Assembly: GCF_027945075.1 (NCBI RefSeq)
Contig: NZ_CP116034.1
Location: 1,550,001 to 1,614,000 of the forward strand
Direction of reading: 5' to 3'
Length of the DNA stretch: 64,000 nt
Source of the DNA: Chryseobacterium sp. CY350
GTDB taxonomy: Bacteria; Bacteroidota; Bacteroidia; Flavobacteriales; Weeksellaceae
Positions 1-64,000 of the stretch are shown piece after piece. A program made the translations under genes and the position numbers. Under the pieces are notes generated by a model, which did not search any database, was not told the DNA's origin, and saw only the letters and a list, made by a program, of their open reading frames with translations. Position 1 is the stretch's first letter. Each line of letters opens with the position of its first letter.

Positions 1-261
1 AGAGACTTCTAATGCCATTGTCTGTGCGATCTTTTGAGAGACACAGTCAGTTTCTTCAGCCTCTTTTTTATTTATACCCAGATGCTTCACTTTTTCCTGT
101 AGAGTGTATGCTGTAATGCCACCCTTAAAAAATTTAGATGCTTCAGTTATTTGTGAAAGCAGGAACTGTAGATAACCGGATGTGACTCTTTCAGCGACGC
201 TCACGGTATTCCCTTGAGCATTTAAATATCTGCCAACTGTTTCTATAATACCTTTCTCCAT
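1..261 (-). CDS. CinA C-terminal-domain protein (partial, runs off left edge)
   Basis: The minus strand is open from an ATG at 261 to the window edge (87 codons). The N-terminal part has the shape of the CinA C-terminal (NMN amidohydrolase-like) domain: a SVAERVTSG segment replaces the usual AESCTGG, followed about 20 residues later by FFKGGITAYT. There is no room for the N-terminal MoaB-like domain of full CinA, so this is a stand-alone C-domain protein. It starts 57 bp after the gene ending at 319 and is probably co-transcribed with it from the operator at 1040. A second protein of this family lies at 22467-22982. The altered motif may affect activity. Function beyond the family is not known. 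Confidence 0.75.
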   Translation of the reverse strand, partial: MEKGIIETVGRYLNAQGNTVSVAERVTSGYLQFLLSQITEASKFFKGGITAYTLQEKVKHLGINKKEAEETDCVSQKIAQTMALEVS

Positions 262-318
262 CGTTTTTAAAAATATTTTCTGTATTAAAATTTTATATTT
301 TAGACATTCAATTTCATG

Positions 319-945
319 CTAAACCTTTATCATTGAATTGACAAAATCTTCCCATTGCAGTTTACTCCCACCAAATATTCCGCCTCCTGCTACGAATATA
401 TTACGGAGCATATCCCAAAGTCTAACATTCGACGTATTTGGAGATTCATTTCTGCCATGAACGCTCAACTGGATATCACTACCTGAACGGATTAGAATAA
501 AACTATTCGTGGCATTTTGCTCATAAAAATGCGCAATACCACCTCCTTTATTGTCTAAACAAGGGCAAGGACGCATTTGAAGATGTATGTATTCAATGTT
601 TTCTTCATGATAATTCTCAACTTTTTCTATGACCACCCAATCATAACCATTTCCAGTCTTATTTTTGGGTGCAGGCATTTTAATTTTGACGAAAAGATTT
701 TCAGCAGCATGAAAATGCCCACCTTTTCCATTGGAATCAACTAAGTCGAATTTCGTAGGTAATTTTCCAGCGTTAATATTCCAATGACTGATGTTAAGGA
801 GTTGATCCGCAAGTTTTCTATACAAATCCTCTGCGATGCCTTGAGACAGGCAGGGTTTTGTTGCTGCAGCATCGCTAGACGATCCACTATCGTGTTTCGG
901 AAGAAGATGATCTATGTTAATTAAATATTTTACGGTTTTTGACAT
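319..945 (-). CDS. hypothetical protein, 208 aa
   Basis: The frame begins MSKTVKYLINIDHLLP and has no signal peptide or membrane segment. Its visible content is mixed alpha/beta with a CPCLDNKGGG stretch near the middle and a glycine-rich GGGIFGG near the C-terminus. I do not recognise the family. It is the first gene after a clear promoter: operator 1040-1055 with a perfect -7 motif (TAGCTTTG on the minus strand, 1011-1018), giving a leader of about 60 nt. It is followed by the CinA-domain gene, so it belongs to the Crp/Fnr-type stress regulon of the island. Confidence 0.7.
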   Translation of the reverse strand: MSKTVKYLINIDHLLPKHDSGSSSDAAATKPCLSQGIAEDLYRKLADQLLNISHWNINAGKLPTKFDLVDSNGKGGHFHAAENLFVKIKMPAPKNKTGNGYDWVVIEKVENYHEENIEYIHLQMRPCPCLDNKGGGIAHFYEQNATNSFILIRSGSDIQLSVHGRNESPNTSNVRLWDMLRNIFVAGGGIFGGSKLQWEDFVNSMIKV

Positions 946-1010
946 AACTACATAATTTTAGTACTAACAATTAAGCTGACTTTTTAAGTGTTAAAAAAGT
1001 GGTTGAAGTT

Positions 1011-1055
1011 CAAAGCTATTACAATCGACGGCGTCATGCTATGACATTAATCATA
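1011..1055 (-). promoter_or_regulatory. Crp/Fnr-type operator plus -7 element for the 945..1 operon
   Basis: The palindrome TATGACATTAATCATA lies at 1040-1055. The minus-strand -7 element TAGCTTTG lies at 1011-1018, a perfect TAnnTTTG match. The palindrome centre is 29.5 bp from the first T of the -7 element. No TTG is needed at -33 because the operator occupies that place, as in class II activation. Confidence 0.75.
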
Positions 1056-1076
1056 AAGCTTTTGGTATAATAAAAA

Positions 1077-1098
1077 GGGTCTCTACTACGAGAGACCC
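1077..1098 (-). terminator. rho-independent terminator of the catalase operon
   Basis: An 8-bp perfect stem GGGTCTCT/AGAGACCC with loop ACTACG is followed on the minus strand by TTTTTATTA. It lies 54 bp after the stop of the alcohol dehydrogenase gene and ends the five-gene operon that begins at 6426. Confidence 0.8.
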
Positions 1099-1152
1099 AT
1101 GATCAAAATAAGAATATAATACTTATCAAAATCCAATATTTTAAGTTCGTTA

Positions 1153-2319
1153 TTATTTCCAGGGATCTAAAACAACCTTCACACAGCCGTCTTCTTTTTT
1201 ATGAAATATCTCGTAGCCTTTTGCCACTTCGTCCAAAGCCAAACGATGCGTGATGATATCATCAAGTTTCACCTGTCCTGTTTCCACATAATTCAAAAGC
1301 TTATCGATAATCGGATGTACAGGAGCCTGACCTGCTTTTATAGTCAAACCTTTGTCAAACAGTTGACCTACTTTAAAATTATCATAATTCATCGGGTATA
1401 CTCCTAATATTGAGACAAAACCTCCTCTTTTCGCTCCACTCATACATGCTTCAAAAACTTTCACAGAACCTTTTTCAAAATTGATCACTGCTTTAGCGCG
1501 ATCAATTAAATCTCTATCTGGTTCGAAACCTACTGCGTCAATGCATACATCTGCACCACGACCATCGGTCATATCGCGGATCTGCTCTACGGTTTGCTCT
1601 GCATCTTCCCACAAAATAGTTTCACAGCCTGTCAATCTTGCGATCTGATCTAATCTGTATTGTTGGGTGTCGATGACAATTACCTTTTTGGCATTGTGTA
1701 AAATTGCACTTTTTACTGCCATTGATCCCACTGGTCCGGCACCGAAGATAGCCACGGTTTCATCCCCTTTCAAATCTGCCCACATTACCCCAGTGTAACC
1801 TGTAGGGAATATATCGGTAAGAAATAAAACCTGTTCATCTGTAAGGGAATCTGACACTTTTCTAGGTCCAAAATTAGCATACGGTACACGAACGTATTGC
1901 GCCTGACCCCCATCATAACCACCGTACAAATCTGCGTAACCAAACATACCGCCACCTTTTTCAGTTAAAATACCTCCCTCTGGACCATAGTTTTGAGGAT
2001 TGGAATGTTCGCAGCCTGAAGGCAAATCGTGTTGACAGAAATAGCATCCTCCACATGCGATAGGAAATGGAACGACAACACGGTCACCCACTTTAAGATG
2101 AGTAATATTGGTTCCGACTTCTTCAATAATCCCCATGAATTCATGACCCATCACCATGGGACGAGCCTGGGGAATTCCACCTGTGTACATATGCAAGTCG
2201 CTTCCGCAAATAGCGGTTGATGTCACTTTTAAAATAATATCATTCGGATCTTTGATGATCGGATCATCTACAATATCACAGGTAATTTTACCAGGAGCGT
2301 GAAAAACTGCTGCTTTCAT
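1153..2319 (-). CDS. zinc-dependent alcohol dehydrogenase, formaldehyde-dehydrogenase-like
   Basis: This is a 388-aa medium-chain dehydrogenase. The start at 2319 (MKAAVFHAPGKITCD) fits the family; the longer open frame adds 27 basic, non-conserved residues that overlap katE. It shows the catalytic-zinc motif GHEFMGIIEEVG, the four-cysteine structural-zinc loop (CGGCYFC...C) and the nucleotide-binding GAGPVGSMA. The insert GGGMFGYADLYGGYDGGQA is typical of the glutathione-independent formaldehyde dehydrogenase-like branch. It is the last gene of the catalase operon, 41 bp after katE, and a terminator follows. The substrate is not certain; an aldehyde or alcohol detoxified under stress is likely. 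Confidence 0.88.
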   Translation of the reverse strand: MKAAVFHAPGKITCDIVDDPIIKDPNDIILKVTSTAICGSDLHMYTGGIPQARPMVMGHEFMGIIEEVGTNITHLKVGDRVVVPFPIACGGCYFCQHDLPSGCEHSNPQNYGPEGGILTEKGGGMFGYADLYGGYDGGQAQYVRVPYANFGPRKVSDSLTDEQVLFLTDIFPTGYTGVMWADLKGDETVAIFGAGPVGSMAVKSAILHNAKKVIVIDTQQYRLDQIARLTGCETILWEDAEQTVEQIRDMTDGRGADVCIDAVGFEPDRDLIDRAKAVINFEKGSVKVFEACMSGAKRGGFVSILGVYPMNYDNFKVGQLFDKGLTIKAGQAPVHPIIDKLLNYVETGQVKLDDIITHRLALDEVAKGYEIFHKKEDGCVKVVLDPWK

Positions 2320-2360
2320 ATTTTTATATTTTGATTTGGTTAAATTTAATTTCTGAAAGT

Positions 2361-4502
2361 TTAATCTTCCATTCCGTTTCTTTCTTTTTCGAACTCCCAA
2401 ACTCGGTGTTTAGCTATTGCATCTACAAATAAGTCATCGGCATCTGTGTTATCCGCCGTGATTACTCCCGGATCGTCATGTTTTATCAAAGCCACATCGG
2501 TTAGATTTTTAAGCATATCAGTTTCTTTTCCGAAATAAATGGCTTTACAATGACGGAATGCTTCATTGATAAAATCTACCGTCATATTTTTGTTTCCAGA
2601 CCTTACAAAACCTTCTGCAGACCTTGCTCCACCACAAATATATAATGCATCAAAACAAACGCTTGACGTCGTGGACAGAGCATGATCAGGGATATAGGCC
2701 TGTCCGTCCGATGATTGTACAGGCGCAACTGAATCAGCAATGTATTGTACCACTGCTCCCTGACCTTCGAGTTTTTCAATCAAACGGTCGGTAGACGCTG
2801 CATCGAAACCATTGGTCATCATAAAACCTATCACGCGGCTTTCGATGGTATCTTTAACTGTATCTGCCATGCTCAATGCCTTTGAAGATTTTGTTTTGGG
2901 TTCTATCTCTGCACTTTGAAGGCTTGCAGGATCTGCATCTGCCGGAATACTCTGATTGGGCTGAGCAAGTATTTTCACTTCAACACCTAAACGTGAAGCA
3001 ACCTCATTCGCAAGATCTCTATTTACAAATGCAAGCTGCCCTACCATTCTTTCTCTGATTTCCTGAATTGTTACTTTCGACAGTTCAAATACCAATGCAT
3101 TCTGCAAATGGGTCTTTTCAAATGTCGACTGACTGTTGTAGAATAATTTTGCCTGAGAATAATGATCTACAAAACTTTGGCTTCTTGCCCTTACTTTATG
3201 ACCTTCAACTCTTTCTTCCTGAGAAGCAAAACCACCATCTTTCATCATTGCCTGGAAAGGACAGCCGCCTCCCATAGAATTGGGTTCATAACTCACCTTT
3301 CCTGTTGCAATCTGCTGACGCATGTGACCGTCTCGCTGATTATTGTGAACAGTGTTGATTGATCGATTGATAGGAATCTCATGGAAATTCGGCGATCCCA
3401 ACCTTGTCAATTGAGTATCTGTATATGAAAACAGTCTGCCCTGTAAAAGCGGATCATTACTGAAGTCAATTCCGGGAACAATATGACCTGGGTGAAAGGC
3501 TACCTGCTCCGTTTCCGCAAAGAAATTATCCGGGTTTCTGTTTAACGTTAAAGTACCAACCAACTGAACCGGAACAAGTTCTTCGGGAATCAGTTTTGTA
3601 GGATCCAGAAGATCAAAATCAAAATCATGCTCATTCTCTTCGGGAACTAGCTGTACACCAAAATCCCACTCTGGGAAAGCTCCGTTTTCAATCGCTTCCC
3701 ATAAATCTCTTCTGTGGAAATCGGGGTCGTTCCCCGATATCTTCTGTGCCTCCGGCCAAGCAACCGAATGTACTCCCAATCTCGGCTTCAAGTGGATTTT
3801 CACAAAATGTACTTTCCCTTCTTCATTAACAAACTTAAAGGAATGAACACCAAATCCTTCCATCATACGATAGCTTCTTGGGATGGCTCGATCGCTCATC
3901 AGCCACATAATCATATGTGTACTTTCCGGCATTAAGGAAATAAAATCCCAGAAGGTATTGTGTGCCGATGATGCCTGAGGAATTTCATTGTCCGGTTCCG
4001 GTTTTACCGCATGCACCAGGTCAGGAAATTTGATGGCATCCTGAATAAAAAAAACAGGAATATTATTGGCTACCAAATCATAAATACCTTCCTGAGTGTA
4101 AAATTTAACCGAAAAACCTCTAACATCACGGGCCAGATCTGTACTTCCTCTACTTCCTGCAACCGTAGAAAATCTCACGAAAACAGGGGTCTCCTCATCA
4201 ACATTATTTAAAAATTTTGCCTTTGTGTATTCTGAAAGGCTTTTATTTAATTTAAAAACCCCATGCGCTCCCGAACCCCTTGCATGAACTACTCTCTCAG
4301 GAATTCTTTCATGGTCAAAATGGGTAATTTTTTCTCGCAGGATAAAATCGTCCAACAGAGATGGCCCGCGCTCACCTGCTTTTAAAGAATCCTGGTTGTT
4401 GTTGATTTTTAAACCTTGGTTAGTGGTTAGCGCTGCGTCCGAATTGTCAGTGATTACATTTTGAAGCTGACCAATTTTTTCATTTAAATGTTCATTTTTC
4501 AT
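2361..4502 (-). CDS. katE: large-subunit catalase HPII
   Basis: This 713-aa heme catalase disproportionates hydrogen peroxide in the cytoplasm. The catalytic His is in VVHARGSGAHG (about residue 73), the conserved Asn region precedes FFIQDAIKFPD, and the proximal heme Tyr is in RLFSYTDTQLTRLG (about 360). The length of more than 700 residues and the C-terminal DJ-1/PfpI-like flavodoxin fold domain (about 555-700, with RVIGFMMTNGFD and ALYICGGARS) place it in the large-subunit clade. It is the fourth gene of an operon: lipoprotein, SDR, DUF6766 protein, katE, ADH. I saw no operator directly upstream, so expression probably comes from the promoter near 6450. Confidence 0.95.
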   Translation of the reverse strand: MKNEHLNEKIGQLQNVITDNSDAALTTNQGLKINNNQDSLKAGERGPSLLDDFILREKITHFDHERIPERVVHARGSGAHGVFKLNKSLSEYTKAKFLNNVDEETPVFVRFSTVAGSRGSTDLARDVRGFSVKFYTQEGIYDLVANNIPVFFIQDAIKFPDLVHAVKPEPDNEIPQASSAHNTFWDFISLMPESTHMIMWLMSDRAIPRSYRMMEGFGVHSFKFVNEEGKVHFVKIHLKPRLGVHSVAWPEAQKISGNDPDFHRRDLWEAIENGAFPEWDFGVQLVPEENEHDFDFDLLDPTKLIPEELVPVQLVGTLTLNRNPDNFFAETEQVAFHPGHIVPGIDFSNDPLLQGRLFSYTDTQLTRLGSPNFHEIPINRSINTVHNNQRDGHMRQQIATGKVSYEPNSMGGGCPFQAMMKDGGFASQEERVEGHKVRARSQSFVDHYSQAKLFYNSQSTFEKTHLQNALVFELSKVTIQEIRERMVGQLAFVNRDLANEVASRLGVEVKILAQPNQSIPADADPASLQSAEIEPKTKSSKALSMADTVKDTIESRVIGFMMTNGFDAASTDRLIEKLEGQGAVVQYIADSVAPVQSSDGQAYIPDHALSTTSSVCFDALYICGGARSAEGFVRSGNKNMTVDFINEAFRHCKAIYFGKETDMLKNLTDVALIKHDDPGVITADNTDADDLFVDAIAKHRVWEFEKERNGMED

Positions 4503-4570
4503 AAAAATTTCTTATTTGTCGTTTATCGTATTAATTATTAAAAGTCAGTAAGCTTTCCGAATGCTTTTGA

Positions 4571-5227
4571 TTACGCATTTTCCTGATGCGGCATGTCAAC
4601 CGGTTTTGATTCCGGTGAACCCTTTTGCCTGAGCCATATTGATAAAATTACCAGAGAGGCAACAGCCAAAAATTCGCTTTGCCAATTCTGTAAGGATTCA
4701 AACCAGAATCGGGAGTTCTGCAAGTAAGCCACCCAAGTGATCGATGGTTTGTTCTTCATCACTTGTTCACTGTTATATTCATTTAAGCTTCCGTAAAAAT
4801 GAAGAATGAAGCTTGTAAGAAAAAGAATCCCGAAAGCAATGGATAAAGAATTTTTGTAGATCGTTAAAACCAGGCCTCCCTTCTTCACAGGCCAGGGAGC
4901 ATTTTTATGAGCCATCGGAACCCTGTCAACATCCTCTTTTCCTTCCAATGATTTGGATTCGCTTGATCCTTTTTGACGCAGTGAAACAGTAAGTAACACA
5001 TACAGCATCATCTGCAAAAACTCACTTTCCCAATTTTCGAAGGTAGCCTGAATAAAATGACCACTTGACAGATACCGTGTCATATTAATAACGGGCTTTC
5101 CATTTTCTGTCAATTCAGTGTTAAGGGTATGCCAGCCCGTTAAGAACTGACCGCCCCAACAAACCAACATCAATAGAAGCAGCACAATGCTCAATCCATT
5201 TCTGTATATAAAAGAATAAGACTTCAT
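4571..5227 (-). CDS. DUF6766-family membrane protein
   Basis: The 218-aa protein has four hydrophobic segments in two related halves. Each half starts with a helix (near residues 9-29 and 125-146) and carries a motif of type NWxSEFLxxxxxVxLSxxLRQKGSxESK (near 63-90 and 180-208), so it looks like an internal duplication. This is the pattern of DUF6766, an inner-membrane family often found in stress islands with catalase and short-chain dehydrogenases. The molecular function is unknown. The start is 1 bp from the stop of the upstream SDR gene, so the two are translationally close. Confidence 0.8.
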   Translation of the reverse strand: MKSYSFIYRNGLSIVLLLLMLVCWGGQFLTGWHTLNTELTENGKPVINMTRYLSSGHFIQATFENWESEFLQMMLYVLLTVSLRQKGSSESKSLEGKEDVDRVPMAHKNAPWPVKKGGLVLTIYKNSLSIAFGILFLTSFILHFYGSLNEYNSEQVMKNKPSITWVAYLQNSRFWFESLQNWQSEFLAVASLVILSIWLRQKGSPESKPVDMPHQENA

Positions 5228-5228
5228 G

Positions 5229-6032
5229 CTATTCCTTTTCTGATTTCGGCTTTTGCATTTCGCCCATTCGATGTGCTGCCATAGTATCTGTACTAATATT
5301 ACTCATAGCAACTGTCAATTTATTTCTGATGCCTGAAATAATTTTATCATCACCATTCATCATAGCCTTATACCCATCTTTTGCAACGTCTTCTGCTGAA
5401 GAAAAGTTTTCCCAATCTTCCATGATCTTACTGTCATTCATCAATGCTTTATTGAAAAAATCTGTTGAAGTCGGTCCCGGAAGCAACGCTGTTACAGTAA
5501 TACCAGAATTCTTCAATTCCTCACGGATCGCTTCAGACCACGATAAGATAAAAGATTTTGTTCCATGATAAACCGAATGCCATGGCCCAGGTGCAGTACT
5601 GGCAATTGATGCTAAATTCAAAATCTTCCCAGGACCTTTATCTGCTCTGTCTTTGATAAACAACTTGGTTAATATCATCACAGCAATGACATTTAAATTG
5701 ATGATATCGATTTCACGGTTAAGGTCGGTCTGCTCAAACTTTCCATAAAGTCCCTGTCCTGCAGCATTAATTAAAATAGAAGGACTAATATTGCTCACCT
5801 TCAATTCAGCGTACAATGAATATACATCATCCTGATAAAATAAATTTTTATTGAAAGCTGCTATCTTGACCCCATGCACTTGCAGTTCGGCTGCAGTTTT
5901 ATCCAGTGTTTCCTGATTTCGGCCTACAATTGCTAAATTATATCCATTACTTGCTAAGAGTTTTGCTAACTCCAATCCTATTCCACTCGTAGCTCCGGTA
6001 ACCAGTGCGTACTTAGTATTATTATCAGTCAT
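5229..6032 (-). CDS. short-chain dehydrogenase/reductase (SDR)
   Basis: This is a 267-aa classical SDR of the DltE/YdfG-like type. It has the NAD(P) motif TGATSGIGLELA (about residue 14), NAAGQG in place of NNAG, the catalytic Ser in NLASIAS, and YHGTK carrying the Tyr and Lys. The substrate is unknown. It lies in the stress operon between the lipoprotein gene (ending at 6166) and the DUF6766 gene. The 133-bp gap before it contains short direct repeats of TTAAGTTTAG but no clear separate promoter. Confidence 0.9.
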   Translation of the reverse strand: MTDNNTKYALVTGATSGIGLELAKLLASNGYNLAIVGRNQETLDKTAAELQVHGVKIAAFNKNLFYQDDVYSLYAELKVSNISPSILINAAGQGLYGKFEQTDLNREIDIINLNVIAVMILTKLFIKDRADKGPGKILNLASIASTAPGPWHSVYHGTKSFILSWSEAIREELKNSGITVTALLPGPTSTDFFNKALMNDSKIMEDWENFSSAEDVAKDGYKAMMNGDDKIISGIRNKLTVAMSNISTDTMAAHRMGEMQKPKSEKE

Positions 6033-6165
6033 ATTATTTGCTTAAGTTTAGGTTAGGTTTAAGTTTAGATAAATCATGCCTTGTACCGGTAATATTTGTT
6101 TGATTACGATTCCGGTTTCTAATAAAATCCGCTCAATATAGTCGAAGTATTGCCTTGAATTGCCT

Positions 6166-6426
6166 TTATTTTTTATACGCCCCAACATTAGAAGAATCGC
6201 TTTCGGCATTTTGAGAAGAATTTTGAGACGGTTTATTCTGCAACGCAGCATTTTGTGATTCAGTGTTCAAACTGTCAGTTGACATTGCCGAGGAGTTGTT
6301 GGTAGGCATACTGTTATTATCATAAGCAGATGAAGAATCCGCATTGGAATTTTTTGCAGAAGCCTCCTTTTTGCAGCTGATCAATGTCAAAGCTAAAGTG
6401 ATTGTGGTTGTGATTAATAATTTCAT
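6166..6426 (-). CDS. small low-complexity lipoprotein, 86 aa
   Basis: The signal peptide ends in a lipobox (TLISCK, Cys at about residue 18). The mature part is rich in Ser, Asn, Ala and Gln, which is usual for short flavobacterial stress lipoproteins of unknown role. It is the first gene of the operon that ends with katE and the ADH. Its promoter is very clear: operator 6478-6493 and -7 TAACTTTG at 6456-6449. The frame overlapping its 3' end (6048-6251) lacks these traits and was not called. Confidence 0.75.
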   Translation of the reverse strand: MKLLITTTITLALTLISCKKEASAKNSNADSSSAYDNNSMPTNNSSAMSTDSLNTESQNAALQNKPSQNSSQNAESDSSNVGAYKK

Positions 6427-6448
6427 AATATTATTTTTAGGTTTATTT

Positions 6449-6522
6449 CAAAGTTATTACTGTATAACAAGCGAGATTATGACTAAGGTCATAGTACCAG
6501 AATTAAAACCTCTATATTTTTA
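6449..6522. promoter_or_regulatory. bidirectional Crp/Fnr-type operator with two -7 elements
   Basis: The perfect palindrome TATGACTAAGGTCATA is at 6478-6493. On the minus strand a perfect -7 (TAACTTTG, 6456-6449) lies 29.5 bp from its centre and serves the lipoprotein-katE operon. On the plus strand TATTTTTA (6515-6522) lies at the same 29.5-bp distance and would serve the two genes at 6567-8006, both of which are now pseudogenes. Confidence 0.78.
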
Positions 6523-6566
6523 TAAAAGAAGTGCAGAATTGAATTGCAATACCTTAAACGATTAAT

Positions 6567-7025
6567 ATGGAATATGATAGAATAGTATTAGTACTTAATG
6601 ATCTGCTTTAGATCACGAATAACTGAATCGAAGGCTTTGGAAAAGTAGAAGGAAAAGTTTGGGAAAGCTATCCTGATATTAAAGCTGAATATGATCGGAT
6701 GATTTCTCAATCCAAGATGATGAAAAATGAACTCATCAATATGATCAATGAGAAAGGAGGGCATCCCATTAACTCTCCTTCGATCCCTGGATCTTTACAC
6801 CGCACCTGGATAGACATCAAAAATTCCTTTACGATTGGAAACATTGAAGAATCAACTTTATCTAACGTGGTTTTCGGCGAGCAGGCGGCCATGAAAATTT
6901 ATCAAGCTGCGTTGGAGAGTGGCGATCTTTGCCATAAAAGCACGGAACTGGTAAAAGAACAGCTCAACAGTTTAAAAGTTTCACATGAGCAGTTTAAGAA
7001 GATCGAGGAATATAAAAGTCAATAG
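6567..7025 (+). pseudogene. DUF2383 (PA2169-type four-helix bundle) gene with two nonsense codons
   Basis: Reading from ATG 6567 gives a 152-codon frame that matches the intact 150-aa paralogue at 25996-26448 along its whole length, including LNDLL, ITN, EKGG, HRTWIDIKNSF and VVFGEQAA. Two in-frame stops interrupt it: TAG at 6609-6611 and TGA at 6624-6626. The TGA stands where the paralogue has the Arg of ITNDRI and may come from CGA. A shorter frame of 108 codons starts at 6699, but it lacks the first helix. The bundle is therefore probably not made. A second pseudogene follows 46 bp downstream. Confidence 0.85.
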
Positions 7026-7071
7026 CTGAAATTCTGATTATAAAAAAAAATGTATTAAAAAAAAATTAAGT

Positions 7072-8006
7072 ATGAATAGAGATGACCAAAATTCAGTTAA
7101 ATCCGACTGGAACGTACCGAGCGAAAACTCCCCTCTTGTGGATCCCACTACGAAACATCCAAAGCCACCATTTCAACAACAATTTTAACCGTTTTCCGGC
7201 TTGGTAAGTAAAATGATACCGATACCCGATCATGGAGAAAAATCATATAAAGGTTCTGGAAGACTCAGCGGAAGAAAAGCTCTAATAACGGGAGGAGATT
7301 CCGGAATCGGAAGAGCTGCTGCAATTGCCTACGCTAGGGAAGGTGCAGATGTAGCAATCAACTATTTACCAAATGAAGAACCTGATGCACGGAAGTTATA
7401 AAACTCATAGAAGAAACAGGAAGAAAAGCTGTTGCGATTCCCGGCGATTTGCGAGATGAATTTTTTTGTAATACACTGATTTTAAAGGCAGTTGAACAAC
7501 TGGGCGGTTTGGATATTTTAGTAAATAATGCCGGTCATCAGAAAACCCATGACAGCATTTTAGATATCAGTACCGAAGAATTTGACCGAACAATGAAGAC
7601 CAACATCTACGCGCCTTTCTGGCTAATCAGGGCAGCACTTCCGCACCTAAAGCCAGGTTCTTCAATCATTGGACTCTCTTCTGTTCAGGCATACGATCCA
7701 TCAAAAGATTTATACGATTATGCGCAGACCAAAGCAACTACCAGCTACATAAAATCATTGGCGAAACAATTAGGACCAAAAGGGATTCGTGTCAACGGTG
7801 TCGCACCGGGACCGGTATGGACCGAACTGGAAATTAGTGGCGGACAAACGCAGGAAAATATTGAAAAATTCGGAGGAGATACCCCACTCGGAAGACCGGG
7901 ACAACCCGCCGAGTTAGCTTCCATCTTCGTGCAACTGGCAGATAACGACGGTAGTTTTGCAACCGGGCAAATCTATGGTTCCGCCGGTGGCAGCGGGCAA
8001 CCGTAA
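7072..8006 (+). pseudogene. NAD(P)-dependent SDR (YghA type) with one nonsense codon and one frameshift
   Basis: The complete family pattern is present: an N-terminal extension with KHPKPPF, then [40 protein letters not shown] and a YAQTKA active site. Two lesions break it. TAA at 7186-7188 lies in the N-terminal extension, and one base appears to be missing near 7390, just after the codons for PDA. After that point the other frame continues as [20 protein letters not shown]. The result is three separated pieces: 7072-7185, 7201-7401 and 7449-8006. The family makes general stress oxidoreductases. It is probably a pseudogene unless the lesions are sequencing errors. Confidence 0.85.
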
Positions 8007-8061
8007 TTTAATATATCTATTAAACTTTAAATTGATCTTAGATGATCAAAGATAATGTTAG

Positions 8062-8082
8062 CTCTAGAGGAAATCTCTAGAG
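8062..8082. terminator. hairpin between convergent genes
   Basis: CTCTAGAG occurs twice, at 8062-8069 and 8075-8082. Because the 8-mer is its own reverse complement, the two copies can pair around a GAAAT loop. It lies between the SDR pseudogene and the convergent Crp/Fnr gene. T-runs are weak, so a terminator role is only likely. Confidence 0.4.
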
Positions 8083-8122
8083 GTGTTTAATACAATCGCA
8101 ATTATGTTTATAAAAAAATGAT

Positions 8123-8719
8123 TTAATAAAAAATTTTACTGTTAATGATTTTTACAATATTTACCCGTTCCATCCTTTTAAACACGCGAATAACGGTCTC
8201 GACACGAAGCCCCGTAAGAGAAGCAACTTCGAGTCTTGTGTAAGGGATTTGATATGAAAAAGGCTCTGTTATTTTATGGTATTGTTTAAGGCTGTCCATC
8301 ACACAAAGTACTTTAATAAATGGGTTATTAGAAGATAAATTATTAAGCATTACATATCGGTAATGCATTCTTTGTGCAGTATATTGGTATAGTTTGAACA
8401 AAATCTTTTTATCACTATGAACCAAATCCAAAAACTTTGAAATAGATAAACGTATTATTGCTGTATCTGTCATTGCAACTGCATTAACTGGATATGGGAG
8501 TTCAGAAAAGATAAACGTTTCTCCGAGACAATGTCCAGTTGAAGGCAGACTATGAATAAATTCCCTACCTTCTTCGTGATAATTGGCAATCTTCACATCT
8601 CCTGAATGGATTTGATAATAAAATTTGGGAGTTTCTGATTCTCTAAATATAAAATCGTTTTTCTTAAAATTCAATAACTCTCCTCCATGACGAAAGAGTA
8701 GATTTTCATCGACTAACAT
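8123..8719 (-). CDS. Crp/Fnr-family transcriptional regulator 1 (198 aa)
   Basis: The protein has an N-terminal cyclic-nucleotide-binding-like beta-roll (about 10-110), a dimer helix, and a C-terminal winged helix with the recognition segment ASLTGLRVETVIRVFKRM (about 165-182). Glu and Arg of ETVxR, which read the TGA core in CRP and FNR, are kept, while the CRP Arg180 position is Val. The CRP phosphate-binding Arg-Ser pair is missing (the segment reads PYPVNAVA), and there is no N-terminal cysteine cluster. The ligand is thus neither clearly cAMP nor an FNR-type cluster. It is one of five paralogues of identical length in the island and has its own operator at 8859. Confidence 0.88.
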   Translation of the reverse strand: MLVDENLLFRHGGELLNFKKNDFIFRESETPKFYYQIHSGDVKIANYHEEGREFIHSLPSTGHCLGETFIFSELPYPVNAVAMTDTAIIRLSISKFLDLVHSDKKILFKLYQYTAQRMHYRYVMLNNLSSNNPFIKVLCVMDSLKQYHKITEPFSYQIPYTRLEVASLTGLRVETVIRVFKRMERVNIVKIINSKIFY

Positions 8720-8828
8720 GTTCCAAAAAAGTTTTTAAAAGATATCAAATTCATGTAAATACATAACGCTGGCGACTAACTAACAGTAGATATTATATCA
8801 CTTTAAAGTGTTATAATTTTAATTATTA

Positions 8829-8874
8829 TAAAGATAATAGTATAAGATATTTTAATCGTATGACCTTAATCATA
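8829..8874 (-). promoter_or_regulatory. Crp/Fnr-type operator plus -7 element for regulator 1
   Basis: The palindrome TATGACCTTAATCATA (8859-8874, extended by G and C outside) is centred 30.5 bp from the minus-strand -7-like element TATCTTTA (8836-8829). It suggests that regulator 1 is autoregulated or controlled by a paralogue. The leader would be about 105 nt. Confidence 0.7.
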
Positions 8875-9139
8875 CATCCGGAAACAATAATCTAACCCAT
8901 TAACTTTCAATTAACTATTGGTACGGATTTAGTATCATTTTAAAATATATGTATAGCTTTTAGGCTCCTTCAAAATTTACTACAGAGATGTCAATTTTTT
9001 TAAATCGCAAACCATCAATTTTTCATGTTCATCATACAGAAAAATTTAGTGCTTCTTACACTTAAGCTTAAGTTGGAGCAAAAGAATTCTTCCAAATGCA
9101 ATATCATCAGATTTACTAACCAATCACAAAATAATTATT
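8875..9139. other. remainder of the 8720-9139 intergenic region
   Basis: The whole gap between the divergent genes is 420 bp. Besides the operator at 8859 I see only -7-like candidates on the plus strand (TAGCTTTT at 8954-8961) and a half-site TCATA at 9032-9036. No second good palindrome and no small gene is visible, so the promoter of the gene at 9140 is unresolved. Confidence 0.4.
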
Positions 9140-10657
9140 ATGAATCGAGACGGAAACACAATCAGTTTTTGGCAATCTACGACTAACGTAAATCAACATC
9201 AAACTGCAAAAGCAAATAATCCCCAACATTATGACACCATAATTGTAGGAGCAGGGATAACCGGCGTAACGCTGGCGAAGGAACTGCAAAATAGAGGGCA
9301 AAAATGCCTAATCATAGAAAAGGCTAACGTTGGATTCGGAACGACAGGTGGAACGACAGCGCATATCAATAATTTTTTCGATTCTTCTTATGACGAAATC
9401 ATCTCCGATTTCGGAGAATATGGGGCAAAGACTCTGGCCAGTGCAGCGAAACAAACTATAAAATATATCCAGTCCAACATTCGTAAATACCATATTTCCT
9501 GCGAATACAATGAGTGCAGTTCTTTTGTTTTCAGTGCAGAAGAAAAACAAAATGACATGCTTGAAAAAATGTTCGATGCACATCAGCTGGTTGGAATTGA
9601 CACTGTAAAAGTTCATAGCATCCCTTTTACACTACCATTCGAAAATGCTATCGAAATAAAAGGTCAGGCACAATTTCATCCGTTACGGTATATTAATAAG
9701 CTGATTAAGGAATTTGAAAGGGAAGGTGGAGTAATACTTACCGCTACTCAAGTAACGGATTTCGAAAACAAGGACGGAAAAGTAAAAATCTTTGTTAATG
9801 AGGACGATTACTATACTGCAGATAATTTGGTCTGGGCGACTCATATTCCTCCGGGAAATAACCGTTTTAGTATACTCTTATCACCATACAGAAGTTATGC
9901 GGTAACCGCAAAATTAGGTAATCCGGTATCGCACATGGCTCAGGCCGCAGATTTATACGATCCCTATCATTATGTCAGATATCATAAATCAGATGATGAT
10001 TATTTTATCATTGTAGGTGGATATGACCATATGACAGGAGACGAGGATGACACTGAAAAACATTTTGCAGATCTTTTATCCTATGTTGACAAAAATTTTA
10101 AATACAGAAATATCACTGCGAAATGGTCTTCTCAATATTATGTACCTGCAGATGGACTGGCGTATATAGGACAGATGCCGGGGGAAAGAAACATTTACAT
10201 CTCAACGGGTTACAACGGTAACGGTATGACCTTCGGATCTATGGCATCACTCATAATTCCGGAATTGATGGAAGGGAAAATAACGCCCTTATCCAATCTG
10301 CTTGACCCCGGACGAATAAAACCTATAGCTAGTGCCCGAAATGTTCTAACAGAAGTTTTTAATGCGTCAGCGCATTTTGTTAAAGATAAATTTTCTGCGG
10401 AAAAAATAAAAGATCTTGATACCATAGTTGCGGGGGAGGGAAGAATAATCAAACACGATGGTGATACTATTGCCGCTTATCGTGACCAAAAATGTGAACT
10501 CCATCTGCTAAGCCCTGTATGTCCACATACAGGATGTAATGTTGTTTGGAACCCCTCAGAAGTTACTTGGGATTGTCCATGCCATGGATCCCGTTTTGAT
10601 ATCGATGGCACTTTATTAAATGGTCCAGCGATGTCAGATCTAAAAAAAATAGATTAA
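9140..10657 (+). CDS. FAD-dependent oxidoreductase with C-terminal Rieske domain
   Basis: This 505-aa fusion has an N-terminal DAO-type FAD domain: dinucleotide motif VGAGITGVTLAKEL (about residue 37), the segment GTTGGTTAHI, and a C-terminal FAD motif with GYNGNGMTFG (about 355). A Rieske [2Fe-2S] domain follows (about 430-500) with both ligand pairs visible, CPHTGC and CPCHGS. In this family electrons pass between the flavin and the cluster, but the substrate is unknown. It stands alone on its strand and is followed by a strong terminator. It is one of the few genes in the island without a clear palindromic operator. Confidence 0.9.
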   Translation: MNRDGNTISFWQSTTNVNQHQTAKANNPQHYDTIIVGAGITGVTLAKELQNRGQKCLIIEKANVGFGTTGGTTAHINNFFDSSYDEIISDFGEYGAKTLASAAKQTIKYIQSNIRKYHISCEYNECSSFVFSAEEKQNDMLEKMFDAHQLVGIDTVKVHSIPFTLPFENAIEIKGQAQFHPLRYINKLIKEFEREGGVILTATQVTDFENKDGKVKIFVNEDDYYTADNLVWATHIPPGNNRFSILLSPYRSYAVTAKLGNPVSHMAQAADLYDPYHYVRYHKSDDDYFIIVGGYDHMTGDEDDTEKHFADLLSYVDKNFKYRNITAKWSSQYYVPADGLAYIGQMPGERNIYISTGYNGNGMTFGSMASLIIPELMEGKITPLSNLLDPGRIKPIASARNVLTEVFNASAHFVKDKFSAEKIKDLDTIVAGEGRIIKHDGDTIAAYRDQKCELHLLSPVCPHTGCNVVWNPSEVTWDCPCHGSRFDIDGTLLNGPAMSDLKKID

Positions 10658-10684
10658 GATTATTAATAACAAACTTTCAAAAAT

Positions 10685-10716
10685 AATAAAAGCCTTCCAC
10701 TCAGAAGGCTTTTATT
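10685..10716 (+). terminator. rho-independent terminator
   Basis: A 13-bp perfect stem (10685-10697 with 10704-10716, core AAGCCTTC/GAAGGCTT) has a CACTCA loop and A/T flanks on both sides. It lies 27 bp after the flavoprotein-Rieske gene. The following 230 bp up to 10948 hold nothing I can identify. Confidence 0.85.
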
Positions 10717-10948
10717 AATAAAGTGAATGGAAATATATAAGTGTTGCACACTTATTGATTAATCATCAAAAATTCAATCATAGATTTGCTTTTAAATATA
10801 TGATATGAGTAAGAGATATTGATTCACCAAAATACCAAGTTCCACTGTGAACCAATAATCCTCCTACATAAGAACTTACTGATATGCCCCGACAAAACAA
10901 CCACCCATCAGAAAACTTTATACGGATTTGTATTTGAAGCCAAAAACA

Positions 10949-12052
10949 TTATTGTACATACGCTTCCCTAGCTTTTAACTTTTTAAAAAGTGCCAGAGAT
11001 TGCGCCACCACCTGATCCATATTATAATATTTATACGTTCCTAAGCGTCCTGTGAAAAAAACATCAGGATAATCTTCAGATAGTCTTTTGTATTGATTGT
11101 AAATCTCCTGATTCTGTTTCCTCGGAATAGGGTAATAAGGATCTCCTTCTGCAGTGGGATATTCGTAAACAATGGTTGTTTTTTCGTTTTTCTGTCCGGT
11201 CAAAAATTTAAACTCAGTAATTCTGGTATACAAATTTGAGGTAGGATAATTTACCGTTCCCGTAGCCTGATAATTTTCCTGATTTAAGGTTTCGAATCTA
11301 AAATCAATAGAACGGTAAGGTAATTTTCCATAGCAATAATCAAAATAAGAATCGATAGGACCTGTATAAATTAAAGTTTTAAAAGGAATAACATCAACAA
11401 TATCCTTGTAATCGGTCTGAAGCATAATGCTAATATTTTTGTGCGACAGCATTTTCTTAAACATTTCGGTATATCCATTTTTTGGCATCGCCTGAAAAGT
11501 GTCTGTGAAATACCGGTCGTCTTTGTTGGTTCTTGTGGGAACACGAGCAGTTACGGAAGCATCCAATTCTGAAGGATCTAGATCCCATTGTTTTTTAGTA
11601 TACCCTTTGAAAAATTTCTCGTACAATTCTTTTCCGACAACATTCAACACGACGTCTTCTGAGGTAAGGATAGGATTTCTTTTTTCAGCTTTTGAAGCTA
11701 AGAAATCGGTAACTTCATCTGACGTTAGATTTTTGCCATACAACTCATTAATGGTTGTTAAATTAATCGGAATTGGAACTAATAATCCGTCAACACTTCC
11801 CAAAACCCGATGTTCATAAGGTCGCCAATCTGTAAACTGTCCTAAATATTTGAATACATCTTCAGAATTGGTGTGGAAAATATGAGGCCCATATTTGTGA
11901 ATCAGAATTCCTTCTTCATTATAAAAATCGTATGCATTACCTGCAATATGATCACGTTTATCAACAATTAAGATTTTCTTTCCTTCGTGAGCAAGACGCT
12001 CTGCTAAAACTGCTCCGGCAAACCCGCAGCCTACTATCAAATAATCATACAT
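10949..12052 (-). CDS. glf: UDP-galactopyranose mutase
   Basis: This 367-aa flavoenzyme interconverts UDP-galactopyranose and UDP-galactofuranose for surface glycans. It has the FAD motif VGCGFAGAVLAERLA at the N-terminus, the HKYGPHIFHTN signature (about 53-63), the KGYTKKQWDLDPSELD segment and the C-terminal FTGRLGTYKYYNMDQVV. The length is normal for the bacterial enzyme. Its start overlaps the stop of the upstream glycosyltransferase gene by 8 bp, so the two are translationally coupled and probably act in the same glycan pathway. Confidence 0.95.
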   Translation of the reverse strand: MYDYLIVGCGFAGAVLAERLAHEGKKILIVDKRDHIAGNAYDFYNEEGILIHKYGPHIFHTNSEDVFKYLGQFTDWRPYEHRVLGSVDGLLVPIPINLTTINELYGKNLTSDEVTDFLASKAEKRNPILTSEDVVLNVVGKELYEKFFKGYTKKQWDLDPSELDASVTARVPTRTNKDDRYFTDTFQAMPKNGYTEMFKKMLSHKNISIMLQTDYKDIVDVIPFKTLIYTGPIDSYFDYCYGKLPYRSIDFRFETLNQENYQATGTVNYPTSNLYTRITEFKFLTGQKNEKTTIVYEYPTAEGDPYYPIPRKQNQEIYNQYKRLSEDYPDVFFTGRLGTYKYYNMDQVVAQSLALFKKLKAREAYVQ

Positions 12053-13172
12053 GGTTGATCTGTTTTTTTAAATTTTCTTTTGCCATTTTATTTATTTGAA
12101 CCTGACTGATGAGCCTGTTCATTTTCTGAAAGGTATTATCCCAGGAATCATCCTCTATAAAATGATCAACGGTTCTAAGCCAGTGATCCTTCTCTGTTTC
12201 TGAAAATAGTTTTTCTGCAGCCAAAATGAACGAGTCTGCATCTTCAACAATTTGCACCAGACCTGCGTTACCATAGGGTTGCACCACATCTTTTATTGCG
12301 GTGGATATCACAGGTTTTCCAGCCGCCAGATATTCCGGAGTTTTAGTTGGACTGATAAATTCTGTTGATTCATTTAACGCAAATAAAATCAGCGCTATAT
12401 CCCAATGGGCAATGTACAACGGCAGTTCTGTGTATGTTTTTGGACCTAAATAATGAATATTGTCTGCTTGCGGCAAATCATCCGGATTAATTTTGACAAC
12501 GGGACCGATAATCACAAACTGCCAGTCTGGGCGCTGCGCAGAAACCTCACGGAGAAGTTCTATATCAAACCTTTCGTCAACAACCCCAAAAAAACCAAGC
12601 CTTGGAAAACCGATATGCGCTTGATCTTCTGGTTCATGCTGAATCTTTCGTGCTTTTCCGAAGTGAGCTTTATCAATACTGCTTGGCATTGCATGGATAT
12701 TATGGTGTCGATCTTTTTTTGCCTGATAAAGAGAATACCCACCAGTAAACACCACATCAGCCATCTTAAAAAGCTCTTCTTCCAGTTCTAACAATTGCGG
12801 CGGTGCAAATCTGAACGCAGACAGCTCATCCATAGAATCATAGATGATAGTCTCAGGATTTAATTGATTGGTAAACCGCAATGCCATTGGTGTGTAGTAC
12901 CAACTTAAATAGTCTTTGATGTCATATTCTTGCAGAATTCTTGAAATTAAATTTTCAATTTTGGTATTCGTGTGCTCATCATGCTGTGTTACAAATAATT
13001 CAACGATATAGACACCATCCTGTACATTGACGATGTACCTATCCGAATCTCCAATCTTGGGCTCTTCAAAATAAAATACTTGATAATGTTTTGAAAAGCG
13101 TGTTAATAAATGTTGAGGTCTTTGATAGACAAAGTTCCATGATAGGTGACTAAAACATAGTAAATATTTCAT
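12045..13172 (-). CDS. glycosyltransferase
   Basis: This is a 375-aa GT-B-type protein. The N-terminus (LLCFSHLSWNFVYQRPQHLLTRF) and the C-terminal donor-site segment (EFISPTKTPEYLAAGKPVIST, about 295-315) match the GT4-like glycosyltransferases often found beside glf. There is no signal peptide. It overlaps glf by 8 bp, so a role in transferring galactofuranose or building a Galf-containing glycan is an inference from context. The operator at 13224-13239 lies 52 bp upstream of the start, which places surface sugar synthesis within the stress regulon. Confidence 0.85.
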   Translation of the reverse strand: MKYLLCFSHLSWNFVYQRPQHLLTRFSKHYQVFYFEEPKIGDSDRYIVNVQDGVYIVELFVTQHDEHTNTKIENLISRILQEYDIKDYLSWYYTPMALRFTNQLNPETIIYDSMDELSAFRFAPPQLLELEEELFKMADVVFTGGYSLYQAKKDRHHNIHAMPSSIDKAHFGKARKIQHEPEDQAHIGFPRLGFFGVVDERFDIELLREVSAQRPDWQFVIIGPVVKINPDDLPQADNIHYLGPKTYTELPLYIAHWDIALILFALNESTEFISPTKTPEYLAAGKPVISTAIKDVVQPYGNAGLVQIVEDADSFILAAEKLFSETEKDHWLRTVDHFIEDDSWDNTFQKMNRLISQVQINKMAKENLKKQINHV

Positions 13173-13194
13173 AGTGTGATGTATTTAATTATGA

Positions 13195-13239
13195 ACAATT
13201 TAGTGAAACATGAATCCAAACATTATGACTTTAGTCACA
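13195..13239 (-). promoter_or_regulatory. Crp/Fnr-type operator for the glycosyltransferase-glf operon
   Basis: TATGACTTTAGTCACA at 13224-13239 has one TATGA half and one CRP-like TCACA half. At the standard 29.5-bp spacing the minus strand reads TAAATTGT (13202-13195), a weak -7 match. Confidence 0.6.
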
Positions 13240-13687
13240 ACATCTCAAATAGGACATTATCATTATAAATATTACAATATGAATACAATATCTTCAAATA
13301 CAAACAATTATATTTACAAAACACTTAAAATTATAAATATATTTGGGAGCGTAAGCCTGAATATTCATCTGAACCACAAACAGGTCGTAATATTTGTTAT
13401 ATTTAACTGAGAAATATATTAAAATATCAATTCTATAAAACCCTTGATCATAAAAAAAGAAAGCAAAGATCTAGACTATGTGAAAATTTTTCACTTGAAT
13501 ATATTACATATCCATCATGAAAATAATATTTTTGCCGGTATTTAATGATATGCCGAAATATAGAGTAAGTATTAAAAAAACGAGTAGTTATCAACCACCC
13601 GCTATATTTAAATAAAACTTTCGGAGTTATATAGTCCTCAAAAAATCCTTCTTATAATCACTTGCATTATTACATTTTAATAAGTGT
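13240..13687. other. intergenic region without genes
   Basis: About 450 bp of AT-rich DNA lie between the operator of the glycosyltransferase operon and the end of the SdhB-like gene. The only structure I see is a 15-bp palindrome GTGAAAATTTTTCAC at 13480-13494. No coding frame with credible content is visible. Confidence 0.5.
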
Positions 13688-14455
13688 TTATTTATCTAAC
13701 AATGCGGACATATATTCACGATTCATTCTGGCAATGTTATCTAGTGAAATATGCTTTGGGCATTCGACTTCGCACGCACCAATAACCGAGCAGTTTCCAA
13801 AACCTTCATCATCCATTGCTTTAACCATGTTCAACACTCTGCGTTTTGCCTCTACCCTTCCCTGAGGCAATAGTGCCAGATGAGATACTTTTGCACCTAC
13901 AAAAAGCATTGCCGCACCGTTTGGGCAGCATGCTACACAAGCGCCACAGCTAATACAGGCAGCAGCATCCATTGCTTTATCTGCATCATCTTTATCAACA
14001 AGAATCGAGTTGGCGTCCAACGTATTCCCCGAGGTATTTACTGAAATAAAACCTCCTGCTGCCATAATCCTGTCAAAAGAACTGCGATCTACGATCAAGT
14101 CTTTAATTACCGGAAAAGCTGTACTTCGAAATGGTTCGATAACAATCGTTTGGCCATCATGGAACATTCTCATGTGGAGCTGACAAGTGGCAATTCCTGT
14201 GTCCGGACCATGAGCTATACCATTGATATATAAGGAGCACATTCCACAAATTCCCTCCCGGCAGTCATGGTCGAAGGCAATTGGTTCGTGATTTTGGTCA
14301 ATTAGATTAGCATTGAGCATATCAAGCATTTCCAGAAAGGACGACTCTGTGGAAACGTCAGATATTTTGTAAATCTCAAACCGTCCTTTTGTACGGCTAT
14401 TCTTTTGTCTCCAGATTTTTAAAGTTAAATTCAGGTTTTGTTTAGTATTCATCAT
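13688..14455 (-). CDS. sdhB: succinate dehydrogenase/fumarate reductase iron-sulfur subunit, orphan
   Basis: The 255-aa protein carries all three cluster motifs of SdhB/FrdB. The [2Fe-2S] ligands are in [10 protein letters not shown] with a later Cys, the [4Fe-4S] ligands are in [12 protein letters not shown], and the [3Fe-4S] site has Cys residues in [13 protein letters not shown]. It would link a flavoprotein subunit to the quinone-binding membrane anchor. Neither SdhA nor SdhC genes are nearby; its neighbours are unrelated stress genes. It may be a second B subunit swapped into the complex under the control of the operator at 14522, or a relic. Key residues are intact, so it is probably functional. 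Confidence 0.88.
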
Positions 14456-14492
14456 AATAAGGTTTAAAATTGGTTGATAGTAATAGGTAATA

Positions 14493-14566
14493 TAAAGTTA
14501 CAACCGAACAAACTGCCTTACTATGAGGATAGTCATAATCTAAGGCAGTTTTATCATGTATCTTTA
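14493..14566. promoter_or_regulatory. bidirectional Crp/Fnr-type operator nested in an 11-bp inverted repeat
   Basis: TATGAGGATAGTCATA lies at 14522-14537. The minus strand has TAACTTTA at 14500-14493 and the plus strand has TATCTTTA at 14559-14566, both exactly 29.5 bp from the centre. An outer inverted repeat AAACTGCCTTA/TAAGGCAGTTT (14510-14520 and 14541-14551) frames the operator. It serves the SdhB-like gene on the minus strand and the small gene on the plus strand. Confidence 0.72.
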
Positions 14567-14636
14567 TCTGGTGAAACACGAGGATGAATTCAAGGTTATG
14601 ATGGACGTGGATAAAATAACTAAAAACAAATATATT

Positions 14637-14870
14637 ATGGCAACTGTAGAATTTAAGAAAGAAGATTGTGTAAAAGGAGATTTCGACGAATTCCATGTCA
14701 AATATAAGATGAGCGAAATTGGAAACGGCAGTAATCTTTTAGTGGAAATATTACATAAAGACGGTATATACAATATGGTTCAAGTGCCCATTAGACGTTC
14801 TGATAATTCTATTTTTATATGTTTTTCTGAGCCCACTGATGGAAGGCTGATTTTTGAGAAATATGATTAA
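14637..14870 (+). CDS. hypothetical protein, 77 aa
   Basis: The frame is open from an ATG at 14556, but the plus-strand -7 element at 14559-14566 would put the transcription start near 14572, inside that longer frame. The first well-placed start after it is ATG 14637 (MATVEFKKEDC); ATG codons at 14598 and 14601 are other options. The product is a small soluble beta-rich protein without a signal peptide. I do not recognise the family. A bidirectional terminator follows the gene. Confidence 0.55.
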   Translation: MATVEFKKEDCVKGDFDEFHVKYKMSEIGNGSNLLVEILHKDGIYNMVQVPIRRSDNSIFICFSEPTDGRLIFEKYD

Positions 14871-14916
14871 TTAGATTGTGTTTTCATACTTGTTATTATT
14901 TGAGTTTTTAATTGAG

Positions 14917-14950
14917 AAAGAGAGCGAGACAGTAAAGTTTCGCTCTCTTT
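14917..14950. terminator. bidirectional terminator
   Basis: An 11-bp perfect stem AAAGAGAGCGA/TCGCTCTCTTT has a 12-nt loop. It lies between the small plus-strand gene ending at 14870 and the minus-strand gene ending at 14982. Confidence 0.75.
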
Positions 14951-14981
14951 GTTTAATTAAATGCTATCCTATCAAAATTAA

Positions 14982-15149
14982 TTACTTTTCCGGATGCACT
15001 GGCTGAACTTCTCCAGTAGGCATAGACTGAAATAGTCCCGGGAATATCATTTGCAAAATAAAATATATTACGATCGTCAGAGGTATTAACGAAAATAAAA
15101 TAATGATCCAGACATTAGGTCTGTTTTTTTTTTCAGATTTTTGTTCCAT
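14982..15149 (-). CDS. small single-pass membrane protein, 55 aa
   Basis: From ATG 15149 the frame gives a charged N-terminus (MEQKSEKKNRPN), one hydrophobic helix (about residues 13-40, WIIILFSLIPLTIVIYFIL) and a short polar tail ending PVHPEK. It starts 60 bp after the cyanophycinase gene and is probably the last gene of that operon. No function can be named. Confidence 0.6.
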   Translation of the reverse strand: MEQKSEKKNRPNVWIIILFSLIPLTIVIYFILQMIFPGLFQSMPTGEVQPVHPEK

Positions 15150-15209
15150 AGTATTTATTTAAAGGTTTATTATTTCAAATTATCCAAAACAATTTTAAAA
15201 ATTAAAATA

Positions 15210-16052
15210 TCAATGACCCATCACACCTTTTAAACTGCCATTTTTTAAATCAAAACTGCATCCATCCGTAAGAATATGAACTTTTAAATTTTCAGCATAT
15301 ACTGCTTCACCCTTAGTTACGGTACCAATATTTGTTTGCATTAATTCTTTACCTGAAAGAATAACTGCCATCCCGGAGCCGATGCATTTCGCAATATTCC
15401 CCCGTTCAATCATGAGCGCAGTATCTTCTCCCAACCCAATCCCCCAATGGTCTTGATGTAGAATCGACGCATGTGCCAATCTGCTGAACCGCCCTCTGTG
15501 AACAAAATGTGTATCGATAATACACTTATCTATCAGACCTAAGCCTGACATCAATTTAATATCGCGATTCAGCATCGCTTCCCCATTTACGGCATCACTG
15601 ATAATAATTTTAGGCATACACATGGCTCCGGCACTTGTTCCTGCAATAAGGAAACCTTCTTCCGTTTTATATTTCTTGATTAAGATTTCACTAATCGCAG
15701 ATTCCTTCAAGTCATCACATATCTTATTCTGGTCACCACCTGTAAAAAAAACTGTGTTCGCAGCTTCCAGACGTTTAAAATAATGATCCGAATGTAATTG
15801 CTGATCGCAAAAATGTAGAAAATCATAATTTGTAAATCCGATCTCATTAAAAGTTTCGGTATAGATTTCCCGCATACTTTCCGGTTCTGAACTTGCCGTA
15901 GTAATGACTTCAATGCGGTCACCTTTGTGACGGGTTAAAAGCTTTAAGATTTCATGCGGTACAAAATCACGGTTAATCTTTTCCATCTCATTTTCTGAAT
16001 CGCTCCTGTCTTCATTTCCTCCGATTATCAATAATTTTCCTTTTGGCATCAT
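15210..16052 (-). CDS. cyanophycinase-like serine peptidase (S51 family)
   Basis: This 280-aa protein resembles cyanophycinase, which cuts multi-arginyl-poly-aspartate or related dipeptide polymers. The catalytic and binding motifs are all present: FTGGDQ (about 108), the nucleophile Ser in GTSAGAM (about 141), the His in DTHFVHRGRFSRL (about 183), and GIGLGEDTAL (about 212). There is no signal peptide. Directly upstream is a second copy in which these residues are lost. No cyanophycin synthetase is in the window, so the real substrate may be another isopeptide or acyl-peptide. Confidence 0.85.
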   Translation of the reverse strand: MMPKGKLLIIGGNEDRSDSENEMEKINRDFVPHEILKLLTRHKGDRIEVITTASSEPESMREIYTETFNEIGFTNYDFLHFCDQQLHSDHYFKRLEAANTVFFTGGDQNKICDDLKESAISEILIKKYKTEEGFLIAGTSAGAMCMPKIIISDAVNGEAMLNRDIKLMSGLGLIDKCIIDTHFVHRGRFSRLAHASILHQDHWGIGLGEDTALMIERGNIAKCIGSGMAVILSGKELMQTNIGTVTKGEAVYAENLKVHILTDGCSFDLKNGSLKGVMGH

Positions 16053-16096
16053 ACTTTTACCTATTTTAAGATTTAAATATTATTAATTATTATATA

Positions 16097-16918
16097 TTAC
16101 ACTGAATAACCTCCGTCCTGAAGGTTAATAGTTGAGCCATCAATCATCACTCGACCTTTTAAATTTTTCACATAAAAAGAACGATTCGGATTTTTAAAAT
16201 TCCCGCTTAAATGCTTTGTGTCCATTGCGTTGACCAGCATAATTGTACCATCACCTTTACACATCCCGACAAAACCGTTCTGCACAATCAATACCGTCCC
16301 ACTTCCCAATCCGATACCTAATAGGTCATGATGTTTAACTACGGTATAAGCAAGCTTATCATATCCTGTCCGTTGTGAATATTGTGAATCAATAATACAG
16401 TTATTCAAAAACCCCAATCCCTGCGTCAACTCAAGACATTTCTTGAAAGAATTTTCAGAAGTTGTGTTACAAATCATTTTACCGGGTATGTATAATGCCC
16501 CTTTGCTGACACCACTGATGGTAAAATACTGTTCCTGCATATATTTCATATGTAAAATATTTAAGATAGTGGTATCCTTTAACAAGGAATATAATTTTGA
16601 ATGATTCCCTACAAACAGTACCACGTTCGTTTTGGTTATTCTATTCACTACCTCAGCATTTGAAATACAATCTTCGGTAAAATGGATGCAATCAAAGTTT
16701 TTAAATCCAGATTGCGCCAACGCTTGTTTGTAGAACTTCTGATAAGATACATAAGATTCGGAATCCGATGTAATAATCTCTATTCGATCGATTTTCCTCT
16801 TAGTCAAGAAAGTCAACAATCCAGAAGATGCAGATTTTTTCGACCATTGATTATCTTCATTATCCAAACCTTCATTACAATTAATAAATACCAGTTTTCC
16901 TTTTGGGTGTATTGCCAT
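16097..16918 (-). CDS. degenerate cyanophycinase paralogue (probable pseudoenzyme)
   Basis: The 273-aa protein is collinear with its neighbour at 15210-16052 but has lost catalytic features. GGDQ is replaced by GNHS, GTSAGA by GVSKGA (Ser kept), DTHF by DSQY (His lost), and GLGEDTA by GLGSGTV (Glu lost). The frame is intact and well conserved in length, so it looks like a maintained pseudoenzyme and not a recent pseudogene. I chose ATG 16918 (MAIHPKGKLVF), which aligns with the neighbour's start and lies 10 bp after the lipoprotein stop; a longer start at 16945 would overlap that gene. Confidence 0.8.
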   Translation of the reverse strand: MAIHPKGKLVFINCNEGLDNEDNQWSKKSASSGLLTFLTKRKIDRIEIITSDSESYVSYQKFYKQALAQSGFKNFDCIHFTEDCISNAEVVNRITKTNVVLFVGNHSKLYSLLKDTTILNILHMKYMQEQYFTISGVSKGALYIPGKMICNTTSENSFKKCLELTQGLGFLNNCIIDSQYSQRTGYDKLAYTVVKHHDLLGIGLGSGTVLIVQNGFVGMCKGDGTIMLVNAMDTKHLSGNFKNPNRSFYVKNLKGRVMIDGSTINLQDGGYSV

Positions 16919-16928
16919 GATCAATAAT

Positions 16929-17135
16929 TTAATGTTGTGATTCATCCTGATCGTTTATCCTTTTGTTATCAAATGGCTGGCGACTAAGCGTATCTGATAT
17001 TTCCGGTACTGTCTTTATAGTGTCAGATTTTCTGTCATTAACGCTTTGTCTTGAATTATCCTTATCCTTGTATTGGGTTTCAGATTTTGTACAGCTTATC
17101 ACTAAAAAGAGGCTGAATGCTAATGTAAGTTTCAT
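16929..17135 (-). CDS. small lipoprotein, 68 aa
   Basis: MKLTLAFSLFLVISC is a short signal peptide with a lipobox Cys at residue 15. The mature part is polar and charged with no known domain. It leads the operon with the two cyanophycinase-like genes and has the best promoter of the island (operator 17184-17199 with a perfect -7). It resembles the lipoprotein at 6166-6426, which also opens an operon. Confidence 0.7.
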   Translation of the reverse strand: MKLTLAFSLFLVISCTKSETQYKDKDNSRQSVNDRKSDTIKTVPEISDTLSRQPFDNKRINDQDESQH

Positions 17136-17154
17136 ATCAATATATTTTGGTCTC

Positions 17155-17199
17155 CAAACCTACAAAAGATCATAACCTATTTTTATGACAAAAATCACA
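17155..17199 (-). promoter_or_regulatory. Crp/Fnr-type operator plus perfect -7 for the cyanophycinase operon
   Basis: TATGACAAAAATCACA at 17184-17199 is centred 29.5 bp from TAGGTTTG (minus strand, 17162-17155), a perfect TAnnTTTG match. The leader to the lipoprotein start is about 15 nt. Confidence 0.75.
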
Positions 17200-17352
17200 T
17201 CCAATTCTGAAAGCAATCTATTCTTACTATGCTGCAATCTTTTAACAGCAAGAATCCATTTATAAATAACAATCCTTTGAACAAGTTTTGAAGATTAACA
17301 GATATATAATTTTGTCTCTAAGCAGAATTTTCGGTATAAAACATTTTAGAAG

Positions 17353-17398
17353 TGTGATCGAAATCATACGCATAAGCATGTCATTCTAGGTACTTTTG
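17353..17398 (+). promoter_or_regulatory. Crp/Fnr-type operator plus perfect -7 for regulator 2
   Basis: TGTGATCGAAATCATA at 17353-17368 has one CRP-like TGTGA half and one TCATA half. The plus-strand TACTTTTG at 17391-17398 is a perfect -7, 30.5 bp from the centre. The implied leader to the ATG at 17661 is about 255 nt and holds a conserved hairpin. Confidence 0.68.
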
Positions 17399-17474
17399 TA
17401 CGATCACTTTTCACTACGGTGAAACACGGGCTTTTATAAAGTTCGGAAGATAGAAAACAACTCTGACTGGAGTC

Positions 17475-17500
17475 GTCTCATACATATTAATAAAAGAGAC
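17475..17500 (+). promoter_or_regulatory. conserved leader hairpin GTCTC...GAGAC upstream of regulator 2
   Basis: GTCTC (17475-17479) pairs with GAGAC (17496-17500) around an AT-rich 16-nt loop. Nearly the same sequence, with A/G changes only in the loop, stands at 24111-24136 in front of regulator 4. Both lie 160-167 nt before the start codon. The rest of the leader, 17501-17660, is not conserved by eye. Confidence 0.55.
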
Positions 17501-17660
17501 ACAGCTTCTTATCCTATGATTTTCATTCCACATTTTCTCCAACGGATTGCTATCCTTTATACCAGATAGCATACAGCACATTGCGATCTACGTAATAATC
17601 TGATGATTCTTTGACAGTCTACATTAAGGAATTTCCTTAACCTACCAATTTAACTATACG

Positions 17661-18257
17661 ATGTCTATCAAAGAAGATCTTCTTCACTCTGCAGGAGCAA
17701 CAGAAGAAAACTATAAAACCGGAGATTATATTTTCCACGAAAGTACCAGCGCACTATTTTATTATCAAGTAGTTACAGGCGAGGTTAAGCTTAACAATTA
17801 TAATACAGACGGAAAAGAATTTATCCAGAATATCCACTCTGCTGAAGCTGCACTGGGAGTATCCATGCTTTTTCTGGAAAAATCCTATCCTATGAATGCC
17901 GTTGCTATAAACAACTGTACGATATTAAAATTACGCCGAACCGACTTCTTCAAACTTTTGGAACTCCATCCAAAACTCTACAATGACGTATGCAAATCAT
18001 TATCAGACCGTTTATATAAAAAATACGTTGTTATGAAAGCCATCTCCTGCCATAATGCAGCGGAAAGACTTAAAGAGGTAATGCGGCTGATGAAACTTGA
18101 GCAGCCAAACCAGTTACCGTACACATTTGAGGTTCCACTGACAAGGCAGCAATTAGCATCACTAACTGGGCTCTGTTTGGAAACTACCATCAGAACGATT
18201 AAAAAGATGGAAAAAGAAAATGTACTGCGAATTCATAATCGGAAAATATTATTTTAG
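17661..18257 (+). CDS. Crp/Fnr-family transcriptional regulator 2 (198 aa)
   Basis: It has the same architecture and length as the four other paralogues: beta-roll ligand domain, dimer helix, winged helix with ASLTGLCLETTIRTIKKM. It is closest to regulator 4 (24303-24899), sharing the N-terminus MSIKEDLLHSAGATEE and the SCHNAAERL segment of the dimer helix. The ligand pocket deviates most: the usual GE before the phosphate-binding loop reads LGVSM, and the CRP Arg82 position is occupied by other residues (SYPMNAVA). cAMP binding is therefore unlikely. It converges on the NADH dehydrogenase gene with a gap of only 37 bp. Confidence 0.88.
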   Translation: MSIKEDLLHSAGATEENYKTGDYIFHESTSALFYYQVVTGEVKLNNYNTDGKEFIQNIHSAEAALGVSMLFLEKSYPMNAVAINNCTILKLRRTDFFKLLELHPKLYNDVCKSLSDRLYKKYVVMKAISCHNAAERLKEVMRLMKLEQPNQLPYTFEVPLTRQQLASLTGLCLETTIRTIKKMEKENVLRIHNRKILF

Positions 18258-18294
18258 CAGAGAAAATATTACCCACAGTAAACTTTGACTTACA

Positions 18295-19563
18295 CTATTT
18301 TCTGCTCACATCTTTTTTTGGATGTAAAATCAGCCTTATAGAAGGATTATTGGTTATAAAAAGGATAAACCAGTCAATTGCCAATCGAATTTTACTTCTG
18401 AATGATACCAGCGGTAAAACGTGAATAAATAACCATGTCATCCATGCAAAAAAACCTTTGAAGGAAAATGTGGGAAGATCGACGACCGCATTAAACTTAG
18501 AAATAATTGCCATACTACCTTTGTCATTATATGTAAATTCCTTCAGAGGTTTACCCGCGTTTATATTACGGAAATTCCTGCCTAAATTTTTTGCCTGCTG
18601 GATCGCAACTTGTGCCAATTGCGGATGTCCTTTGGGGAAATTCTTATCATTCAATTGTAAACATATATCTCCAAGGGCAAAAATGTTTTCGGCTCCTTTC
18701 ACTTTATTATAGGCATCGACATGGATTCTGCGCCCCTTACCAATGCTTATTTCTGGAAGTCCCGGTACTTCACGCCCTAGGACACCTGAGGTCCAAATTA
18801 GAGTCTCGGTATCAATTGTTTTTCCATCTGATAAAATAACTTGATTGTCGACAAAGTCCTGAACTGAGACGTCCAAAAGAATTTGCACGCCTAACTTCCG
18901 GAGAGCATCATATGCTGTTTTCTGAGCAGTTTTACTCATTGGCGACAATAGTGTAGGTAAAGCATCGATAAGATATATGTGAGATAAGCTTAATTTAATT
19001 TCAGGATATTCTTTCTCTGCAATGAATCTACCCATTTCAGCAAGCATCCCCGCTAACTCTACCCCTGTAGGACCGCCCCCAGCTATTACGATATTCTGCA
19101 ATTTTCCAGAAAGATGTTTAATTTTATTACGTGCGGCCTCTTCTAAAGTCAACAGGAGGTGATTTCTTAAGTACAAAGCTTCCTCAATATTTTTCATAGG
19201 CAATGCACATCGCTTAACATTCTCCATTCCGAAAAAATTTGTTTCTGTGCCAAAAGCTATGATGAGATAATCGTAGTGTATATTTCCAGTATCGGTTTCA
19301 ATAAAATTCTCTTCCTGATGAACATGAGTCATCGTACCCATATGAAAAGACACATTCTGGTAATCAACAATATACTTTCTGAAAGGATAGGTAATGTTCG
19401 ATGCCTGGATAAATGACGTAGCAACCTGATATATCAGGGGCGGGAAAAAGTGATAATTATTCTGATCAACAAAGGTTACCTGAAAATCAGAGTTATTCAC
19501 CAAAGACCTTATTAGATTAATACCTGCAAAACCTCCACCAACGATAACTATGTTTTTTTTCAT
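18295..19563 (-). CDS. ndh: type II NADH:quinone oxidoreductase (NDH-2)
   Basis: This 422-aa two-dinucleotide-domain flavoprotein oxidises NADH and reduces quinone without proton pumping. It has the FAD motif VGGGFAGINLIRSL at the N-terminus, the second Rossmann motif IAGGGPTGVELAGML (about 165), the ALGDI FAD-binding segment (about 297), and a C-terminal amphipathic/hydrophobic region (about 370-410) for membrane attachment. It is a peripheral inner-membrane enzyme. A promoter built on the operator at 19931 would give it a leader of about 330 nt, which is unusually long. The alternative is a closer promoter that I could not see. Confidence 0.88.
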   Translation of the reverse strand: MKKNIVIVGGGFAGINLIRSLVNNSDFQVTFVDQNNYHFFPPLIYQVATSFIQASNITYPFRKYIVDYQNVSFHMGTMTHVHQEENFIETDTGNIHYDYLIIAFGTETNFFGMENVKRCALPMKNIEEALYLRNHLLLTLEEAARNKIKHLSGKLQNIVIAGGGPTGVELAGMLAEMGRFIAEKEYPEIKLSLSHIYLIDALPTLLSPMSKTAQKTAYDALRKLGVQILLDVSVQDFVDNQVILSDGKTIDTETLIWTSGVLGREVPGLPEISIGKGRRIHVDAYNKVKGAENIFALGDICLQLNDKNFPKGHPQLAQVAIQQAKNLGRNFRNINAGKPLKEFTYNDKGSMAIISKFNAVVDLPTFSFKGFFAWMTWLFIHVLPLVSFRSKIRLAIDWFILFITNNPSIRLILHPKKDVSRK

Positions 19564-19901
19564 ATTATTCTAATATTATATATTTAAGATCTAAGTTCCG
19601 AAGGAAAAGGCTTACCTACTACCTCCAAATTCAGAGTCTTTCTTAGATTTCACAAAGAAAATTGTGAACTTATCATATTTTATCTAATCAAGCCCCCCAT
19701 ATTTCTTGGTATTACATTATCTATTTTTGTCGTAGTAAACACGCAATATTATATTTACATTTTTTTCTTCATCGAAGTTTCACCCTATTTAGAGAGTCGG
19801 TTTTAGCTAGGATATAGTGACGAATTGACATTTTACACTCAAAATAGTTATTGATATTAAAGACTAAGGATCTCAGGTATGACGCTTAAATTTCTCATTT
19901 T
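19564..19901. other. intergenic part upstream of ndh
   Basis: The full gap between the divergent ndh and regulator 3 genes is 586 bp (19564-20149). This part holds no credible coding frame and no clear palindrome; it would be the untranslated leader of ndh if the operator at 19931 drives it. Confidence 0.4.
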
Positions 19902-19946
19902 GAAAGGTAACATATCAAATATGGTAGTTCTATGACAAGAGTCATA
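19902..19946 (-). promoter_or_regulatory. Crp/Fnr-type operator, probably facing ndh
   Basis: TATGACAAGAGTCATA at 19931-19946 is a perfect palindrome in its arms. On the minus strand TACCTTTC (19909-19902) lies 29.5 bp from the centre. On the plus strand there is no fitting -7 at this spacing, so it probably faces ndh. Confidence 0.62.
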
Positions 19947-20002
19947 AAGTACTATTTGATAAGAATTTTTTTTTACATTTAAAGTACTCGGTGATCGTAG
20001 TT

Positions 20003-20047
20003 TATGACTAAAGTCATACCTGCTTAAATCATCTTCCTGTATTTTTA
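20003..20047 (+). promoter_or_regulatory. Crp/Fnr-type operator plus -7 for regulator 3 and ccoG
   Basis: TATGACTAAAGTCATA at 20003-20018 is centred 29.5 bp from TATTTTTA (20040-20047). The leader (to 20150) carries a hairpin AGAGGG/CCCTCT (20051-20065) and a palindrome AGGGATCCCT (20071-20080). Confidence 0.7.
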
Positions 20048-20149
20048 CTGAGAGGGTTGCCCTCTACCTAAGGGATCCCTAATAAGCTAACCGCAAATTA
20101 ATACTATTGATGCTTTACAATTTTACAAAATCAGAAAATCTCACACACT

Positions 20150-20746
20150 ATGCTGATCGATAATGAACTTTTACACCGTTATGGCGCACAGACAATAACG
20201 GTCAACTCGTTAGAAATTATTTTTTCTGAAGGAGAAAAACCAAAATTTTATTATCAGATTAAGGTAGGTAGAATTAAGTTAAGTCACTATGATGAAAATG
20301 GCCGAGAACTTATTCAAAGTGTTCTTTCAAAAGGTCAAAGCGTTTGTGAATTAATGTTATTTATTGAGCAAAATTACCCTGTCAATGCGGAAGCCATATC
20401 ATATTGTGAGGTAATTAAAATCCCCAAAGAGAATTTTTTTAATATGTTAAATGATAATCTACTACTTTCGTTGGATATCAACAAATTTCTCTCTGAAAGG
20501 CTTTATCAGAAATTCCTGATGATGCAGAACAACTTATCACTACAACCAGAAGTTCGATTAGCAGGAATGATGAAATACTTAAAAAGCTATAGCAATTTCC
20601 AGGATCAATATTCATTTGAAATTTCCTTAACAAGAAAACAATTGGCGTCCTTAACCGGATTAAGAATTGAAACCGTTATCAGAACAATAAAGAAAATGGA
20701 AAAAGAAAATACCCTACGGTTGGAAAATGGTAAAATCTTTTTTTAG
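20150..20746 (+). CDS. Crp/Fnr-family transcriptional regulator 3 (198 aa)
   Basis: It shares length and domain order with the other island regulators. The recognition helix reads ASLTGLRIETVIRTIKKM, so Glu and Arg for the TGA core are present while the CRP Arg180 position is Ile. The ligand pocket has VCELMLF and NYPVNAEA in place of the CRP GELGLF and RSA. It has no N-terminal Cys cluster. It is 62 bp ahead of ccoG on the same strand and probably forms an operon with it, which hints at control of respiratory or low-oxygen functions. Confidence 0.88.
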   Translation: MLIDNELLHRYGAQTITVNSLEIIFSEGEKPKFYYQIKVGRIKLSHYDENGRELIQSVLSKGQSVCELMLFIEQNYPVNAEAISYCEVIKIPKENFFNMLNDNLLLSLDINKFLSERLYQKFLMMQNNLSLQPEVRLAGMMKYLKSYSNFQDQYSFEISLTRKQLASLTGLRIETVIRTIKKMEKENTLRLENGKIFF

Positions 20747-20808
20747 TCAATCTCCTATTCGAACAAGCCACAAATACTTAGGTATAAGTACATAAACTAA
20801 ACAACCAT

Positions 20809-22263
20809 ATGTCAGAAATTGATGAAACAGAGCTCCGAGGAGGTCAGGGACAGGTTCTCGACCCAGAAACTTATCGTGATTCGATTGGTACAATGGAGCA
20901 GTCCGGAAAAAGAAAATGGGTCTTCCCAAAAAAACCTAAGGGCAGATATACTAATTATAGAAATTTAGTAGCTTATACATTATTATCATTTTATTTTGCT
21001 GTTCCATTCATTACCATCAACGGAAATCCTTTCCTGCAATTTGATCTTATTAACCGCCAGTTTTTCATTGTTGGACTCCCCTTCTATCCTCAGGATTTCT
21101 ACCTTCTAACTTTAGGTGCCATCGTATCATTAATCTGCATTATCATATTTACGATTGCATTTGGAAGAATTTTTTGTGGCTGGATATGTCCTCAAACTAT
21201 TTTTCTTGAAAACGTATTTAGAAAGATTGAGTATGCAATTGAAGGTGATCGTAACAAACAGATGAAACTAGATCGCCAGGAATGGAATGCAGAAAAGATA
21301 TGGAAAAGAGCTTTGAAGTGGACAATCTATGTAATTCTTTCTTTAATTTTCACCCACTTCATGTTCATGTATATTGTAGGATATAAAGAGGTTCTCCGGA
21401 TAGTTTCCGAAGGTCCATTTGCTCATCCTACTAATTTCATTGCCATGATTTTGCTAAGTGCCGCATTTTATTTTGTATTTGCCTGGTTCAGAGAACAGGT
21501 ATGCACTTTAGTTTGTCCATATGGGAGACTTCAGGGTGTGCTGATTGACAAAGAAACCATCAATGTTTTCTATGATTTTAACAGAGGTGAAAACCGCTCA
21601 AAATGGCGCAAAGGTGAAGATCGAAGAGCAGCTGGAAAAGGAGATTGTATCGACTGCTATCAATGTGTGGTAGTATGCCCGACCGGTATAGATATTCGAG
21701 ATGGACAGCAATTGGAATGTGTTAACTGTACTGCGTGCATAGATGCATGTGATGAAGTAATGGATAAAGTAGGACTACCGCGGGGTTTGGTACGATATGC
21801 AACAGAAACGGAGATTGAAACCCAGAAGCCAACTAAGTTCACGACCAGAATGGCTAGTTTTCTTGTAATACTGATAGGGTTACAATTTATCCTTGGTTTC
21901 ATGTTGTACAATCGAGGTGAAATGGAGGTTAAATTCATCAAACCTGCCGGAAGCACATTTTTCGTAAGAGATCAACATATTACCAATACCTACAATTATA
22001 CCTTTTTAAATAAATCGAATAAGAAAATAACAGTTACTATAAAAGTTTTAGAACCGGCGAACGGCGAGATTACGTACAGTGCCTCAAGTAAGATCATCGT
22101 ACAGCGAGATCAAATTACAAAAGGGTCAGTTAATATCAGTTTTCCTGAGAATGAGATGAAATTATCTAAACAGAATATCAGCATCGGGGTATTTAACGAA
22201 AAAGGTGAGATGTTGGATACTTATGACACCTATTTCGAAGGTCCATTTAAACTTCAATTTTAA
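20809..22263 (+). CDS. ccoG: cytochrome c oxidase accessory protein CcoG
   Basis: This 484-aa membrane ferredoxin-type protein has about five hydrophobic segments. Two [4Fe-4S] motif groups are visible (GRIFCGWICPQT near 120 and the ferredoxin-like CIDCYQCVVVCPTGID / CVNCTACIDACDE near 285-320), followed by a C-terminal Ig-like domain. CcoG helps copper delivery and assembly of cbb3-type cytochrome oxidase. Here it is apart from any cco structural genes and follows a Crp/Fnr gene, as a stand-alone unit closed by a terminator at 22296. Confidence 0.93.
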   Translation: MSEIDETELRGGQGQVLDPETYRDSIGTMEQSGKRKWVFPKKPKGRYTNYRNLVAYTLLSFYFAVPFITINGNPFLQFDLINRQFFIVGLPFYPQDFYLLTLGAIVSLICIIIFTIAFGRIFCGWICPQTIFLENVFRKIEYAIEGDRNKQMKLDRQEWNAEKIWKRALKWTIYVILSLIFTHFMFMYIVGYKEVLRIVSEGPFAHPTNFIAMILLSAAFYFVFAWFREQVCTLVCPYGRLQGVLIDKETINVFYDFNRGENRSKWRKGEDRRAAGKGDCIDCYQCVVVCPTGIDIRDGQQLECVNCTACIDACDEVMDKVGLPRGLVRYATETEIETQKPTKFTTRMASFLVILIGLQFILGFMLYNRGEMEVKFIKPAGSTFFVRDQHITNTYNYTFLNKSNKKITVTIKVLEPANGEITYSASSKIIVQRDQITKGSVNISFPENEMKLSKQNISIGVFNEKGEMLDTYDTYFEGPFKLQF

Positions 22264-22295
22264 TCCAAGAGATCATGGTTTAAAGCTATAAAATT

Positions 22296-22325
22296 GCCAA
22301 CAGATTTTGCCTGTTGGCTTTTTTA
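22296..22325 (+). terminator. rho-independent terminator of regulator 3-ccoG
   Basis: GCCAACAG/CTGTTGGC forms an 8-bp stem with a 7-nt loop, followed by a run of T at 22319-22325. Confidence 0.85.
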
Positions 22326-22466
22326 TTGATGGCTAATAATGTAAATCAGATTTTGAAAGATTAGTAGATCGCAATAGTCAAGCTCAATTACTATATGAAA
22401 ATTAAAAGTTCAAAAACTTTGCAGGATTATCATGCTTAATGATTATAAATCATATCATCACAAAGC

Positions 22467-22982
22467 TTAATCAGTAATTTCATTTTTAAGAATACGCATT
22501 AATTTAAGTTGTCCAAGAAATTTTTCTAAGATCTCTTCAGTGTAGTATAACTTGATAGCAAGAGAATCTAATTTCTCCGATGATTCAAGCCTATCTGAAT
22601 ATATTACCTTACCTTTGTGAGAAATCGAGTAATATGCGTAAATCTCGTACGAAGAGGATCTCTCAGGAACACAATATCCTGATGTAGCAATACACCATTG
22701 GCTTTCAAAAAGATTACAAGCATGACGACCCATTGTCTCAGCAACAAAACTCGAAACGCAATTACAGTTTTTAATTTCTGCGACATTTACCTTCAGTAGA
22801 TTAACAATCTTCTCCGGCGTATGCACTGTGATACCGCCTTTATAAAATAATTTTGAATTAGGCATCTCCGAAAATGCGAGCTGCAACAATCCACCTGTTA
22901 CGCTTTCAGCGATCGATATCGTTTCACTGTTGCACATAAAATGTCCGCTGATTTCATCTAATAAGTATTGATTAAGATCCAT
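22467..22982 (-). CDS. CinA C-terminal-domain protein (stand-alone)
   Basis: The 171-aa protein is a single CinA C-terminal domain: SIAESVTGGLLQLAFSEM (about 23-40, with Val in place of the usual Cys of AESCTGG), FYKGGITVHTPEKIVNLL and IATSGYCVP in place of the usual SGIAGP region. Canonical family members deamidate nicotinamide mononucleotide; the changed motifs make activity uncertain. It is the third gene of a small operon after a lipoprotein and a membrane protein under the operator at 23760. A second protein of this type is at the left edge of the window. Confidence 0.8.
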   Translation of the reverse strand: MDLNQYLLDEISGHFMCNSETISIAESVTGGLLQLAFSEMPNSKLFYKGGITVHTPEKIVNLLKVNVAEIKNCNCVSSFVAETMGRHACNLFESQWCIATSGYCVPERSSSYEIYAYYSISHKGKVIYSDRLESSEKLDSLAIKLYYTEEILEKFLGQLKLMRILKNEITD

Positions 22983-23041
22983 GCTGTTTCTATTTTTTGG
23001 TTACATTTCCTATCTAAAAGAAATTCACTTATACGATTAGA

Positions 23042-23380
23042 TTATCTCATTTTTTCAAATAAAAGTTTAGGATTGGAAACTGCTTCCATACCATATATAT
23101 TCAGAACAACGACCAGATAAATGATATAGGTGGAACTCATTACAATACCAATAATACTGAGCATTCTTCCCGTCTTTAGGCTATCGAAATTGTCATATTT
23201 TTCTTTATTTTTACTATATGTCGCATAATCTTTCTTATAGAGTATTAATGAAATAATTCCGGTAGCGATCCCGGGAACCCCATAACAGCAGCAAAGTGCA
23301 ATAGAAGAAATTCCTAAGACCAGAACGGCTGTACTGTATGGCAGCCGGGTTTTTCTACTGTCAATTTTCGTCAATTTCAT
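23042..23380 (-). CDS. CCC-motif small membrane protein, 112 aa
   Basis: Starting at ATG 23380 (MKLTKIDSRKTRLPYS) the protein has two hydrophobic segments joined by a polar loop with KEKYDNF. The first helix contains CCCYGVPGIATGI, the Cys-Cys-Cys signature of a flavobacterial membrane family related to DUF4190. A longer open frame begins at 23479, but its extra 33 residues are not family-like. Function unknown. It lies between the small lipoprotein and CinA-domain genes on one strand. Confidence 0.72.
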   Translation of the reverse strand: MKLTKIDSRKTRLPYSTAVLVLGISSIALCCCYGVPGIATGIISLILYKKDYATYSKNKEKYDNFDSLKTGRMLSIIGIVMSSTYIIYLVVVLNIYGMEAVSNPKLLFEKMR

Positions 23381-23494
23381 ATTTCCTTGATATTTGTAAC
23401 CAATAATTATAATATGATGATGAGAACCTTTATCTACAATTAGTAATATATTAATATCTAAAGCGCAAGATCTCTTCAACCAGCTAAATCAAAA

Positions 23495-23644
23495 CTACCT
23501 TGTTCTTAAAGTATCACTTATTTTTGTATTTTCTACTAAAGATTTTTTAGGTAAATTATCATCTTGTTCATCAGGATCACATCTACAAGAAAGAACCGCA
23601 AGCATTACCATTAATGTGGAAGTTAATATTTTAATAGGTCTCAT
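23495..23644 (-). CDS. very small lipoprotein, 49 aa
   Basis: ATG 23644 opens a 49-residue frame: a hydrophobic signal segment ending in AVLSC (Cys at residue 20), then an acidic and polar tail CDPDEQDDN... . It directly follows the promoter at 23731-23775 (perfect -7, leader about 80 nt). A small lipoprotein as first gene also occurs in the operons at 6426 and 17135, which supports the call. Confidence 0.55.
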   Translation of the reverse strand: MRPIKILTSTLMVMLAVLSCRCDPDEQDDNLPKKSLVENTKISDTLRTR

Positions 23645-23730
23645 TATACTTGATTTAACGTTGTTAATTATTAATAAATGAAAGCAGATCGTGCAAAGAG
23701 CTTATTATAGAAATTTCATCTGCGACATTT

Positions 23731-23775
23731 CAAATGTAAAGACATGTATACACTTATTCTATGATAATAATCATA
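23731..23775 (-). promoter_or_regulatory. Crp/Fnr-type operator plus perfect -7 for the 23644..22467 operon
   Basis: TATGATAATAATCATA at 23760-23775 is centred 29.5 bp from TACATTTG (minus strand, 23738-23731), a perfect -7 motif. Confidence 0.75.
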
Positions 23776-23987
23776 AGATAATTTTCTATGGATAGAGTCT
23801 GGGAATGAGATTTTCTTTTTAATAGAGGATTAACATAGAATTGATTCTCTAATCTCGCTTAACCTGGAAAAACTTTTCAACTGCATAGGTGTCAGATACC
23901 CCTGCTTAAACAGATTAGTATTTCACAAATTATTATTTTACAAAAGAAACAATATTATCATTGTTAATTATTCATAAAAATAAACAT

Positions 23988-24033
23988 TATGATCTAAAAC
24001 ATATTACTAGTCAATTTAATAAATGTAGATTTG
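23988..24033 (+). promoter_or_regulatory. degenerate Crp/Fnr-type operator plus perfect -7 for regulator 4
   Basis: TATGATCTAAAACATA at 23988-24003 differs from the consensus by one base in the right half (ACATA). TAGATTTG at 24026-24033 is a perfect -7, 30.5 bp from the centre, the same distance as in front of the sister gene at 17661. The leader is about 265 nt. Positions 23776-23987 hold nothing I can identify. Confidence 0.58.
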
Positions 24034-24110
24034 TTAAATACTTATTGTTATCGATTTAAAATCTCGTCTCCGATCTAACTGAGGAGCAATGGCAATCTTA
24101 TAATGAAGTC

Positions 24111-24136
24111 GTCTCGTACATATTAATGAAAGAGAC
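24111..24136 (+). promoter_or_regulatory. conserved leader hairpin GTCTC...GAGAC upstream of regulator 4
   Basis: GTCTC (24111-24115) and GAGAC (24132-24136) frame a loop almost identical to that at 17475-17500. The preceding AGTC is also shared. The remaining leader shows only weak similarity. Confidence 0.55.
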
Positions 24137-24302
24137 AATACACCTGATCTTCATGACCCGCTTTATACTTTCTCTTTAAGACTGTTGTAATAAACAACCG
24201 GCAACATGCAACACCGTACGATCTTCGTACTTAGTTGATGATCTTTTCGCAGATTTTAAAAAGTGCTTTTCTATCCTCAACACCACCATAAAAAATTACA
24301 AT

Positions 24303-24899
24303 ATGTCAATCAAAGAAGAACTTCTGCACTCCATGGGAGCGACAGAAGAAGATTATAATCCCGGAGATTACATCTTCCGGGAAAACGGAAGTCCGCAATT
24401 TTATTACCAAATAATTTCAGGCGAAGTGAAATTAAACAACTACAATAGTGACGGTAAAGAATTTATTCAAAATATCCTGACCTGTGAAGATGCATTCGGA
24501 GAAGCAATGTTGTTTACTGAAAAAGCATACCCTATGAATGCCATTGCTCTGAGCCAGTGTATCATCATTAAAATTTGTAAGACCACCTTATTTGCCAATC
24601 TTACATTACATCCTGACCTCTACATGGAAGTTTGTAAATCGCTGTCCGAACGTCTTTACAGAAAGTTCGTATTAATGCAAAAAATATCTTGCCATAACGC
24701 TTCTGAAAGACTAAGAGAAGTGATAGAACTGATGAAAAAAGAACAGGAAAATCAAACACCCTACTCCTTCGAGGTTCCACTTACCAGACAGCAATTGGCA
24801 TCACTTACAGGTCTTTGCTTAGAAACTACAATCAGAACCATTAAAAGAATGGAGCGCGATAAAATGCTGCGGATTCACAACAGAAAAATTCTCTATTAA
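24303..24899 (+). CDS. Crp/Fnr-family transcriptional regulator 4 (198 aa)
   Basis: It is the closest paralogue of regulator 2, with MSIKEELLHSMGATEE at the start, SCHNASERL in the dimer helix and ASLTGLCLETTIRTIKRM as recognition segment. Unlike regulator 2 it keeps the GE of the ligand pocket (FGEAMLF), but it too lacks the CRP phosphate-binding Arg (AYPMNAIA). Promoter spacing and leader hairpin are shared with regulator 2, so both the gene and its 5' region were duplicated together. It is 62 bp upstream of a thioredoxin-reductase-like gene and is probably co-transcribed with it. Confidence 0.88.
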   Translation: MSIKEELLHSMGATEEDYNPGDYIFRENGSPQFYYQIISGEVKLNNYNSDGKEFIQNILTCEDAFGEAMLFTEKAYPMNAIALSQCIIIKICKTTLFANLTLHPDLYMEVCKSLSERLYRKFVLMQKISCHNASERLREVIELMKKEQENQTPYSFEVPLTRQQLASLTGLCLETTIRTIKRMERDKMLRIHNRKILY

Positions 24900-24961
24900 A
24901 TCCGTTTTTGATACTGAGGAACTTCTCTACAGTTTATCATCATCAATCATAAAATAATTAA

Positions 24962-25876
24962 ATGACCAAAATTAAAAACAAGATATTTGATGTTATAGTG
25001 ATTGGTGGCAGTTATTCCGGATTGTCAGCAGCATTAGCCTTGGGGAGATTTTGTAGAGATATTCTGATCCTTGATCACAATTTCCCTACCAATCGTTCTT
25101 CTAGGAACACACAGAATTTTTTGACTCAAGATGGGGCAAAACGAAAAGAATTAGTGGTTAGAACTAAGGAGCAGATACTGAAATATCCCAGTATTACTTT
25201 CCTCACCGATTTTGCTATTGAGGGTGAGCGTACTGCTGATAGATTTTTAATTAAAACTGAAAAAGGCGATTTTTTTACCTCTAAAAAACTGATATTTGCT
25301 ACAGGCGTTCAAGACATGCTTCCAGAAATTCAAGGTTTTAAAGAATGCTGGGGAACGTCAGTAATTCACTGTCCTTATTGTCATGGATATGAACTGCGCA
25401 ATCTTAAAACTGTTATTTTTGGGAGCAGCGAATTTGCATTCAATACAGCAGCATTAATTCATACCCTCACATCAGACCTAACCATAGTCACTAAATCTTT
25501 ATCTGATTTCACAGATGTTCAGCTGGAAAATTTAAGACATTACAACATTAGAGTTTTTGAAAGTGCTGTTACAGAAATTCAACATTACCAAGGTCGTATG
25601 AACAAAATTAAACTAAAAAATAAAAATGTACTTGATGCCCAAGTTCTTTACACTTCGCTTCCCTTTTCACAAAGTTCAAAAATCCCGCAACAACTTGGCT
25701 GTAAAATCACCGACGCGGGCCTAATATCTATAAATCATGAACAACAAACCACGATTTCCGGAGTATATGCCTGCGGGGATAACTCATCGGGTATGCGCTC
25801 TGTGGCAAGAGCTGTATACACTGGCAGCTTAGCCGGAGCAGTGGTCAATCGAGAGCTAAGTAAAGAATCAACTTAA
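24962..25876 (+). CDS. thioredoxin-reductase-like NAD(P)/FAD oxidoreductase
   Basis: The 304-aa flavoprotein has the N-terminal FAD motif VIGGSYSGLSAALALG, the redox-active CPYCHGYE (about 139-146) and the C-terminal YACGDNSSGMRSVARAV FAD segment. The NADPH motif is weak (FGSSEFAF), which is common in this branch of stand-alone TrxR-like proteins. It may act on a small disulfide or peroxide-linked partner; no thioredoxin gene is adjacent. It follows regulator 4 in an operon and is closed by a bidirectional terminator. A fragment resembling its 5' end occurs at 31630-31657. Confidence 0.88.
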   Translation: MTKIKNKIFDVIVIGGSYSGLSAALALGRFCRDILILDHNFPTNRSSRNTQNFLTQDGAKRKELVVRTKEQILKYPSITFLTDFAIEGERTADRFLIKTEKGDFFTSKKLIFATGVQDMLPEIQGFKECWGTSVIHCPYCHGYELRNLKTVIFGSSEFAFNTAALIHTLTSDLTIVTKSLSDFTDVQLENLRHYNIRVFESAVTEIQHYQGRMNKIKLKNKNVLDAQVLYTSLPFSQSSKIPQQLGCKITDAGLISINHEQQTTISGVYACGDNSSGMRSVARAVYTGSLAGAVVNRELSKEST

Positions 25877-25942
25877 ATTATATGAGCAGAAACACTATAA
25901 TAAATTTATATATTTAAGATTGAGGGTCAAATATTCTTAAAG

Positions 25943-25978
25943 AATAACTCCTAAAAACATCATTTTTTAGGAGTTATT
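25943..25978. terminator. bidirectional terminator
   Basis: A 15-bp perfect stem (25943-25957 with 25964-25978, core ACTCCTAAAAA/TTTTTAGGAGT) has a CATCAT loop. It separates the plus-strand flavoprotein gene from the end of the minus-strand five-gene operon. Confidence 0.87.
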
Positions 25979-25995
25979 AATAAATAGATGCTTAA

Positions 25996-26448
25996 TTAAA
26001 TGAGAGTTCTTTCCAGACGGTCAAACTTGCTGTAGGAAGATTTTAGTTGTTCCAGTTGATCTGCGACCACGAAAGTGCTTTCGGAACACAAATCTCCACT
26101 TTGCAGGGCTTCCTGATAACTATTGATTGCAGCTTTCTCGCCGAATACGACGTTTTCCAATGTAGATTCTGCATTATCTCCAGTAAATGAATTTTTTAAA
26201 TCAATCCAAGTTCTGTGAATAGCACCAGCGGTAGTGGATGTATCATCAGCCTTACCCCCTTTCTCAGTAATTAAAGTAATTAAGTCGGTCTTCATACTTT
26301 GAGACTCTCGAACCATCTGGTCGTAGTCATTTTTTAAATAGGAATAACTATCCCAAACTTTTTCTTCGACTTTGCTAAAGCCTTGAATTCTGTCGTTCGT
26401 AATGTTAAGCAAATCATTAAGAGTTGCAACTGTTTTTTTGTTGTCCAT
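25996..26448 (-). CDS. DUF2383 / PA2169-type four-helix-bundle protein
   Basis: This 150-aa all-helical protein carries the family signature: LNDLLNITNDRIQGFSKVEEKV at the N-terminus, TEKGGKADD, HRTWIDLKNSFTG and VVFGEKAAINSYQEAL. The family has a ferritin-like bundle but no proven catalytic role. It is the last gene of the operon that begins with a ferritin-like DUF892 gene. A broken copy of the same family lies at 6567-7025. Confidence 0.85.
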   Translation of the reverse strand: MDNKKTVATLNDLLNITNDRIQGFSKVEEKVWDSYSYLKNDYDQMVRESQSMKTDLITLITEKGGKADDTSTTAGAIHRTWIDLKNSFTGDNAESTLENVVFGEKAAINSYQEALQSGDLCSESTFVVADQLEQLKSSYSKFDRLERTLI

Positions 26449-26498
26449 AATAAATATTTTAATTGGTGTTAATAAATTTTCACTACAGCTAAAACTGA

Positions 26499-27116
26499 TT
26501 ATTTTACAGCAGTTTTTGCCTTTTCAGATTGCATCAGATGATGTTCTAATGCCGGGATCTTACCTTCTGCAAAAGCTTTTAAAGAAGTTTCAGAACCATC
26601 GCTGGATTCCTTTTTAAATTCAGAGATCGTCTTTTTATGATCTACAACCATCTGATCTGTGTAAGCACGATCGAACTCAGCACCTTTTTTGGTTTTTAAT
26701 TCATCAAACTTTTTCTGTTGTGCAGCATCTACATTCGCAGGCAAAGTGTACGAGTTTGCAGTCGCCCATTGTTTAAGCTCGTCATTTGCTTTCGTATGAT
26801 CTTTGACCATCATTTCGCCCAAAGTTTTAACAATAGGATTTGTACCATTCTTCACGGCAAGCTCTCCAGCCATTACTTCCATCATTCCTCCCTTCGCTGC
26901 AGCATCTGCAAATGTTTTGTCCTGATCGCTTAAAGTCATAGTTTCTTGACTTGCAGAAGTAGTCGTAGCTGAGTCACCTGTCATCGCTGATGAACCTGAG
27001 TCAGGAGATACAGACATTTCTACAGAATCATTCTGATCACTGCTGTTTGTTGTTTCTTTCTTGTTACATGATACCGCTGTAGCTACTGCTAAAAGCATTA
27101 CAATTGATTTTTTCAT
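26499..27116 (-). CDS. DUF4142 lipoprotein
   Basis: The 205-aa protein has a lipoprotein signal (AVATAVSC, Cys about 17), a Ser/Thr-rich linker, and a helical DUF4142 domain (about 60-200) with DKTFADAAAKGGMMEVMAGELA and AYTDQMVVDHKKTISEFKKES. DUF4142 is a ferritin-like helical family of the periplasm with unknown function, often linked to stress. It lies between the SMP-30-like gene and the DUF2383 gene in one operon. Confidence 0.87.
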   Translation of the reverse strand: MKKSIVMLLAVATAVSCNKKETTNSSDQNDSVEMSVSPDSGSSAMTGDSATTTSASQETMTLSDQDKTFADAAAKGGMMEVMAGELAVKNGTNPIVKTLGEMMVKDHTKANDELKQWATANSYTLPANVDAAQQKKFDELKTKKGAEFDRAYTDQMVVDHKKTISEFKKESSDGSETSLKAFAEGKIPALEHHLMQSEKAKTAVK

Positions 27117-27179
27117 AATAAAATTTAAATAGATTAGATGTATGTTGATATTGTTTAATTTTTCTCACTTTGCCGCAAT

Positions 27180-28145
27180 TTATTTAGGCAGAGGCATTAA
27201 TCTGGCATGCTGTATCGCAAATATCTTGGATGGGACGGAAGTACTGTCAGTAAGCTCAGAAAATTTCGCATTCATTACGAAAATTTTATCCTTCACTAGA
27301 GTTGCGGTTGAAGGATAGGTAAAACGATCTGCAACCAGAGTTGATGCCGATAATTTAGCAGAAGACCAATTATCCTTCGAAGTCAACTCGTATATTTTGT
27401 CGCTTCCGCCATTTTGCACTACTACCAATGTATCATTACTCGTTAATAAGAGTCCGTCGCCATTCATAAAAAATTGTTCGGTCATCACCTTTGAGATTTT
27501 CTTTGGATTATTGAGTTCAATTTTATAGATCGTTCCTGTCCCGCTACTAACAGTAAGCAGATAGCCGGAGGGATGATAAACAATGCCATTTAAACCTATC
27601 CCTTCAGTTTTAAAAAGTGGACTATCGGCAAAAACAGAGGCATTTCCACCGGGCGTGATTTTGTAAATTACATTTGCAAAACTATCTGTGACATAAGCAT
27701 TCTGCTGATGATCAAAAACAAGATCATTCGCAAAATGCTGACCAGGAACCAATTTTGAAAGATCAATATCATCTGTTTTTTTGCCTGTTAAAATATCAAT
27801 CCCGATTAGCCGAGACATTTTCTTTCTGGTGTCGGGAGATGTGAATTTGCTGTAATTAGCATCTCCAATACATGCAAAAAGGCGTTTTCCATCCGGATGC
27901 ACTTTAAGACCATACGAGGATTTAAATGTTGGATCATTAATCAGCGGACTATACGTACCTTGAGCACTCACTTTTCCAATACTACCCAATCTTGCTGAAG
28001 AAACGAAATACACATTGGAGATACTGTCATAAACCACTCCTTCGGGATATGTTTCAGGAGCAGTGAAATCAATTCTAGTTGTCGGCTGATCAGGGATTGC
28101 AGATGCACATCCTGCCAACGCAATACAGAATACTAACTTTTTCAT
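27180..28145 (-). CDS. SMP-30/gluconolactonase-like beta-propeller lipoprotein
   Basis: This is a 321-aa exported protein; the signal ends in ALAGCAS (lipobox Cys about 12). The mature part shows propeller repeats such as PEGVVYDSISNVYFVSS, FANDLVFDHQQNAYVTDS and GIGLNGIVYHPSGYLLTVS. It belongs to the SMP-30/gluconolactonase-like propellers. Its start is 5 bp from the stop of the sorbosone-dehydrogenase-like gene, so both periplasmic propellers are probably made together. Substrate unknown. Confidence 0.78.
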   Translation of the reverse strand: MKKLVFCIALAGCASAIPDQPTTRIDFTAPETYPEGVVYDSISNVYFVSSARLGSIGKVSAQGTYSPLINDPTFKSSYGLKVHPDGKRLFACIGDANYSKFTSPDTRKKMSRLIGIDILTGKKTDDIDLSKLVPGQHFANDLVFDHQQNAYVTDSFANVIYKITPGGNASVFADSPLFKTEGIGLNGIVYHPSGYLLTVSSGTGTIYKIELNNPKKISKVMTEQFFMNGDGLLLTSNDTLVVVQNGGSDKIYELTSKDNWSSAKLSASTLVADRFTYPSTATLVKDKIFVMNAKFSELTDSTSVPSKIFAIQHARLMPLPK

Positions 28146-28150
28146 ATCGT

Positions 28151-29329
28151 TTATTTTTGCCTAATTGAGTATAGAACGCCATTAGCGTCATCAGAAATCA
28201 GAACAGTGCCGGAAGAAGTAATAAAAACCCCTGCCGGTCTTCCAAATCTAGCTCTTCCCTGTAAAAAACCTGTCAGGAAATCTTCGACTGTTACTGGCTT
28301 CCCATTTATAAATTTAATTTTCTGAACTTGAAAGCCCACAGGTTTACTTCGGTTCCATGACCCATGCCAATTAACCAATGCATCACCGGTGTATGGGGAT
28401 CCTGAGGGAAAAAACTGAAATCCTATGGGTGCCATGTGCGCCTGAAACTCCATTGATGAAGGCTCTGTAGTTTCAGCCCATTTTTCCTTACTGTCTCCTG
28501 CGGGATCTTCGCGACTCTTATCAACTTCTTTTTTTGCATAAGCAAAAGGATATCCGTAATTTTTTTCCTGCTTGATATTGTTTAATTCTTCAGGCGGCCA
28601 GTCGTCACCTTTCGCATCGCCGCCGTTATCCATTCCCCATAATTCATTGGTTTGCGGATGCCAGTCAAATCCTATGGTATTCCTAAGACCAGATGCGAAA
28701 ATGGTTCGTTCCCAAGTTGAGGGATCTACCTGTACTATTGTAGCAGCTTCACGATCACTTTCCTTGCAATCATTACATAAAGTTCCGATTGAGAGGTATA
28801 ACTTACCATCCGGACCAAAATCCATTGTTCTGTTTGGATGTTGTCCTGCACTCGGCATATCATTAAAAAGCATTTCTTTGTTTGAAAGCGTTCCGTCCGG
28901 ATTTATTTTATATCTGCGTAATTCATTATTGTTGCACAAATAAAGAAATCCATCTTTCATGGTAATTCCGTGAACACCTTTAAACTCTGCCACGACAGTT
29001 ATTATATCTTCAAATCGACCATCTTTGTCTGCATCCTTCAAAAGCAGTACATCTCCCGTATCACGTCTTGTAACATAAAGATGACCATCAAGAGTTTGAT
29101 AGAGCATCCTTGGTTTTCCGAGACCTGAAGCAGCGACGGAAACAGTCCATCCCTCGGGTACTTTTAGCAACTTAACCATTTCAGGAAGGAAATCAAGATG
29201 TTGAGGGTAATTCGTCGAATGCGTTATTGTAGTTACATCCTTTGGCGGTATTCCGCGTTGCGCCGGCACATTAGAAAATGTAAGAGCGGCAAGAATAGGT
29301 AGCCCTTTAAAAATAATATTTCTTTTCAT
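28151..29329 (-). CDS. PQQ-dependent sugar dehydrogenase (sorbosone dehydrogenase-like)
   Basis: The 392-aa protein begins with a signal peptide (MKRNIIFKGLPILAALTFS); an alternative start 8 codons upstream is less likely. The propeller has GKPRMLYQTLDGHLYVTRRDTG, RTMDFGPDGKLYLSIG and SGLRNTIGFDWHPQTNELWGMDNG, typical of the soluble PQQ sugar dehydrogenase/sorbosone dehydrogenase family. It would oxidise an aldose or related compound in the periplasm. It is 34 bp after the DUF892 gene in one operon. No PQQ synthesis genes are seen here, so the cofactor must come from elsewhere. Confidence 0.87.
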   Translation of the reverse strand: MKRNIIFKGLPILAALTFSNVPAQRGIPPKDVTTITHSTNYPQHLDFLPEMVKLLKVPEGWTVSVAASGLGKPRMLYQTLDGHLYVTRRDTGDVLLLKDADKDGRFEDIITVVAEFKGVHGITMKDGFLYLCNNNELRRYKINPDGTLSNKEMLFNDMPSAGQHPNRTMDFGPDGKLYLSIGTLCNDCKESDREAATIVQVDPSTWERTIFASGLRNTIGFDWHPQTNELWGMDNGGDAKGDDWPPEELNNIKQEKNYGYPFAYAKKEVDKSREDPAGDSKEKWAETTEPSSMEFQAHMAPIGFQFFPSGSPYTGDALVNWHGSWNRSKPVGFQVQKIKFINGKPVTVEDFLTGFLQGRARFGRPAGVFITSSGTVLISDDANGVLYSIRQK

Positions 29330-29387
29330 AAAGAGTTTGTTTAAAGAAAACAATCAGACTGAATGATACAGTCTGATTGCTTTTTTA

Positions 29388-29948
29388 TTAATCTTGATCA
29401 GCTTCTGCAGCTTCAAAATTGATCGAATTGTAAGCGGACTCAGTCAGCAATGCATCTGCCTCTTTCTCTTCAGCTAACGTAGCTTCTAGAAGAGAAGCAA
29501 TCTCGTTTTCACCCAAAGTTTTTGCAAAAGCAAGCAAGGTTCCATAAGAGGCAATTTCATAATGTTCAATTTTCTGTGAAGCAGAAATAATTCCCGCATC
29601 TCTAACCGGACCCTCTTCTGTTTCTTCCATAATGCTCTCTCCCTCTTTGATCAGACCTTCCATAGCATCACATTTTACCCCTCGATTTGATTCACCAAGA
29701 AGTTCAAAAATCTTTTCAAGCCGATCAACTTGTCCTTGAGTAACTACGACGTGCTTTTCGATCGCTGTAACCAGTTTTGGCTCGCTTGCATTCTTCGCCA
29801 TTTTTGGCAAAGCTTTTAACAATGCTCTTTCAGCATACACGATGTCTTTCAGTTCATCCACAAATAATTCTTTCAATCCTTCAGCAGCTGATGATTTGGC
29901 TTTAATCTTTCCCGTCGAATTGCCATTTTGATTTTCTGTCTTTTTCAT
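29388..29948 (-). CDS. YciE/YciF ferroxidase-like protein (DUF892)
   Basis: The 186-aa cytoplasmic protein has the ferritin-like DUF892 fold with ELFVDELKDIVYAERALLKALPKMA (about 25-50), AIEKHVVVTQGQVDRLEKIFELLG and the later IEHYEIASYGTLLAFAKTLG. Glu and His residues spaced for a di-iron site are visible in these helices. The family is thought to bind iron in stress defence. It is the first gene of a five-gene operon controlled by the operator at 30015. Confidence 0.9.
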   Translation of the reverse strand: MKKTENQNGNSTGKIKAKSSAAEGLKELFVDELKDIVYAERALLKALPKMAKNASEPKLVTAIEKHVVVTQGQVDRLEKIFELLGESNRGVKCDAMEGLIKEGESIMEETEEGPVRDAGIISASQKIEHYEIASYGTLLAFAKTLGENEIASLLEATLAEEKEADALLTESAYNSINFEAAEADQD

Positions 29949-29985
29949 AATAGTAGATTTAAATGATTTTGTAAATTGTTATACA

Positions 29986-30030
29986 CAAATATCTATCATC
30001 TAAAAATGGGATTTTATGACATTAGTCATA
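29986..30030 (-). promoter_or_regulatory. Crp/Fnr-type operator for the DUF892 operon
   Basis: TATGACATTAGTCATA (30015-30030) is centred 29.5 bp from GATATTTG on the minus strand (29993-29986), a -7 match with one mismatch. Leader about 35 nt. Confidence 0.68.
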
Positions 30031-30560
30031 TAGATATGATACAGATCATTTAATAATACAATACTCTCTAATTAAATGAGTATTAAACAAATGAACAGCT
30101 CATAATAAATAATGAAGAAAAATGCAATTTTTTGGAAAAGAAGTACTATACAATTTAATCCTCAATAATATTATTCACTGTTCATGGAATTATAGAAGAA
30201 TATGGTCTTTTACATGGATACTTTACTAGATGTGTAAATTAAAGGTGGAGATAAAGGTAGAAATAATGAATCAGAAGACTGTTTTCATGTAGTTTGTATC
30301 AGATTCAATACTGCGGAACTCTTAATTCAAACATTATATCAATACGAGTGATAATCATATTAAAAAAATATTTGGATCAGCAGTAATTTCAGAACTGAAG
30401 ATAGATTTTATGACTGAATATTTTTGCTTTAAAAAGACATTCTATGACCATATTGAGAATTATCAGAAGATTCCAGTAATCTACAGGTTGAAAAATCCAT
30501 TGACCGAGTCACATCCCTAATATTAGTTCGAACTTTAACGATCTATAGAATTTTATAAAA
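30031..30560. other. 530 bp without genes
   Basis: This AT-rich stretch lies between the DUF892 operator and the end of regulator 5. I see no coding frame with credible content, no strong hairpin and no second palindrome. Isolated TATGAC half-sites near 30406 and 30444 have no partner. Confidence 0.5.
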
Positions 30561-31157
30561 TCAAATGAAGACTTTACCGTTAATAATCTCAACTAAGTTC
30601 TCACACTCCATTATTTTAATGGTTCGTATGACAGTCTCAACCCGCAAACCTGTTAATGAAGCCAACTGCTGCCTTGTGAAGGGAACTTCAAATCTCTTAG
30701 ATATTGAGTGATTATTCATTTTTTTAAAGTGGTCAATTACAGTAACTATTTTAGTACGGGGCTCACCGTAGGCGATTTTGTTAATCAGTGTCATTCTGTA
30801 AACGTCATTTTCAGAGATGTAGTGAAGAAGTCTGTACATTAAGCCTGAATAATCTTTTATGAGTTCTTTAAACTTCGTTTTAGACAGTACATAAATGTTA
30901 CACTGATTTAAAGCTACTGCATTAATACTATAGTGACTCTCTGAAAATAGAAATGTTTCACCAACCGGATCACCGGCGTAGGCAAAACCATGAATAAATT
31001 GATTGTTCCCCTTTTTATCGCTTGTAAGTTTCATACATCCACTTTTAACCTGAAAATAATGGTCTGGAATTCCATCTACTGAAAATAGATGTTTATCCTT
31101 GGTAAGAGTTATTAATTCAGCGTCATATGCTGTGAGCAGCTTTTCATTAATAATCAT
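30561..31157 (-). CDS. Crp/Fnr-family transcriptional regulator 5 (198 aa)
   Basis: It has the same length and layout as the other four. Recognition segment ASLTGLRVETVIRTIKIM; ligand segment VGETFLF followed by HYSINAVA, again without the CRP Arg. It is more diverged from the others in the beta-roll (MIINEKLLTAYDAELITL). It has its own operator at 31252 and lies alone, next to the presumed end of the integrative element. Confidence 0.87.
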   Translation of the reverse strand: MIINEKLLTAYDAELITLTKDKHLFSVDGIPDHYFQVKSGCMKLTSDKKGNNQFIHGFAYAGDPVGETFLFSESHYSINAVALNQCNIYVLSKTKFKELIKDYSGLMYRLLHYISENDVYRMTLINKIAYGEPRTKIVTVIDHFKKMNNHSISKRFEVPFTRQQLASLTGLRVETVIRTIKIMECENLVEIINGKVFI

Positions 31158-31222
31158 AATATAACTTTATTTGGAAGTTTACTACAATAATGATTTATAA
31201 ATATCATACGTTATAGAATAAT

Positions 31223-31267
31223 CTAATATATAAAGTATCTGCTAGCTACAGTATGACCATAATCACG
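31223..31267 (-). promoter_or_regulatory. Crp/Fnr-type operator for regulator 5
   Basis: TATGACCATAATCACG at 31252-31267 matches the consensus except for the last two right-half bases. At 29.5 bp the minus strand reads TATATTAG (31230-31223), a -7 match with one mismatch. From here to 31530 I see nothing else. Confidence 0.55.
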
Positions 31268-31534
31268 TTATAGCAAGCTATTCAAAATAGAAGAATAATT
31301 ACTTAGAATACAGTTATTAAGACTGCAGGATGATAATAATCAAAATTCAAAATTACGTAAAGTAGTGACTTTAAAATTATAATTTGGGATATCATCGGCT
31401 TGACCACACCATCTAACTTTATTGATTTAATTGCATGTACAAAGCTTAGATATCTAGTTTTATACAGACAGGTTCAGGTCAAGAAAAGGGTTGGTTAGAA
31501 TTCAATCTAAGCTTTATTCAATTCAGCTTTTAAT

Positions 31535-31657
31535 ATGAAAAAATCATTAATCATTATTTCACTATTGCTTTTAACAGAGATCATTGATGCACAAGCACAA
31601 ATTAATCATCTAAAACAACAGAAAAATATGAACAACATATCGATGTTATAGTGATTG
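31535..31657 (+). pseudogene. short remnant frames, including a fragment like the 5' end of the TrxR-like gene
   Basis: A 38-codon frame from ATG 31535 begins with a signal-peptide-like MKKSLIIISLLLL and ends at 31651. Inside it, 31630-31657 closely matches the 5' end of the flavoprotein gene at 24962: 16 identical bases (31642-31657) and most of the 12 before them, which would encode DVIVI in another frame. The similarity stops sharply at 31657, 23 bp before the end of topB. This looks like a truncated gene at an insertion or deletion junction. Confidence 0.45.
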
Positions 31658-31679
31658 TCTTCTTGTATCTTATGGAAGC

Positions 31680-33776
31680 TTATCTGCTTCTCTTCTTTCT
31701 ATCCGGAAATTCAAATTTCGTCGTTTGGTCATCTTGCAGAACGATGATGGCGTCGAATCTTTTACCACCTTTGCTTTTCATATTTTTTATGAGTGGTGTT
31801 CTACCTTGGGATATAAGTAAACTAATATCATTCACAGAGAGCTGAACACCGCAAATGGTGCGGAACTGAATCCATGAACAGGTTTCATCAGAACATTTGA
31901 TGAATTTTTTATTGATGAACAAAGGGTGACTTTTACACCTTGGGCAGATCAACAAGGGTAATCTTTCCTTCGGAATGTCAGTGGCTAAAAGTTCCTCTGT
32001 AATTTGAGAAGTATATGCCCTAATCCTATGAAGAAATAGGCTTGGATCAAGGTTTCCCTGCTCGATTTCATGTAATGCAACCTCCCACTCTGCGGTCATC
32101 TGTACATTCGCAATTTTCTGATCTTTAACAAAATCATATACCTGCAATCCTTTTTGAGTCGGAATCATTCGTTTGTTTCGTCGCTCAATGTACTGTCGTT
32201 TAAGGAGGACTTCAATAATCGATGCTCGGGTAGCGGAGGTGCCAATTCCTGTATTTTGAATGGCTTTTTGTTCTTCTTCGTTTGCAATAAGTCTGCCTGC
32301 ATTTTCCATTGCTGATAAAAGATCAGCTTCTGTATATAATTTTACCGGTTGAGTTTTTTTTTCCAAAATTTCCGGATTTGAAAACTTAAAAACATCTCCG
32401 ATCTTTACTTGAGGAAAGTCGTTGAATTGCTCACCATTACCATGGTTTTCGTCCTCCCAGAGAATACCTCTCGCTGCTCGCCAGCCCTGCTGTTTGATGG
32501 TAACAGATTTTGATAGAAATTCATAGTGATTTACTTGTAAATTAACCTGGGTCAGCTCTTTTAGACAGTGATCAGACAGTGATTCCAAAAGACTGAACGC
32601 AATCATGTCGTAAATGGAATTTTCTTTAGCAGATAATGATGATGGAATTTTACCGGTAATTAACAAGGCGTGATGATCGGTCACCTTAAGATCATTAACT
32701 ATTCGTCTGTTAAAGTTTCCAAATTTCAGATGGGAGATTCCATCTTTAAATTTTACATGATTGTTCAGGCTTCTTATGAGTTCAGGTATTTCCGGCCATA
32801 TATCTTTAGGGATGTATCGGCTACCGGTTCTTGGATACGTGATGAATTTCTTTTCATACAGACTTTGAGCGATCTGTAAAGTTTCATCTGCTGAAAATCC
32901 AAGTTTGCGGTTGGCTTCTTTTTGCAAAGCAGTCAGGTCAAAAAGCAAAGGAGCAGGTTCCGTAACCGATTTGATTTGAACATCGGTCACCTCAGCTTTT
33001 CCTTCCCGCTCAATCGACTTTAAAATATGTTCAACTGATTTTTTATCTTCCCATCGATTCGAGGACTGACTCTTAAAATCAAGATAATTTATCCGATGGT
33101 ATAGCTGAATCTGCCAGTATTTTTTTTCGGTGAAATTCTGATGCTCTTGAAATCTTTTGCAGATCAATGCCAAGGTGGGTGTTTGGACTCTTCCTAATGA
33201 ATACACCTCATCCCCCGCTGAAATACTCAAAGCCTTAGAAGCATTAATGCCCACCAGCCAGTCAGCTTCACTTCTTGCTTTTCCGGCTTCATACAATCCG
33301 TCGAAATCTTTGCCCGGTTTTAAATTCCTGAACCCCACAGCGATTGCTTTTTCAGTTAATGAGCTGATCCAAAGTCTTTCAAATGGTTTCGTGCATTTTA
33401 AGAAATCGTAGATATACCGAAAGATGAGTTCTCCTTCCCGCCCGGCATCAGTTGCTACAATAATACTGCTGCATTGATCAAAAACTTCTTTGATCACTTT
33501 AAGTTGCTTTGTTGCCACTGGATCAAGCTGATGAGATTTTTCTTTCTTGATTTTCTTTTGGGTTAGTATGAAAGGGTCAGGAACAATGGGAAGAGATTTT
33601 TTGTGAAAAGATTTGATATTGTAATCTTCCGGCATGGCCAATGTGACCAGATGCCCCAGTGCCCATGTTATACAATAACCGTTTCCGGTCAGATAGCCGT
33701 TTTTTTGTTCCGTGACATGAAGGAGCTGGGCAATTTCTCTGGCGACACTTGGTTTTTCTGCGATGATTGCTTTCAT
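31680..33776 (-). CDS. topB: DNA topoisomerase III (type IA)
   Basis: This 698-aa type IA topoisomerase has the TOPRIM acidic motif DAGREGELIFRYI (about 113), the active-site Tyr in FITYPRTGSRYI (about 310), and a C-terminal Cys-containing zinc-like segment (CPRCKS...C...C, about 637-660). Bacteroidota conjugative elements usually carry their own TopB of this type. Its neighbours (DUF3945 protein, HTH proteins, integrase) support an element-borne copy. It is about 84 bp downstream of the DUF3945 gene. Confidence 0.92.
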   Translation of the reverse strand: MKAIIAEKPSVAREIAQLLHVTEQKNGYLTGNGYCITWALGHLVTLAMPEDYNIKSFHKKSLPIVPDPFILTQKKIKKEKSHQLDPVATKQLKVIKEVFDQCSSIIVATDAGREGELIFRYIYDFLKCTKPFERLWISSLTEKAIAVGFRNLKPGKDFDGLYEAGKARSEADWLVGINASKALSISAGDEVYSLGRVQTPTLALICKRFQEHQNFTEKKYWQIQLYHRINYLDFKSQSSNRWEDKKSVEHILKSIEREGKAEVTDVQIKSVTEPAPLLFDLTALQKEANRKLGFSADETLQIAQSLYEKKFITYPRTGSRYIPKDIWPEIPELIRSLNNHVKFKDGISHLKFGNFNRRIVNDLKVTDHHALLITGKIPSSLSAKENSIYDMIAFSLLESLSDHCLKELTQVNLQVNHYEFLSKSVTIKQQGWRAARGILWEDENHGNGEQFNDFPQVKIGDVFKFSNPEILEKKTQPVKLYTEADLLSAMENAGRLIANEEEQKAIQNTGIGTSATRASIIEVLLKRQYIERRNKRMIPTQKGLQVYDFVKDQKIANVQMTAEWEVALHEIEQGNLDPSLFLHRIRAYTSQITEELLATDIPKERLPLLICPRCKSHPLFINKKFIKCSDETCSWIQFRTICGVQLSVNDISLLISQGRTPLIKNMKSKGGKRFDAIIVLQDDQTTKFEFPDRKKRSR

Positions 33777-33859
33777 AATATATAATGATTAATGGATAGT
33801 GATTGGTCGTAATAGTAATGGATTGATAAAATGATTATGAGCAAAGAAAATTTTAATCC

Positions 33860-35335
33860 TTAGACTCTGCGACCTTTTGATCGGGTTGTTTTTTTCTGCT
33901 GATCTTCCTGTTGTTTATTCACAGGCTCTTTTTGTTTAGACTGAAGTGGTTCTTTGATGTTTTTGGTCGCTTCATTCGTTTTACCGTCTGTATTTACTGC
34001 AGTCTGGGTTTTGTGATCCTCAGATGGCTTTGCCTTTTCTCTTAATTGAGTAGGATTGGTAAAGGAGAATTCTGTTTTAGCAGTCTCCTGATTAAAAGTG
34101 ATGTAGCCCTGATATTCTTTTCCTTTGCTGTCTGTCAATCCGCTGATATAAACCGTTTCTCCTGCCTTGAATTTACTGTATTGCTCATGGTCAAGTTCTT
34201 TTCCTCTGAATACTTGAGGAGCTTCAGCAACTGAGGTTGGAGATTGATTCTGAGATTTTGACCGGATTTGAGTTTCTGTTTGAGTTTGACGCTTATGCTG
34301 GGTTCTGTCAAACAGAAACTCCACATATCTTTTGTCGGCATTAAACTGAACGGTAGCATTGAAAGGATCCCCTTTAGTGGAAATCATTCCTTCAATGTAT
34401 AGAGGCTTTCCACCCAGCAAAGTTTGTTTCTGCTGATCATTAAGTTGGACGCCTTTGAGTTCATCAGGGATTTTGATGTATTGGGTCTTCAAAGCAATCA
34501 ACTCATTGGTTAATCGGTCAACACTAATAATCGATGGAATAGGTTCGCCGGTCTTGAAATTTTGTAATTCTACTACTCTTCCCATGTTACCGGTTGTTAA
34601 CAGGTTTTTCTTGTCTTGTTCTGTAAACTGGTGTCCGAAAAATGGAAAGTGCAGTTGCGGCTCCTTTCTGATGCCATGAATGGCCATCGTTACTTTTCCT
34701 TCTTCGTTCTGTTGCAGAGAAAGTCTAGCATCCAATTTGGTAATGGCGCCCTCAAAGTTGAGACTGATCGAAATGAGATCATTGGTTTTATAGCCCTTTA
34801 ATAAAGGTTCTAAAATATTTAATTTTTCCAGACGCTCTTTACTGAGCCCCAAATTGGACATGGTGTCCCAATCGATCTGTTCAGGTTTGTAACGGTATTC
34901 ATTGTTTGATGTGGTGGGTTCTTTTGCTTCCATTTTGGTTGTATTTTGAGTTATTTCTGTTGTATCTGTTTTTGGTAATTGTACTTCTGTAATATCAAGT
35001 GGTGAAGTGCTCTCCTTGGTTGGGTGATCTACCTTTTGTTGCAGTTCCTTGGCTTTGGCTTCTGCCTCTGCTGCCGGAACTTTAAAAAAGGAGAACTGCG
35101 TTGGATTTTTCAACTGACTGAAAAAGTTGGAAAAGAAATTTGAAAAAAGGTCACCGGATTTATCAACCCTCATAAACTGGTTTTGATTTCTTTTACTGGG
35201 AGCAACCGTTTTCAGTTGACCTTTTTCATCAATTCCGGTGACGGCCTCAATCTTCATTCTTTTCTTATTGTGAACCAATAAAATATCAGACAGTTCTTCT
35301 AAGTCGGGGATTTTCTTTGCATCTGCTTCGCTCAT
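33860..35335 (-). CDS. DUF4099/DUF3945-domain protein of integrative elements
   Basis: The 491-aa protein has an N-terminal element-type region (MSEADAKKIPDLEEL, then MRVDKSGDLFSNFF), a DUF4099-like segment (about 155-190, IDWDTMSNLGLSKERLEKL), repeated DUF3945-like units (GKPLYIEGMISTKGDPFNATVQF and GETVYISGLTDSKGKEYQGYITF), and a basic low-complexity tail. Such proteins travel with TopB in Bacteroidota conjugative transposons. The molecular role is not established. No conjugation genes (tra, mob) are in the window. Confidence 0.85.
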   Translation of the reverse strand: MSEADAKKIPDLEELSDILLVHNKKRMKIEAVTGIDEKGQLKTVAPSKRNQNQFMRVDKSGDLFSNFFSNFFSQLKNPTQFSFFKVPAAEAEAKAKELQQKVDHPTKESTSPLDITEVQLPKTDTTEITQNTTKMEAKEPTTSNNEYRYKPEQIDWDTMSNLGLSKERLEKLNILEPLLKGYKTNDLISISLNFEGAITKLDARLSLQQNEEGKVTMAIHGIRKEPQLHFPFFGHQFTEQDKKNLLTTGNMGRVVELQNFKTGEPIPSIISVDRLTNELIALKTQYIKIPDELKGVQLNDQQKQTLLGGKPLYIEGMISTKGDPFNATVQFNADKRYVEFLFDRTQHKRQTQTETQIRSKSQNQSPTSVAEAPQVFRGKELDHEQYSKFKAGETVYISGLTDSKGKEYQGYITFNQETAKTEFSFTNPTQLREKAKPSEDHKTQTAVNTDGKTNEATKNIKEPLQSKQKEPVNKQQEDQQKKTTRSKGRRV

Positions 35336-35419
35336 AATTGTTGTTTGTATTGTATGTTAATATGTGTCCGAAATTACCGGTCTTTTAGACCATTAAGTGA
35401 ATTTGAGCAGCGATAGGAA

Positions 35420-35734
35420 TCATTTGTCATCACCTTTCTCTGTAATCCGCACAGCACTGTGGAAATTGTTACGGATGAACTGATCAACATCCGATTTCTT
35501 GTAGTAGAGTTTTCCACTGATCGTATAGTACGGCAGCTTTTTATCTGACCGATATCGCTGCAATGATCTTGAGCTTATTTTTAGGAGTTGAAGGACGTCT
35601 TGGTTATCCAACAACTGTTCTCCGTCTATCTCGGTACTTTGTAATTGCTTTCTGGCAATCGACTCTTTTAGGATGTCAAATCTTTCCATAATTCTCTCCA
35701 TCCATACGATAAATTCTGTTCTTTCGATATGCAT
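35420..35734 (-). CDS. excisionase-like helix-turn-helix protein
   Basis: With ATG 35734 (MHIERTEFIVWMERI) the protein is 104 aa. It has an N-terminal helix, then a MerR/HTH_17-type domain with LLDNQDVLQLLKISSRSLQRYRSDKKLPYYTISGKLYYKKSDVDQFI. This is the usual excisionase-like protein of Bacteroidota integrative elements. A longer open frame (to 35818) adds 28 residues overlapping the upstream HTH gene and was not used. Confidence 0.82.
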   Translation of the reverse strand: MHIERTEFIVWMERIMERFDILKESIARKQLQSTEIDGEQLLDNQDVLQLLKISSRSLQRYRSDKKLPYYTISGKLYYKKSDVDQFIRNNFHSAVRITEKGDDK

Positions 35735-35762
35735 CGTTTTTCCTTTTTTGTGGTTGTTATAC

Positions 35763-36023
35763 TTATTTTGACTGCATGAGTTTCTGGATCTCGTCATGAC
35801 TGTAATACAGACTTCCACCCAGCTTTTTATAGCTCAGCGTTCCATTAACCCTGTAGTTTTGCAGAGTGCCGGATGATACATTTAGAAGTTTTTTGACTTC
35901 TGAAGTTCTGAGCCATTGTTTTTGAATAGGACCTTTGTTCTCGAGTAAACTGGTGATTTCTTGGAGAAGTTCTTTTTTAAACTCCTGCAAATCTTCTTTG
36001 GTGAGTAGGGATAATGTGACCAT
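35763..36023 (-). CDS. excisionase-like helix-turn-helix protein, second copy
   Basis: ATG 36023 (MVTLSLLTKEDLQEF) gives 86 aa. The HTH_17-type domain reads WLRTSEVKKLLNVSSGTLQNYRVNGTLSYKKLGGSLYYSHDEIQKL and is a paralogue of the downstream protein. Tandem pairs of such genes ahead of a DUF3945-TopB segment are typical for these elements. The gap to the next gene is 28 bp. Confidence 0.82.
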   Translation of the reverse strand: MVTLSLLTKEDLQEFKKELLQEITSLLENKGPIQKQWLRTSEVKKLLNVSSGTLQNYRVNGTLSYKKLGGSLYYSHDEIQKLMQSK

Positions 36024-36056
36024 ATTTCTAAATTTTGTTGAAGCAAAGTTTATCAA

Positions 36057-36544
36057 TGGACGGCAGATTAAATCACTACCTTTTCGGAGTACCGAGGGAT
36101 TTTTTTTTAATTGTTACCATTTTGATGGTTCGGAATAGAGAGGAAATTGTACCCTATATCGGTAACAAGATCATTTTAGAAAATGGTTTTATTTTTAATT
36201 TTTTGATCAGTGAAATTGCTTTGGGCATAAATGAGAAAAAATCAAGGTATGCTACTCTACCAAAAATTAAAGTATGTAAATAAAAACCAAATCGAGCTTT
36301 GTTTTTTCTGGAAGGAGCCAGATAATAAAATACTTAAGTTTCATGATCAGATCATCAAAATAGAGGAACTTAACACCAGTGAAGTAAGCGAAGTAAGTTT
36401 TGTACAATATTAAATTATTTGGCAAAAGATGGTTCAAAAAAGATCACTTTCAAAAGAGGAAACAAGGAATTCGATTATATATTGAATTAGTAATGCTTAT
36501 CAGAAAAAAATGTTAGATACTAATTGGATTTTATGATCTTATAA
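36057..36544. other. region without well-supported genes
   Basis: A 60-codon plus-strand frame at 36231-36413 ending in SEVSEVSFVQY has plausible composition but no known relatives that I can name and no promoter. The remainder holds nothing I can identify. The DNA looks like decayed element sequence. Confidence 0.4.
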
Positions 36545-36801
36545 TTATGCAGCATCATCCTCATAGGTCTTCACTGTGCCATCGAAGAACTGTATTATGA
36601 TTTGTTCAGCAAGGTCAAAATCGATGATATGTTCATGATTTTCCGTACTTTGCTCATCTAATATATTCACCTCAAAAGGTTTATATTGTACAGCGGACAG
36701 TTCACCGTTGCGTTTCTTTTTCTTTCTATAACAACCTCAACGTGTTTAATCAATCCTGTATGAATAAGAAAGTCATATCTGATATCAGTCGTTATTTTCA
36801 T
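36545..36801 (-). pseudogene. small element gene with a frameshift in an A-rich run
   Basis: ATG 36801 opens MKITTDIRYDFLIHTGLIKHVEVVIERK. After the A-rich stretch near 36720 the sense continues one frame over as KRNGELSAVQYKPFEVNILDE and ends in TVKTYEDDAA at 36545. The join of both frames gives a coherent protein of about 85 aa, so one base was lost in the A-run or the sequence has an error there. The family is not recognised. Confidence 0.55.
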
Positions 36802-36890
36802 GCTTAAATAATTTTGGGTTTTCAATAGTTCACAAATTTTAAGCCATCACTGAATTTGATTGACATTGGTATAATTCACAGTAATTTTTC

Positions 36891-37127
36891 CTATACACAT
36901 GAATCACTGGAAGGAATCTCAAAGTTCAATTTTACATGTAAGGCTATCCGATTTTCGATAGCAAATATATTCCGTTGTCCCTTCGGAAAAAAATCTTTTT
37001 GGGTATCCGTAATCGGAGATGACAGAACCTCCGCAAAAACATTTCAAGCTTTATCAATGTTCTCTCTTATGGCTTTCAAGGAATTGATTGCAGTTTTCCT
37101 TGTGCCTGCCTGAATGGTAATCTGCAT
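36891..37127 (-). pseudogene. decayed small gene with an internal stop
   Basis: From ATG 37127 the frame reads MQITIQAGTRKTAINSL..., meets TGA at 37044-37046, and then continues for 50 more codons of coding-like sequence (NVFAEVLSSPITDTQKDFF...) before TAG at 36891. The plus-strand frame across the same bases (36856-37113) has the composition of an antisense shadow. No family is recognised. Confidence 0.4.
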
Positions 37128-37331
37128 AGAAAAGTCAGAAACCTCACAAGATGCAAATGCAGTTCATTGAAATTTTGATCCCTATGATTCTCAAAGTTAT
37201 AGATCATTTGATTTGGATTTACAATCAGTCGAAAAAAAAGAAAAGGTCAAAATTTCCTTCAATCTGCAATCAACAGTTTTTTTATTTAAGTGCGGGAAAT
37301 ATAAGTCTCTGCCGTACTCGGAGCAAAAAAG

Positions 37332-37775
37332 ATGAAATTCAACATTGTTAACGAAATCAAATTGAGCTATTCAAGAAACGGTAATTGTGAGAAATCTATT
37401 GCATCGTCGGTTGATGCGGTAGGTATTTTCAGAGAGCATTTTGACGCTGATGAAATGGATTATAGAGAATCATTCTTTGCCCTCTATCTCAATCAAGCAA
37501 ACAAAGTTTTAGGAATTAAGAAAATTTCTGAATCTGGAATCTCATCCACCTTAATCGATGTACGAATTATAATGCAGGCTGCACTTTTATGTAATGCGTC
37601 AGGAATTATTATTTCTCATAACCACCCCTCAGGGAATCTTAAACCATCGGAATGTGATATCAAAATGACAAGAAAGATTAAAGATGCTGCACAAATTCTG
37701 AATATGAATCTGTTAGACCATTTTATTTTAACCTCTGATTCACATTTTTCTTTTGCTGATCATGGAATACTGTAA
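37332..37775 (+). CDS. RadC-like JAB/MPN-domain protein
   Basis: This 147-aa protein is the C-terminal JAB domain of RadC-type proteins without the N-terminal HhH. It has a Glu in the first strand region (ESFFALYLNQ) and the metal motif HNHPSGNLKPSECD (about 96-109). Short RadC-like proteins of this kind are typical passengers of Bacteroidota integrative elements. The function is not established. It converges on the integrase, with a compound hairpin between them. Confidence 0.88.
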   Translation: MKFNIVNEIKLSYSRNGNCEKSIASSVDAVGIFREHFDADEMDYRESFFALYLNQANKVLGIKKISESGISSTLIDVRIIMQAALLCNASGIIISHNHPSGNLKPSECDIKMTRKIKDAAQILNMNLLDHFILTSDSHFSFADHGIL

Positions 37776-37780
37776 ATAAT

Positions 37781-37806
37781 AGAAACCCGAAAAATTTCGG
37801 GTTTCT
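37781..37806. terminator. terminator between RadC-like and integrase genes
   Basis: A 12-bp perfect stem AGAAACCCGAAA/TTTCGGGTTTCT with a 2-nt loop lies 6 bp after the RadC-like stop. It overlaps the next inverted repeat by 6 bp. Confidence 0.8.
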
Positions 37807-37844
37807 TCGTGCTTTACCTTTCGTTTGGTTAAGCACGAAGAAAC
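37801..37844. repeat. 14-bp inverted repeat overlapping the terminator
   Basis: GTTTCTTCGTGCTT (37801-37814) and AAGCACGAAGAAAC (37831-37844) form a perfect 14-bp stem with a 16-nt loop. Its left arm shares bases with the right arm of the terminator at 37781-37806, so the two structures exclude each other. It lies 25 bp beyond the integrase stop. Confidence 0.65.
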
Positions 37845-37868
37845 AGAAATTTTCAATGAGGTTTTTTA

Positions 37869-39116
37869 TTAAATATTTTTAAAGGATTTTTCCTTTCTTT
37901 CCAGTAAATTACTCAATGAATCCATCTCATCACTCACCTTTCGATCCATAATTTTAGCATAAATCTGCGTTGTTTTTATACTTTTATGTCCCAACATTTT
38001 ACTTACACTTTCTATGGATACTCCGTTTGAAAGAGTTACTGTAGTCGCGAAAGTATGTCTCGCAATATGAAAGGTTAATTCTTTTGATATGCCACAGAGA
38101 TCAGCTACTTCTTTCAAATAAGCATTCATTTTTTGATTGACTGGAATTGGCAATAACTTTTTTGCTCTATGACCTCCCATCGGATAATCTTTATATTTAA
38201 AAAGGATTTTTTCCGCTTTTTCTAACAAGGGTATATTTGATGCGATTTTCGTTTTCTGACGTGCAGTAAATATCCATTTTCGACCATCTATTCCTACTCC
38301 AATGTTATCTGCTGTAAGATTGCGAACATCGATAAAAGATAAACCCGTATAGCAACTGAAAACAAACATATCACGAATAATCTCCATACGCTCGATATTG
38401 AATTCTTTAAGTTCAATTTTTCTCAACTCTGCGTCATCTAAAAATTTTCTGTTAACTTCCGTGTATTTCGATTTATATCCAATCAGAGGATCTCGGTCAA
38501 GCCATTCATTAGCGAGACAGATACGGATCACCTTACTTAAATTTTTAATATACTTAACTGCAGAATTATTACTGCACGGGTTTTCTTCCTTGGTTCTTAG
38601 ATAATGCTCGAAATTATTGATAAATTCGAGATTGACTTTGGAAATATCAATGTCAGATACATTATACTTGATTCTCAGGAAATTTTTTAAGTGACGATAA
38701 CAGCTTTTGTATCTAACTAATGTTCCCTTCGCATATTCATTCCCTACCAACTGTTCCATCTTAAGGTTATGATCATTAAGGATTACCAGAAGCAGTTTTT
38801 TATTGTCTTCTACCCCAGTTAGCTTATTTCGGATCTCTTCAACGGATATGGTCTCTCCTGATTGAATCAGCTCGTTTTGTATAGAGTAGACTCTAGATCT
38901 TAAAATATCAAGATAGGTATTAGTTTCTCGGACATCAGCCGATCTCCCTTTAACTTTACCGGATTCAATGCACCATTTGTCGGGTTCAATAAATCTGCCG
39001 GTTGTAATTTCAAGCCTCTTCCCATCAAAGGTCACACGTAAGTGAATAGGACATAGCCCTTTTGATGAAATCTTTGATCTTTTCATTAGGAAAAGAATGG
39101 ATAAATGCGTACTCAT
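37869..39116 (-). CDS. tyrosine site-specific integrase, CTnDOT type
   Basis: The 415-aa protein has an N-terminal arm-binding domain (LRVTFDGKRLEITTGRFIEPDKW), a SAM-like core-binding domain (about 105-215), and a C-terminal catalytic domain. The visible catalytic residues are Arg in CYTGLSFIDVRNLT, HxxR in HIARHTFATT, His/Trp-position in GHKSIKTTQIYAK, with the nucleophile Tyr in IYAK. It would insert the element into a tRNA gene or similar target. It lies next to a repeat cluster (39242-39540) and three tRNA-Asp genes, which is the expected place for an attachment end. Confidence 0.92.
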   Translation of the reverse strand: MSTHLSILFLMKRSKISSKGLCPIHLRVTFDGKRLEITTGRFIEPDKWCIESGKVKGRSADVRETNTYLDILRSRVYSIQNELIQSGETISVEEIRNKLTGVEDNKKLLLVILNDHNLKMEQLVGNEYAKGTLVRYKSCYRHLKNFLRIKYNVSDIDISKVNLEFINNFEHYLRTKEENPCSNNSAVKYIKNLSKVIRICLANEWLDRDPLIGYKSKYTEVNRKFLDDAELRKIELKEFNIERMEIIRDMFVFSCYTGLSFIDVRNLTADNIGVGIDGRKWIFTARQKTKIASNIPLLEKAEKILFKYKDYPMGGHRAKKLLPIPVNQKMNAYLKEVADLCGISKELTFHIARHTFATTVTLSNGVSIESVSKMLGHKSIKTTQIYAKIMDRKVSDEMDSLSNLLERKEKSFKNI

Positions 39117-39241
39117 AATTAGATAATTATAGATTAAAATGAATTTTTACTATTTTTTTATCTACAAATTATTACATAAACAAAATTCTCTGTATTAAAA
39201 GGCCTTAACCTATCTCTTCTTGGCTTCAATTTTCTTTATTC

Positions 39242-39510
39242 GGGACCAATTTTTTGTCGATTCGAGCCCAATTTTGTCGTTGGTCCCTCGATTTTTGCTA
39301 AATTGAAAATACAAATCACTACTATATGATTAATTAAATTCAAAAATCAATAATTAAATGGTAAATAAGACTAAATTTAACACTTAATTCGGGACCAATT
39401 TTAGCTCAATTCGGGACCAATTTTGCCATAGGTCCCTCGAGATTCTGGATTTTTAAAAATATGCTCACCCAAAAGAGAAGTAAAATTTTAAAAGTCGAGG
39501 GACCAATTTT
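39242..39510. repeat. cluster of GGGACCAATTTT motifs in both orientations
   Basis: Exact GGGACCAATTTT copies lie at 39242-39253, 39391-39402, 39413-39424 and 39499-39510 on the plus strand. Inverted cores GGTCCCTCGA lie at 39282-39291 and 39431-39440. Two looser copies are near 39264 (GAGCCCAATTTTG) and 39526 (GGTCTCGAATTAG). The copies are preceded by TTC or TCGA. The cluster fills the gap between integrase and tRNAs, so arm-type integrase sites or an attachment end are likely. Confidence 0.7.
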
Positions 39511-39588
39511 GATTTTTCGAAAACTGGTCTCGAATTAGCCCCTCCTAAATTGCTTAATATTACCTTTTAACGAAAAATTGACAAATAA

Positions 39589-39622
39589 AAAACCCCTTAA
39601 AACATTCGTTTTAAGGGGTTTT
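39589..39622 (-). terminator. terminator of the tRNA-Asp cluster
   Basis: A 15-bp perfect stem (39589-39603 with 39608-39622, core AACCCCTTAAAAC/GTTTTAAGGGGTT) has an ATTC loop and T-rich flank on the minus strand. It lies 24 bp after the last tRNA. Confidence 0.85.
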
Positions 39623-39645
39623 GATGAAATCTGAAAATCATCCTG

Positions 39646-39719
39646 CGATCCGGACGGGACTCGAACCCGCGACCTCCGCCGTGACAGGGCGGCATTCTAA
39701 CCAGCTGAACTACCGGATC
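39646..39719 (-). tRNA. tRNA-Asp(GTC), third of three in transcription order
   Basis: The minus strand folds as a cloverleaf: acceptor GATCCGG/CCGGATC with discriminator G, anticodon stem CCGCC/GGCGG with loop CTGTCAC, and T-loop GGTTCGAGTCC. The anticodon is GTC. CCA is not encoded. Confidence 0.95.
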
Positions 39720-39751
39720 AATTTTTTTAAAGTAAATTGAGAAAACTTCTG

Positions 39752-39825
39752 CGATCCGGACGGGACTCGAACCCGCGACCTCCGCCGTGACAGGGCGGCA
39801 TTCTAACCAGCTGAACTACCGGATC
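39752..39825 (-). tRNA. tRNA-Asp(GTC), second of three
   Basis: It is identical in sequence to the copy at 39646-39719, and the spacer (ATTTTTTTAAAGTAAATTGA and flanks) is also repeated, so the unit of about 106 bp was tandemly duplicated. Confidence 0.95.
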
Positions 39826-39858
39826 AATTTTTTTAAAGTAAATTGAGAAAACTTTTTG

Positions 39859-39932
39859 CGATCCGGACGGGACTCGAACCCGCGACCTCCGCCGTGACAG
39901 GGCGGCATTCTAACCAGCTGAACTACCGGATC
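39859..39932 (-). tRNA. tRNA-Asp(GTC), first of three
   Basis: This is the promoter-proximal copy, identical in sequence to the other two. The upstream region to 40011 contains TACAACTTTAAAG-type AT-rich DNA; a promoter could not be fixed with confidence. Confidence 0.95.
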
Positions 39933-40011
39933 TTTTACAGCAACTTCAGATAATATCTTCCGTTATTGTGGTTGCAAAAATACAACTTTAAAGCGAATCT
40001 GCAAGTATTTT

Positions 40012-40045
40012 ATAAAAAAAAATGCTCCCCAAAGCGGAAAGCATT
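40012..40045 (-). terminator. terminator of trxA
   Basis: AATGCT (40021-40026) pairs with AGCATT (40040-40045), with partial inner pairing, and is followed on the minus strand by a run of nine T. It lies 20 bp after the trxA stop. Confidence 0.75.
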
Positions 40046-40065
40046 CATTATCAAAGTGATTTTTT

Positions 40066-40383
40066 TTATAAGTGTGCACTTAGTTTCTCTGCGATGACCT
40101 CTTTTGGCGTTACACCTACCAACTTATCTACTACCTCACCATTCTTAAAAATAAGAACTGTAGGGATATTTCTGATTCCATACTGCATAGAAATTTCCTG
40201 ATTGTTGTCTACATCTACTTTTCCTACTACAGCTTTTCCTTCGAAATCTGATGCTACTTCTTCGATGATTGGTCCCAACGTTCTGCACGGTCCGCACCAT
40301 ACTGCCCAAAAGTCTACCAATACTGGTTTATCTGATTTTAAAACTGTTTCCTGAAACGAGCTGTCCGTAATTTCTAAAGCCAT
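40066..40383 (-). CDS. trxA: thioredoxin
   Basis: The 105-aa protein has the full thioredoxin fold and active site WCGPC (about residues 30-34) after VLVDFWAV, plus the cis-Pro in RNIPTVLIF. It reduces protein disulfides in the cytoplasm. It is the first clear core gene right of the tRNA cluster and is single, with its own terminator. Confidence 0.96.
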   Translation of the reverse strand: MALEITDSSFQETVLKSDKPVLVDFWAVWCGPCRTLGPIIEEVASDFEGKAVVGKVDVDNNQEISMQYGIRNIPTVLIFKNGEVVDKLVGVTPKEVIAEKLSAHL

Positions 40384-40453
40384 TTTTTTATCTTTTAATT
40401 ATTAATATTCTGTTTAATATTGAGATCAAAATTACAATTTTTTACTGATAAGC

Positions 40454-41629
40454 CTATCTATGCTCAACATTTGCATTTTCTATGATTAAATCTTTTGAAA
40501 TCTTTTGCAGAGCATTGACAAATATATCAATATCCTCTTTCGTCGTCATATGACTAAATGAAACTCTCAACGGAGTGCAATCATCCATCTCATCTTCAGA
40601 AAGCACCATCATCATCACCATTGAAGGTTTTGAAGCACCAGAAGAGCATGCGCTTCCCTGCGAAACGGCAATTCCTTTCATATCAAGCTGCAAACCGATC
40701 AACGGATTTTTATATGGTAATAGAATACTGATCAATGTGTACAGACTATTAGCCTGTTCAGCACTTCTTCCATTAAACTTTACGCCAGGAATTACTTCTG
40801 ATACCCTATCAATTGTATATTGTTTTATATTCTGCATATGCTCTGTATACGCATCCATATTGTTAAGTGAAATCTCCAGAGCTTTACCCAAACCTACTAT
40901 TCCACTCACATTTTCTGTACCCGCTCTTAAACTTCTTTCCTGCGGCCCACCAGTTATTATGCCTTTCAACCCACTTGCTTTTCTAATAAATGCAAAACCG
41001 ATTCCTTTTGGGCCATGAAATTTATGTGCACTGCAAGAAGCAAAATCAACAGGAATTTCAGAGAAATCCAAATTCATGTGTGCCATTGTCTGCACCGTGT
41101 CAGAATGAAACAATGCATTATTTTCTTTGCAGATCTGAGCAACTTTTTTAATATCTATAATATTTCCGATCTCATTATTTGCGTGCATCAGACTTACCAA
41201 AGTCTTTTTATCAGAAGCTTTTAAAAGCTCTGCAAGTTTATCCAGATCAATATCTCCTTTGTCATTCGGGCGGATATATGCTACCTCAACACCCTTTCTC
41301 TTTTTCATATCAAGAATACTCTCAGAAACACATTTATGCTCCATCGGCGAGCTGATAATCCTTTCAACTCCTAAATGCTCGACAGCAGATTTGATGATCA
41401 TATTATTCGATTCTGTTCCGCAAGACGTGAAAATAATTTCTGCCGGACTTACATGAAGATATTCTGCGATTTGCCTTCTCACGTTTTCGATAAGAATTTT
41501 AGCATCCTGACCAAAACTGTGTGTTGAAGAAGGATTTCCGAAATTCATTTTCATGGTCTCAACCATAGCATCAATAACTTCTGCTGAAAGAGGCGTCGTT
41601 GCAGCGTTATCTAAATATATTTTATTCAT
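40454..41629 (-). CDS. cysteine desulfurase
   Basis: ATG 41629 (MNKIYLDNAATTPLSAEV) gives 391 aa, as expected for NifS/IscS-type enzymes. PLP Lys is in CSAHKFHGPKG (about 204), the catalytic loop Cys is in GSACSSGASKPS (about 325), and the substrate Arg is near the C-terminus. It takes sulfur from cysteine for Fe-S cluster or tRNA modification. A longer open frame overlaps the upstream lipoprotein and was not used. The start is 2 bp after that gene's stop. Confidence 0.93.
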   Translation of the reverse strand: MNKIYLDNAATTPLSAEVIDAMVETMKMNFGNPSSTHSFGQDAKILIENVRRQIAEYLHVSPAEIIFTSCGTESNNMIIKSAVEHLGVERIISSPMEHKCVSESILDMKKRKGVEVAYIRPNDKGDIDLDKLAELLKASDKKTLVSLMHANNEIGNIIDIKKVAQICKENNALFHSDTVQTMAHMNLDFSEIPVDFASCSAHKFHGPKGIGFAFIRKASGLKGIITGGPQERSLRAGTENVSGIVGLGKALEISLNNMDAYTEHMQNIKQYTIDRVSEVIPGVKFNGRSAEQANSLYTLISILLPYKNPLIGLQLDMKGIAVSQGSACSSGASKPSMVMMMVLSEDEMDDCTPLRVSFSHMTTKEDIDIFVNALQKISKDLIIENANVEHR

Positions 41630-41631
41630 TG

Positions 41632-42090
41632 TTATTTTGAATATTTTAATTCTACTGAAGTAAACTGAAAATTCGAAGGAACCGAGAAAATAAACCATGG
41701 ATTAGACATTACCTGAATCTCCATTCCTCCTGATTGATATTCAGGAATTTCAACAAATAAAACATTATCTTTAACAGAAATGCTTCTTATCTCTGAAACT
41801 TTGTGCTCTCCGGAATTGAAAGTTCCTAAATTATATAAAACAAACTTCTTATCTTTTCGAAAAACAGGTATCTCCATTACAGGCTGCATTCCTGCTCTTC
41901 CAAAATTTTCCGTGATCGTACTTTTAATTTCGGTCTGATCTTTTATAATTTTAAAACCAGCCTTTTCCGCTCCCCCCTGAGATTCGGAGGCTAAAATCTC
42001 CCCTTTTTTCTGCATATCTCCTGACTTTTGTGACGAGGCGTTTGTACAGCTCATGATGAGTGCCAAAAGCAACATAAGAAGTTTATTCAT
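41632..42090 (-). CDS. hypothetical lipoprotein, 152 aa
   Basis: The signal peptide has a lipobox at MSC (Cys about residue 15). The mature protein is mostly beta with PVMEIPVFRKDKKFVLYNLG and SNPWFIFSVPSNFQF. It may be a small protease-associated or periplasmic protein of Flavobacteria; I do not recognise the family. It is closely coupled to the cysteine desulfurase gene (2-bp gap) and 22 bp after the HAD phosphatase gene. Confidence 0.75.
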   Translation of the reverse strand: MNKLLMLLLALIMSCTNASSQKSGDMQKKGEILASESQGGAEKAGFKIIKDQTEIKSTITENFGRAGMQPVMEIPVFRKDKKFVLYNLGTFNSGEHKVSEIRSISVKDNVLFVEIPEYQSGGMEIQVMSNPWFIFSVPSNFQFTSVELKYSK

Positions 42091-42112
42091 ATCAAATATT
42101 TATCTCTCAAAA

Positions 42113-42700
42113 TTAGTGAAAAAATTGATAATGACCTTCATTTGCCCACTTTAGCATATATTTATCTCCGGAAGTATCACCGAACGCTATGATTTTATCA
42201 AATTTAGAATCAGTAATTTCAGCTTTTATCCTTTCTAATTTCTCTTTTCCGTTGCAATTTTTACCGATAAAGTTTCCTGTAAAAACTCCATTTTTAAACT
42301 CGGCTTGAGTGGCAACGAGGTTCATTTGAAGTTTTTCGGCGAAGGGTTTTGCCCAGATATCCAGAGAAGCTGTCACAATAAGACTTGCGGTGTTTTCTCT
42401 GTCGATGTTATTGATAAAATCAAGAGCATTTTCTCTTAAAATATTAGGATAATGCTCATCGAAAAACTGTTTAGACTTTTCCTCTATTTTAGTTTGCAAC
42501 TGACCTTTCAAAATTGAACCAATGAAACTCTTTTTCACTTTTTCAGTCTCAGCAAGTTTTAATTTTAATAAAATGAAAAGCGGAATATGTTTTATAAACT
42601 GCATCCGGAATCTCGACGGGTTGTAAAATTTTAGATACATAAACATCGTATCTTTATAGGTAATAGTGCCATCAAAATCAAAACAATACAATTTTTTCAT
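42113..42700 (-). CDS. HAD-IB family phosphatase
   Basis: The 195-aa protein has HAD motif I CFDFDGTITYKD (about 5-16), motif II VTASLD (about 119), and motif III/IV GDTSGDKYML (about 173). In the mycobacterial arabinose pathway a phosphatase removes the 5-phosphate of polyprenyl-phosphoryl-phosphoribose. The position after UbiA-, DprE1- and DprE2-like genes supports this role here, but it is an inference. Confidence 0.85.
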   Translation of the reverse strand: MKKLYCFDFDGTITYKDTMFMYLKFYNPSRFRMQFIKHIPLFILLKLKLAETEKVKKSFIGSILKGQLQTKIEEKSKQFFDEHYPNILRENALDFINNIDRENTASLIVTASLDIWAKPFAEKLQMNLVATQAEFKNGVFTGNFIGKNCNGKEKLERIKAEITDSKFDKIIAFGDTSGDKYMLKWANEGHYQFFH

Positions 42701-42707
42701 CGTCTAT

Positions 42708-43433
42708 TTACAGCTTTAATTTTTTAAAAATAAACTCAGGAATATTTCTGATAATCATCATTATAACGCCCCAAATCGGTAAAACGTATGTCACATTCTT
42801 TTGTTTTTTGAATGCGTTGTAAATACAATCTGCAGCCTGCTTTGGAGTAGCCGTTAATTTCGGATTCAGTGGTAAACCTTCCGTCATTTTCGTTGCCATA
42901 AAGCCTGGCTTTACCGTCATTACATGTACTTTTTTATCAAAAAGATAATTTCTTAATCCACTTAAATATGCAGTAAAAGCAGCTTTTGCGCTACCATATA
43001 TAAAATTACTCTGCCTTCCTCTTTCGCCTGCAACCGATGAGAGACCTATAATTGTACCCGATCTTCTGCTCTCAAATTTCTGAGCAAAATAATTAATAAT
43101 TGGTACAAGTTTAGAATAATTAATATCAATAATACGCTGTGTATTTTTATTGTCATAAAGACCTTCATCAGTTCCTTCACCTAAATATCCGGTTGCACAA
43201 AACAACAGACTTGAAGTGATATAATCAAAATTCTGATAGTTAATTTCTTTTGTAAGATCGAGCTCAATAATTTCAGATTCCTGTAGAAACTTCACGTCGA
43301 TATGCCTCGCAAACCGCTCTGTTGTTTCTTTATTAGAGGTGAAAAGATAAATTCTTTCAAACCTCTCTCCTTCCCGCAAAGCCTTTTCTACAAAAGCCTG
43401 CGCTACTTCGGATGTACTTCCCAGAACTATCAT
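42708..43433 (-). CDS. SDR, DprE2-like 2-epimerase reductase subunit
   Basis: This 241-aa short-chain dehydrogenase has the NAD motif at the N-terminus in the atypical form VLGSTSEVAQAFVE, the segment GLSSVAGERGRQSNFIYGSAKAA with the catalytic Ser, Tyr and Lys, and GFMATKMTEGL. SDRs of this shape pair with DprE1 and reduce the 2-keto intermediate to the arabinose form. The start overlaps the stop of the DprE1-like gene by 4 bp, which shows tight coupling. Confidence 0.85.
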   Translation of the reverse strand: MIVLGSTSEVAQAFVEKALREGERFERIYLFTSNKETTERFARHIDVKFLQESEIIELDLTKEINYQNFDYITSSLLFCATGYLGEGTDEGLYDNKNTQRIIDINYSKLVPIINYFAQKFESRRSGTIIGLSSVAGERGRQSNFIYGSAKAAFTAYLSGLRNYLFDKKVHVMTVKPGFMATKMTEGLPLNPKLTATPKQAADCIYNAFKKQKNVTYVLPIWGVIMMIIRNIPEFIFKKLKL

Positions 43434-44749
43434 TTCGTATTATTTAAAATTCTTTTGTGCTGTAAAGAAACAAATTTTGAGCTTTGCACATTTGTGAGAT
43501 AATTTGTTAATGAAGATCTGCTCATGCTATCTTTGGTCAGATAAATTCTGCCGCCAAATGCCTCCACGATCTCGTCTAATTGATCTATCAGCTTTTTTAA
43601 TTTTGAATTTACCTTAAAATCTAAGGCCAAAGTGTAGCCTTCCACCGGAAAAGAGTTGTAAGCTTCGGGATTGTCTTTTCCAAAAAGCTTCAAAACTGCT
43701 AAAAAAGATCCGTTTCCGCTATTGGCAATGGTTTCAAGGATTTTCTTCATCCCTCCTTTTCCTGTTTCTTTAGGAATAACCATTTGATATTGAATAAATC
43801 CTGATTTTCCGTAGATTTTATTCCAGTCATTCACCACATCCAGAGGATAAAAAAACGTTTCATAATCGGTAAAGTTCTTTACTTCTTTCTTCGATTGTTT
43901 TTTATAATATAAAAAATTGAAAAGTCTTACAGTTAAAGCATTTAAAACAAATCCCGGAAAATAAAACGGCACTGTTGGAGAAAATTTCTTCTTTAAAACT
44001 AACGGATTTTTATTTTTATTTTCAGGTAACTCGTAACGAAATGCATGTTCGCCTCGCATTAAAATACTTCTTCCTATATTTTTTCCTTTCTGAAGACAGT
44101 CGATCCACGCAACGGTGTACGTCCAGCTTTCACTTTCGTCAAAAAGCCTGAATATTTCATCTAGATTTTCAGCTTTGATGCTTTCCTGACGAATATATGC
44201 AGTTTCGATGTTTTTGAGTTTAAATTTAGCTGAAAGAATGATTCCTGTAAGTCCCATTCCGCCGATAGTTGCCCAAAATTTCTCCGAATTCTCTTGTCTG
44301 GAACAAATGATGATTTCACCATTCTCTACCATCAACTTAAATTCCAGAACATATTCCGAAAAACAACCTTCAGCATGATGATTTTTTCCGTGAACATCTG
44401 AAGCGATCGCGCCACCCACAGAAATAAATTTTGTACCAGGAGTTACATATAAAAAGTAGCCCTGCGGAACAGAAATCTCAAGAACTTCAGAAAGTAGCAC
44501 TCCGGATTCGCATTCTATAACACCATTTAAACGATCAAAACTTATAAATTTATTTAATTTTTTTGTAGAAAATATATTTTCACCCAATGAAGCATCGCCA
44601 TAACATCTACCGTTTCCTCTTGCAATGACTTCATTATGATCCAGCACAAACTCCTTTATTTTTCTGAAGCTGTCTTCTGACCTCATTTCTTTTTCCACAA
44701 TCGGAAAATTGCCCCAATTGGTCACTTTTTGTATGAAATTTGGCTTCAT
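43430..44749 (-). CDS. FAD-binding oxidoreductase, DprE1-like
   Basis: The 439-aa protein has a VAO-type FAD domain: ARGNGRCYGDASLG near residues 42-56, TPGTKFISVGGAIASDVHGKNHH (about 104-126), and a substrate domain ending in GGRIYLTKDS with a conserved Lys-like region. This is the DprE1 (decaprenylphosphoryl-ribose 2-oxidase) pattern, including the HGKNHH stretch. It would oxidise polyprenyl-phosphoryl-ribose at C2. It is the second gene of the four-gene cluster, 82 bp after the UbiA-like gene. Confidence 0.87.
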   Translation of the reverse strand: MKPNFIQKVTNWGNFPIVEKEMRSEDSFRKIKEFVLDHNEVIARGNGRCYGDASLGENIFSTKKLNKFISFDRLNGVIECESGVLLSEVLEISVPQGYFLYVTPGTKFISVGGAIASDVHGKNHHAEGCFSEYVLEFKLMVENGEIIICSRQENSEKFWATIGGMGLTGIILSAKFKLKNIETAYIRQESIKAENLDEIFRLFDESESWTYTVAWIDCLQKGKNIGRSILMRGEHAFRYELPENKNKNPLVLKKKFSPTVPFYFPGFVLNALTVRLFNFLYYKKQSKKEVKNFTDYETFFYPLDVVNDWNKIYGKSGFIQYQMVIPKETGKGGMKKILETIANSGNGSFLAVLKLFGKDNPEAYNSFPVEGYTLALDFKVNSKLKKLIDQLDEIVEAFGGRIYLTKDSMSRSSLTNYLTNVQSSKFVSLQHKRILNNTK

Positions 44750-44831
44750 CTGTTGTTTTGTATTTTTGTTATTTCAGATGAAATTCCCACATAACTTTCC
44801 TTGACGATTATCTTTTTCAGTCTGCGTAATT

Positions 44832-45719
44832 TCATTTTTTAAAATAAATAAGAATTAAAAATGCGGCAACCCAAAGCACTAAGGTAACCTGAATATAACG
44901 ATCTCTATACACAATTTTTGTTGGAGATTCGGTTCTGTTGTAAACCAATGTCTGCTGCAAATATCTTAAAAAAGCAAAAACGACAAATATTACGGTGTAA
45001 AAAACGGCCTTATGTAGTTTTAGCTGAATCTCAGGAGACAATGTAAACATGAGGTAACAAACGATTGCCAGCGTTACTGAGATAGAAAGTGCAATATCTG
45101 CAAACTGTACATTGTACCCATCAAGAGCTTTTCTTGTTTTCCCCGAAACCTGAGCGTTAATTAACTCCCCTCTTCTTTTACCGATCGCTAAAACTAAAGC
45201 TAGAACGAAAGTAAGTAATGTCGCCCATTGTGAAATAAAAATACCCGTAATATATCCGCCGGCCTGAACTCGCAGTACAAAACCAGTAGCTATAATAAAG
45301 ATATCAATAATCGGAACGTGCTTTAGCTTAAAGGTATATGCAAGATTTAATATAAAATAAATCCCAATGATTGTCGCAAATTTCCAGAGAATTTCGTTAA
45401 AATAAAACTGAGCGAAGAAGATTAAAGCGATGTCGATAACAACAAGAATTCCTAAAATTGATAGTGCTTTAGATTTTGATATGGCGCCGCTTGCCATTGG
45501 TCGTCTCCTTTTTTCCGGATGTTGCCTATCTGCTTCTATATCATTATAATCATTAAGAATGTAAACAATACTGGCTGCAAGCGAGAAAATAATGAATGCG
45601 AAAATGCTTTTGCTCAGTAAATCTAAATTTTTAATATTACCTGAAAAGAACAAAGGCACAAAAACAAAAAGGTTTTTAACCCATTGTTCTACGCGAAGTA
45701 ATTTTAGATATTTTTTCAT
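44832..45719 (-). CDS. UbiA-family prenyltransferase (polyprenyl-phosphate phosphoribosyltransferase-like)
   Basis: The 295-aa membrane protein has about eight helices and the UbiA motif YILNDYNDIEADRQHPEKRRRP (about 54-75), plus the second acidic motif near LKHVPIIDIFIIATGFVLRVQAGG. In the DPA pathway such an enzyme joins phosphoribosyl pyrophosphate to polyprenyl phosphate (Rv3806c type). The cluster with DprE1- and DprE2-like genes supports this over quinone synthesis. It is first in the operon. Confidence 0.87.
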   Translation of the reverse strand: MKKYLKLLRVEQWVKNLFVFVPLFFSGNIKNLDLLSKSIFAFIIFSLAASIVYILNDYNDIEADRQHPEKRRRPMASGAISKSKALSILGILVVIDIALIFFAQFYFNEILWKFATIIGIYFILNLAYTFKLKHVPIIDIFIIATGFVLRVQAGGYITGIFISQWATLLTFVLALVLAIGKRRGELINAQVSGKTRKALDGYNVQFADIALSISVTLAIVCYLMFTLSPEIQLKLHKAVFYTVIFVVFAFLRYLQQTLVYNRTESPTKIVYRDRYIQVTLVLWVAAFLILIYFKK

Positions 45720-45783
45720 TTATGTTATTTCAAATGCAAAAATAGTGAATTTTATGTAAAAAAATGTTGCCTATAAATACAAA

Positions 45784-45805
45784 AAAAACCGCCTCGGCGG
45801 TTTTT
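45784..45805 (-). terminator. terminator of the OmpA-like gene
   Basis: A 10-bp stem AAAAACCGCC/GGCGGTTTTT with a 2-nt loop lies 26 bp after the stop at 45831. Confidence 0.88.
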
Positions 45806-45830
45806 AATAATAATATTTGTATGTTAATGA

Positions 45831-46520
45831 TTATTGTCCTTGTTGAGCGTCATTAATCATTTTTTCGTTTGCGGTAATCGCAAATTCTACTCTTCTGTTT
45901 TTCGCACGACCGGCATCGGTATCATTTGACGCAACTGGCATCGCTTCACCTTCACCTAATGCAAAAAGTCTGTTTGAAGAAATTCCTTTAGATATTAAAT
46001 ATGATCTTACAGAATTTGCTCTTCTTTCAGAAAGTTTTTGATTATAATCATCACTACCTTTACTGTCTGTATGACCGTAGATATTGATATTTGTGTCCGG
46101 ATTATTAACCAAAATAGTATTTAGTTTATCAAGATTAGTTTTTGCTAAAGAAGTAAGATCTGAAGAATCGAATGCGAATGTTACGATGCTTTCATTTAAA
46201 GTAATTTTAATACCGTCACCTACTCTTTCTACTTCAGCTCCCGGTAAAGTTTCTTTAATCTCTTTAGCCTGCTTATCCATCTTATTTCCGATAACATTAC
46301 CTGCAACACCACCGATAACTCCACCTAAAACAGCACCTAACGCTGCATTTTTACCTTTCCCTACGTTATTTCCCAAAATACCACCCAATACTGCACCAGA
46401 AGCAACTCCTACTGCGGTACCTCTTTGCTGATGATTAGAATTTTGTACAGCCTCACAACTTGTAAGTAATAATGCTGATGATAAGAAAAATGCTGATATA
46501 TATGTTTTATTAAATTTCAT
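45831..46520 (-). CDS. OmpA-family lipoprotein with glycine zipper
   Basis: The 229-aa protein has a lipobox (LLLTSC, Cys about 22), a glycine-zipper segment (about 38-80, with GVASGAVLGGILG), and a C-terminal OmpA-like peptidoglycan-binding domain (about 110-220) including NIYGHTDSKGSDDYNQKLSERRA. It anchors the outer membrane to the wall. It is 22 bp after the next upstream gene, also an envelope lipoprotein. Confidence 0.92.
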   Translation of the reverse strand: MKFNKTYISAFFLSSALLLTSCEAVQNSNHQQRGTAVGVASGAVLGGILGNNVGKGKNAALGAVLGGVIGGVAGNVIGNKMDKQAKEIKETLPGAEVERVGDGIKITLNESIVTFAFDSSDLTSLAKTNLDKLNTILVNNPDTNINIYGHTDSKGSDDYNQKLSERRANSVRSYLISKGISSNRLFALGEGEAMPVASNDTDAGRAKNRRVEFAITANEKMINDAQQGQ

Positions 46521-46542
46521 AATGTTTATTTTATTGTTTAAA

Positions 46543-47034
46543 TTATTTCACTCCGGTTCTTTCGAAATTGTAAACCACTCTCACGGTGCTTCCGTCAAAT
46601 GGTACATTTTGTTCTAAAGCAAACTGATCTGTAGTCATATTGATGACATTCATTGTATAACCAGCCGTATTTTGTTTAGCTTTAGTACCGTCCTGAATTT
46701 TTTTGAACATAAAGGTATTGCCTCCTTTTACTTCGAATTTTATTGGTTGCGTGAGTGCCGGACAGCTTCCACCACCATTTAGTGTGTATGCTCCTGTATA
46801 ATTATTCGGAATAAATCTCCAATGACTGCCCACAAAACACTGAGCATCTGCTCCCTCATCAAAAGGTTTTATTTTGTACTGTTTATCGTATTCGATGCTA
46901 ACAATCTGAAAGTCGCCTTTCATCTTCAAAAATTCTGATCTGTTATTCTGTGCGTCTCCTGCTTTTTTAACTGAGGAACAAGATACTGCGAAAAGTGATG
47001 TTCCCAACATCCCTGCAAGTACTAAATTTTTCAT
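46543..47034 (-). CDS. lipocalin-like lipoprotein
   Basis: The 163-aa protein has a lipobox (FAVSCSS, Cys about 19). The mature part is beta-rich with LKMKGDFQIVSIEYDKQYKI and GSHWRFIPNNYTGAYTLNGGGSCP, which is like small lipocalin-type proteins of Flavobacteria. Its ligand is unknown. It is probably co-transcribed with the OmpA-like gene. Confidence 0.72.
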   Translation of the reverse strand: MKNLVLAGMLGTSLFAVSCSSVKKAGDAQNNRSEFLKMKGDFQIVSIEYDKQYKIKPFDEGADAQCFVGSHWRFIPNNYTGAYTLNGGGSCPALTQPIKFEVKGGNTFMFKKIQDGTKAKQNTAGYTMNVINMTTDQFALEQNVPFDGSTVRVVYNFERTGVK

Positions 47035-47170
47035 ATTGTATATTTTTTTGTAATATAAAAACTGATTTGAGAATTGATTAAATATGCCAAATCATGGATT
47101 TTTATATTGTTGTTTATTATTCTTAAAGTTAATACAAAAAACCGTGCCAAATTAAAATAACCACAAATAA

Positions 47171-47191
47171 AAGCCCGAATATATCGGGCTT
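47171..47191 (-). terminator. terminator of the S8 protease gene
   Basis: AAGCCCGA/TCGGGCTT forms an 8-bp stem with a 5-nt loop and is followed on the minus strand by T-rich DNA. It lies 27 bp after the stop at 47218. Confidence 0.8.
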
Positions 47192-47217
47192 CCATTTCAA
47201 TCAATAAAAAAATGATT

Positions 47218-48894
47218 TTATTTTTTTGCTTTTTTTGTTTTTGTAGATTTCTTCACCTTTGTCGTTTTTCCATCGTAGAAGTTAGTAAAAGCATACTCAG
47301 CCGCTTTTCTCACATCAATAACTCCTCCAGCCTGAGACTTTTCACCAAATTCGTTTTCTGTACTCGCATTGCTCGTCTTCACCAAAGCCTCAATGATTTG
47401 TGCCGGCTTCAGATTTGGCATATACGCTAACAATACTGCAGCGGCACCTGCAACAACTGGTGATGCCATTGATGTACCCTGAAGGTATCTATATTCATTT
47501 TTTGGAACGGTAGAATAAATTTGATCTCCTGGAGCAAAAACATTTACCATTTTTTTGTTGTAGTTAGAGAATCCTGCTCTTAAAGCATCATTCTTGTTTG
47601 TACTTGCTCCAACAACTAAAACATTGTTTACAAAAGGAGCTGCATCACTTATATTCTTAAAATTTGTAGGATATGCTAAATGTTCTGCAACATCTTCATT
47701 TTCATTCCCCGCAGCTTTCACAAGAAGAACGCCTTTATCTTCGGCATATTTAAATGCATCCCAAACAACATTTTTACCCGGAGAAACAGGTTTACCAAAG
47801 CTCATATTTAAGACCTTTGCGCCATTATCAACTGCATATTTTATTGCATTAGCAACGTCTTTATCTCTCTCATCACCATTTGGAACAGTTCTTACAGACA
47901 TTATTTTCGCAACTTTAGAAGCCACTCCATATTGAATTTCTTTTCCTTGAGGAGCTCCTGCTATAATTCCCGCAACGTGAGTCCCGTGCATTGCATCCGG
48001 ACCTTCATAATGGTTGTTTCCGTAATTTTTCTCTGAGTAGTCATCGTAATTATCACCAACAATTTCCTTTCTAGGATCATAAGTGATGTCATACTGTTTT
48101 GAAGAAGGTCCGGTCTCATCGATCGCTTCCTTCATTTGCGCTCTCATTGCTTTTTCAAAATCTGATGATGATTTCCCCGCGAATTCAGGACTTCTGGAAA
48201 CCTGGGTCAGAATATTTAGAGCAATTGCATCTTTCTGATCTGTAGGGGTTTTGATTGCTGCAATATTTTCGGGAGTTACAGATTTTCCACCTAATAATTT
48301 TACCATATTAGGAATAAGCTCTGTAATCATTGTATAAGTCTGAAAACCCTGTTTAGCTTCTACACTTTTTTTAGAATAAATCTCTTTAGACTTCATGTAC
48401 ATTGCAAATTCTTCCGGCATTTTGGCCTGATTTGCTTTGTTTTTTGTAGAATCATCGCCTTCAAAAATTGGTTTATATTTAGCCACAACTCTTGTTACTT
48501 CCATGTTGTCTACATCAATATCACCATTTTTACCACCTATAAAATTCCAACCGTGAATGTCATCAATATATCCGTTTCCGTCATCATCTTTTCCGTTACC
48601 CGGAACCTCATTCGGGTTAGACCACATATTTTTTACAAGACCAGGATGATCAACCTGAACTCCACTGTCTAAAACACCCACTACAACTGTTTTAGGCTTC
48701 AGACCTTTTGATTCAAGATATTGATACGCGTTTGCTGTATTTACTCCATAAACCTTAGATGTAGCAAAATCTTTATGATACCACGTCATAAGATCTTTAT
48801 CTTCTTTCGGATCAAGAGCCGCAGCCTTTGCATCCTGTGCGTAAGTAGAACTGAATCCTGCTAAAAAGACAGCAGCTAATACTATTTTCTTCAT
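47218..48894 (-). CDS. subtilisin-like S8 serine protease
   Basis: The 558-aa exported protease has a signal peptide (VFLAGFSSTYAQ) and the catalytic triad in VVGVLDSGVQVDHPG (Asp, about 76), DAMHGTHVAGIIAG (His, about 302), and LQGTSMASPVVAGAA (Ser, about 480). An insert of about 190 residues separates Asp and His. The end is a Lys-rich tail with no T9SS C-terminal domain visible. It probably works in the periplasm or is secreted. Confidence 0.93.
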   Translation of the reverse strand: MKKIVLAAVFLAGFSSTYAQDAKAAALDPKEDKDLMTWYHKDFATSKVYGVNTANAYQYLESKGLKPKTVVVGVLDSGVQVDHPGLVKNMWSNPNEVPGNGKDDDGNGYIDDIHGWNFIGGKNGDIDVDNMEVTRVVAKYKPIFEGDDSTKNKANQAKMPEEFAMYMKSKEIYSKKSVEAKQGFQTYTMITELIPNMVKLLGGKSVTPENIAAIKTPTDQKDAIALNILTQVSRSPEFAGKSSSDFEKAMRAQMKEAIDETGPSSKQYDITYDPRKEIVGDNYDDYSEKNYGNNHYEGPDAMHGTHVAGIIAGAPQGKEIQYGVASKVAKIMSVRTVPNGDERDKDVANAIKYAVDNGAKVLNMSFGKPVSPGKNVVWDAFKYAEDKGVLLVKAAGNENEDVAEHLAYPTNFKNISDAAPFVNNVLVVGASTNKNDALRAGFSNYNKKMVNVFAPGDQIYSTVPKNEYRYLQGTSMASPVVAGAAAVLLAYMPNLKPAQIIEALVKTSNASTENEFGEKSQAGGVIDVRKAAEYAFTNFYDGKTTKVKKSTKTKKAKK

Positions 48895-48904
48895 TATATA
48901 AGAA

Positions 48905-49513
48905 TTATTTAATATTTTTAAGATAAGTCACAGATTCCGGTCCTTTGTTACAAACAAGATCTATTATTGATAAATCTTTTAAGAAACCATATTTATCTGT
49001 AAATGTTTGATAATATTCTTCCATTTGAAATTCTGTCCGTATTTTCGTAGAAAATTTTTCTCGAAAATTAATCTCAGAAGGATTTCTGATGTACTCTTCA
49101 TTCAAAGATTGTGCCTTTTCGACTTTTAAGATCTTTTGAATAATATCTATACTTTTCAAATTAAAATCTAAAAGATATTTTTCTTTTTTCTCATAAAGAA
49201 TTTCAAATTTATCTTCATAATATTCAAAGTATGCCGAACCTTGATACACATTTTTTATAGATTTCCAATGAATTTTCAGCCAGTCTTCTCTGTAAGAAAT
49301 TTCAATATCTTTCATTTCCCTTTTTCCTGTATGATTGATAGGAATAATAAGCGACAGCTTACCGTTAGCTCCGTAAATATTGGTTCTGTTTCTGTAGGTT
49401 TGTTTCGGAAAACTTTCGTATTGCTCAAAAACAACGTCATTTTCAGGATCTAAAAAAACTGAAAACCATGAGATTGGTGGTAAATAAAATACCGGTAATA
49501 ATACTTTCTTCAT
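48905..49513 (-). CDS. WbqC-like protein
   Basis: The 202-aa protein begins LLPVFYLPPISWFSVFLDPENDV and contains NRTNIYGANGKLSLIIPI and EDWLKIHWKSIKNVYQGSAYF, which match the WbqC family. The family occurs in polysaccharide loci and as a conserved neighbour of lepB in Flavobacteriia; its chemistry is not established here. It ends 11 bp before the protease gene begins. Confidence 0.82.
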   Translation of the reverse strand: MKKVLLPVFYLPPISWFSVFLDPENDVVFEQYESFPKQTYRNRTNIYGANGKLSLIIPINHTGKREMKDIEISYREDWLKIHWKSIKNVYQGSAYFEYYEDKFEILYEKKEKYLLDFNLKSIDIIQKILKVEKAQSLNEEYIRNPSEINFREKFSTKIRTEFQMEEYYQTFTDKYGFLKDLSIIDLVCNKGPESVTYLKNIK

Positions 49514-49580
49514 TGTTATTATATATAAAAATGAAGTACTTTTTCAAATACTTCATTTTATTTTTATTCTACAAATTTAG

Positions 49581-51236
49581 TTATAAATCTTCTTCTGACT
49601 TTTTCTTTCCGAAAAGTTTAACAAAATACTCCCAGCCAAAGAAAAGTACAAGAATCATAGCTGCGATCCACCAATAAGAAGTTTTGTTGGCTTCACCAGT
49701 ATTTGTTGCTTTGAACATTCTATCCCAACGAATTTTAAATGGCGCCTGGTAAGAAGAGCTTGAATCTTTAAATGCTCCCTGAACGCTCATCCATGTAAAC
49801 ATCGGCTTTCCAACAATATTTTCTTCAGGAACAAAACCGAAAAATCTCGCATCTAATGAAGCATCTCTATTGTCTCCCACCATCATATAGTAATCCTGCT
49901 GAATTGTATATTGATTGGTTTCCTTTCCGTTGATGAATATCTTACCGTTTTTGTTTTCAAGTTTGTTGTGCTCATACTCGGAAATTATCCATTGATATTC
50001 TGGTAATGTTTCCTGATTAACAGCCACTATATCTCCTTTCTTAGGAATTTTCAGCGGACCATAAAAATCCTGATTCCAAGGTTTGTTGATTGGGAAAATA
50101 GATTGCGTGGTATCTATACTTTTCGTGTAAGCATTTTTTTCAGCGTTCAATTTATGAGAAACCGTTCCGGAGTCTTTTGGAAAGATATTTTCTTTCATAT
50201 CAACAACGTTGGGCAAAGCTTTTATATCTTTTGCTGTCTTATCCGTCAAACCTTGAAATATGTATTCAAAACCAGTGTTGGTTTGATTTTCTCTTACAGG
50301 TAAGAATCCGAACGTATTGTATAAAGCAGGAATATCTAGCTGAGTTCCTGTATTTACGGTGTAAGAATGCTGAACTTCCTGATCGCCCAAAACAGTCTCA
50401 GGTTTACCATTCACAAAAAGTCTTCCGTTTCTCATTTCGAAAGTATCTCCTGCAACAGCAACCAATCTTTTTACATAAGGATCTCTTCTGTCGATTGATG
50501 TATGTACAGAATCTCGAGGATAGTTGAAAACTACAACATCATTTCGTTGAGGCTTATTAAACTGAAATATTCTTTCATAAGGCAATTTTACAGCTTCTAC
50601 ATAAGATTTCGGATCGTCTTTCGGATTTCCCTTTTCTCCTGTATCAAGAATGGTACCTTGTAAAAAAGGAATTGCTAAAGGGCGCATCGGTAGTCGGTAA
50701 CCGTAGCTCCATTTATTGACAAATAAGAAATCACCTACCAAAAGCGTTCTTTCCATCGAACCGGTAGGAATTCCAAAAGGCTGTGTGAAAAAAACATGAA
50801 TGATTGTTGCAAAAACAACTGCAAAAGTAATAGAACCTGCAAAAGTATCTTTCTTTCTTGAGTTTTTTTCTTCTTCAGTTAAATATAAATCGTTTTCATC
50901 TTCTATTTCAGCATCTTTAGAATAATTAACTGTCGCCATGTAGATGAAAGGAAGAACAACCGTTAGAAATTGATCTTTAAATAGAGTTTTTCCAAATTTT
51001 CTCATTAAATATAAATGAAAAACAGACATCATGATGGGACCAACGATCGGCAAATACGATAAAATCGACCACCATTTAGGATGTTTTGTTTCTTTTAAAA
51101 TAACGAAATAATTGTAAAAAGGTACAAAAGCCAATATCGGACTATACCCCATTTTTTTGAACAGCTCCCAAGTGGAAATCCCCATCAATACTGATAAAAC
51201 GAGAACATAAACTGCGTACGTTAAAAAATAATTCAT
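49581..51236 (-). CDS. lepB: signal peptidase I (long flavobacterial form)
   Basis: The 551-aa protein has N-terminal membrane helices (about 1-110), a further helix (about 128-150), the catalytic Ser in GIPTGSMERTLLVGD (about 158), and the catalytic Lys in DPYVKRLVAVAGD (about 242). A last C-terminal helix is near 525. It cleaves signal peptides at the inner membrane. The length exceeds the usual 250-330 residues because of an insert of about 130 residues before the GDNRDASLDARFFG box and extra helices at the ends, as usual in this group. Confidence 0.95.
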   Translation of the reverse strand: MNYFLTYAVYVLVLSVLMGISTWELFKKMGYSPILAFVPFYNYFVILKETKHPKWWSILSYLPIVGPIMMSVFHLYLMRKFGKTLFKDQFLTVVLPFIYMATVNYSKDAEIEDENDLYLTEEEKNSRKKDTFAGSITFAVVFATIIHVFFTQPFGIPTGSMERTLLVGDFLFVNKWSYGYRLPMRPLAIPFLQGTILDTGEKGNPKDDPKSYVEAVKLPYERIFQFNKPQRNDVVVFNYPRDSVHTSIDRRDPYVKRLVAVAGDTFEMRNGRLFVNGKPETVLGDQEVQHSYTVNTGTQLDIPALYNTFGFLPVRENQTNTGFEYIFQGLTDKTAKDIKALPNVVDMKENIFPKDSGTVSHKLNAEKNAYTKSIDTTQSIFPINKPWNQDFYGPLKIPKKGDIVAVNQETLPEYQWIISEYEHNKLENKNGKIFINGKETNQYTIQQDYYMMVGDNRDASLDARFFGFVPEENIVGKPMFTWMSVQGAFKDSSSSYQAPFKIRWDRMFKATNTGEANKTSYWWIAAMILVLFFGWEYFVKLFGKKKSEEDL

Positions 51237-51345
51237 AAATTTTTGTGCCTAATCTGTAATATAAGTAAAGAATAATTTGTAATGAAAATTGAGTCATCTA
51301 CAAATTTCTATTATTAGTTTGCAAAGTTGATGTTTTGTTACAAAA

Positions 51346-52047
51346 TTAAAGTCCCAAAACGTTTTTCATTGTAAAATTTCCCTTTTTACCTTTAATCCAT
51401 TCTGCAGCAACCACTGCTCCTAAAGCGAAACCATTTCTATTGTACGCCGTGTGTTTTATCTCAATTTCATCAACTTCACTTCTGTAAAAAACACTGTGCG
51501 TTCCCGGAACTTCGTCTTCACGAATGGCAAAAATCCCCAACTCTTTATCCTGAGTTTCTTCAAGTTTCCATGCGTCGAATTTCGGATTATGATTTATAAT
51601 TCCTTCCGCCAAAGATATAGCAGTGCCGCTTGGCGCATCTAATTTGTGAATGTGATGAATTTCTTCTAACTGACAAGAATATTCGTTAACATTTTTCATC
51701 AGATCTGCCAGCTTTTCATTTAAAGCAAAAAATAAATTCACTCCCAAACTAAAATTTGAACCGTATAAAAATGCTGTACCGTTCTGAACAGCAATATTTT
51801 CAATCTCAGTTTTTCTTTCGAGCCAACCTGTGGTTCCGCAAATTACAGGAATTTTATTTTCTAAACAGGTTTTAATATTATTAAATGCTACTTCGGGAAG
51901 AGAAAATTCGATAACTACATCCGGATTATTGAGGTTTTCTGCAGTTGGCGTTTCTTTTAAACGGGCAACAATTTCATGACCTCTTTTGGTGGCAATTTCA
52001 TCAATAATTTTGCCCATTTTCCCATATCCGACTAATGCTATTTTCAT
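51346..52047 (-). CDS. dapB: 4-hydroxy-tetrahydrodipicolinate reductase
   Basis: The 233-aa enzyme has the NAD(P) motif VGYGKMGKIID at the N-terminus, the catalytic EEIHHIHKLDAPSGTA (about 127-142), and a C-terminal HTAYNRNGFALGAV. It acts in lysine and meso-diaminopimelate synthesis. It belongs to the flavobacterial cluster between the DUF5683 and lepB genes. Confidence 0.95.
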   Translation of the reverse strand: MKIALVGYGKMGKIIDEIATKRGHEIVARLKETPTAENLNNPDVVIEFSLPEVAFNNIKTCLENKIPVICGTTGWLERKTEIENIAVQNGTAFLYGSNFSLGVNLFFALNEKLADLMKNVNEYSCQLEEIHHIHKLDAPSGTAISLAEGIINHNPKFDAWKLEETQDKELGIFAIREDEVPGTHSVFYRSEVDEIEIKHTAYNRNGFALGAVVAAEWIKGKKGNFTMKNVLGL

Positions 52048-52079
52048 GGTAGCTATTTAATTATTACTTCAAAAACTTT

Positions 52080-52727
52080 TTAAAATTTGAAATTTAAACT
52101 CAATCCTGTTTTTGGAGGAGTATTTCCGAAATCATCATAAATGACAGCCGGCGCAAAAGTAAGATCAGGATCTTTACGCCCTTCATATAAATGTGCATCT
52201 ACAACAGCGTCAACAATATTCAAAATATAGATCAATCCACTGATTGCAATTGCATAATCTCTCTGCCTTTTTGATCTGTCTTGCGCATTTGCTAATGCAA
52301 TTTTGTCCAGATAAGGTCTTTGATCTATAAACTCATTCGGCGTTCCGTTGAGCTTTGCGATGTAATATTCTCTGTATTTTTTATACTGATTTTGATTCCA
52401 AAGTGCAATTCCCACTCCGGCTCCTACAGCTCCCCAAACGATCGGGATTTTCCAATATTTTTTATTGTAAAACTGTCCTAATCCGGGCAAAACGGCAGAA
52501 TATAAACCCGCTTTGGTAGGATTTAATTTAGTCACAATAATTTTTGACGGTGCATTTGCTTTCTCTATTGTTTCAACAATAGATGTCTCAGGAATTTTAT
52601 TGAGCATTGCGCTGTCACTCGCGACAGTTTCCACTTTGGTCTCAGTAATTACACTGTCACGCGGAATCACCTGCGAAAAAGCGATCGCAGAAAGACAAAG
52701 TAAAAATGTGAAAAATACTTTTTTCAT
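52080..52727 (-). CDS. DUF5683-domain protein
   Basis: The 215-aa exported protein has a signal peptide (FLLCLSAIAFSQ) and a central domain with ILNP-like KLNPTKAGLYSAVLPGLGQFYNKKYWKIPIVWGAVG, the hallmark of DUF5683. Two hydrophobic segments are near 85 and 165. Function unknown. It starts 1 bp from the parB stop, as in other Flavobacteriia. Confidence 0.9.
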   Translation of the reverse strand: MKKVFFTFLLCLSAIAFSQVIPRDSVITETKVETVASDSAMLNKIPETSIVETIEKANAPSKIIVTKLNPTKAGLYSAVLPGLGQFYNKKYWKIPIVWGAVGAGVGIALWNQNQYKKYREYYIAKLNGTPNEFIDQRPYLDKIALANAQDRSKRQRDYAIAISGLIYILNIVDAVVDAHLYEGRKDPDLTFAPAVIYDDFGNTPPKTGLSLNFKF

Positions 52728-53618
52728 TTATTTAATATGAGATAAAATATACTCCAGTTCGTCTTCATTTTTGAAATCGAGTACAATTTTACCTTTTTTA
52801 CCGTTTCCGGTGGTTTTAATTTCAACTTTTACATCCAAAAGATCAGAAATAGTTTTCTGTGCTCTTTTGTAATTATTAGAAAGTTCGGTTTTCACCGCTT
52901 TTGCAGCCAGTGATTTTGGATTTTTGAGAGCCGTGGCAGCTTGCTCGGCCTGGCGAACATTCAATTTATCTTTTATAATTAAATCAAATAAAATCTGCTG
53001 AAGCTCTTCATTATCCATACTGATAATCGCTCTTCCGTGCCCTGCAGAAATCTCACCGCTTCTGATCGCATTCTGAATATCCGGACTCAATCTTAACAAT
53101 CTGATAGAATTGGTAATTGTACTTCTGTCTTTACCAACTCTTTGGCTTAGATTTTCCTGAGTCATGCCGATCTCGTCTAAAAGTCTCTGATACGTCAACG
53201 CAATCTCAATAGAATCAAGATCTTCACGCTGAATATTTTCAACTAGAGCCATTTCAAGCAATTCCTGATCGTTAACCAGACGAATGTATGCCGGAATAGA
53301 AGTTAAACCTGCAATTTTACTCGCTCTGAAACGTCTTTCTCCAGAGATAATCTCAAAATTCTCACCTTCCTTTCTTAGGGTAATCGGCTGAATTACTCCT
53401 AAATTTTTTATAGACTGTGCAAGCTCGTTTAATGCTTTTTCGTCAAAATAAGTTCTTGGCTGAGTGGGATTCGGATAAATATCTTCAATTGAAACTTCTA
53501 CGATATTTCCTACAAATTTATCTGCGCCTTCATCTGTTGCAGAGTTTACAGTAGCTTTGGATTCTGCACTAAGAATAGCACCCAAACCTCGTCCCATCGC
53601 TCTTTTTTTGTCTTTCAT
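52728..53618 (-). CDS. parB: ParB-family chromosome partitioning protein
   Basis: The 296-aa protein begins RAMGRGLGAIL, has the CTP-binding box GERRFRASK (about 116), a KorB-like HTH with LSQRVGKDRSTITNSIRLLRL, and a C-terminal dimer domain. It loads at parS sites and works with ParA. I did not find a consensus parS in the window. It is 90 bp downstream of parA, with a short repeat in the gap. Confidence 0.95.
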   Translation of the reverse strand: MKDKKRAMGRGLGAILSAESKATVNSATDEGADKFVGNIVEVSIEDIYPNPTQPRTYFDEKALNELAQSIKNLGVIQPITLRKEGENFEIISGERRFRASKIAGLTSIPAYIRLVNDQELLEMALVENIQREDLDSIEIALTYQRLLDEIGMTQENLSQRVGKDRSTITNSIRLLRLSPDIQNAIRSGEISAGHGRAIISMDNEELQQILFDLIIKDKLNVRQAEQAATALKNPKSLAAKAVKTELSNNYKRAQKTISDLLDVKVEIKTTGNGKKGKIVLDFKNEDELEYILSHIK

Positions 53619-53624
53619 ATTGCA

Positions 53625-53702
53625 AATTGCAATTAGCTAATAGCTTCTTGCTTTAATGTGTTAATAATTATTTGCAATCAGCCAAAAGCCAATTGCTATA
53701 AG
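53625..53702. repeat. short repeat in the parA-parB gap
   Basis: GCAATTAGCTAATAGC and GCAATCAGCCAAAAGCCAATTGC are related inverted blocks. Similar TTTTGGCTATTAGC text occurs at 59720-59757. Such dispersed noncoding repeats are common in this group. Confidence 0.45.
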
Positions 53703-53708
53703 TTATTT

Positions 53709-54482
53709 TTAATTTTTAACTAAATTTTCGTTCTTCAACAGCACTTCTTCAGCCAACTGAAGATATTGAATTGCGCCTTTGCTTTCTGCATCGTAGTTCA
53801 AAATGCTTTCTCCGAAACTTGGTGCCTCGCTAAGCCTTACATTTCTGCTGATGATGGTCTCAAAAACCATTTCCGGAAAGTGAGAATTTACCTCTTCTAC
53901 AACCTGATTAGACAATCTCAATCTGCTGTCGTACATGGTCAGCAGTAAACCTTCGATATCCAAATCTTTGTTGTGAATTTTCTGAACGTTTTTGATTGTA
54001 TTTAAAAGTTTCCCCAAACCTTCCAAAGCAAAATATTCGCACTGAATAGGAATAATCACCGAATCGGCTGCAGTAAGAGCATTAATGGTAATTAAACCCA
54101 AACTCGGTGCGCAATCAATGATGATATAATCGTAATCTGCTCTTACAGATTCCAATGCTTTTTTCAGCATGTATTCACGATTGTCTTTATCTACCAATTC
54201 AATTTCTGCGGCAACCAAATCAATATGAGAAGGAACGATGTCTAAATTCGGAGTTGTCGTTTTCTGTATACAATTTTTTGTTTCTACGCTGTGCTCCAAC
54301 AGATTATATGTAGAATACTGCACCTCTTCTACCCCAAGACCAGATGTCGCATTAGCCTGCGGATCTGCATCTATAATTAATATTTTCTTCTCCAATACCC
54401 CTAATGCTGCGGCTAAGTTTACAGCGGTAGTAGTTTTTCCTACACCTCCTTTTTGATTAGCGATACCTATGATTTTTGCCAT
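53709..54482 (-). CDS. parA: ParA-family ATPase (Soj)
   Basis: From ATG 54482 (MAKIIGIANQKGGVGKTTT) the protein is 257 aa, the usual size. It has the deviant Walker A KGGVGKTT (about 11-18), DADPQANAT, and IIDCAPSLG. The longer open frame (to 54602) adds 40 unusual residues and is not needed. It moves and segregates the origin with ParB. Confidence 0.95.
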   Translation of the reverse strand: MAKIIGIANQKGGVGKTTTAVNLAAALGVLEKKILIIDADPQANATSGLGVEEVQYSTYNLLEHSVETKNCIQKTTTPNLDIVPSHIDLVAAEIELVDKDNREYMLKKALESVRADYDYIIIDCAPSLGLITINALTAADSVIIPIQCEYFALEGLGKLLNTIKNVQKIHNKDLDIEGLLLTMYDSRLRLSNQVVEEVNSHFPEMVFETIISRNVRLSEAPSFGESILNYDAESKGAIQYLQLAEEVLLKNENLVKN

Positions 54483-54648
54483 TGCTTGAACTTTAAGTTT
54501 CAAAAATACACTTTTTTCTCTGCTTTCAAGGAACTGGTAAATCGAAAGATGAGTTAAAATATTGTTAATAAGGATTTTAGATATTAAAAAAATTATCCAC
54601 AAAATATAGTATTTTGTGGATAAGTGAAAAGATTTGATTTGAATATAT

Positions 54649-55485
54649 TTAATTGTCGAACTTCATCGAAATCGGAAATTTAAAATAACTTCTTACAGGT
54701 TCTCCTTTTTTATTCTTTCCAGGAATCCATTTTCCTTTAACGGCTTTAATTGTTCTTAAAGCTTCTGCATTGAAATCCGAATCTCTTCCATCTGCTTTGA
54801 TTCCGGAAATCGTTCCGTCTTTTTCAACAATAAAAGTTACTGTAGTTTTCATCACATCATCTGAAGAAAAACCAGAACCATCAAACTTATTCATCACTTT
54901 ATTTCTGAAGGATTCAATACCGCTTTCAAAATTTGCAGAAACACTCAATTCTGTCTCAATTTTAAGAGGATCTTCTACTGGAATAGAAGGAATTATTTTT
55001 GGTGCAGTAAATTTTCCAGGTCCAGAATCTGCACTAATTGGTATATAAACATCTGGAGTAGCAGGCTTTGCTTCGAAATCATTTTTGAATCCTGCAACCG
55101 CATCTTTAGGAATATCTTTCACAATTTTACTTTCATTAGCATTTCTTGTCGGAGTAACAACCGTTGCATCATATTGCTTCACTCGCTCTGGTTGAACTAC
55201 TGGTTTAACCGGCTGAACTTTCACCGGAGGCAATTCAACTTCCACGATATCCTTTAAAATGAACGGAGGAGGATTTTCTATAATTCCATCCGTTGTTTTA
55301 AACGCCGAAATTACCATCGGTGTAAGCGAAATTGCAGCCAATAAACTAACACCTATAAAAAGTGCTTTGGTTAGAATTCTGTCTGATTCATTTCTTAAAA
55401 CATAAGCACCGTATTGCTTGTTGCGGCCTTCGAAGAGGATTTCATTAAAACGAAAATCCTGATTGGTTTGTAGGTGTTTCATCAC
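54649..55485 (-). CDS. TonB-type energy transducer
   Basis: The 278-aa protein has an N-terminal cytoplasmic part with LFEGRNKQYGAYVLR, one membrane helix (about 42-62), a Pro/Val-rich periplasmic spacer (VKVQPVKPVVQPERVKQ), and a C-terminal TonB domain with GTISGIKADGRDSDFNAEALR. It transmits proton-motive force to TonB-dependent receptors. It stands alone between purA and parA. Confidence 0.9.
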   Translation of the reverse strand: MMKHLQTNQDFRFNEILFEGRNKQYGAYVLRNESDRILTKALFIGVSLLAAISLTPMVISAFKTTDGIIENPPPFILKDIVEVELPPVKVQPVKPVVQPERVKQYDATVVTPTRNANESKIVKDIPKDAVAGFKNDFEAKPATPDVYIPISADSGPGKFTAPKIIPSIPVEDPLKIETELSVSANFESGIESFRNKVMNKFDGSGFSSDDVMKTTVTFIVEKDGTISGIKADGRDSDFNAEALRTIKAVKGKWIPGKNKKGEPVRSYFKFPISMKFDN

Positions 55486-55686
55486 GATAAAAAAATTAAA
55501 ATTGTTAATATATTGTAATTATTAGTTTTCTATACAGTTTCTATTAATCATTGAAACAATATCAAAATATTTGCCAAAAAATTATTAAAACAAGAAGATT
55601 TAACAAATAATAGTGTTAAAATAAAAATTTAACTATGTAAGAAATAATATTATCGTGATATTCAGGAACTCTATATCCATAACAAA

Positions 55687-55713
55687 AAAATCCCGCTACG
55701 AAAGCGGGATTTT
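55687..55713 (-). terminator. terminator of purA
   Basis: An 11-bp stem AAAATCCCGCT/AGCGGGATTTT has a 5-nt loop and flanking A/T tracts, 22 bp after the purA stop. Confidence 0.87.
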
Positions 55714-55734
55714 ATATATGTTGAATTTATTTTT

Positions 55735-57021
55735 TTAGAATAATTCTTTTCTGATGATGTTCTGACTTCTTTCCGGACCTACGGAAACCAGGTAAACATT
55801 GATTCCTAAATACTCTTCGATGAACTCGATGTATTTCTGAGCCGTATCAGGAAGTTCGTCATAACTTCTTACTTTCGTTAAATCTTCATTCCAACCCGGT
55901 AAATCTTTGTAGATCGGTTCGTAGTTGTATAATTTTTCAGTTGAAGAAGTGAAATAATCGATAATTTTTCCGTCTTCAGTTTTGTAATGCGTAACAATTT
56001 TCAGGTTTTCGATTCCTGTAAGAACGTCTAATTTTGTGATCACCAAGTTATTGATTCCGTTGATCATACAGGCGTGCTTCAAAGAAACAAGGTCTAACCA
56101 ACCTGTTCTTCTTGGTCTTCCAGTAGTCGCTCCGAATTCACCACCAATCTGTCTGATGCTTTCTCCTAACTCATTATCCAGTTCAGAAGGGAACGGTCCG
56201 TTTCCTACTCTAGTACAATATGCTTTGGCAACACCGATTAAGTTTTTCAATGAAGTTGGCGGAACTCCCGCTCCTGTACAAACTCCCCCTGTAGATGGAG
56301 AAGATGAAGTAACGTAAGGATAAGTTCCAAAGTCGATGTCTAACATCAAAGCCTGAGCTCCTTCGAACAATACGTTTTTACCGTCTCTGATCGCTTCGTT
56401 CAGTTCCAATTCAGTATCAACGATTCTTTCTTGAAGCTGTTTTCCGATTTCTAAATATTCGTTGTAGATTTCTTCAACGTCTAAAGTCGGTTTGTCGTAA
56501 TATTTTTCGAAAAGAGAGTTTTTAACCTTTAAATTTTTCTCAATTTTGTCTCTTAAAATTTCAGGGTTTAGAAGGTCAACCATTCTGATACCAATTCTTG
56601 CAATTTTATCTTCGTAGCAAGGCCCAATTCCTTTTTTCGTAGTTCCTATCTGTGTTCCTCCGTGCTCTTCCTCACGGTAAGTATCCAAAAGAATGTGGTA
56701 AGGCATGATGACATGCGCTCTTCTGCTGATAAAAATGTGGTCTGTTCTCAAGCCCTTGCTTTCGATCTGACCAACTTCTTTAATGAAAGATTTAGGATTT
56801 ACCACTACTCCATTGGCAATGATACATTTCCCTTTACACTGCAAAACTCCTGAAGGAAGAAGGTGTAAAACAAATTTCTCTTCACCCACATAAACTGTGT
56901 GACCAGCGTTGTCTCCGCCTTGGAAACGTACAACGTAATCAGATTTTGCCGATAAAACATCAGTGATTTTTCCTTTACCTTCATCTCCATACTGAAGACC
57001 TACAACTACGTAAGTTGACAT
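55735..57021 (-). CDS. purA: adenylosuccinate synthase
   Basis: The 428-aa enzyme has the GTP-binding GLQYGDEGKGKITD at the N-terminus (catalytic Asp and Lys), the NAGHTVYVG motif, GTTKKGIGPCYEDK (about 125) and TTGRPRRTGWLD (about 300). It makes adenylosuccinate from IMP in AMP synthesis. A single gene with its own terminator. Confidence 0.96.
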   Translation of the reverse strand: MSTYVVVGLQYGDEGKGKITDVLSAKSDYVVRFQGGDNAGHTVYVGEEKFVLHLLPSGVLQCKGKCIIANGVVVNPKSFIKEVGQIESKGLRTDHIFISRRAHVIMPYHILLDTYREEEHGGTQIGTTKKGIGPCYEDKIARIGIRMVDLLNPEILRDKIEKNLKVKNSLFEKYYDKPTLDVEEIYNEYLEIGKQLQERIVDTELELNEAIRDGKNVLFEGAQALMLDIDFGTYPYVTSSSPSTGGVCTGAGVPPTSLKNLIGVAKAYCTRVGNGPFPSELDNELGESIRQIGGEFGATTGRPRRTGWLDLVSLKHACMINGINNLVITKLDVLTGIENLKIVTHYKTEDGKIIDYFTSSTEKLYNYEPIYKDLPGWNEDLTKVRSYDELPDTAQKYIEFIEEYLGINVYLVSVGPERSQNIIRKELF

Positions 57022-57126
57022 ATTTTACTTTTATTTTAGATTCGTACAAAATTACTTTTAAAAAATTGGGTGGGCAAATTTGAGGGGAATTTTATTTTTG
57101 GGTGGTGGGAATTGTGGGGCTGAATC

Positions 57127-57157
57127 TTGAAATTTCCTCTCAAATATATTATATTTG
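57127..57157 (+). promoter_or_regulatory. Bacteroidota-type promoter of the HrgA-like gene
   Basis: TTG at 57127-57129, 20 bp, then TATATTTG at 57150-57157 (perfect -7). The transcription start would be about 20 nt before the ATG at 57182, which favours that start over an upstream TTG codon. Confidence 0.65.
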
Positions 57158-57181
57158 AAAATCAATTTTGAAAAAAAACTA

Positions 57182-58183
57182 ATGACAGTAAAAGAAGCTA
57201 TTTTAAAAAGTCTTGAAGATTTAATAATTCCTGTTTATAATGTAGAAGTGTTAAATCACATTGTAGAAAAAAATTATTACGAATTTTTAAAGGGAAAAAC
57301 TCCTGCATCTACAATATCTGCACAACTTGGAGATTACATAAGAAGTGGAGATACTAGAGTCAAAAGAATTAAAAAATCTAATGGAATTTACTACTATTAT
57401 TTAACTAAAAACGAACAACAAATTGAAGTTGATATTTTAAATGATGAATATATTATTCCACCTCCTGTAATAAATGAAGAGATTAAGATAAAGACAAAAG
57501 TTTATGAAGAAAGAGATTTGCATAAACTTTTAAGTAGTTTCTTAAAAAACACTGAAACATTCTCAAAAACTATTTTTCATGAGCAATCTAATGGAAAGGA
57601 TAGTAATCAAATTTGGACTCATCCTGATATGGTCGCAATTAAGTTTCTAAATCTTCAAACAAAAGCAAGTCAGAATTTTCTTAAATCAATAAATAGAGTC
57701 GATACATTTAAATTAAGTTCCTATGAACTAAAAAGGGAAATTAATAGTGATAGCGAACTTAAAAAAGCTTATTTCCAAGCTGTTTCAAATTCAAGTTGGG
57801 CTAATTATGGTTATTTAGTAGCTTTTGAATTCAGTGATAGTCTTCACGAAGAAATGTCAAGATTAAACCAATCTTTTGGAATTGGAATTATTGAATTGAA
57901 TGCAAATCCTTATCAAAGTAAAATATTGTTTCCGGCTATTTATCGTGATTTAGATTTTAAAACAATTGATAAACTTTGTAAAATAAATAGAGAATTTGAA
58001 AATTTTATTGAACAAACTGAAAAGTTATTAACTGCCAGTGAAAAGTATATAACTGGTGCAGAAAAGGAATTAGACGAATTTTGTGACAAGTATTTTCTAA
58101 ATGATTCTGAAATTGAAAAATATTGTAAAGATAAAAATATACCTTTTGAAAAATATTGGAATAACATTATAGAAATAAATTGA
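57182..58183 (+). CDS. HrgA-like protein with HARE-HTH domain
   Basis: The 333-aa protein has an N-terminal winged-helix HARE-HTH domain (about 1-75, MTVKEAILKSLEDL ... STISAQLGDYIRSGDTRVKRI). After a linker comes an alpha/beta C-terminal part with SNGKDSNQIWTHPDMVAIKFL (about 140) and SNSSWANYGYLVAFEF (about 208), then a helical tail. This is the layout of HrgA, known from restriction-modification loci of Helicobacter. No methylase or nuclease gene is adjacent. Codon use is more AT-rich than its core neighbours, which suggests transfer. Confidence 0.75.
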   Translation: MTVKEAILKSLEDLIIPVYNVEVLNHIVEKNYYEFLKGKTPASTISAQLGDYIRSGDTRVKRIKKSNGIYYYYLTKNEQQIEVDILNDEYIIPPPVINEEIKIKTKVYEERDLHKLLSSFLKNTETFSKTIFHEQSNGKDSNQIWTHPDMVAIKFLNLQTKASQNFLKSINRVDTFKLSSYELKREINSDSELKKAYFQAVSNSSWANYGYLVAFEFSDSLHEEMSRLNQSFGIGIIELNANPYQSKILFPAIYRDLDFKTIDKLCKINREFENFIEQTEKLLTASEKYITGAEKELDEFCDKYFLNDSEIEKYCKDKNIPFEKYWNNIIEIN

Positions 58184-58270
58184 ATCGATGAACAGCAAAA
58201 AATTCAGGTTTCATAAAATTCAATCGCAAAAACTTTTTAAACAATCTTCATAAAAAACACTTAAAATAAA

Positions 58271-58867
58271 ATGCAGGAAAACACTAGAGATGAATTTTTA
58301 AAAATAGCCGAAGAATATGTATTAAATAATGCAGGAGATCATGTTGAAGTTAGTTACACAGAAGATTATGATGATCTCTTCGTTTTTGGTTATCAGGCAA
58401 AGGATAAAAAGGTATGTTTAATAGGTCAAGGTCCAATACTTCTTGTAAAAAAAGATGGGAGAATATTTGAGTTTGGAAGTGCTACAGGTCACAAACAAGC
58501 TTTACTTGAAGTAATCAAAAAATTAAATAAGGAAAGATTAATAAGAATTTTTCAAGAAGATTATAATATTCAAAACAATAATTATGATTTAATAATCAAT
58601 GACATTCACAAAGACGAAGAATATGAAGATTATAAAGAACTTGACGAGTTAACAACTGTTTTGCTAAGAAACAAAATCAATTATCTTGTACGTAATGAAA
58701 ACAATGAAGTTAAATGTCATTATTACACTAAAGAACAATTGGAAGAAGCTTTAAAACAAACACCTGCGAATTTAGGTCACAATTTTGATGAATATTTAGA
58801 AGACGTTCTTATTGATCTCATCAATACTAATATTTATTTTAGATGGACACTTTCAGAAATTAAATAA
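58271..58867 (+). CDS. protein with Imm35/YrhB-like domain, 198 aa
   Basis: The N-terminal half contains YVLNNAGDHVEVSYTEDYDDLFVF and VCLIGQGPILLVKKDGRIFEFGSA, which resembles the Imm35/YrhB immunity-type domain. The C-terminal half is helical and unassigned. It follows the HrgA-like gene on the same strand with an 87-bp gap and similar AT-rich composition. A role as a toxin immunity protein is a guess from the fold; no toxin gene is visible here. Confidence 0.6.
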   Translation: MQENTRDEFLKIAEEYVLNNAGDHVEVSYTEDYDDLFVFGYQAKDKKVCLIGQGPILLVKKDGRIFEFGSATGHKQALLEVIKKLNKERLIRIFQEDYNIQNNNYDLIINDIHKDEEYEDYKELDELTTVLLRNKINYLVRNENNEVKCHYYTKEQLEEALKQTPANLGHNFDEYLEDVLIDLINTNIYFRWTLSEIK

Positions 58868-58990
58868 ATACCATTCGCAGAAATATTATAATAGCTTAGA
58901 TTCCTTCGGAATGACAAACATTATGGATATTTCTTACTTTAACAAAAACTTAAAACCAATCCAACTTCGCAAAAAAGTTCATTCTTTAAA

Positions 58991-59050
58991 ACCACCCCGT
59001 CAAAAATTTCTTTGAAATTTTCGCCACCCCTCCAGTGGAGGGGAATTTTA
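58991..59050. repeat. paired hairpins CCACCCC / CCCCTCC-GGAGGGG
   Basis: AAAATTTC/GAAATTTT (59003-59010 and 59014-59021) is followed by CCCCTCC/GGAGGGG (59027-59033 and 59037-59043). The text is like dispersed noncoding repeats of Chryseobacterium-type genomes. Together with the GATTCCTTCGGAATGAC stretch near 58900 it fills the 293-bp gap before hpt. Confidence 0.5.
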
Positions 59051-59135
59051 ATGCCTCAATATTTATCGATTTCTTTTATAAAAACAAGTTTTGTAAACCT
59101 GACAGACCTCACAAAAAACTTTCATCAAAATTCCG

Positions 59136-59143
59136 TAACTTTG
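59136..59143 (+). promoter_or_regulatory. -7 element of hpt
   Basis: TAACTTTG is a perfect -7 motif 17 bp before the ATG, giving a very short leader. No convincing TTG is at the -33 position. Confidence 0.5.
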
Positions 59144-59160
59144 CCGACTACTAAAATTTT

Positions 59161-59715
59161 ATGGAAAGTATACAAGTTCACGACAAAACTTTTGTTCCTT
59201 ATTTAAAGGATGCCGAAATTCAGGAAATCGTAAAAGCTACCGCTCTGAAAATTTATGAAGATTACAAGGATGAAGTTCCTGTTTTCATTGGTGTGCTCAA
59301 CGGAGTGATCATGTTTTTCTCTGATCTTCTTAAACATTATCCTGGTGAATGCGAAATTGCTTTTATCCAAATGAGTTCTTACGCAGGAACAGAATCTACA
59401 GGAATCGTTTACCAGAAAATGGAACTAACGAAAGACGTAAAAGACCGCCACATCATCTTGGTAGAAGATATCGTTGACACAGGAAATACGGTAGAAAGTC
59501 TTTTCAAATATTTCAACGAAACGCAACGCCCGAAATCTGTAAAAATCGCTTCATTCCTTTTAAAGCCGGAAGTGTATAAAAAGGATTTTAAGTTGGATTA
59601 TATCGGAAAAGAAATTCCAAACAAATTTGTTTTAGGTTATGGTCTTGACTACGATGAGTTGGGAAGAAATCTTCCGAACCTGTATCAGTTGGAAGAAGGA
59701 ACCATCAACCATTAA
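59161..59715 (+). CDS. hpt: hypoxanthine phosphoribosyltransferase
   Basis: The 184-aa protein has the PRPP-binding motif HIILVEDIVDTGNTV (about 98-112), PVFIGVLNGVIMFFSDL (about 40) with the flexible loop SSYAGTESTG, and the base-binding VLGYGLDYDELGRNLP near the C-terminus. It salvages hypoxanthine and guanine. The short gap to adk, also in purine metabolism, fits co-expression. Confidence 0.94.
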   Translation: MESIQVHDKTFVPYLKDAEIQEIVKATALKIYEDYKDEVPVFIGVLNGVIMFFSDLLKHYPGECEIAFIQMSSYAGTESTGIVYQKMELTKDVKDRHIILVEDIVDTGNTVESLFKYFNETQRPKSVKIASFLLKPEVYKKDFKLDYIGKEIPNKFVLGYGLDYDELGRNLPNLYQLEEGTINH

Positions 59716-59757
59716 TGATTGCTACTGGCTTTTAGCTTTTGGCTATTAGCTTTTAAT
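59714..59757. repeat. short dispersed repeat with AGCTTTTGGCTATTAGC
   Basis: The text GGCTTTTAGCTTTTGGCTA and following TTAGC resembles the parA-parB gap repeat in inverse orientation. Confidence 0.4.
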
Positions 59758-59842
59758 AATATATCTAAGTAAAAAGTAAATATTAACTAAAAAAGCTAAA
59801 GGCTTAAGCATATTGCCCAAAGCCTGATGCAGAAAAACAATT

Positions 59843-60421
59843 ATGATAAACATTGTTCTGTTCGGCCCTCCAGGAAGTGGAAAAGGAACTCAAGCTCAAA
59901 ATCTGATTGAGAAATTTAATTTAAAGCAAATCTCCACTGGTGATCTTTTCAGATTCAACATGAAAAATGATACTGAACTGGGAAAATTAGCAAAATCTTA
60001 TATCGACAAGGGAGAATTGGTTCCGGATCAGGTAACAATTGATATGCTGATTGACGAATTAAGAAAGCCAACCGATGCGGCAGGATTTATTTTCGACGGA
60101 TATCCTAGAACTGCCGTACAGACAGAAGCTTTGGAAAAAATCGTAAAAGATGAGCTGAATGACGACATTGATGTTTGTCTTTCATTGATCGTAGAAGATC
60201 AAATTTTAGTAGAAAGATTGCTGAAAAGAGGTGAAACAAGTGGAAGAACCGATGACAGCAATGTAGAAATAATAGAAAATAGAATTAAAGAATACTACGC
60301 AAAAACAGCAGAAGTTGCCGAGCTTTACAAACAACAAGGCAAATATGTAGAGATCAATGGCGTTGGCGAAATCAATGAGATTTCTGAAATGCTTTTCGCT
60401 GAAGTAGAAAAAATAAAATAG
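59843..60421 (+). CDS. adk: adenylate kinase
   Basis: The 192-aa enzyme has the P-loop GPPGSGKGTQAQ (about 7-18), STGDLFR, DGYPRT (about 85) and a short LID typical for the short form. It interconverts ATP+AMP and ADP. It lies between hpt and obg. Confidence 0.96.
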   Translation: MINIVLFGPPGSGKGTQAQNLIEKFNLKQISTGDLFRFNMKNDTELGKLAKSYIDKGELVPDQVTIDMLIDELRKPTDAAGFIFDGYPRTAVQTEALEKIVKDELNDDIDVCLSLIVEDQILVERLLKRGETSGRTDDSNVEIIENRIKEYYAKTAEVAELYKQQGKYVEINGVGEINEISEMLFAEVEKIK

Positions 60422-60437
60422 TTTAAAGTTGTGAGTG

Positions 60438-60483
60438 ATGAGTTATAAATAGATACAATTCATTCTCATAATTCATAACTCAT
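60438..60483. repeat. inverted repeat ATGAGTTAT/ATAACTCAT
   Basis: The two 9-bp arms (60438-60446 and 60475-60483) frame AT-rich text between adk and obg. It is probably a dispersed noncoding repeat or weak terminator. Confidence 0.4.
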
Positions 60484-60500
60484 AACTCAAATTGTAAGAA

Positions 60501-61484
60501 ATGTCAAATTTTGTAGATTACGTAAAGATTCATTGTAAAAGCGGTCATGGTGGCGCAGGTTCTGCCCATCTTCGCCGTGAAAAATATATCCCCAAGGGTG
60601 GCCCCGACGGTGGTGACGGTGGTCGCGGCGGTCACGTGATCATGAAAGGAAATTCTCAGGAGTGGACTTTACTTCCACTTCGCTACACGCGCCATGTAAA
60701 GGCAGAACGTGGGCAAAACGGAGCGAAAAACCAGCTTACCGGAGCGTACGGAGAAGATGTTTACATTGAAGTTCCGATCGGGACGATTGCTAAAAATGAA
60801 GAGGGCGAAATTGTAGGCGAAATAATGGAACACGGTCAGGAAATCATCCTGATGGAAGGTGGAAAAGGTGGAAAAGGTAACGAACATTTCAAATCTTCAA
60901 CCCATCAGACTCCAAGATACGCACAACCCGGTATGGACGGACAGGAAGGTTTTATTGTTTTTGAACTGAAAATCTTAGCTGACGTTGGTTTGGTAGGTTT
61001 CCCGAACGCAGGAAAATCAACGTTATTATCTTCGGTTTCTGCAGCAAGACCAAAAATTGCTGATTATGCATTTACAACCCTGACACCAAATTTAGGAATT
61101 GTAGATTACAGAAATTATAAATCTTTTGTAATGGCAGATATCCCCGGTATTATCGAGGGTGCTGCTGAAGGAAAAGGCTTGGGACACAGATTCTTAAGAC
61201 ATATTGAGAGAAACTCGATCTTGCTTTTTTTAATTCCTTCAGACTCTGAAAGTCATTTTCAGGAATTTAAGATCTTAGAAAACGAGCTTAAAGAATACAA
61301 TCCTGAATTACTGGATAAAGATTTTATTATCTCCATTTCAAAATCTGACCTTTTGGATGAAGAGCTGAAAAAAGAAATTTCAACGGAATTTCCGGAAAAC
61401 CGAAAGCCTCTTTTCTTTTCAGGAATTACAGGCGAAGGATTGATGGAGCTGAAAGATGCGATCTGGAAAAGACTTCACGGATAA
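60501..61484 (+). CDS. obg: GTPase Obg
   Basis: The 327-aa protein has the glycine-rich Obg fold (about 1-158, [14 protein letters not shown]), then the G domain with [13 protein letters not shown] (about 166), [16 protein letters not shown] (about 213) and SKSD (about 277). It acts in ribosome assembly and the stringent response. The C-terminal OCT domain is absent, as is common in this phylum. Confidence 0.96.
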
Positions 61485-61494
61485 AAAAATACTG

Positions 61495-61528
61495 ATTGTG
61501 CTGTAAATTCTTTTTTTTACAGCACAAT
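61495..61528 (+). terminator. terminator of obg
   Basis: A 13-bp stem ATTGTGCTGTAAA/TTTACAGCACAAT (61495-61507 and 61516-61528), with a T-run in the loop and right arm. Confidence 0.85.
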
Positions 61529-61564
61529 TTCTTTAGAAAAACAACGTTAGATTTGAAATTAACT

Positions 61565-62212
61565 ATGAAAAAAATGACAAAGAATTTTTTTTTGACCCTA
61601 TCGGTCACAATTTCGGGATTTATGAGTGCGCAAACTGCTGATCAAGGTTCAGAATCTCAATTTAAATTTGGCGCAAAAGCCGGATATAGCCTATCTTCTA
61701 TGAAAATTTTTGACAACAAGATCGATTCAAAATCTTACTTCTATGCAGGATTTGTAGGCGAAATGCCTGTTTCTTCGAAAGTGGGTATCCAGGCAGAAGT
61801 ATTATATACACAATTGGGCGGTACAGAACATCTTCCATTGGTACAGTTGATTGGCAACGAAGTTACAGAGTTAGGCGATGTGGCTTTTGATTATCAGTTT
61901 TCTCAAATTCAGATTCCGGTTTCGGTAAAGTACTATTTTATCCCAAAATTGTCTGCAGCAGTAGGGATGAATTTTGGTTTTAATTTTTCTGAAAAACTTA
62001 AAACTGACGGTATTGTGAACGGCACAGATTCACAAGATCTTCAAGATTTTAAAACTTTAAACCTATTCCCTTTTTTGGGAGCAGAATATAAATTGACTGA
62101 CCGATTTTTTGTCGATGCGAGATACAATTTTAATTTTTTCGACATGCACAAAAATGGTTTCACCACAAAAATAGGTTTCCTGCAGGCCGGCGTAGGCTAC
62201 AGATTTAACTAA
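61565..62212 (+). CDS. porin-family outer-membrane beta-barrel protein
   Basis: ATG 61565 (MKKMTKNFFLTLSVTISGF) gives a signal peptide cleaved after MSAQ. The 215-aa product has alternating strands such as FKFGAKAGYSLSSMKI, SKVGIQAEVLYTQLGG and a C-terminal FLQAGVGYRFN, the PorT/outer-membrane beta-barrel type. A start at 61496 would lie inside the terminator and was rejected. Confidence 0.88.
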   Translation: MKKMTKNFFLTLSVTISGFMSAQTADQGSESQFKFGAKAGYSLSSMKIFDNKIDSKSYFYAGFVGEMPVSSKVGIQAEVLYTQLGGTEHLPLVQLIGNEVTELGDVAFDYQFSQIQIPVSVKYYFIPKLSAAVGMNFGFNFSEKLKTDGIVNGTDSQDLQDFKTLNLFPFLGAEYKLTDRFFVDARYNFNFFDMHKNGFTTKIGFLQAGVGYRFN

Positions 62213-62219
62213 AAAATAA

Positions 62220-62248
62220 TAAAGAGAAACTCACAAGGTTTCTCTTTA
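62220..62248 (+). terminator. terminator of the beta-barrel gene
   Basis: An 11-bp stem TAAAGAGAAAC/GTTTCTCTTTA has a 7-nt loop, 8 bp after the stop. Confidence 0.82.
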
Positions 62249-62292
62249 CTTTTGGAACACTTATTGAGAGACTCCACACAAATTTAAAAAAA

Positions 62293-62781
62293 ATGAAATA
62301 TTTATTAAGTCTATTCGCTGCAGTACTTTTACTCTCATGCAGCACCCAAAAAAGTCAGTCAAAATATTCAACAATAGAATATGAGGCAGGAGCTTGTTTT
62401 GGATTTTGCCCGATCTATAAAATGACAATACAGGCAGACAGAACCGCTGTTTTGGAAGCTGAACATTTTAATTTTTCTAAAGGTACCTCAAAAGACGAGT
62501 TTTCAAAACCGAGAGAAGGAACTTTTACCACAACCATTAAAGAAGCAGATTACAATAAACTTGTTGCTTTATTAGACGGACTTGACGTAAAAAATCTTCA
62601 GGATAAATACGGAAGCAAAAATATAAGTGATCTTCCAACTTCTTATTTAAGAATAAAATTTGCAGACGGAACTTCAAAAAACACAGAAGATTATGGTAAA
62701 AGAGGTTCTGAAAAATTGATAAAAGTATATCAGTTTTTTGAGGATTTGAAGACGAATCAGCAGTGGAAAAAAGTGAAATAA
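62293..62781 (+). CDS. DUF6438 lipoprotein
   Basis: The 162-aa protein has a lipobox (LLLSCST, Cys about 16) and the DUF6438 signature GACFGFCPIYKMTI (about 33-46), then KEADYNKLVALLDGL and a DLPTSYLRIKFADG segment. Function unknown; an envelope location is clear. Confidence 0.87.
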   Translation: MKYLLSLFAAVLLLSCSTQKSQSKYSTIEYEAGACFGFCPIYKMTIQADRTAVLEAEHFNFSKGTSKDEFSKPREGTFTTTIKEADYNKLVALLDGLDVKNLQDKYGSKNISDLPTSYLRIKFADGTSKNTEDYGKRGSEKLIKVYQFFEDLKTNQQWKKVK

Positions 62782-62802
62782 CGGGAATCAATTAATTTAG
62801 TT

Positions 62803-62945
62803 TATCTTTGCAGTATATTTCGCGGCATTCTCAGCCAGTAAAGTAATTTTTTACTTAAAAATTCTGTTAAAAGTTTTTAGCAGATTTTGCTAAAAATGAT
62901 GAAGTATACTGCTTCAACCGCACTATTTTAATACACAATACCATT
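62803..62945 (+). promoter_or_regulatory. promoter and structured leader of the DEAD-box helicase gene
   Basis: TATCTTTG at 62803-62810 is a perfect -7. The leader of about 130 nt contains a 9-bp hairpin TTTTTAGCA/TGCTAAAAA (62874-62882 and 62888-62896), the pair GCAGTATA/TATACTGC (62810-62817 and near 62904-62911), and an 11-codon frame ATG 62896 to TAA 62931. Long leaders are known for cold-regulated helicase genes in other bacteria. Confidence 0.5.
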
Positions 62946-64000
62946 TTGTTATTTACAGACTTAAACATTATCAAGCCCATTTTAGATGCGCTTCAAAAGG
63001 AAGGTTATGAAAAACCAACTCCTATTCAGGAACAATCAATTCCTTCAATTTTAGAACACAGAGATCTTTTGGGTACTGCGCAGACAGGAACAGGGAAAAC
63101 AGCAGCTTTTGCGATCCCAATCCTTCAGAATCTTACAGAAAGAAAAGGCCCCAAGAACAATCATATAAAAGCTCTTATTCTTACTCCGACAAGAGAATTG
63201 GCCATTCAGATCGAAGAAAGTTTCAATTCTTACGGTAAAAATTTACCTTTAAGAAAATTGGTGATTTTCGGAGGAGTGAAACAGGGAAGTCAGGAAACGG
63301 CTTTGCGAAGAGGTGTTGACATTTTGGTGGCAACTCCGGGAAGATTATTAGATTTTATCGCTCAGGGAATTATCAGTTTAAAAAATCTTGAAATTTTTGT
63401 ATTAGACGAAGCCGACAGAATGTTGGATATGGGTTTTGTACATGATGTAAAAAGAATTATTAAACTTTTACCTCAAAAAAGACAGACTCTTTTCTTCTCT
63501 GCAACGATGCCTACAGAAATTCAGAAATTGGCAGATTCAATTTTGAATACACCGATCAAGGTTTCTGTTACTCCTATTTCTTCGACTGCAGAAACGATTA
63601 AACAGGCTGTATATTTTGTTGATAAAGAAAATAAGTTAGAACTTTTGACTCATATTCTTCAAAATAATATCTCAGATTCAGTTTTAGTTTTCTCAAGAAC
63701 AAAACACGGTGCAGATAAAATTGCAAGAAAATTACAAGCCAATAACATCTCTGCAGAAGCAATTCACGGGAACAAATCTCAAAATGCGAGACAGAATGCT
63801 TTAAATAATTTTAAAGCAGGAAGAACACGTATTTTGGTTGCTACAGACATCGCGGCGAGAGGTATTGATATTGACGAACTGAAATACGTTGTTAATTTCG
63901 AACTTTCTGACGTTGCAGAAACCTATGTTCACAGAATCGGGAGAACAGGACGTGCAGGAGCAGAAGGATCTTCAATTTCATTCGTTGACGGATTAGATTT
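62946..64000 (+). CDS. DEAD/DEAH-box RNA helicase (partial, runs off right edge)
   Basis: The frame is open to the window end (351 codons seen). A TTG at 62946 (read [17 protein letters not shown]) is the likely start, because no ATG precedes the conserved Q-motif region. Motifs in order: [12 protein letters not shown] (Q motif), [11 protein letters not shown] (Walker A), [38 protein letters not shown], then in domain 2 [21 protein letters not shown] and [10 protein letters not shown]. It is RhlE-like and would unwind structured RNA, for example in ribosome assembly or cold response. Confidence 0.93.

Follow-up and report, generated by a model that had tools for sequence, protein, structure and literature searches.

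The window, the 64,000-nucleotide stretch of the Chryseobacterium sp. CY350 genome analysed here, carries thirteen sites of the type TATGA-N6-TCATA between positions 1011 and 31267, and five genes for Crp/Fnr-type proteins of 198 residues lie within the same island (Table 1). In all five proteins a cNMP-binding domain (PF00027) is followed by a Crp-type helix-turn-helix (HTH; PF13545), which places them in the Crp/Fnr superfamily. An earlier note on this DNA had described the sites and left the likely regulators unnamed. The right flank of the island is probably that of a mobile element and includes a tyrosine integrase gene followed by three tRNA-Asp genes. A search for an integration-site repeat covered 124 kb and met no second copy of any 15-mer of positions 39500-39760, around one of these tRNA-Asp genes, so the left edge of the island is unproven.

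Table 1. Operators, regulator genes and flanking features of the island (window coordinates; box scores out of six key letters; spacing in bp from palindrome centre to box)
Feature	Coordinates	Strand	Box and spacing	Genes and remarks
Operator 1040	1011..1055	-	perfect, 1011-1018; 29.5	gene 319-945, 208 aa, without Pfam family
Operator 6478-6493	6449..6522	-	perfect, 6449-6456 (-)	heads likely operon 6426-1153 (inferred from gene order): small protein, SDR, DUF6766, KatE catalase, ADH
Second box at operator 6478	6515-6522	+	5/6	faces 6699-7025
Crp/Fnr-type regulator, 198 aa	8123..8719	-		PF00027, PF13545 (PF13545 score 25.1, just below cut-off 27)
Operator 8859	8829..8874	-	TATCTTTA, 5/6; 30.5	upstream of Crp gene 8123-8719
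Operator 13224	13195..13239	-	TAAATTGT, weak, 4/6	upstream of genes 13172-10949 (glycosyltransferase, UDP-galactopyranose mutase)
Operator 14522	14493..14566		both strands, each 5/6; 29.5	- side: Fe-S protein 13688-14455; + side: short ORF ending at 14870, in-frame ATG 14598
Operator 17184	17155..17199	-	perfect	upstream of peptidase S51-like genes 16945-15210
Operator 17353	17353..17398	+	perfect; 30.5	upstream of Crp gene 17661-18257
Crp/Fnr-type regulator, 198 aa	17661..18257	+		PF00027, PF13545; Cys in recognition helix
Operator 19931	19902..19946	-	TACCTTTC, 5/6	upstream of NDH-2 gene 18295-19563
Operator 20003	20003..20047	+	TATTTTTA, 5/6	upstream of Crp gene 20150, CcoG/FixG gene 20809-22263
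Crp/Fnr-type regulator, 198 aa	20150..20746	+		PF00027, PF13545
Operator 23760	23731..23775	-	perfect	upstream of MpPF26-domain and CinA-like genes 23479-22467
Operator 23988	23988..24033	+	perfect; 30.5	upstream of Crp gene 24303, FAD oxidoreductase 24962-25876
Crp/Fnr-type regulator, 198 aa	24303..24899	+		PF00027, PF13545; Cys in recognition helix
Operator 30015	29986..30030	-	GATATTTG, 5/6	heads likely operon 29948-25996: DUF892, GSDH, DUF4142, DUF2383
Crp/Fnr-type regulator, 198 aa	30561..31157	-		PF00027, PF13545; longest end branch among own copies in tree
Operator 31252	31223..31267	-	TATATTAG, 5/6	upstream of Crp gene 30561-31157
Right flank, probably of mobile element	31680..39932			topoisomerase, DUF4099/DUF3945, HTH, RadC (+)
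Tyrosine integrase	37869-39116	-		then three tRNA-Asp genes

Operator anatomy and promoter geometry

All thirteen sites listed in the earlier note are present; eight are exact palindromes, four (13224, 17184, 17353 and 23988) deviate by one base and 31252 deviates by two. With at most one mismatch allowed, the pattern occurs 18 times in the window, against a mean of 4.61 and a maximum of 10 in 100 dinucleotide shuffles. Boxes were scored on the six key letters of TAnnTTTG and taken as like it when at least five matched on at least one strand. By this measure a box lies at a distance of 29.5 or 30.5 bp from the centre of the palindrome in 12 of the 13 sites; the note's six perfect boxes are real, and its claim that this distance holds in each case fails only at 13224, where the box reaches 4/6. 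When both strands are counted, boxes of at least 5/6 number 11 at 29.5 and three at 30.5, against an average of 0.36 per offset. For the window, the note's figure of 12 or more operons is reasonable. Its statement that a site precedes nearly every operon of the first 31 kb needs qualification, in that a box at the set distance is missing for the plus-strand gene 9140-10657, and the case of 7449-8006 (+) is doubtful.

The same spacing recurs in related loci that were picked by the regulator protein alone, with spacing ignored (the best 80 of 583). The 831 kb around these regulators contains 144 sites of at least 14 bits, against two in the reversed control, and 70 of the 80 loci have one; perfect boxes at 27.5, 28.5, 29.5, 30.5 and 31.5 bp from the 144 sites number 1, 0, 76, 37 and 0, respectively. 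The proposed loss of the -33 TTG is compatible with the counts: upstream of the box, at 19-24 bp, a TTG occurs in 2 of 68 promoters versus 31 of 266 comparison promoters. The comparison set itself lacks a TTG peak, however, and the palindrome overlaps this position. In the available text of a study of F. psychrophilum, the -7 box TAnnTTTG spans -12 to -5 (PMC9723704), so that the palindrome centre would fall at -41.5 or -42.5. Box position and the all-or-none spacing in loci chosen blind to it strongly support the class II-like geometry that had been proposed from the window.

Distribution in the genome and in relatives

Contrary to the earlier note, the regulon is not self-contained. The genome scan it suggested, combining palindrome, spacer and -7 box, yielded 18 full promoters versus none in the control, only three of them inside the window; the other 15 lie at about 0.14, 0.67, 1.10, 1.40-1.41, 1.54-1.55, 2.86 and 3.82 Mb, and regulator genes, too, occur at several places outside the window. 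Exact palindromes number 28, against six in the backwards control. Among 22 further sites of the genome, from partly chosen stretches, 16 have a box of at least 5/6 at 29.5 or 30.5, and perfect boxes number nine at 29.5 and three at 30.5, compared with 0.08 per offset.

Conservation, another check suggested, extends through the genus, with 485 full promoters versus two in the control over 118 genomes. Promoter number correlates with the number of regulator matches in these genomes (Spearman 0.61); the copy-number searches used the copies of our genome as queries, which favours it in the ranking, and counted fragments as matches. Operator promoters are absent from six of six regulator-less genomes versus seven of 112 others, a contrast whose genus-level p value overstates independence because three of the four placeable regulator-less genomes are close kin. 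In the family outside the genus, sites occur in 27 of 36 regulator-bearing versus four of 30 regulator-less genomes (Fisher 5e-7), and a looser pattern of the same architecture is found in a sister family. These sequence patterns would best be read as a class II Crp/Fnr regulon that spans the lineage, with one operator serving many diverged sensors.

The regulator family

The genome has 17 regulator genes, 16 unbroken and one broken. Across copies the recognition helix is constant, with the pattern [RCSA]-[VILT]-E-T-x-[IV]-R and a single Ser replacing Arg, and the sensor and dimer helix have diverged: mean identity among the 16 own copies is 64% in the HTH, 41% in the sensor and 29% in the C-helix. 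A tree that omitted L112 (159 aa) led us to drop the idea that the own copies are mostly old and interspersed with those of other species, since only four of 16 pair with another species in that sample.

Twelve of the 17 own regulator genes carry the operator promoter and five have none; of 113 control ORFs, none has even a site. Such self-promoters are rarer in relatives, where 31 of 80 genes (best 80 of 583) have a 12-bit site within 500 bp and 23 of 79 have a site plus a box of at least 5/6 within 600 bp. Our own genome had suggested that the 30.5 spacing was tied to regulator promoters, an idea dropped when 34 boxed regulator promoters divided into 15 at 30.5 and 19 at 29.5. Half-sites at the regulators' own promoters are exactly TATGA in 94 of 104 cases.

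Predicted target genes

In the best 80 of 583 loci, a KatE gene follows 29 of the promoters (34 KatE-like ORFs in total) and a KGG gene follows 17 (18 in total); CinA-like genes account for only 21 promoters for 35 copies, and for 20 of 38 query proteins no promoter is followed by a relative, most of these 20 being absent or scarce in the loci. The high rates stem from choosing loci with a nearby regulator, and less biased sampling, not beside a regulator, gave lower ones: 15 of 30 loci for KatE, a lower bound given the 1.5-kb flank (the window's own KatE was missed), and eight of 30 with a box for DUF892. Among 60 genus genomes, long-form KatE is absent from four of four that are regulator-less versus seven of 56 others. 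The Mn-catalase gene has a palindrome upstream and no box at the set distance. A NosZ-domain search of our genome gave no match, but its controls matched nowhere either, which leaves this negative without weight. In two relatives, G281 (by Pfam) and G299 (by gene order and size), a nos operon is preceded at about 0.6 kb by an operator, and a single regulator copy belongs to the same cluster; on the tree, these nos-linked copies stand well apart from the rest (branch 3.15). KatE, DUF892, KGG, cbb3 oxidase and the relative's nos operon suggest a redox and general stress role.

Proposed mechanism and alternatives

Given the observed anatomy and spacing, the recurrence through genome and lineage, the link between regulator and operator numbers and the constant reading head, we think it probable that an activator family of the Crp/Fnr type uses the sites as operators at class II promoters, with many diverged copies on one operator. 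A dimer would bind TATGAy-N4-rTCATA centred at about -41.5 (or -42.5) and hold the sigma-A RNA polymerase at the TAnnTTTG -7 box, with no obvious -33 element. Because one recognition helix is kept, each copy should read the same operator, and because 12 of 17 regulator genes stand behind the same promoter, the copies should activate themselves and each other. A common operator combined with diverged sensor domains and C-helices implies that several sensors would share one output set, which may comprise KatE catalase, the DUF892 and KGG stress proteins, cbb3 oxidase, CcoG, NDH-2 and short-chain dehydrogenases; oxygen, NO or redox would be the most likely signals.

The main competing account, that one or a few copies bind the operator and the rest read other DNA or are decaying duplicates with an old promoter, is unlikely, though a serious contender. 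One own copy is indeed broken, helix position 172 may be Arg, Cys, Ser or Ala, and own copy L015 has Ser in place of Arg178; yet Glu174 is found in 101 of 101 alignment rows and Arg178 in 100 of 101, and regulators of the Arg class (35 genes), the Cys class (15) and the Ser class (2) have the same TATGA half-sites. Operators do drift slightly with protein distance: they differ at 3.1 of 16 bases between regulators more than 40% diverged (1121 pairs) and at 2.5 between those less than 20% diverged (28 pairs), a slight correlation (Mantel r 0.165, p 0.01), so that some specificity may differ. Genomes with more regulator copies have more sites, however, and this too speaks against the account.

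That the palindrome is instead a repressor operator, or the site of another factor with the regulator genes as co-travelling neighbours, appears improbable. The boxes on both strands at 14522 and 6478 would suit it, but the exclusive 29.5/30.5 spacing is expected of polymerase contact and needless for repression, TGA-N6-TCA is the Crp/Fnr format, and operator and regulator family co-occur over 118 genus and 66 other family genomes. The original proposal, a regulon restricted to an island on one mobile element, is refuted in that form. Thirteen sites and five regulators do share 31 kb adjoining an integrase and tRNA-Asp genes and, as the earlier note had seen for the right 33 kb, no site of at least 14 bits lies right of 31267 (best, 9.8 bits); against this stand the 15 of 18 full promoters, and the regulators, outside the window and the same architecture in the genus, the family and, by the looser pattern, the sister family.

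Building on the activator family, we put forward a more speculative model, which we hold to be somewhat less than an even bet. Up to about 17 diverged sensors per cell, with one reading head, would use a single class II operator in common or vie for it, so that different signals converge on one output of stress and redox genes, and the copies may activate each other through their own promoters. This fan-in network would serve as a general stress regulon, and its growth may have begun with a regulator of N2O or micro-oxic respiration that was copied along with its promoter. To our knowledge, RpoS is absent from these bacteria.

The usual expectation is that duplicated regulators persist because they diverge in the operators that they read. 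In this genome, numerous copies seem to have retained the operator while their sensors drifted, which would make them a test case for models of paralogue insulation. Palindrome, spacing and -7 box together make up an activator code for Bacteroidota that is explicit and can be tested, and the system is a candidate for the general stress regulon of Chryseobacterium and related bacteria. In a literature search that left subscription journals mostly outside its coverage, we recognised no paper describing this operator or network and found little on activators at atypical sigma-A promoters of Bacteroidota.

Comparison with known systems

E. coli CRP and FNR, as well as FixK, are class II activators of the Crp/Fnr family. 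The proposed system resembles them in the Crp fold, the half-site core TGA, a centre near -41.5 and perhaps the lack of a recognisable upstream sigma element; it differs from CRP and FNR in having the Bacteroidota -7 box TAnnTTTG in place of a -10, many copies on one operator, and the half-site TATGA rather than TGTGA (CRP) or TTGA (FNR). Three of the five window copies were compared with the NCBIfam CRP equivalog, and their scores of 56, 55.5 and 46.2 bits fall far below its cut-off of 266. Arg82-Ser83 of the CRP cAMP pocket correspond to Tyr-Pro in the family profile, aligned to two solved CRP chains. The [4Fe-4S] cluster of FNR is held by N-terminal cysteines; the 22 alignment rows listed show no Cys within reference positions 1-40, and own_L004 has one in an N-terminal extension, for which the start codon is uncertain.

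DNR and NnrR respond to NO through haem. DNR, NnrR and HcpR are described, in the available text of PMC1274295, as Crp/Fnr proteins that regulate nitrogen-oxide genes at FNR-like palindromes, with the consensus CTTGAT-N4-ATCAAG for DNR and TGTGA-N6-TCACA, TTGAC-N4-GTCAA or GTAAC-N4-GTTAC for HcpR. FNR-like palindromes, and a nos operon near the operator in G281 and G299, are shared features; in contrast, the operator here is TATGA (94 of 104 self-site half-sites) and not the DNR/NnrR form TTGAT-N4-ATCAA. Within Bacteroidota, PgRsp of Porphyromonas gingivalis is reported to be a haem-binding Crp/Fnr-type redox regulator that also controls its own gene (PMC6955866). Self-regulation, here predicted from promoters, is the likeness; PgRsp is a single protein, and the portion of PMC6955866 available describes no multi-copy network or common operator for it. 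Flavobacteriales Crp/Fnr homologues have been loosely assigned to MalR, according to the accessible part of PMC8510549.

The outputs recall the RpoS general stress regulon, for KatE, KGG (YciG-like) and DUF892 genes, the last of which we take to be the YciF-like equivalent, lie under the operator promoter. As far as the accessible passages of the two sources go, katE and yciGFE are under RpoS (PMC2907692, PMC5363993). The counterpart here of RpoS-dependent katN, the Mn-catalase gene, shows the palindrome without the box at its set distance. The likeness is thus one of outputs only: a sigma factor governs them there, whereas here Crp-type activators would do so.

Palindrome and -7 box

All 13 palindromes of the type TATGA-N6-TCATA that the earlier note had placed in the window are present (eight exact, four with one mismatch and one with two), and matches with at most one mismatch number 18, against 4.61 expected. 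The fixed distance it claimed between palindrome centre and -7 box (TAnnTTTG, six key letters) holds for 12 of the 13, whose boxes match 5/6 or better at 29.5 or 30.5 bp, and is weak at the site starting at 13224; the six perfect -7-like boxes that it named were all found at one of these distances. Also as described, no site of at least 14 bits was seen to the right of 31267 in a scan of the window. Because the -7 box spans -12 to -5 in F. psychrophilum (PMC9723704), the palindrome would be centred at -41.5 or -42.5.

A matrix built from the 13 sites was scanned over 20 other stretches of the CY350 genome (12 surrounding earlier matches or regulators, 8 controls), yielding 22 new sites of at least 14 bits, of which the controls contained one. 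In 16 of the 22, a box matching 5/6 or better stood at the set distance (11 at 29.5, 5 at 30.5); perfect boxes numbered nine at 29.5 and three at 30.5, the average per offset being 0.08. This set is not fully independent, since stretch L031 was picked for full promoters (palindrome plus box at set distance) already found there; with its four sites removed, 12 of 18 carry a box of 5/6 or better at either distance. A cleaner test used 80 loci picked by the 198-aa Crp/Fnr-type regulator protein only (the best 80 of 583; 831 kb), drawn from Chryseobacterium, Epilithonimonas and one further Weeksellaceae bacterium. These contain 144 sites, versus 2 in reversed sequence, with at least one in 70 of the 80 loci. 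Perfect boxes occur 76 times at 29.5, 37 times at 30.5 and never at 28.5 or 31.5.

Reach of the proposed regulon

The island had been called a self-contained regulon, which the 4.09-Mb genome, where the window spans 1550001-1614000, contradicts: the combination of ATGA-N6-TCAT and a correctly spaced perfect box occurs 18 times genome-wide, against none in the control, and 15 of these full promoters lie outside the window, leaving only 3 within it. Exact palindromes number 28, against 6 in the backwards control, and sites cluster at 1.40-1.41, 1.53-1.58 and 3.82 Mb, with more at other places.

Across 118 genus genomes, the regulator was found in 112 (E 1e-20) and full promoters totalled 485, against 2 in the control, their number rising with that of regulator matches (Spearman 0.61). 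CY350, whose own copy was the query, has the most matches, 17, followed by 14. Full promoters are absent from all six regulator-less genomes, of which four could be placed (three near kin, one apart), and also from 7 of the 112 regulator-bearing ones. Outside the genus, family genomes have sites in 27 of 36 with the regulator and 4 of 30 without, and in 29 genomes of a sister family a looser pattern gave a total of 168 matches, versus 7 for the control. G271, a genome that belongs to a different family within the phylum, shows 22 full-promoter matches versus 0 in the control, and a single regulator match among 10 of 21 candidates scored; this may be a large, independent regulon.

Right of the sites, a segment ending at tRNA genes (table) is probably the right edge of an integrative element; a direct repeat marking the left edge was looked for and not found.

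Features by coordinates (window positions unless a stretch, L021 or L027, or the CY350 genome, G000, is named)
Location	Feature	Remark
15210-16945	two peptidase S51-like genes	seemingly behind operators
17661-18257	regulator	Cys for Arg at recognition-helix start
24303-24899	regulator	Cys for Arg at recognition-helix start
31680-39932	topoisomerase, DUF4099/DUF3945 protein, HTH, RadC, tyrosine integrase	ends at three tandem tRNA-Asp genes
L021:4698-7262	854-aa protein, RimK-like ATP-grasp + Mur ligase domains	seemingly behind operator
L021:14473-16734	cbb3 oxidase COX1 + FixO domains	single frame
L027:28-1962	cbb3 oxidase COX1 + FixO domains	single frame, incomplete at stretch edge
G000:C1:1548226-1548654 (L021:18226-18654)	broken regulator copy	19.5-bit operator + perfect -7 box upstream

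Genes behind the promoter

Judged from gene order, the CY350 operons behind full promoters encode long-form KatE (both genes examined out of three, the third lying at 1.370 Mb), DUF892 (two genes), DUF4142, DUF2383 and KGG proteins, CinA-like proteins, NDH-2, CcoG (two genes), a CcoN-FixO fusion at 3.82 Mb, short-chain dehydrogenases, and FabH-like and YqcI proteins. A 15.2-bit palindrome stands 109 bp before the Mn-catalase gene, without a box at the set distance. We take the 854-aa protein to be cyanophycin synthetase-like and the peptidase S51-like genes to be cyanophycinase-like; a cyanophycin-like polymer may come under the proposed regulon.

In the best 80 of 583 regulator-picked loci, promoters lead into KatE 29 times (34 KatE-like ORFs in all), DUF892 29 (32 copies), KGG 17 (18) and CinA-like genes 21 (35); for 20 of the 38 query proteins, none of the promoters led into a relative. 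When loci were sampled by KatE itself, a promoter lay within 1.5 kb in 15 of 30 (reversed control, a site in 0/30); sampling by DUF892 gave a site in 12 of 30, with box in 8 (reversed control, 1/30). Among 60 genus genomes examined, long-form KatE is missing from 4/4 without the regulator and 7/56 others. G303, from another genus, has a similar island with KatE, NDH-2, DUF892, a FAD-Rieske protein and three regulators, and its six sites there have perfect boxes. G281 has a single regulator match, and the same cluster contains a nos operon (nosZ-like, NosL, NosD, ABC parts) preceded by an operator ~0.6 kb away; judged by gene order and gene sizes, G299 has a like cluster.

The regulator family

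The window encodes five 198-aa proteins with a cNMP-binding domain and Crp HTH. One of them as query gave 19 matches in the genome, two distant; a second copy gave 17 at 1e-15, one broken. Among the 16 unbroken frames, one of which (1413383) has a tentative start, the HTH averages 64% identity, the sensor 41% and the C-helix 29%; the corresponding means for all 101 aligned rows are 68, 50 and 48%. The recognition helix carries Glu174 in 101/101 rows and Arg178 in 100/101, and the position that we take as the counterpart of CRP Arg180 is occupied by Val, Ile, Leu or Thr, in keeping with a half-site that lacks the first G. Those CRP and FNR pocket signatures that were tested were not found in the family. 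Cys replaces Arg at the helix start in 43/101 rows and, judged from sequence, might act as a thiol switch on DNA binding. In the tree of these rows (best 80 of 583 loci), only 4 of the 16 own copies are paired with one from another species and the remaining 12 form two own-only groups of six, one weakly supported; the nos-linked copies of G281 and G299 lie far from all others. Other genomes hold matches of 63 to 82% to the regulator at 24303.

The regulator genes often lie under the same promoter: 12 of 17 own genes have one within 600 bp, against 0/113 control ORFs with so much as a site, and self-promoters are rarer in relatives (23/79). For 52 of 92 regulator genes a site scoring 12 bits or more lies no further than 600 bp away, and 34 of these have the box too. 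Operators differ at 3.1 of 16 bases between regulators more than 40% diverged (1121 pairs) and at 2.5 between those less than 20% diverged (28 pairs), the correlation with protein divergence over the 52 genes being weak (r 0.165, p 0.01; own copies own_L011 and own_L013 have one site in common and both are counted). Half-sites read TATGA in 94 of 104 cases, with similar preferences whether the helix carries Arg, Cys or Ser.

Discussion

The best reading is that Crp/Fnr dimers would have one operator in common and act by class II activation, with which an apparent lack of the -33 element would be consistent. That Crp/Fnr-type regulators with a common operator form a regulon is quite probable; the full picture, in which many sensors feed one operator and one output, is more tentative and somewhat short of an even chance. 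The regulators presumably bind the operator, activate and cross-activate in response to signals. In E. coli O157:H7, katE and yciGFE depend on RpoS (PMC2907692), so the output is akin to part of a general stress regulon.
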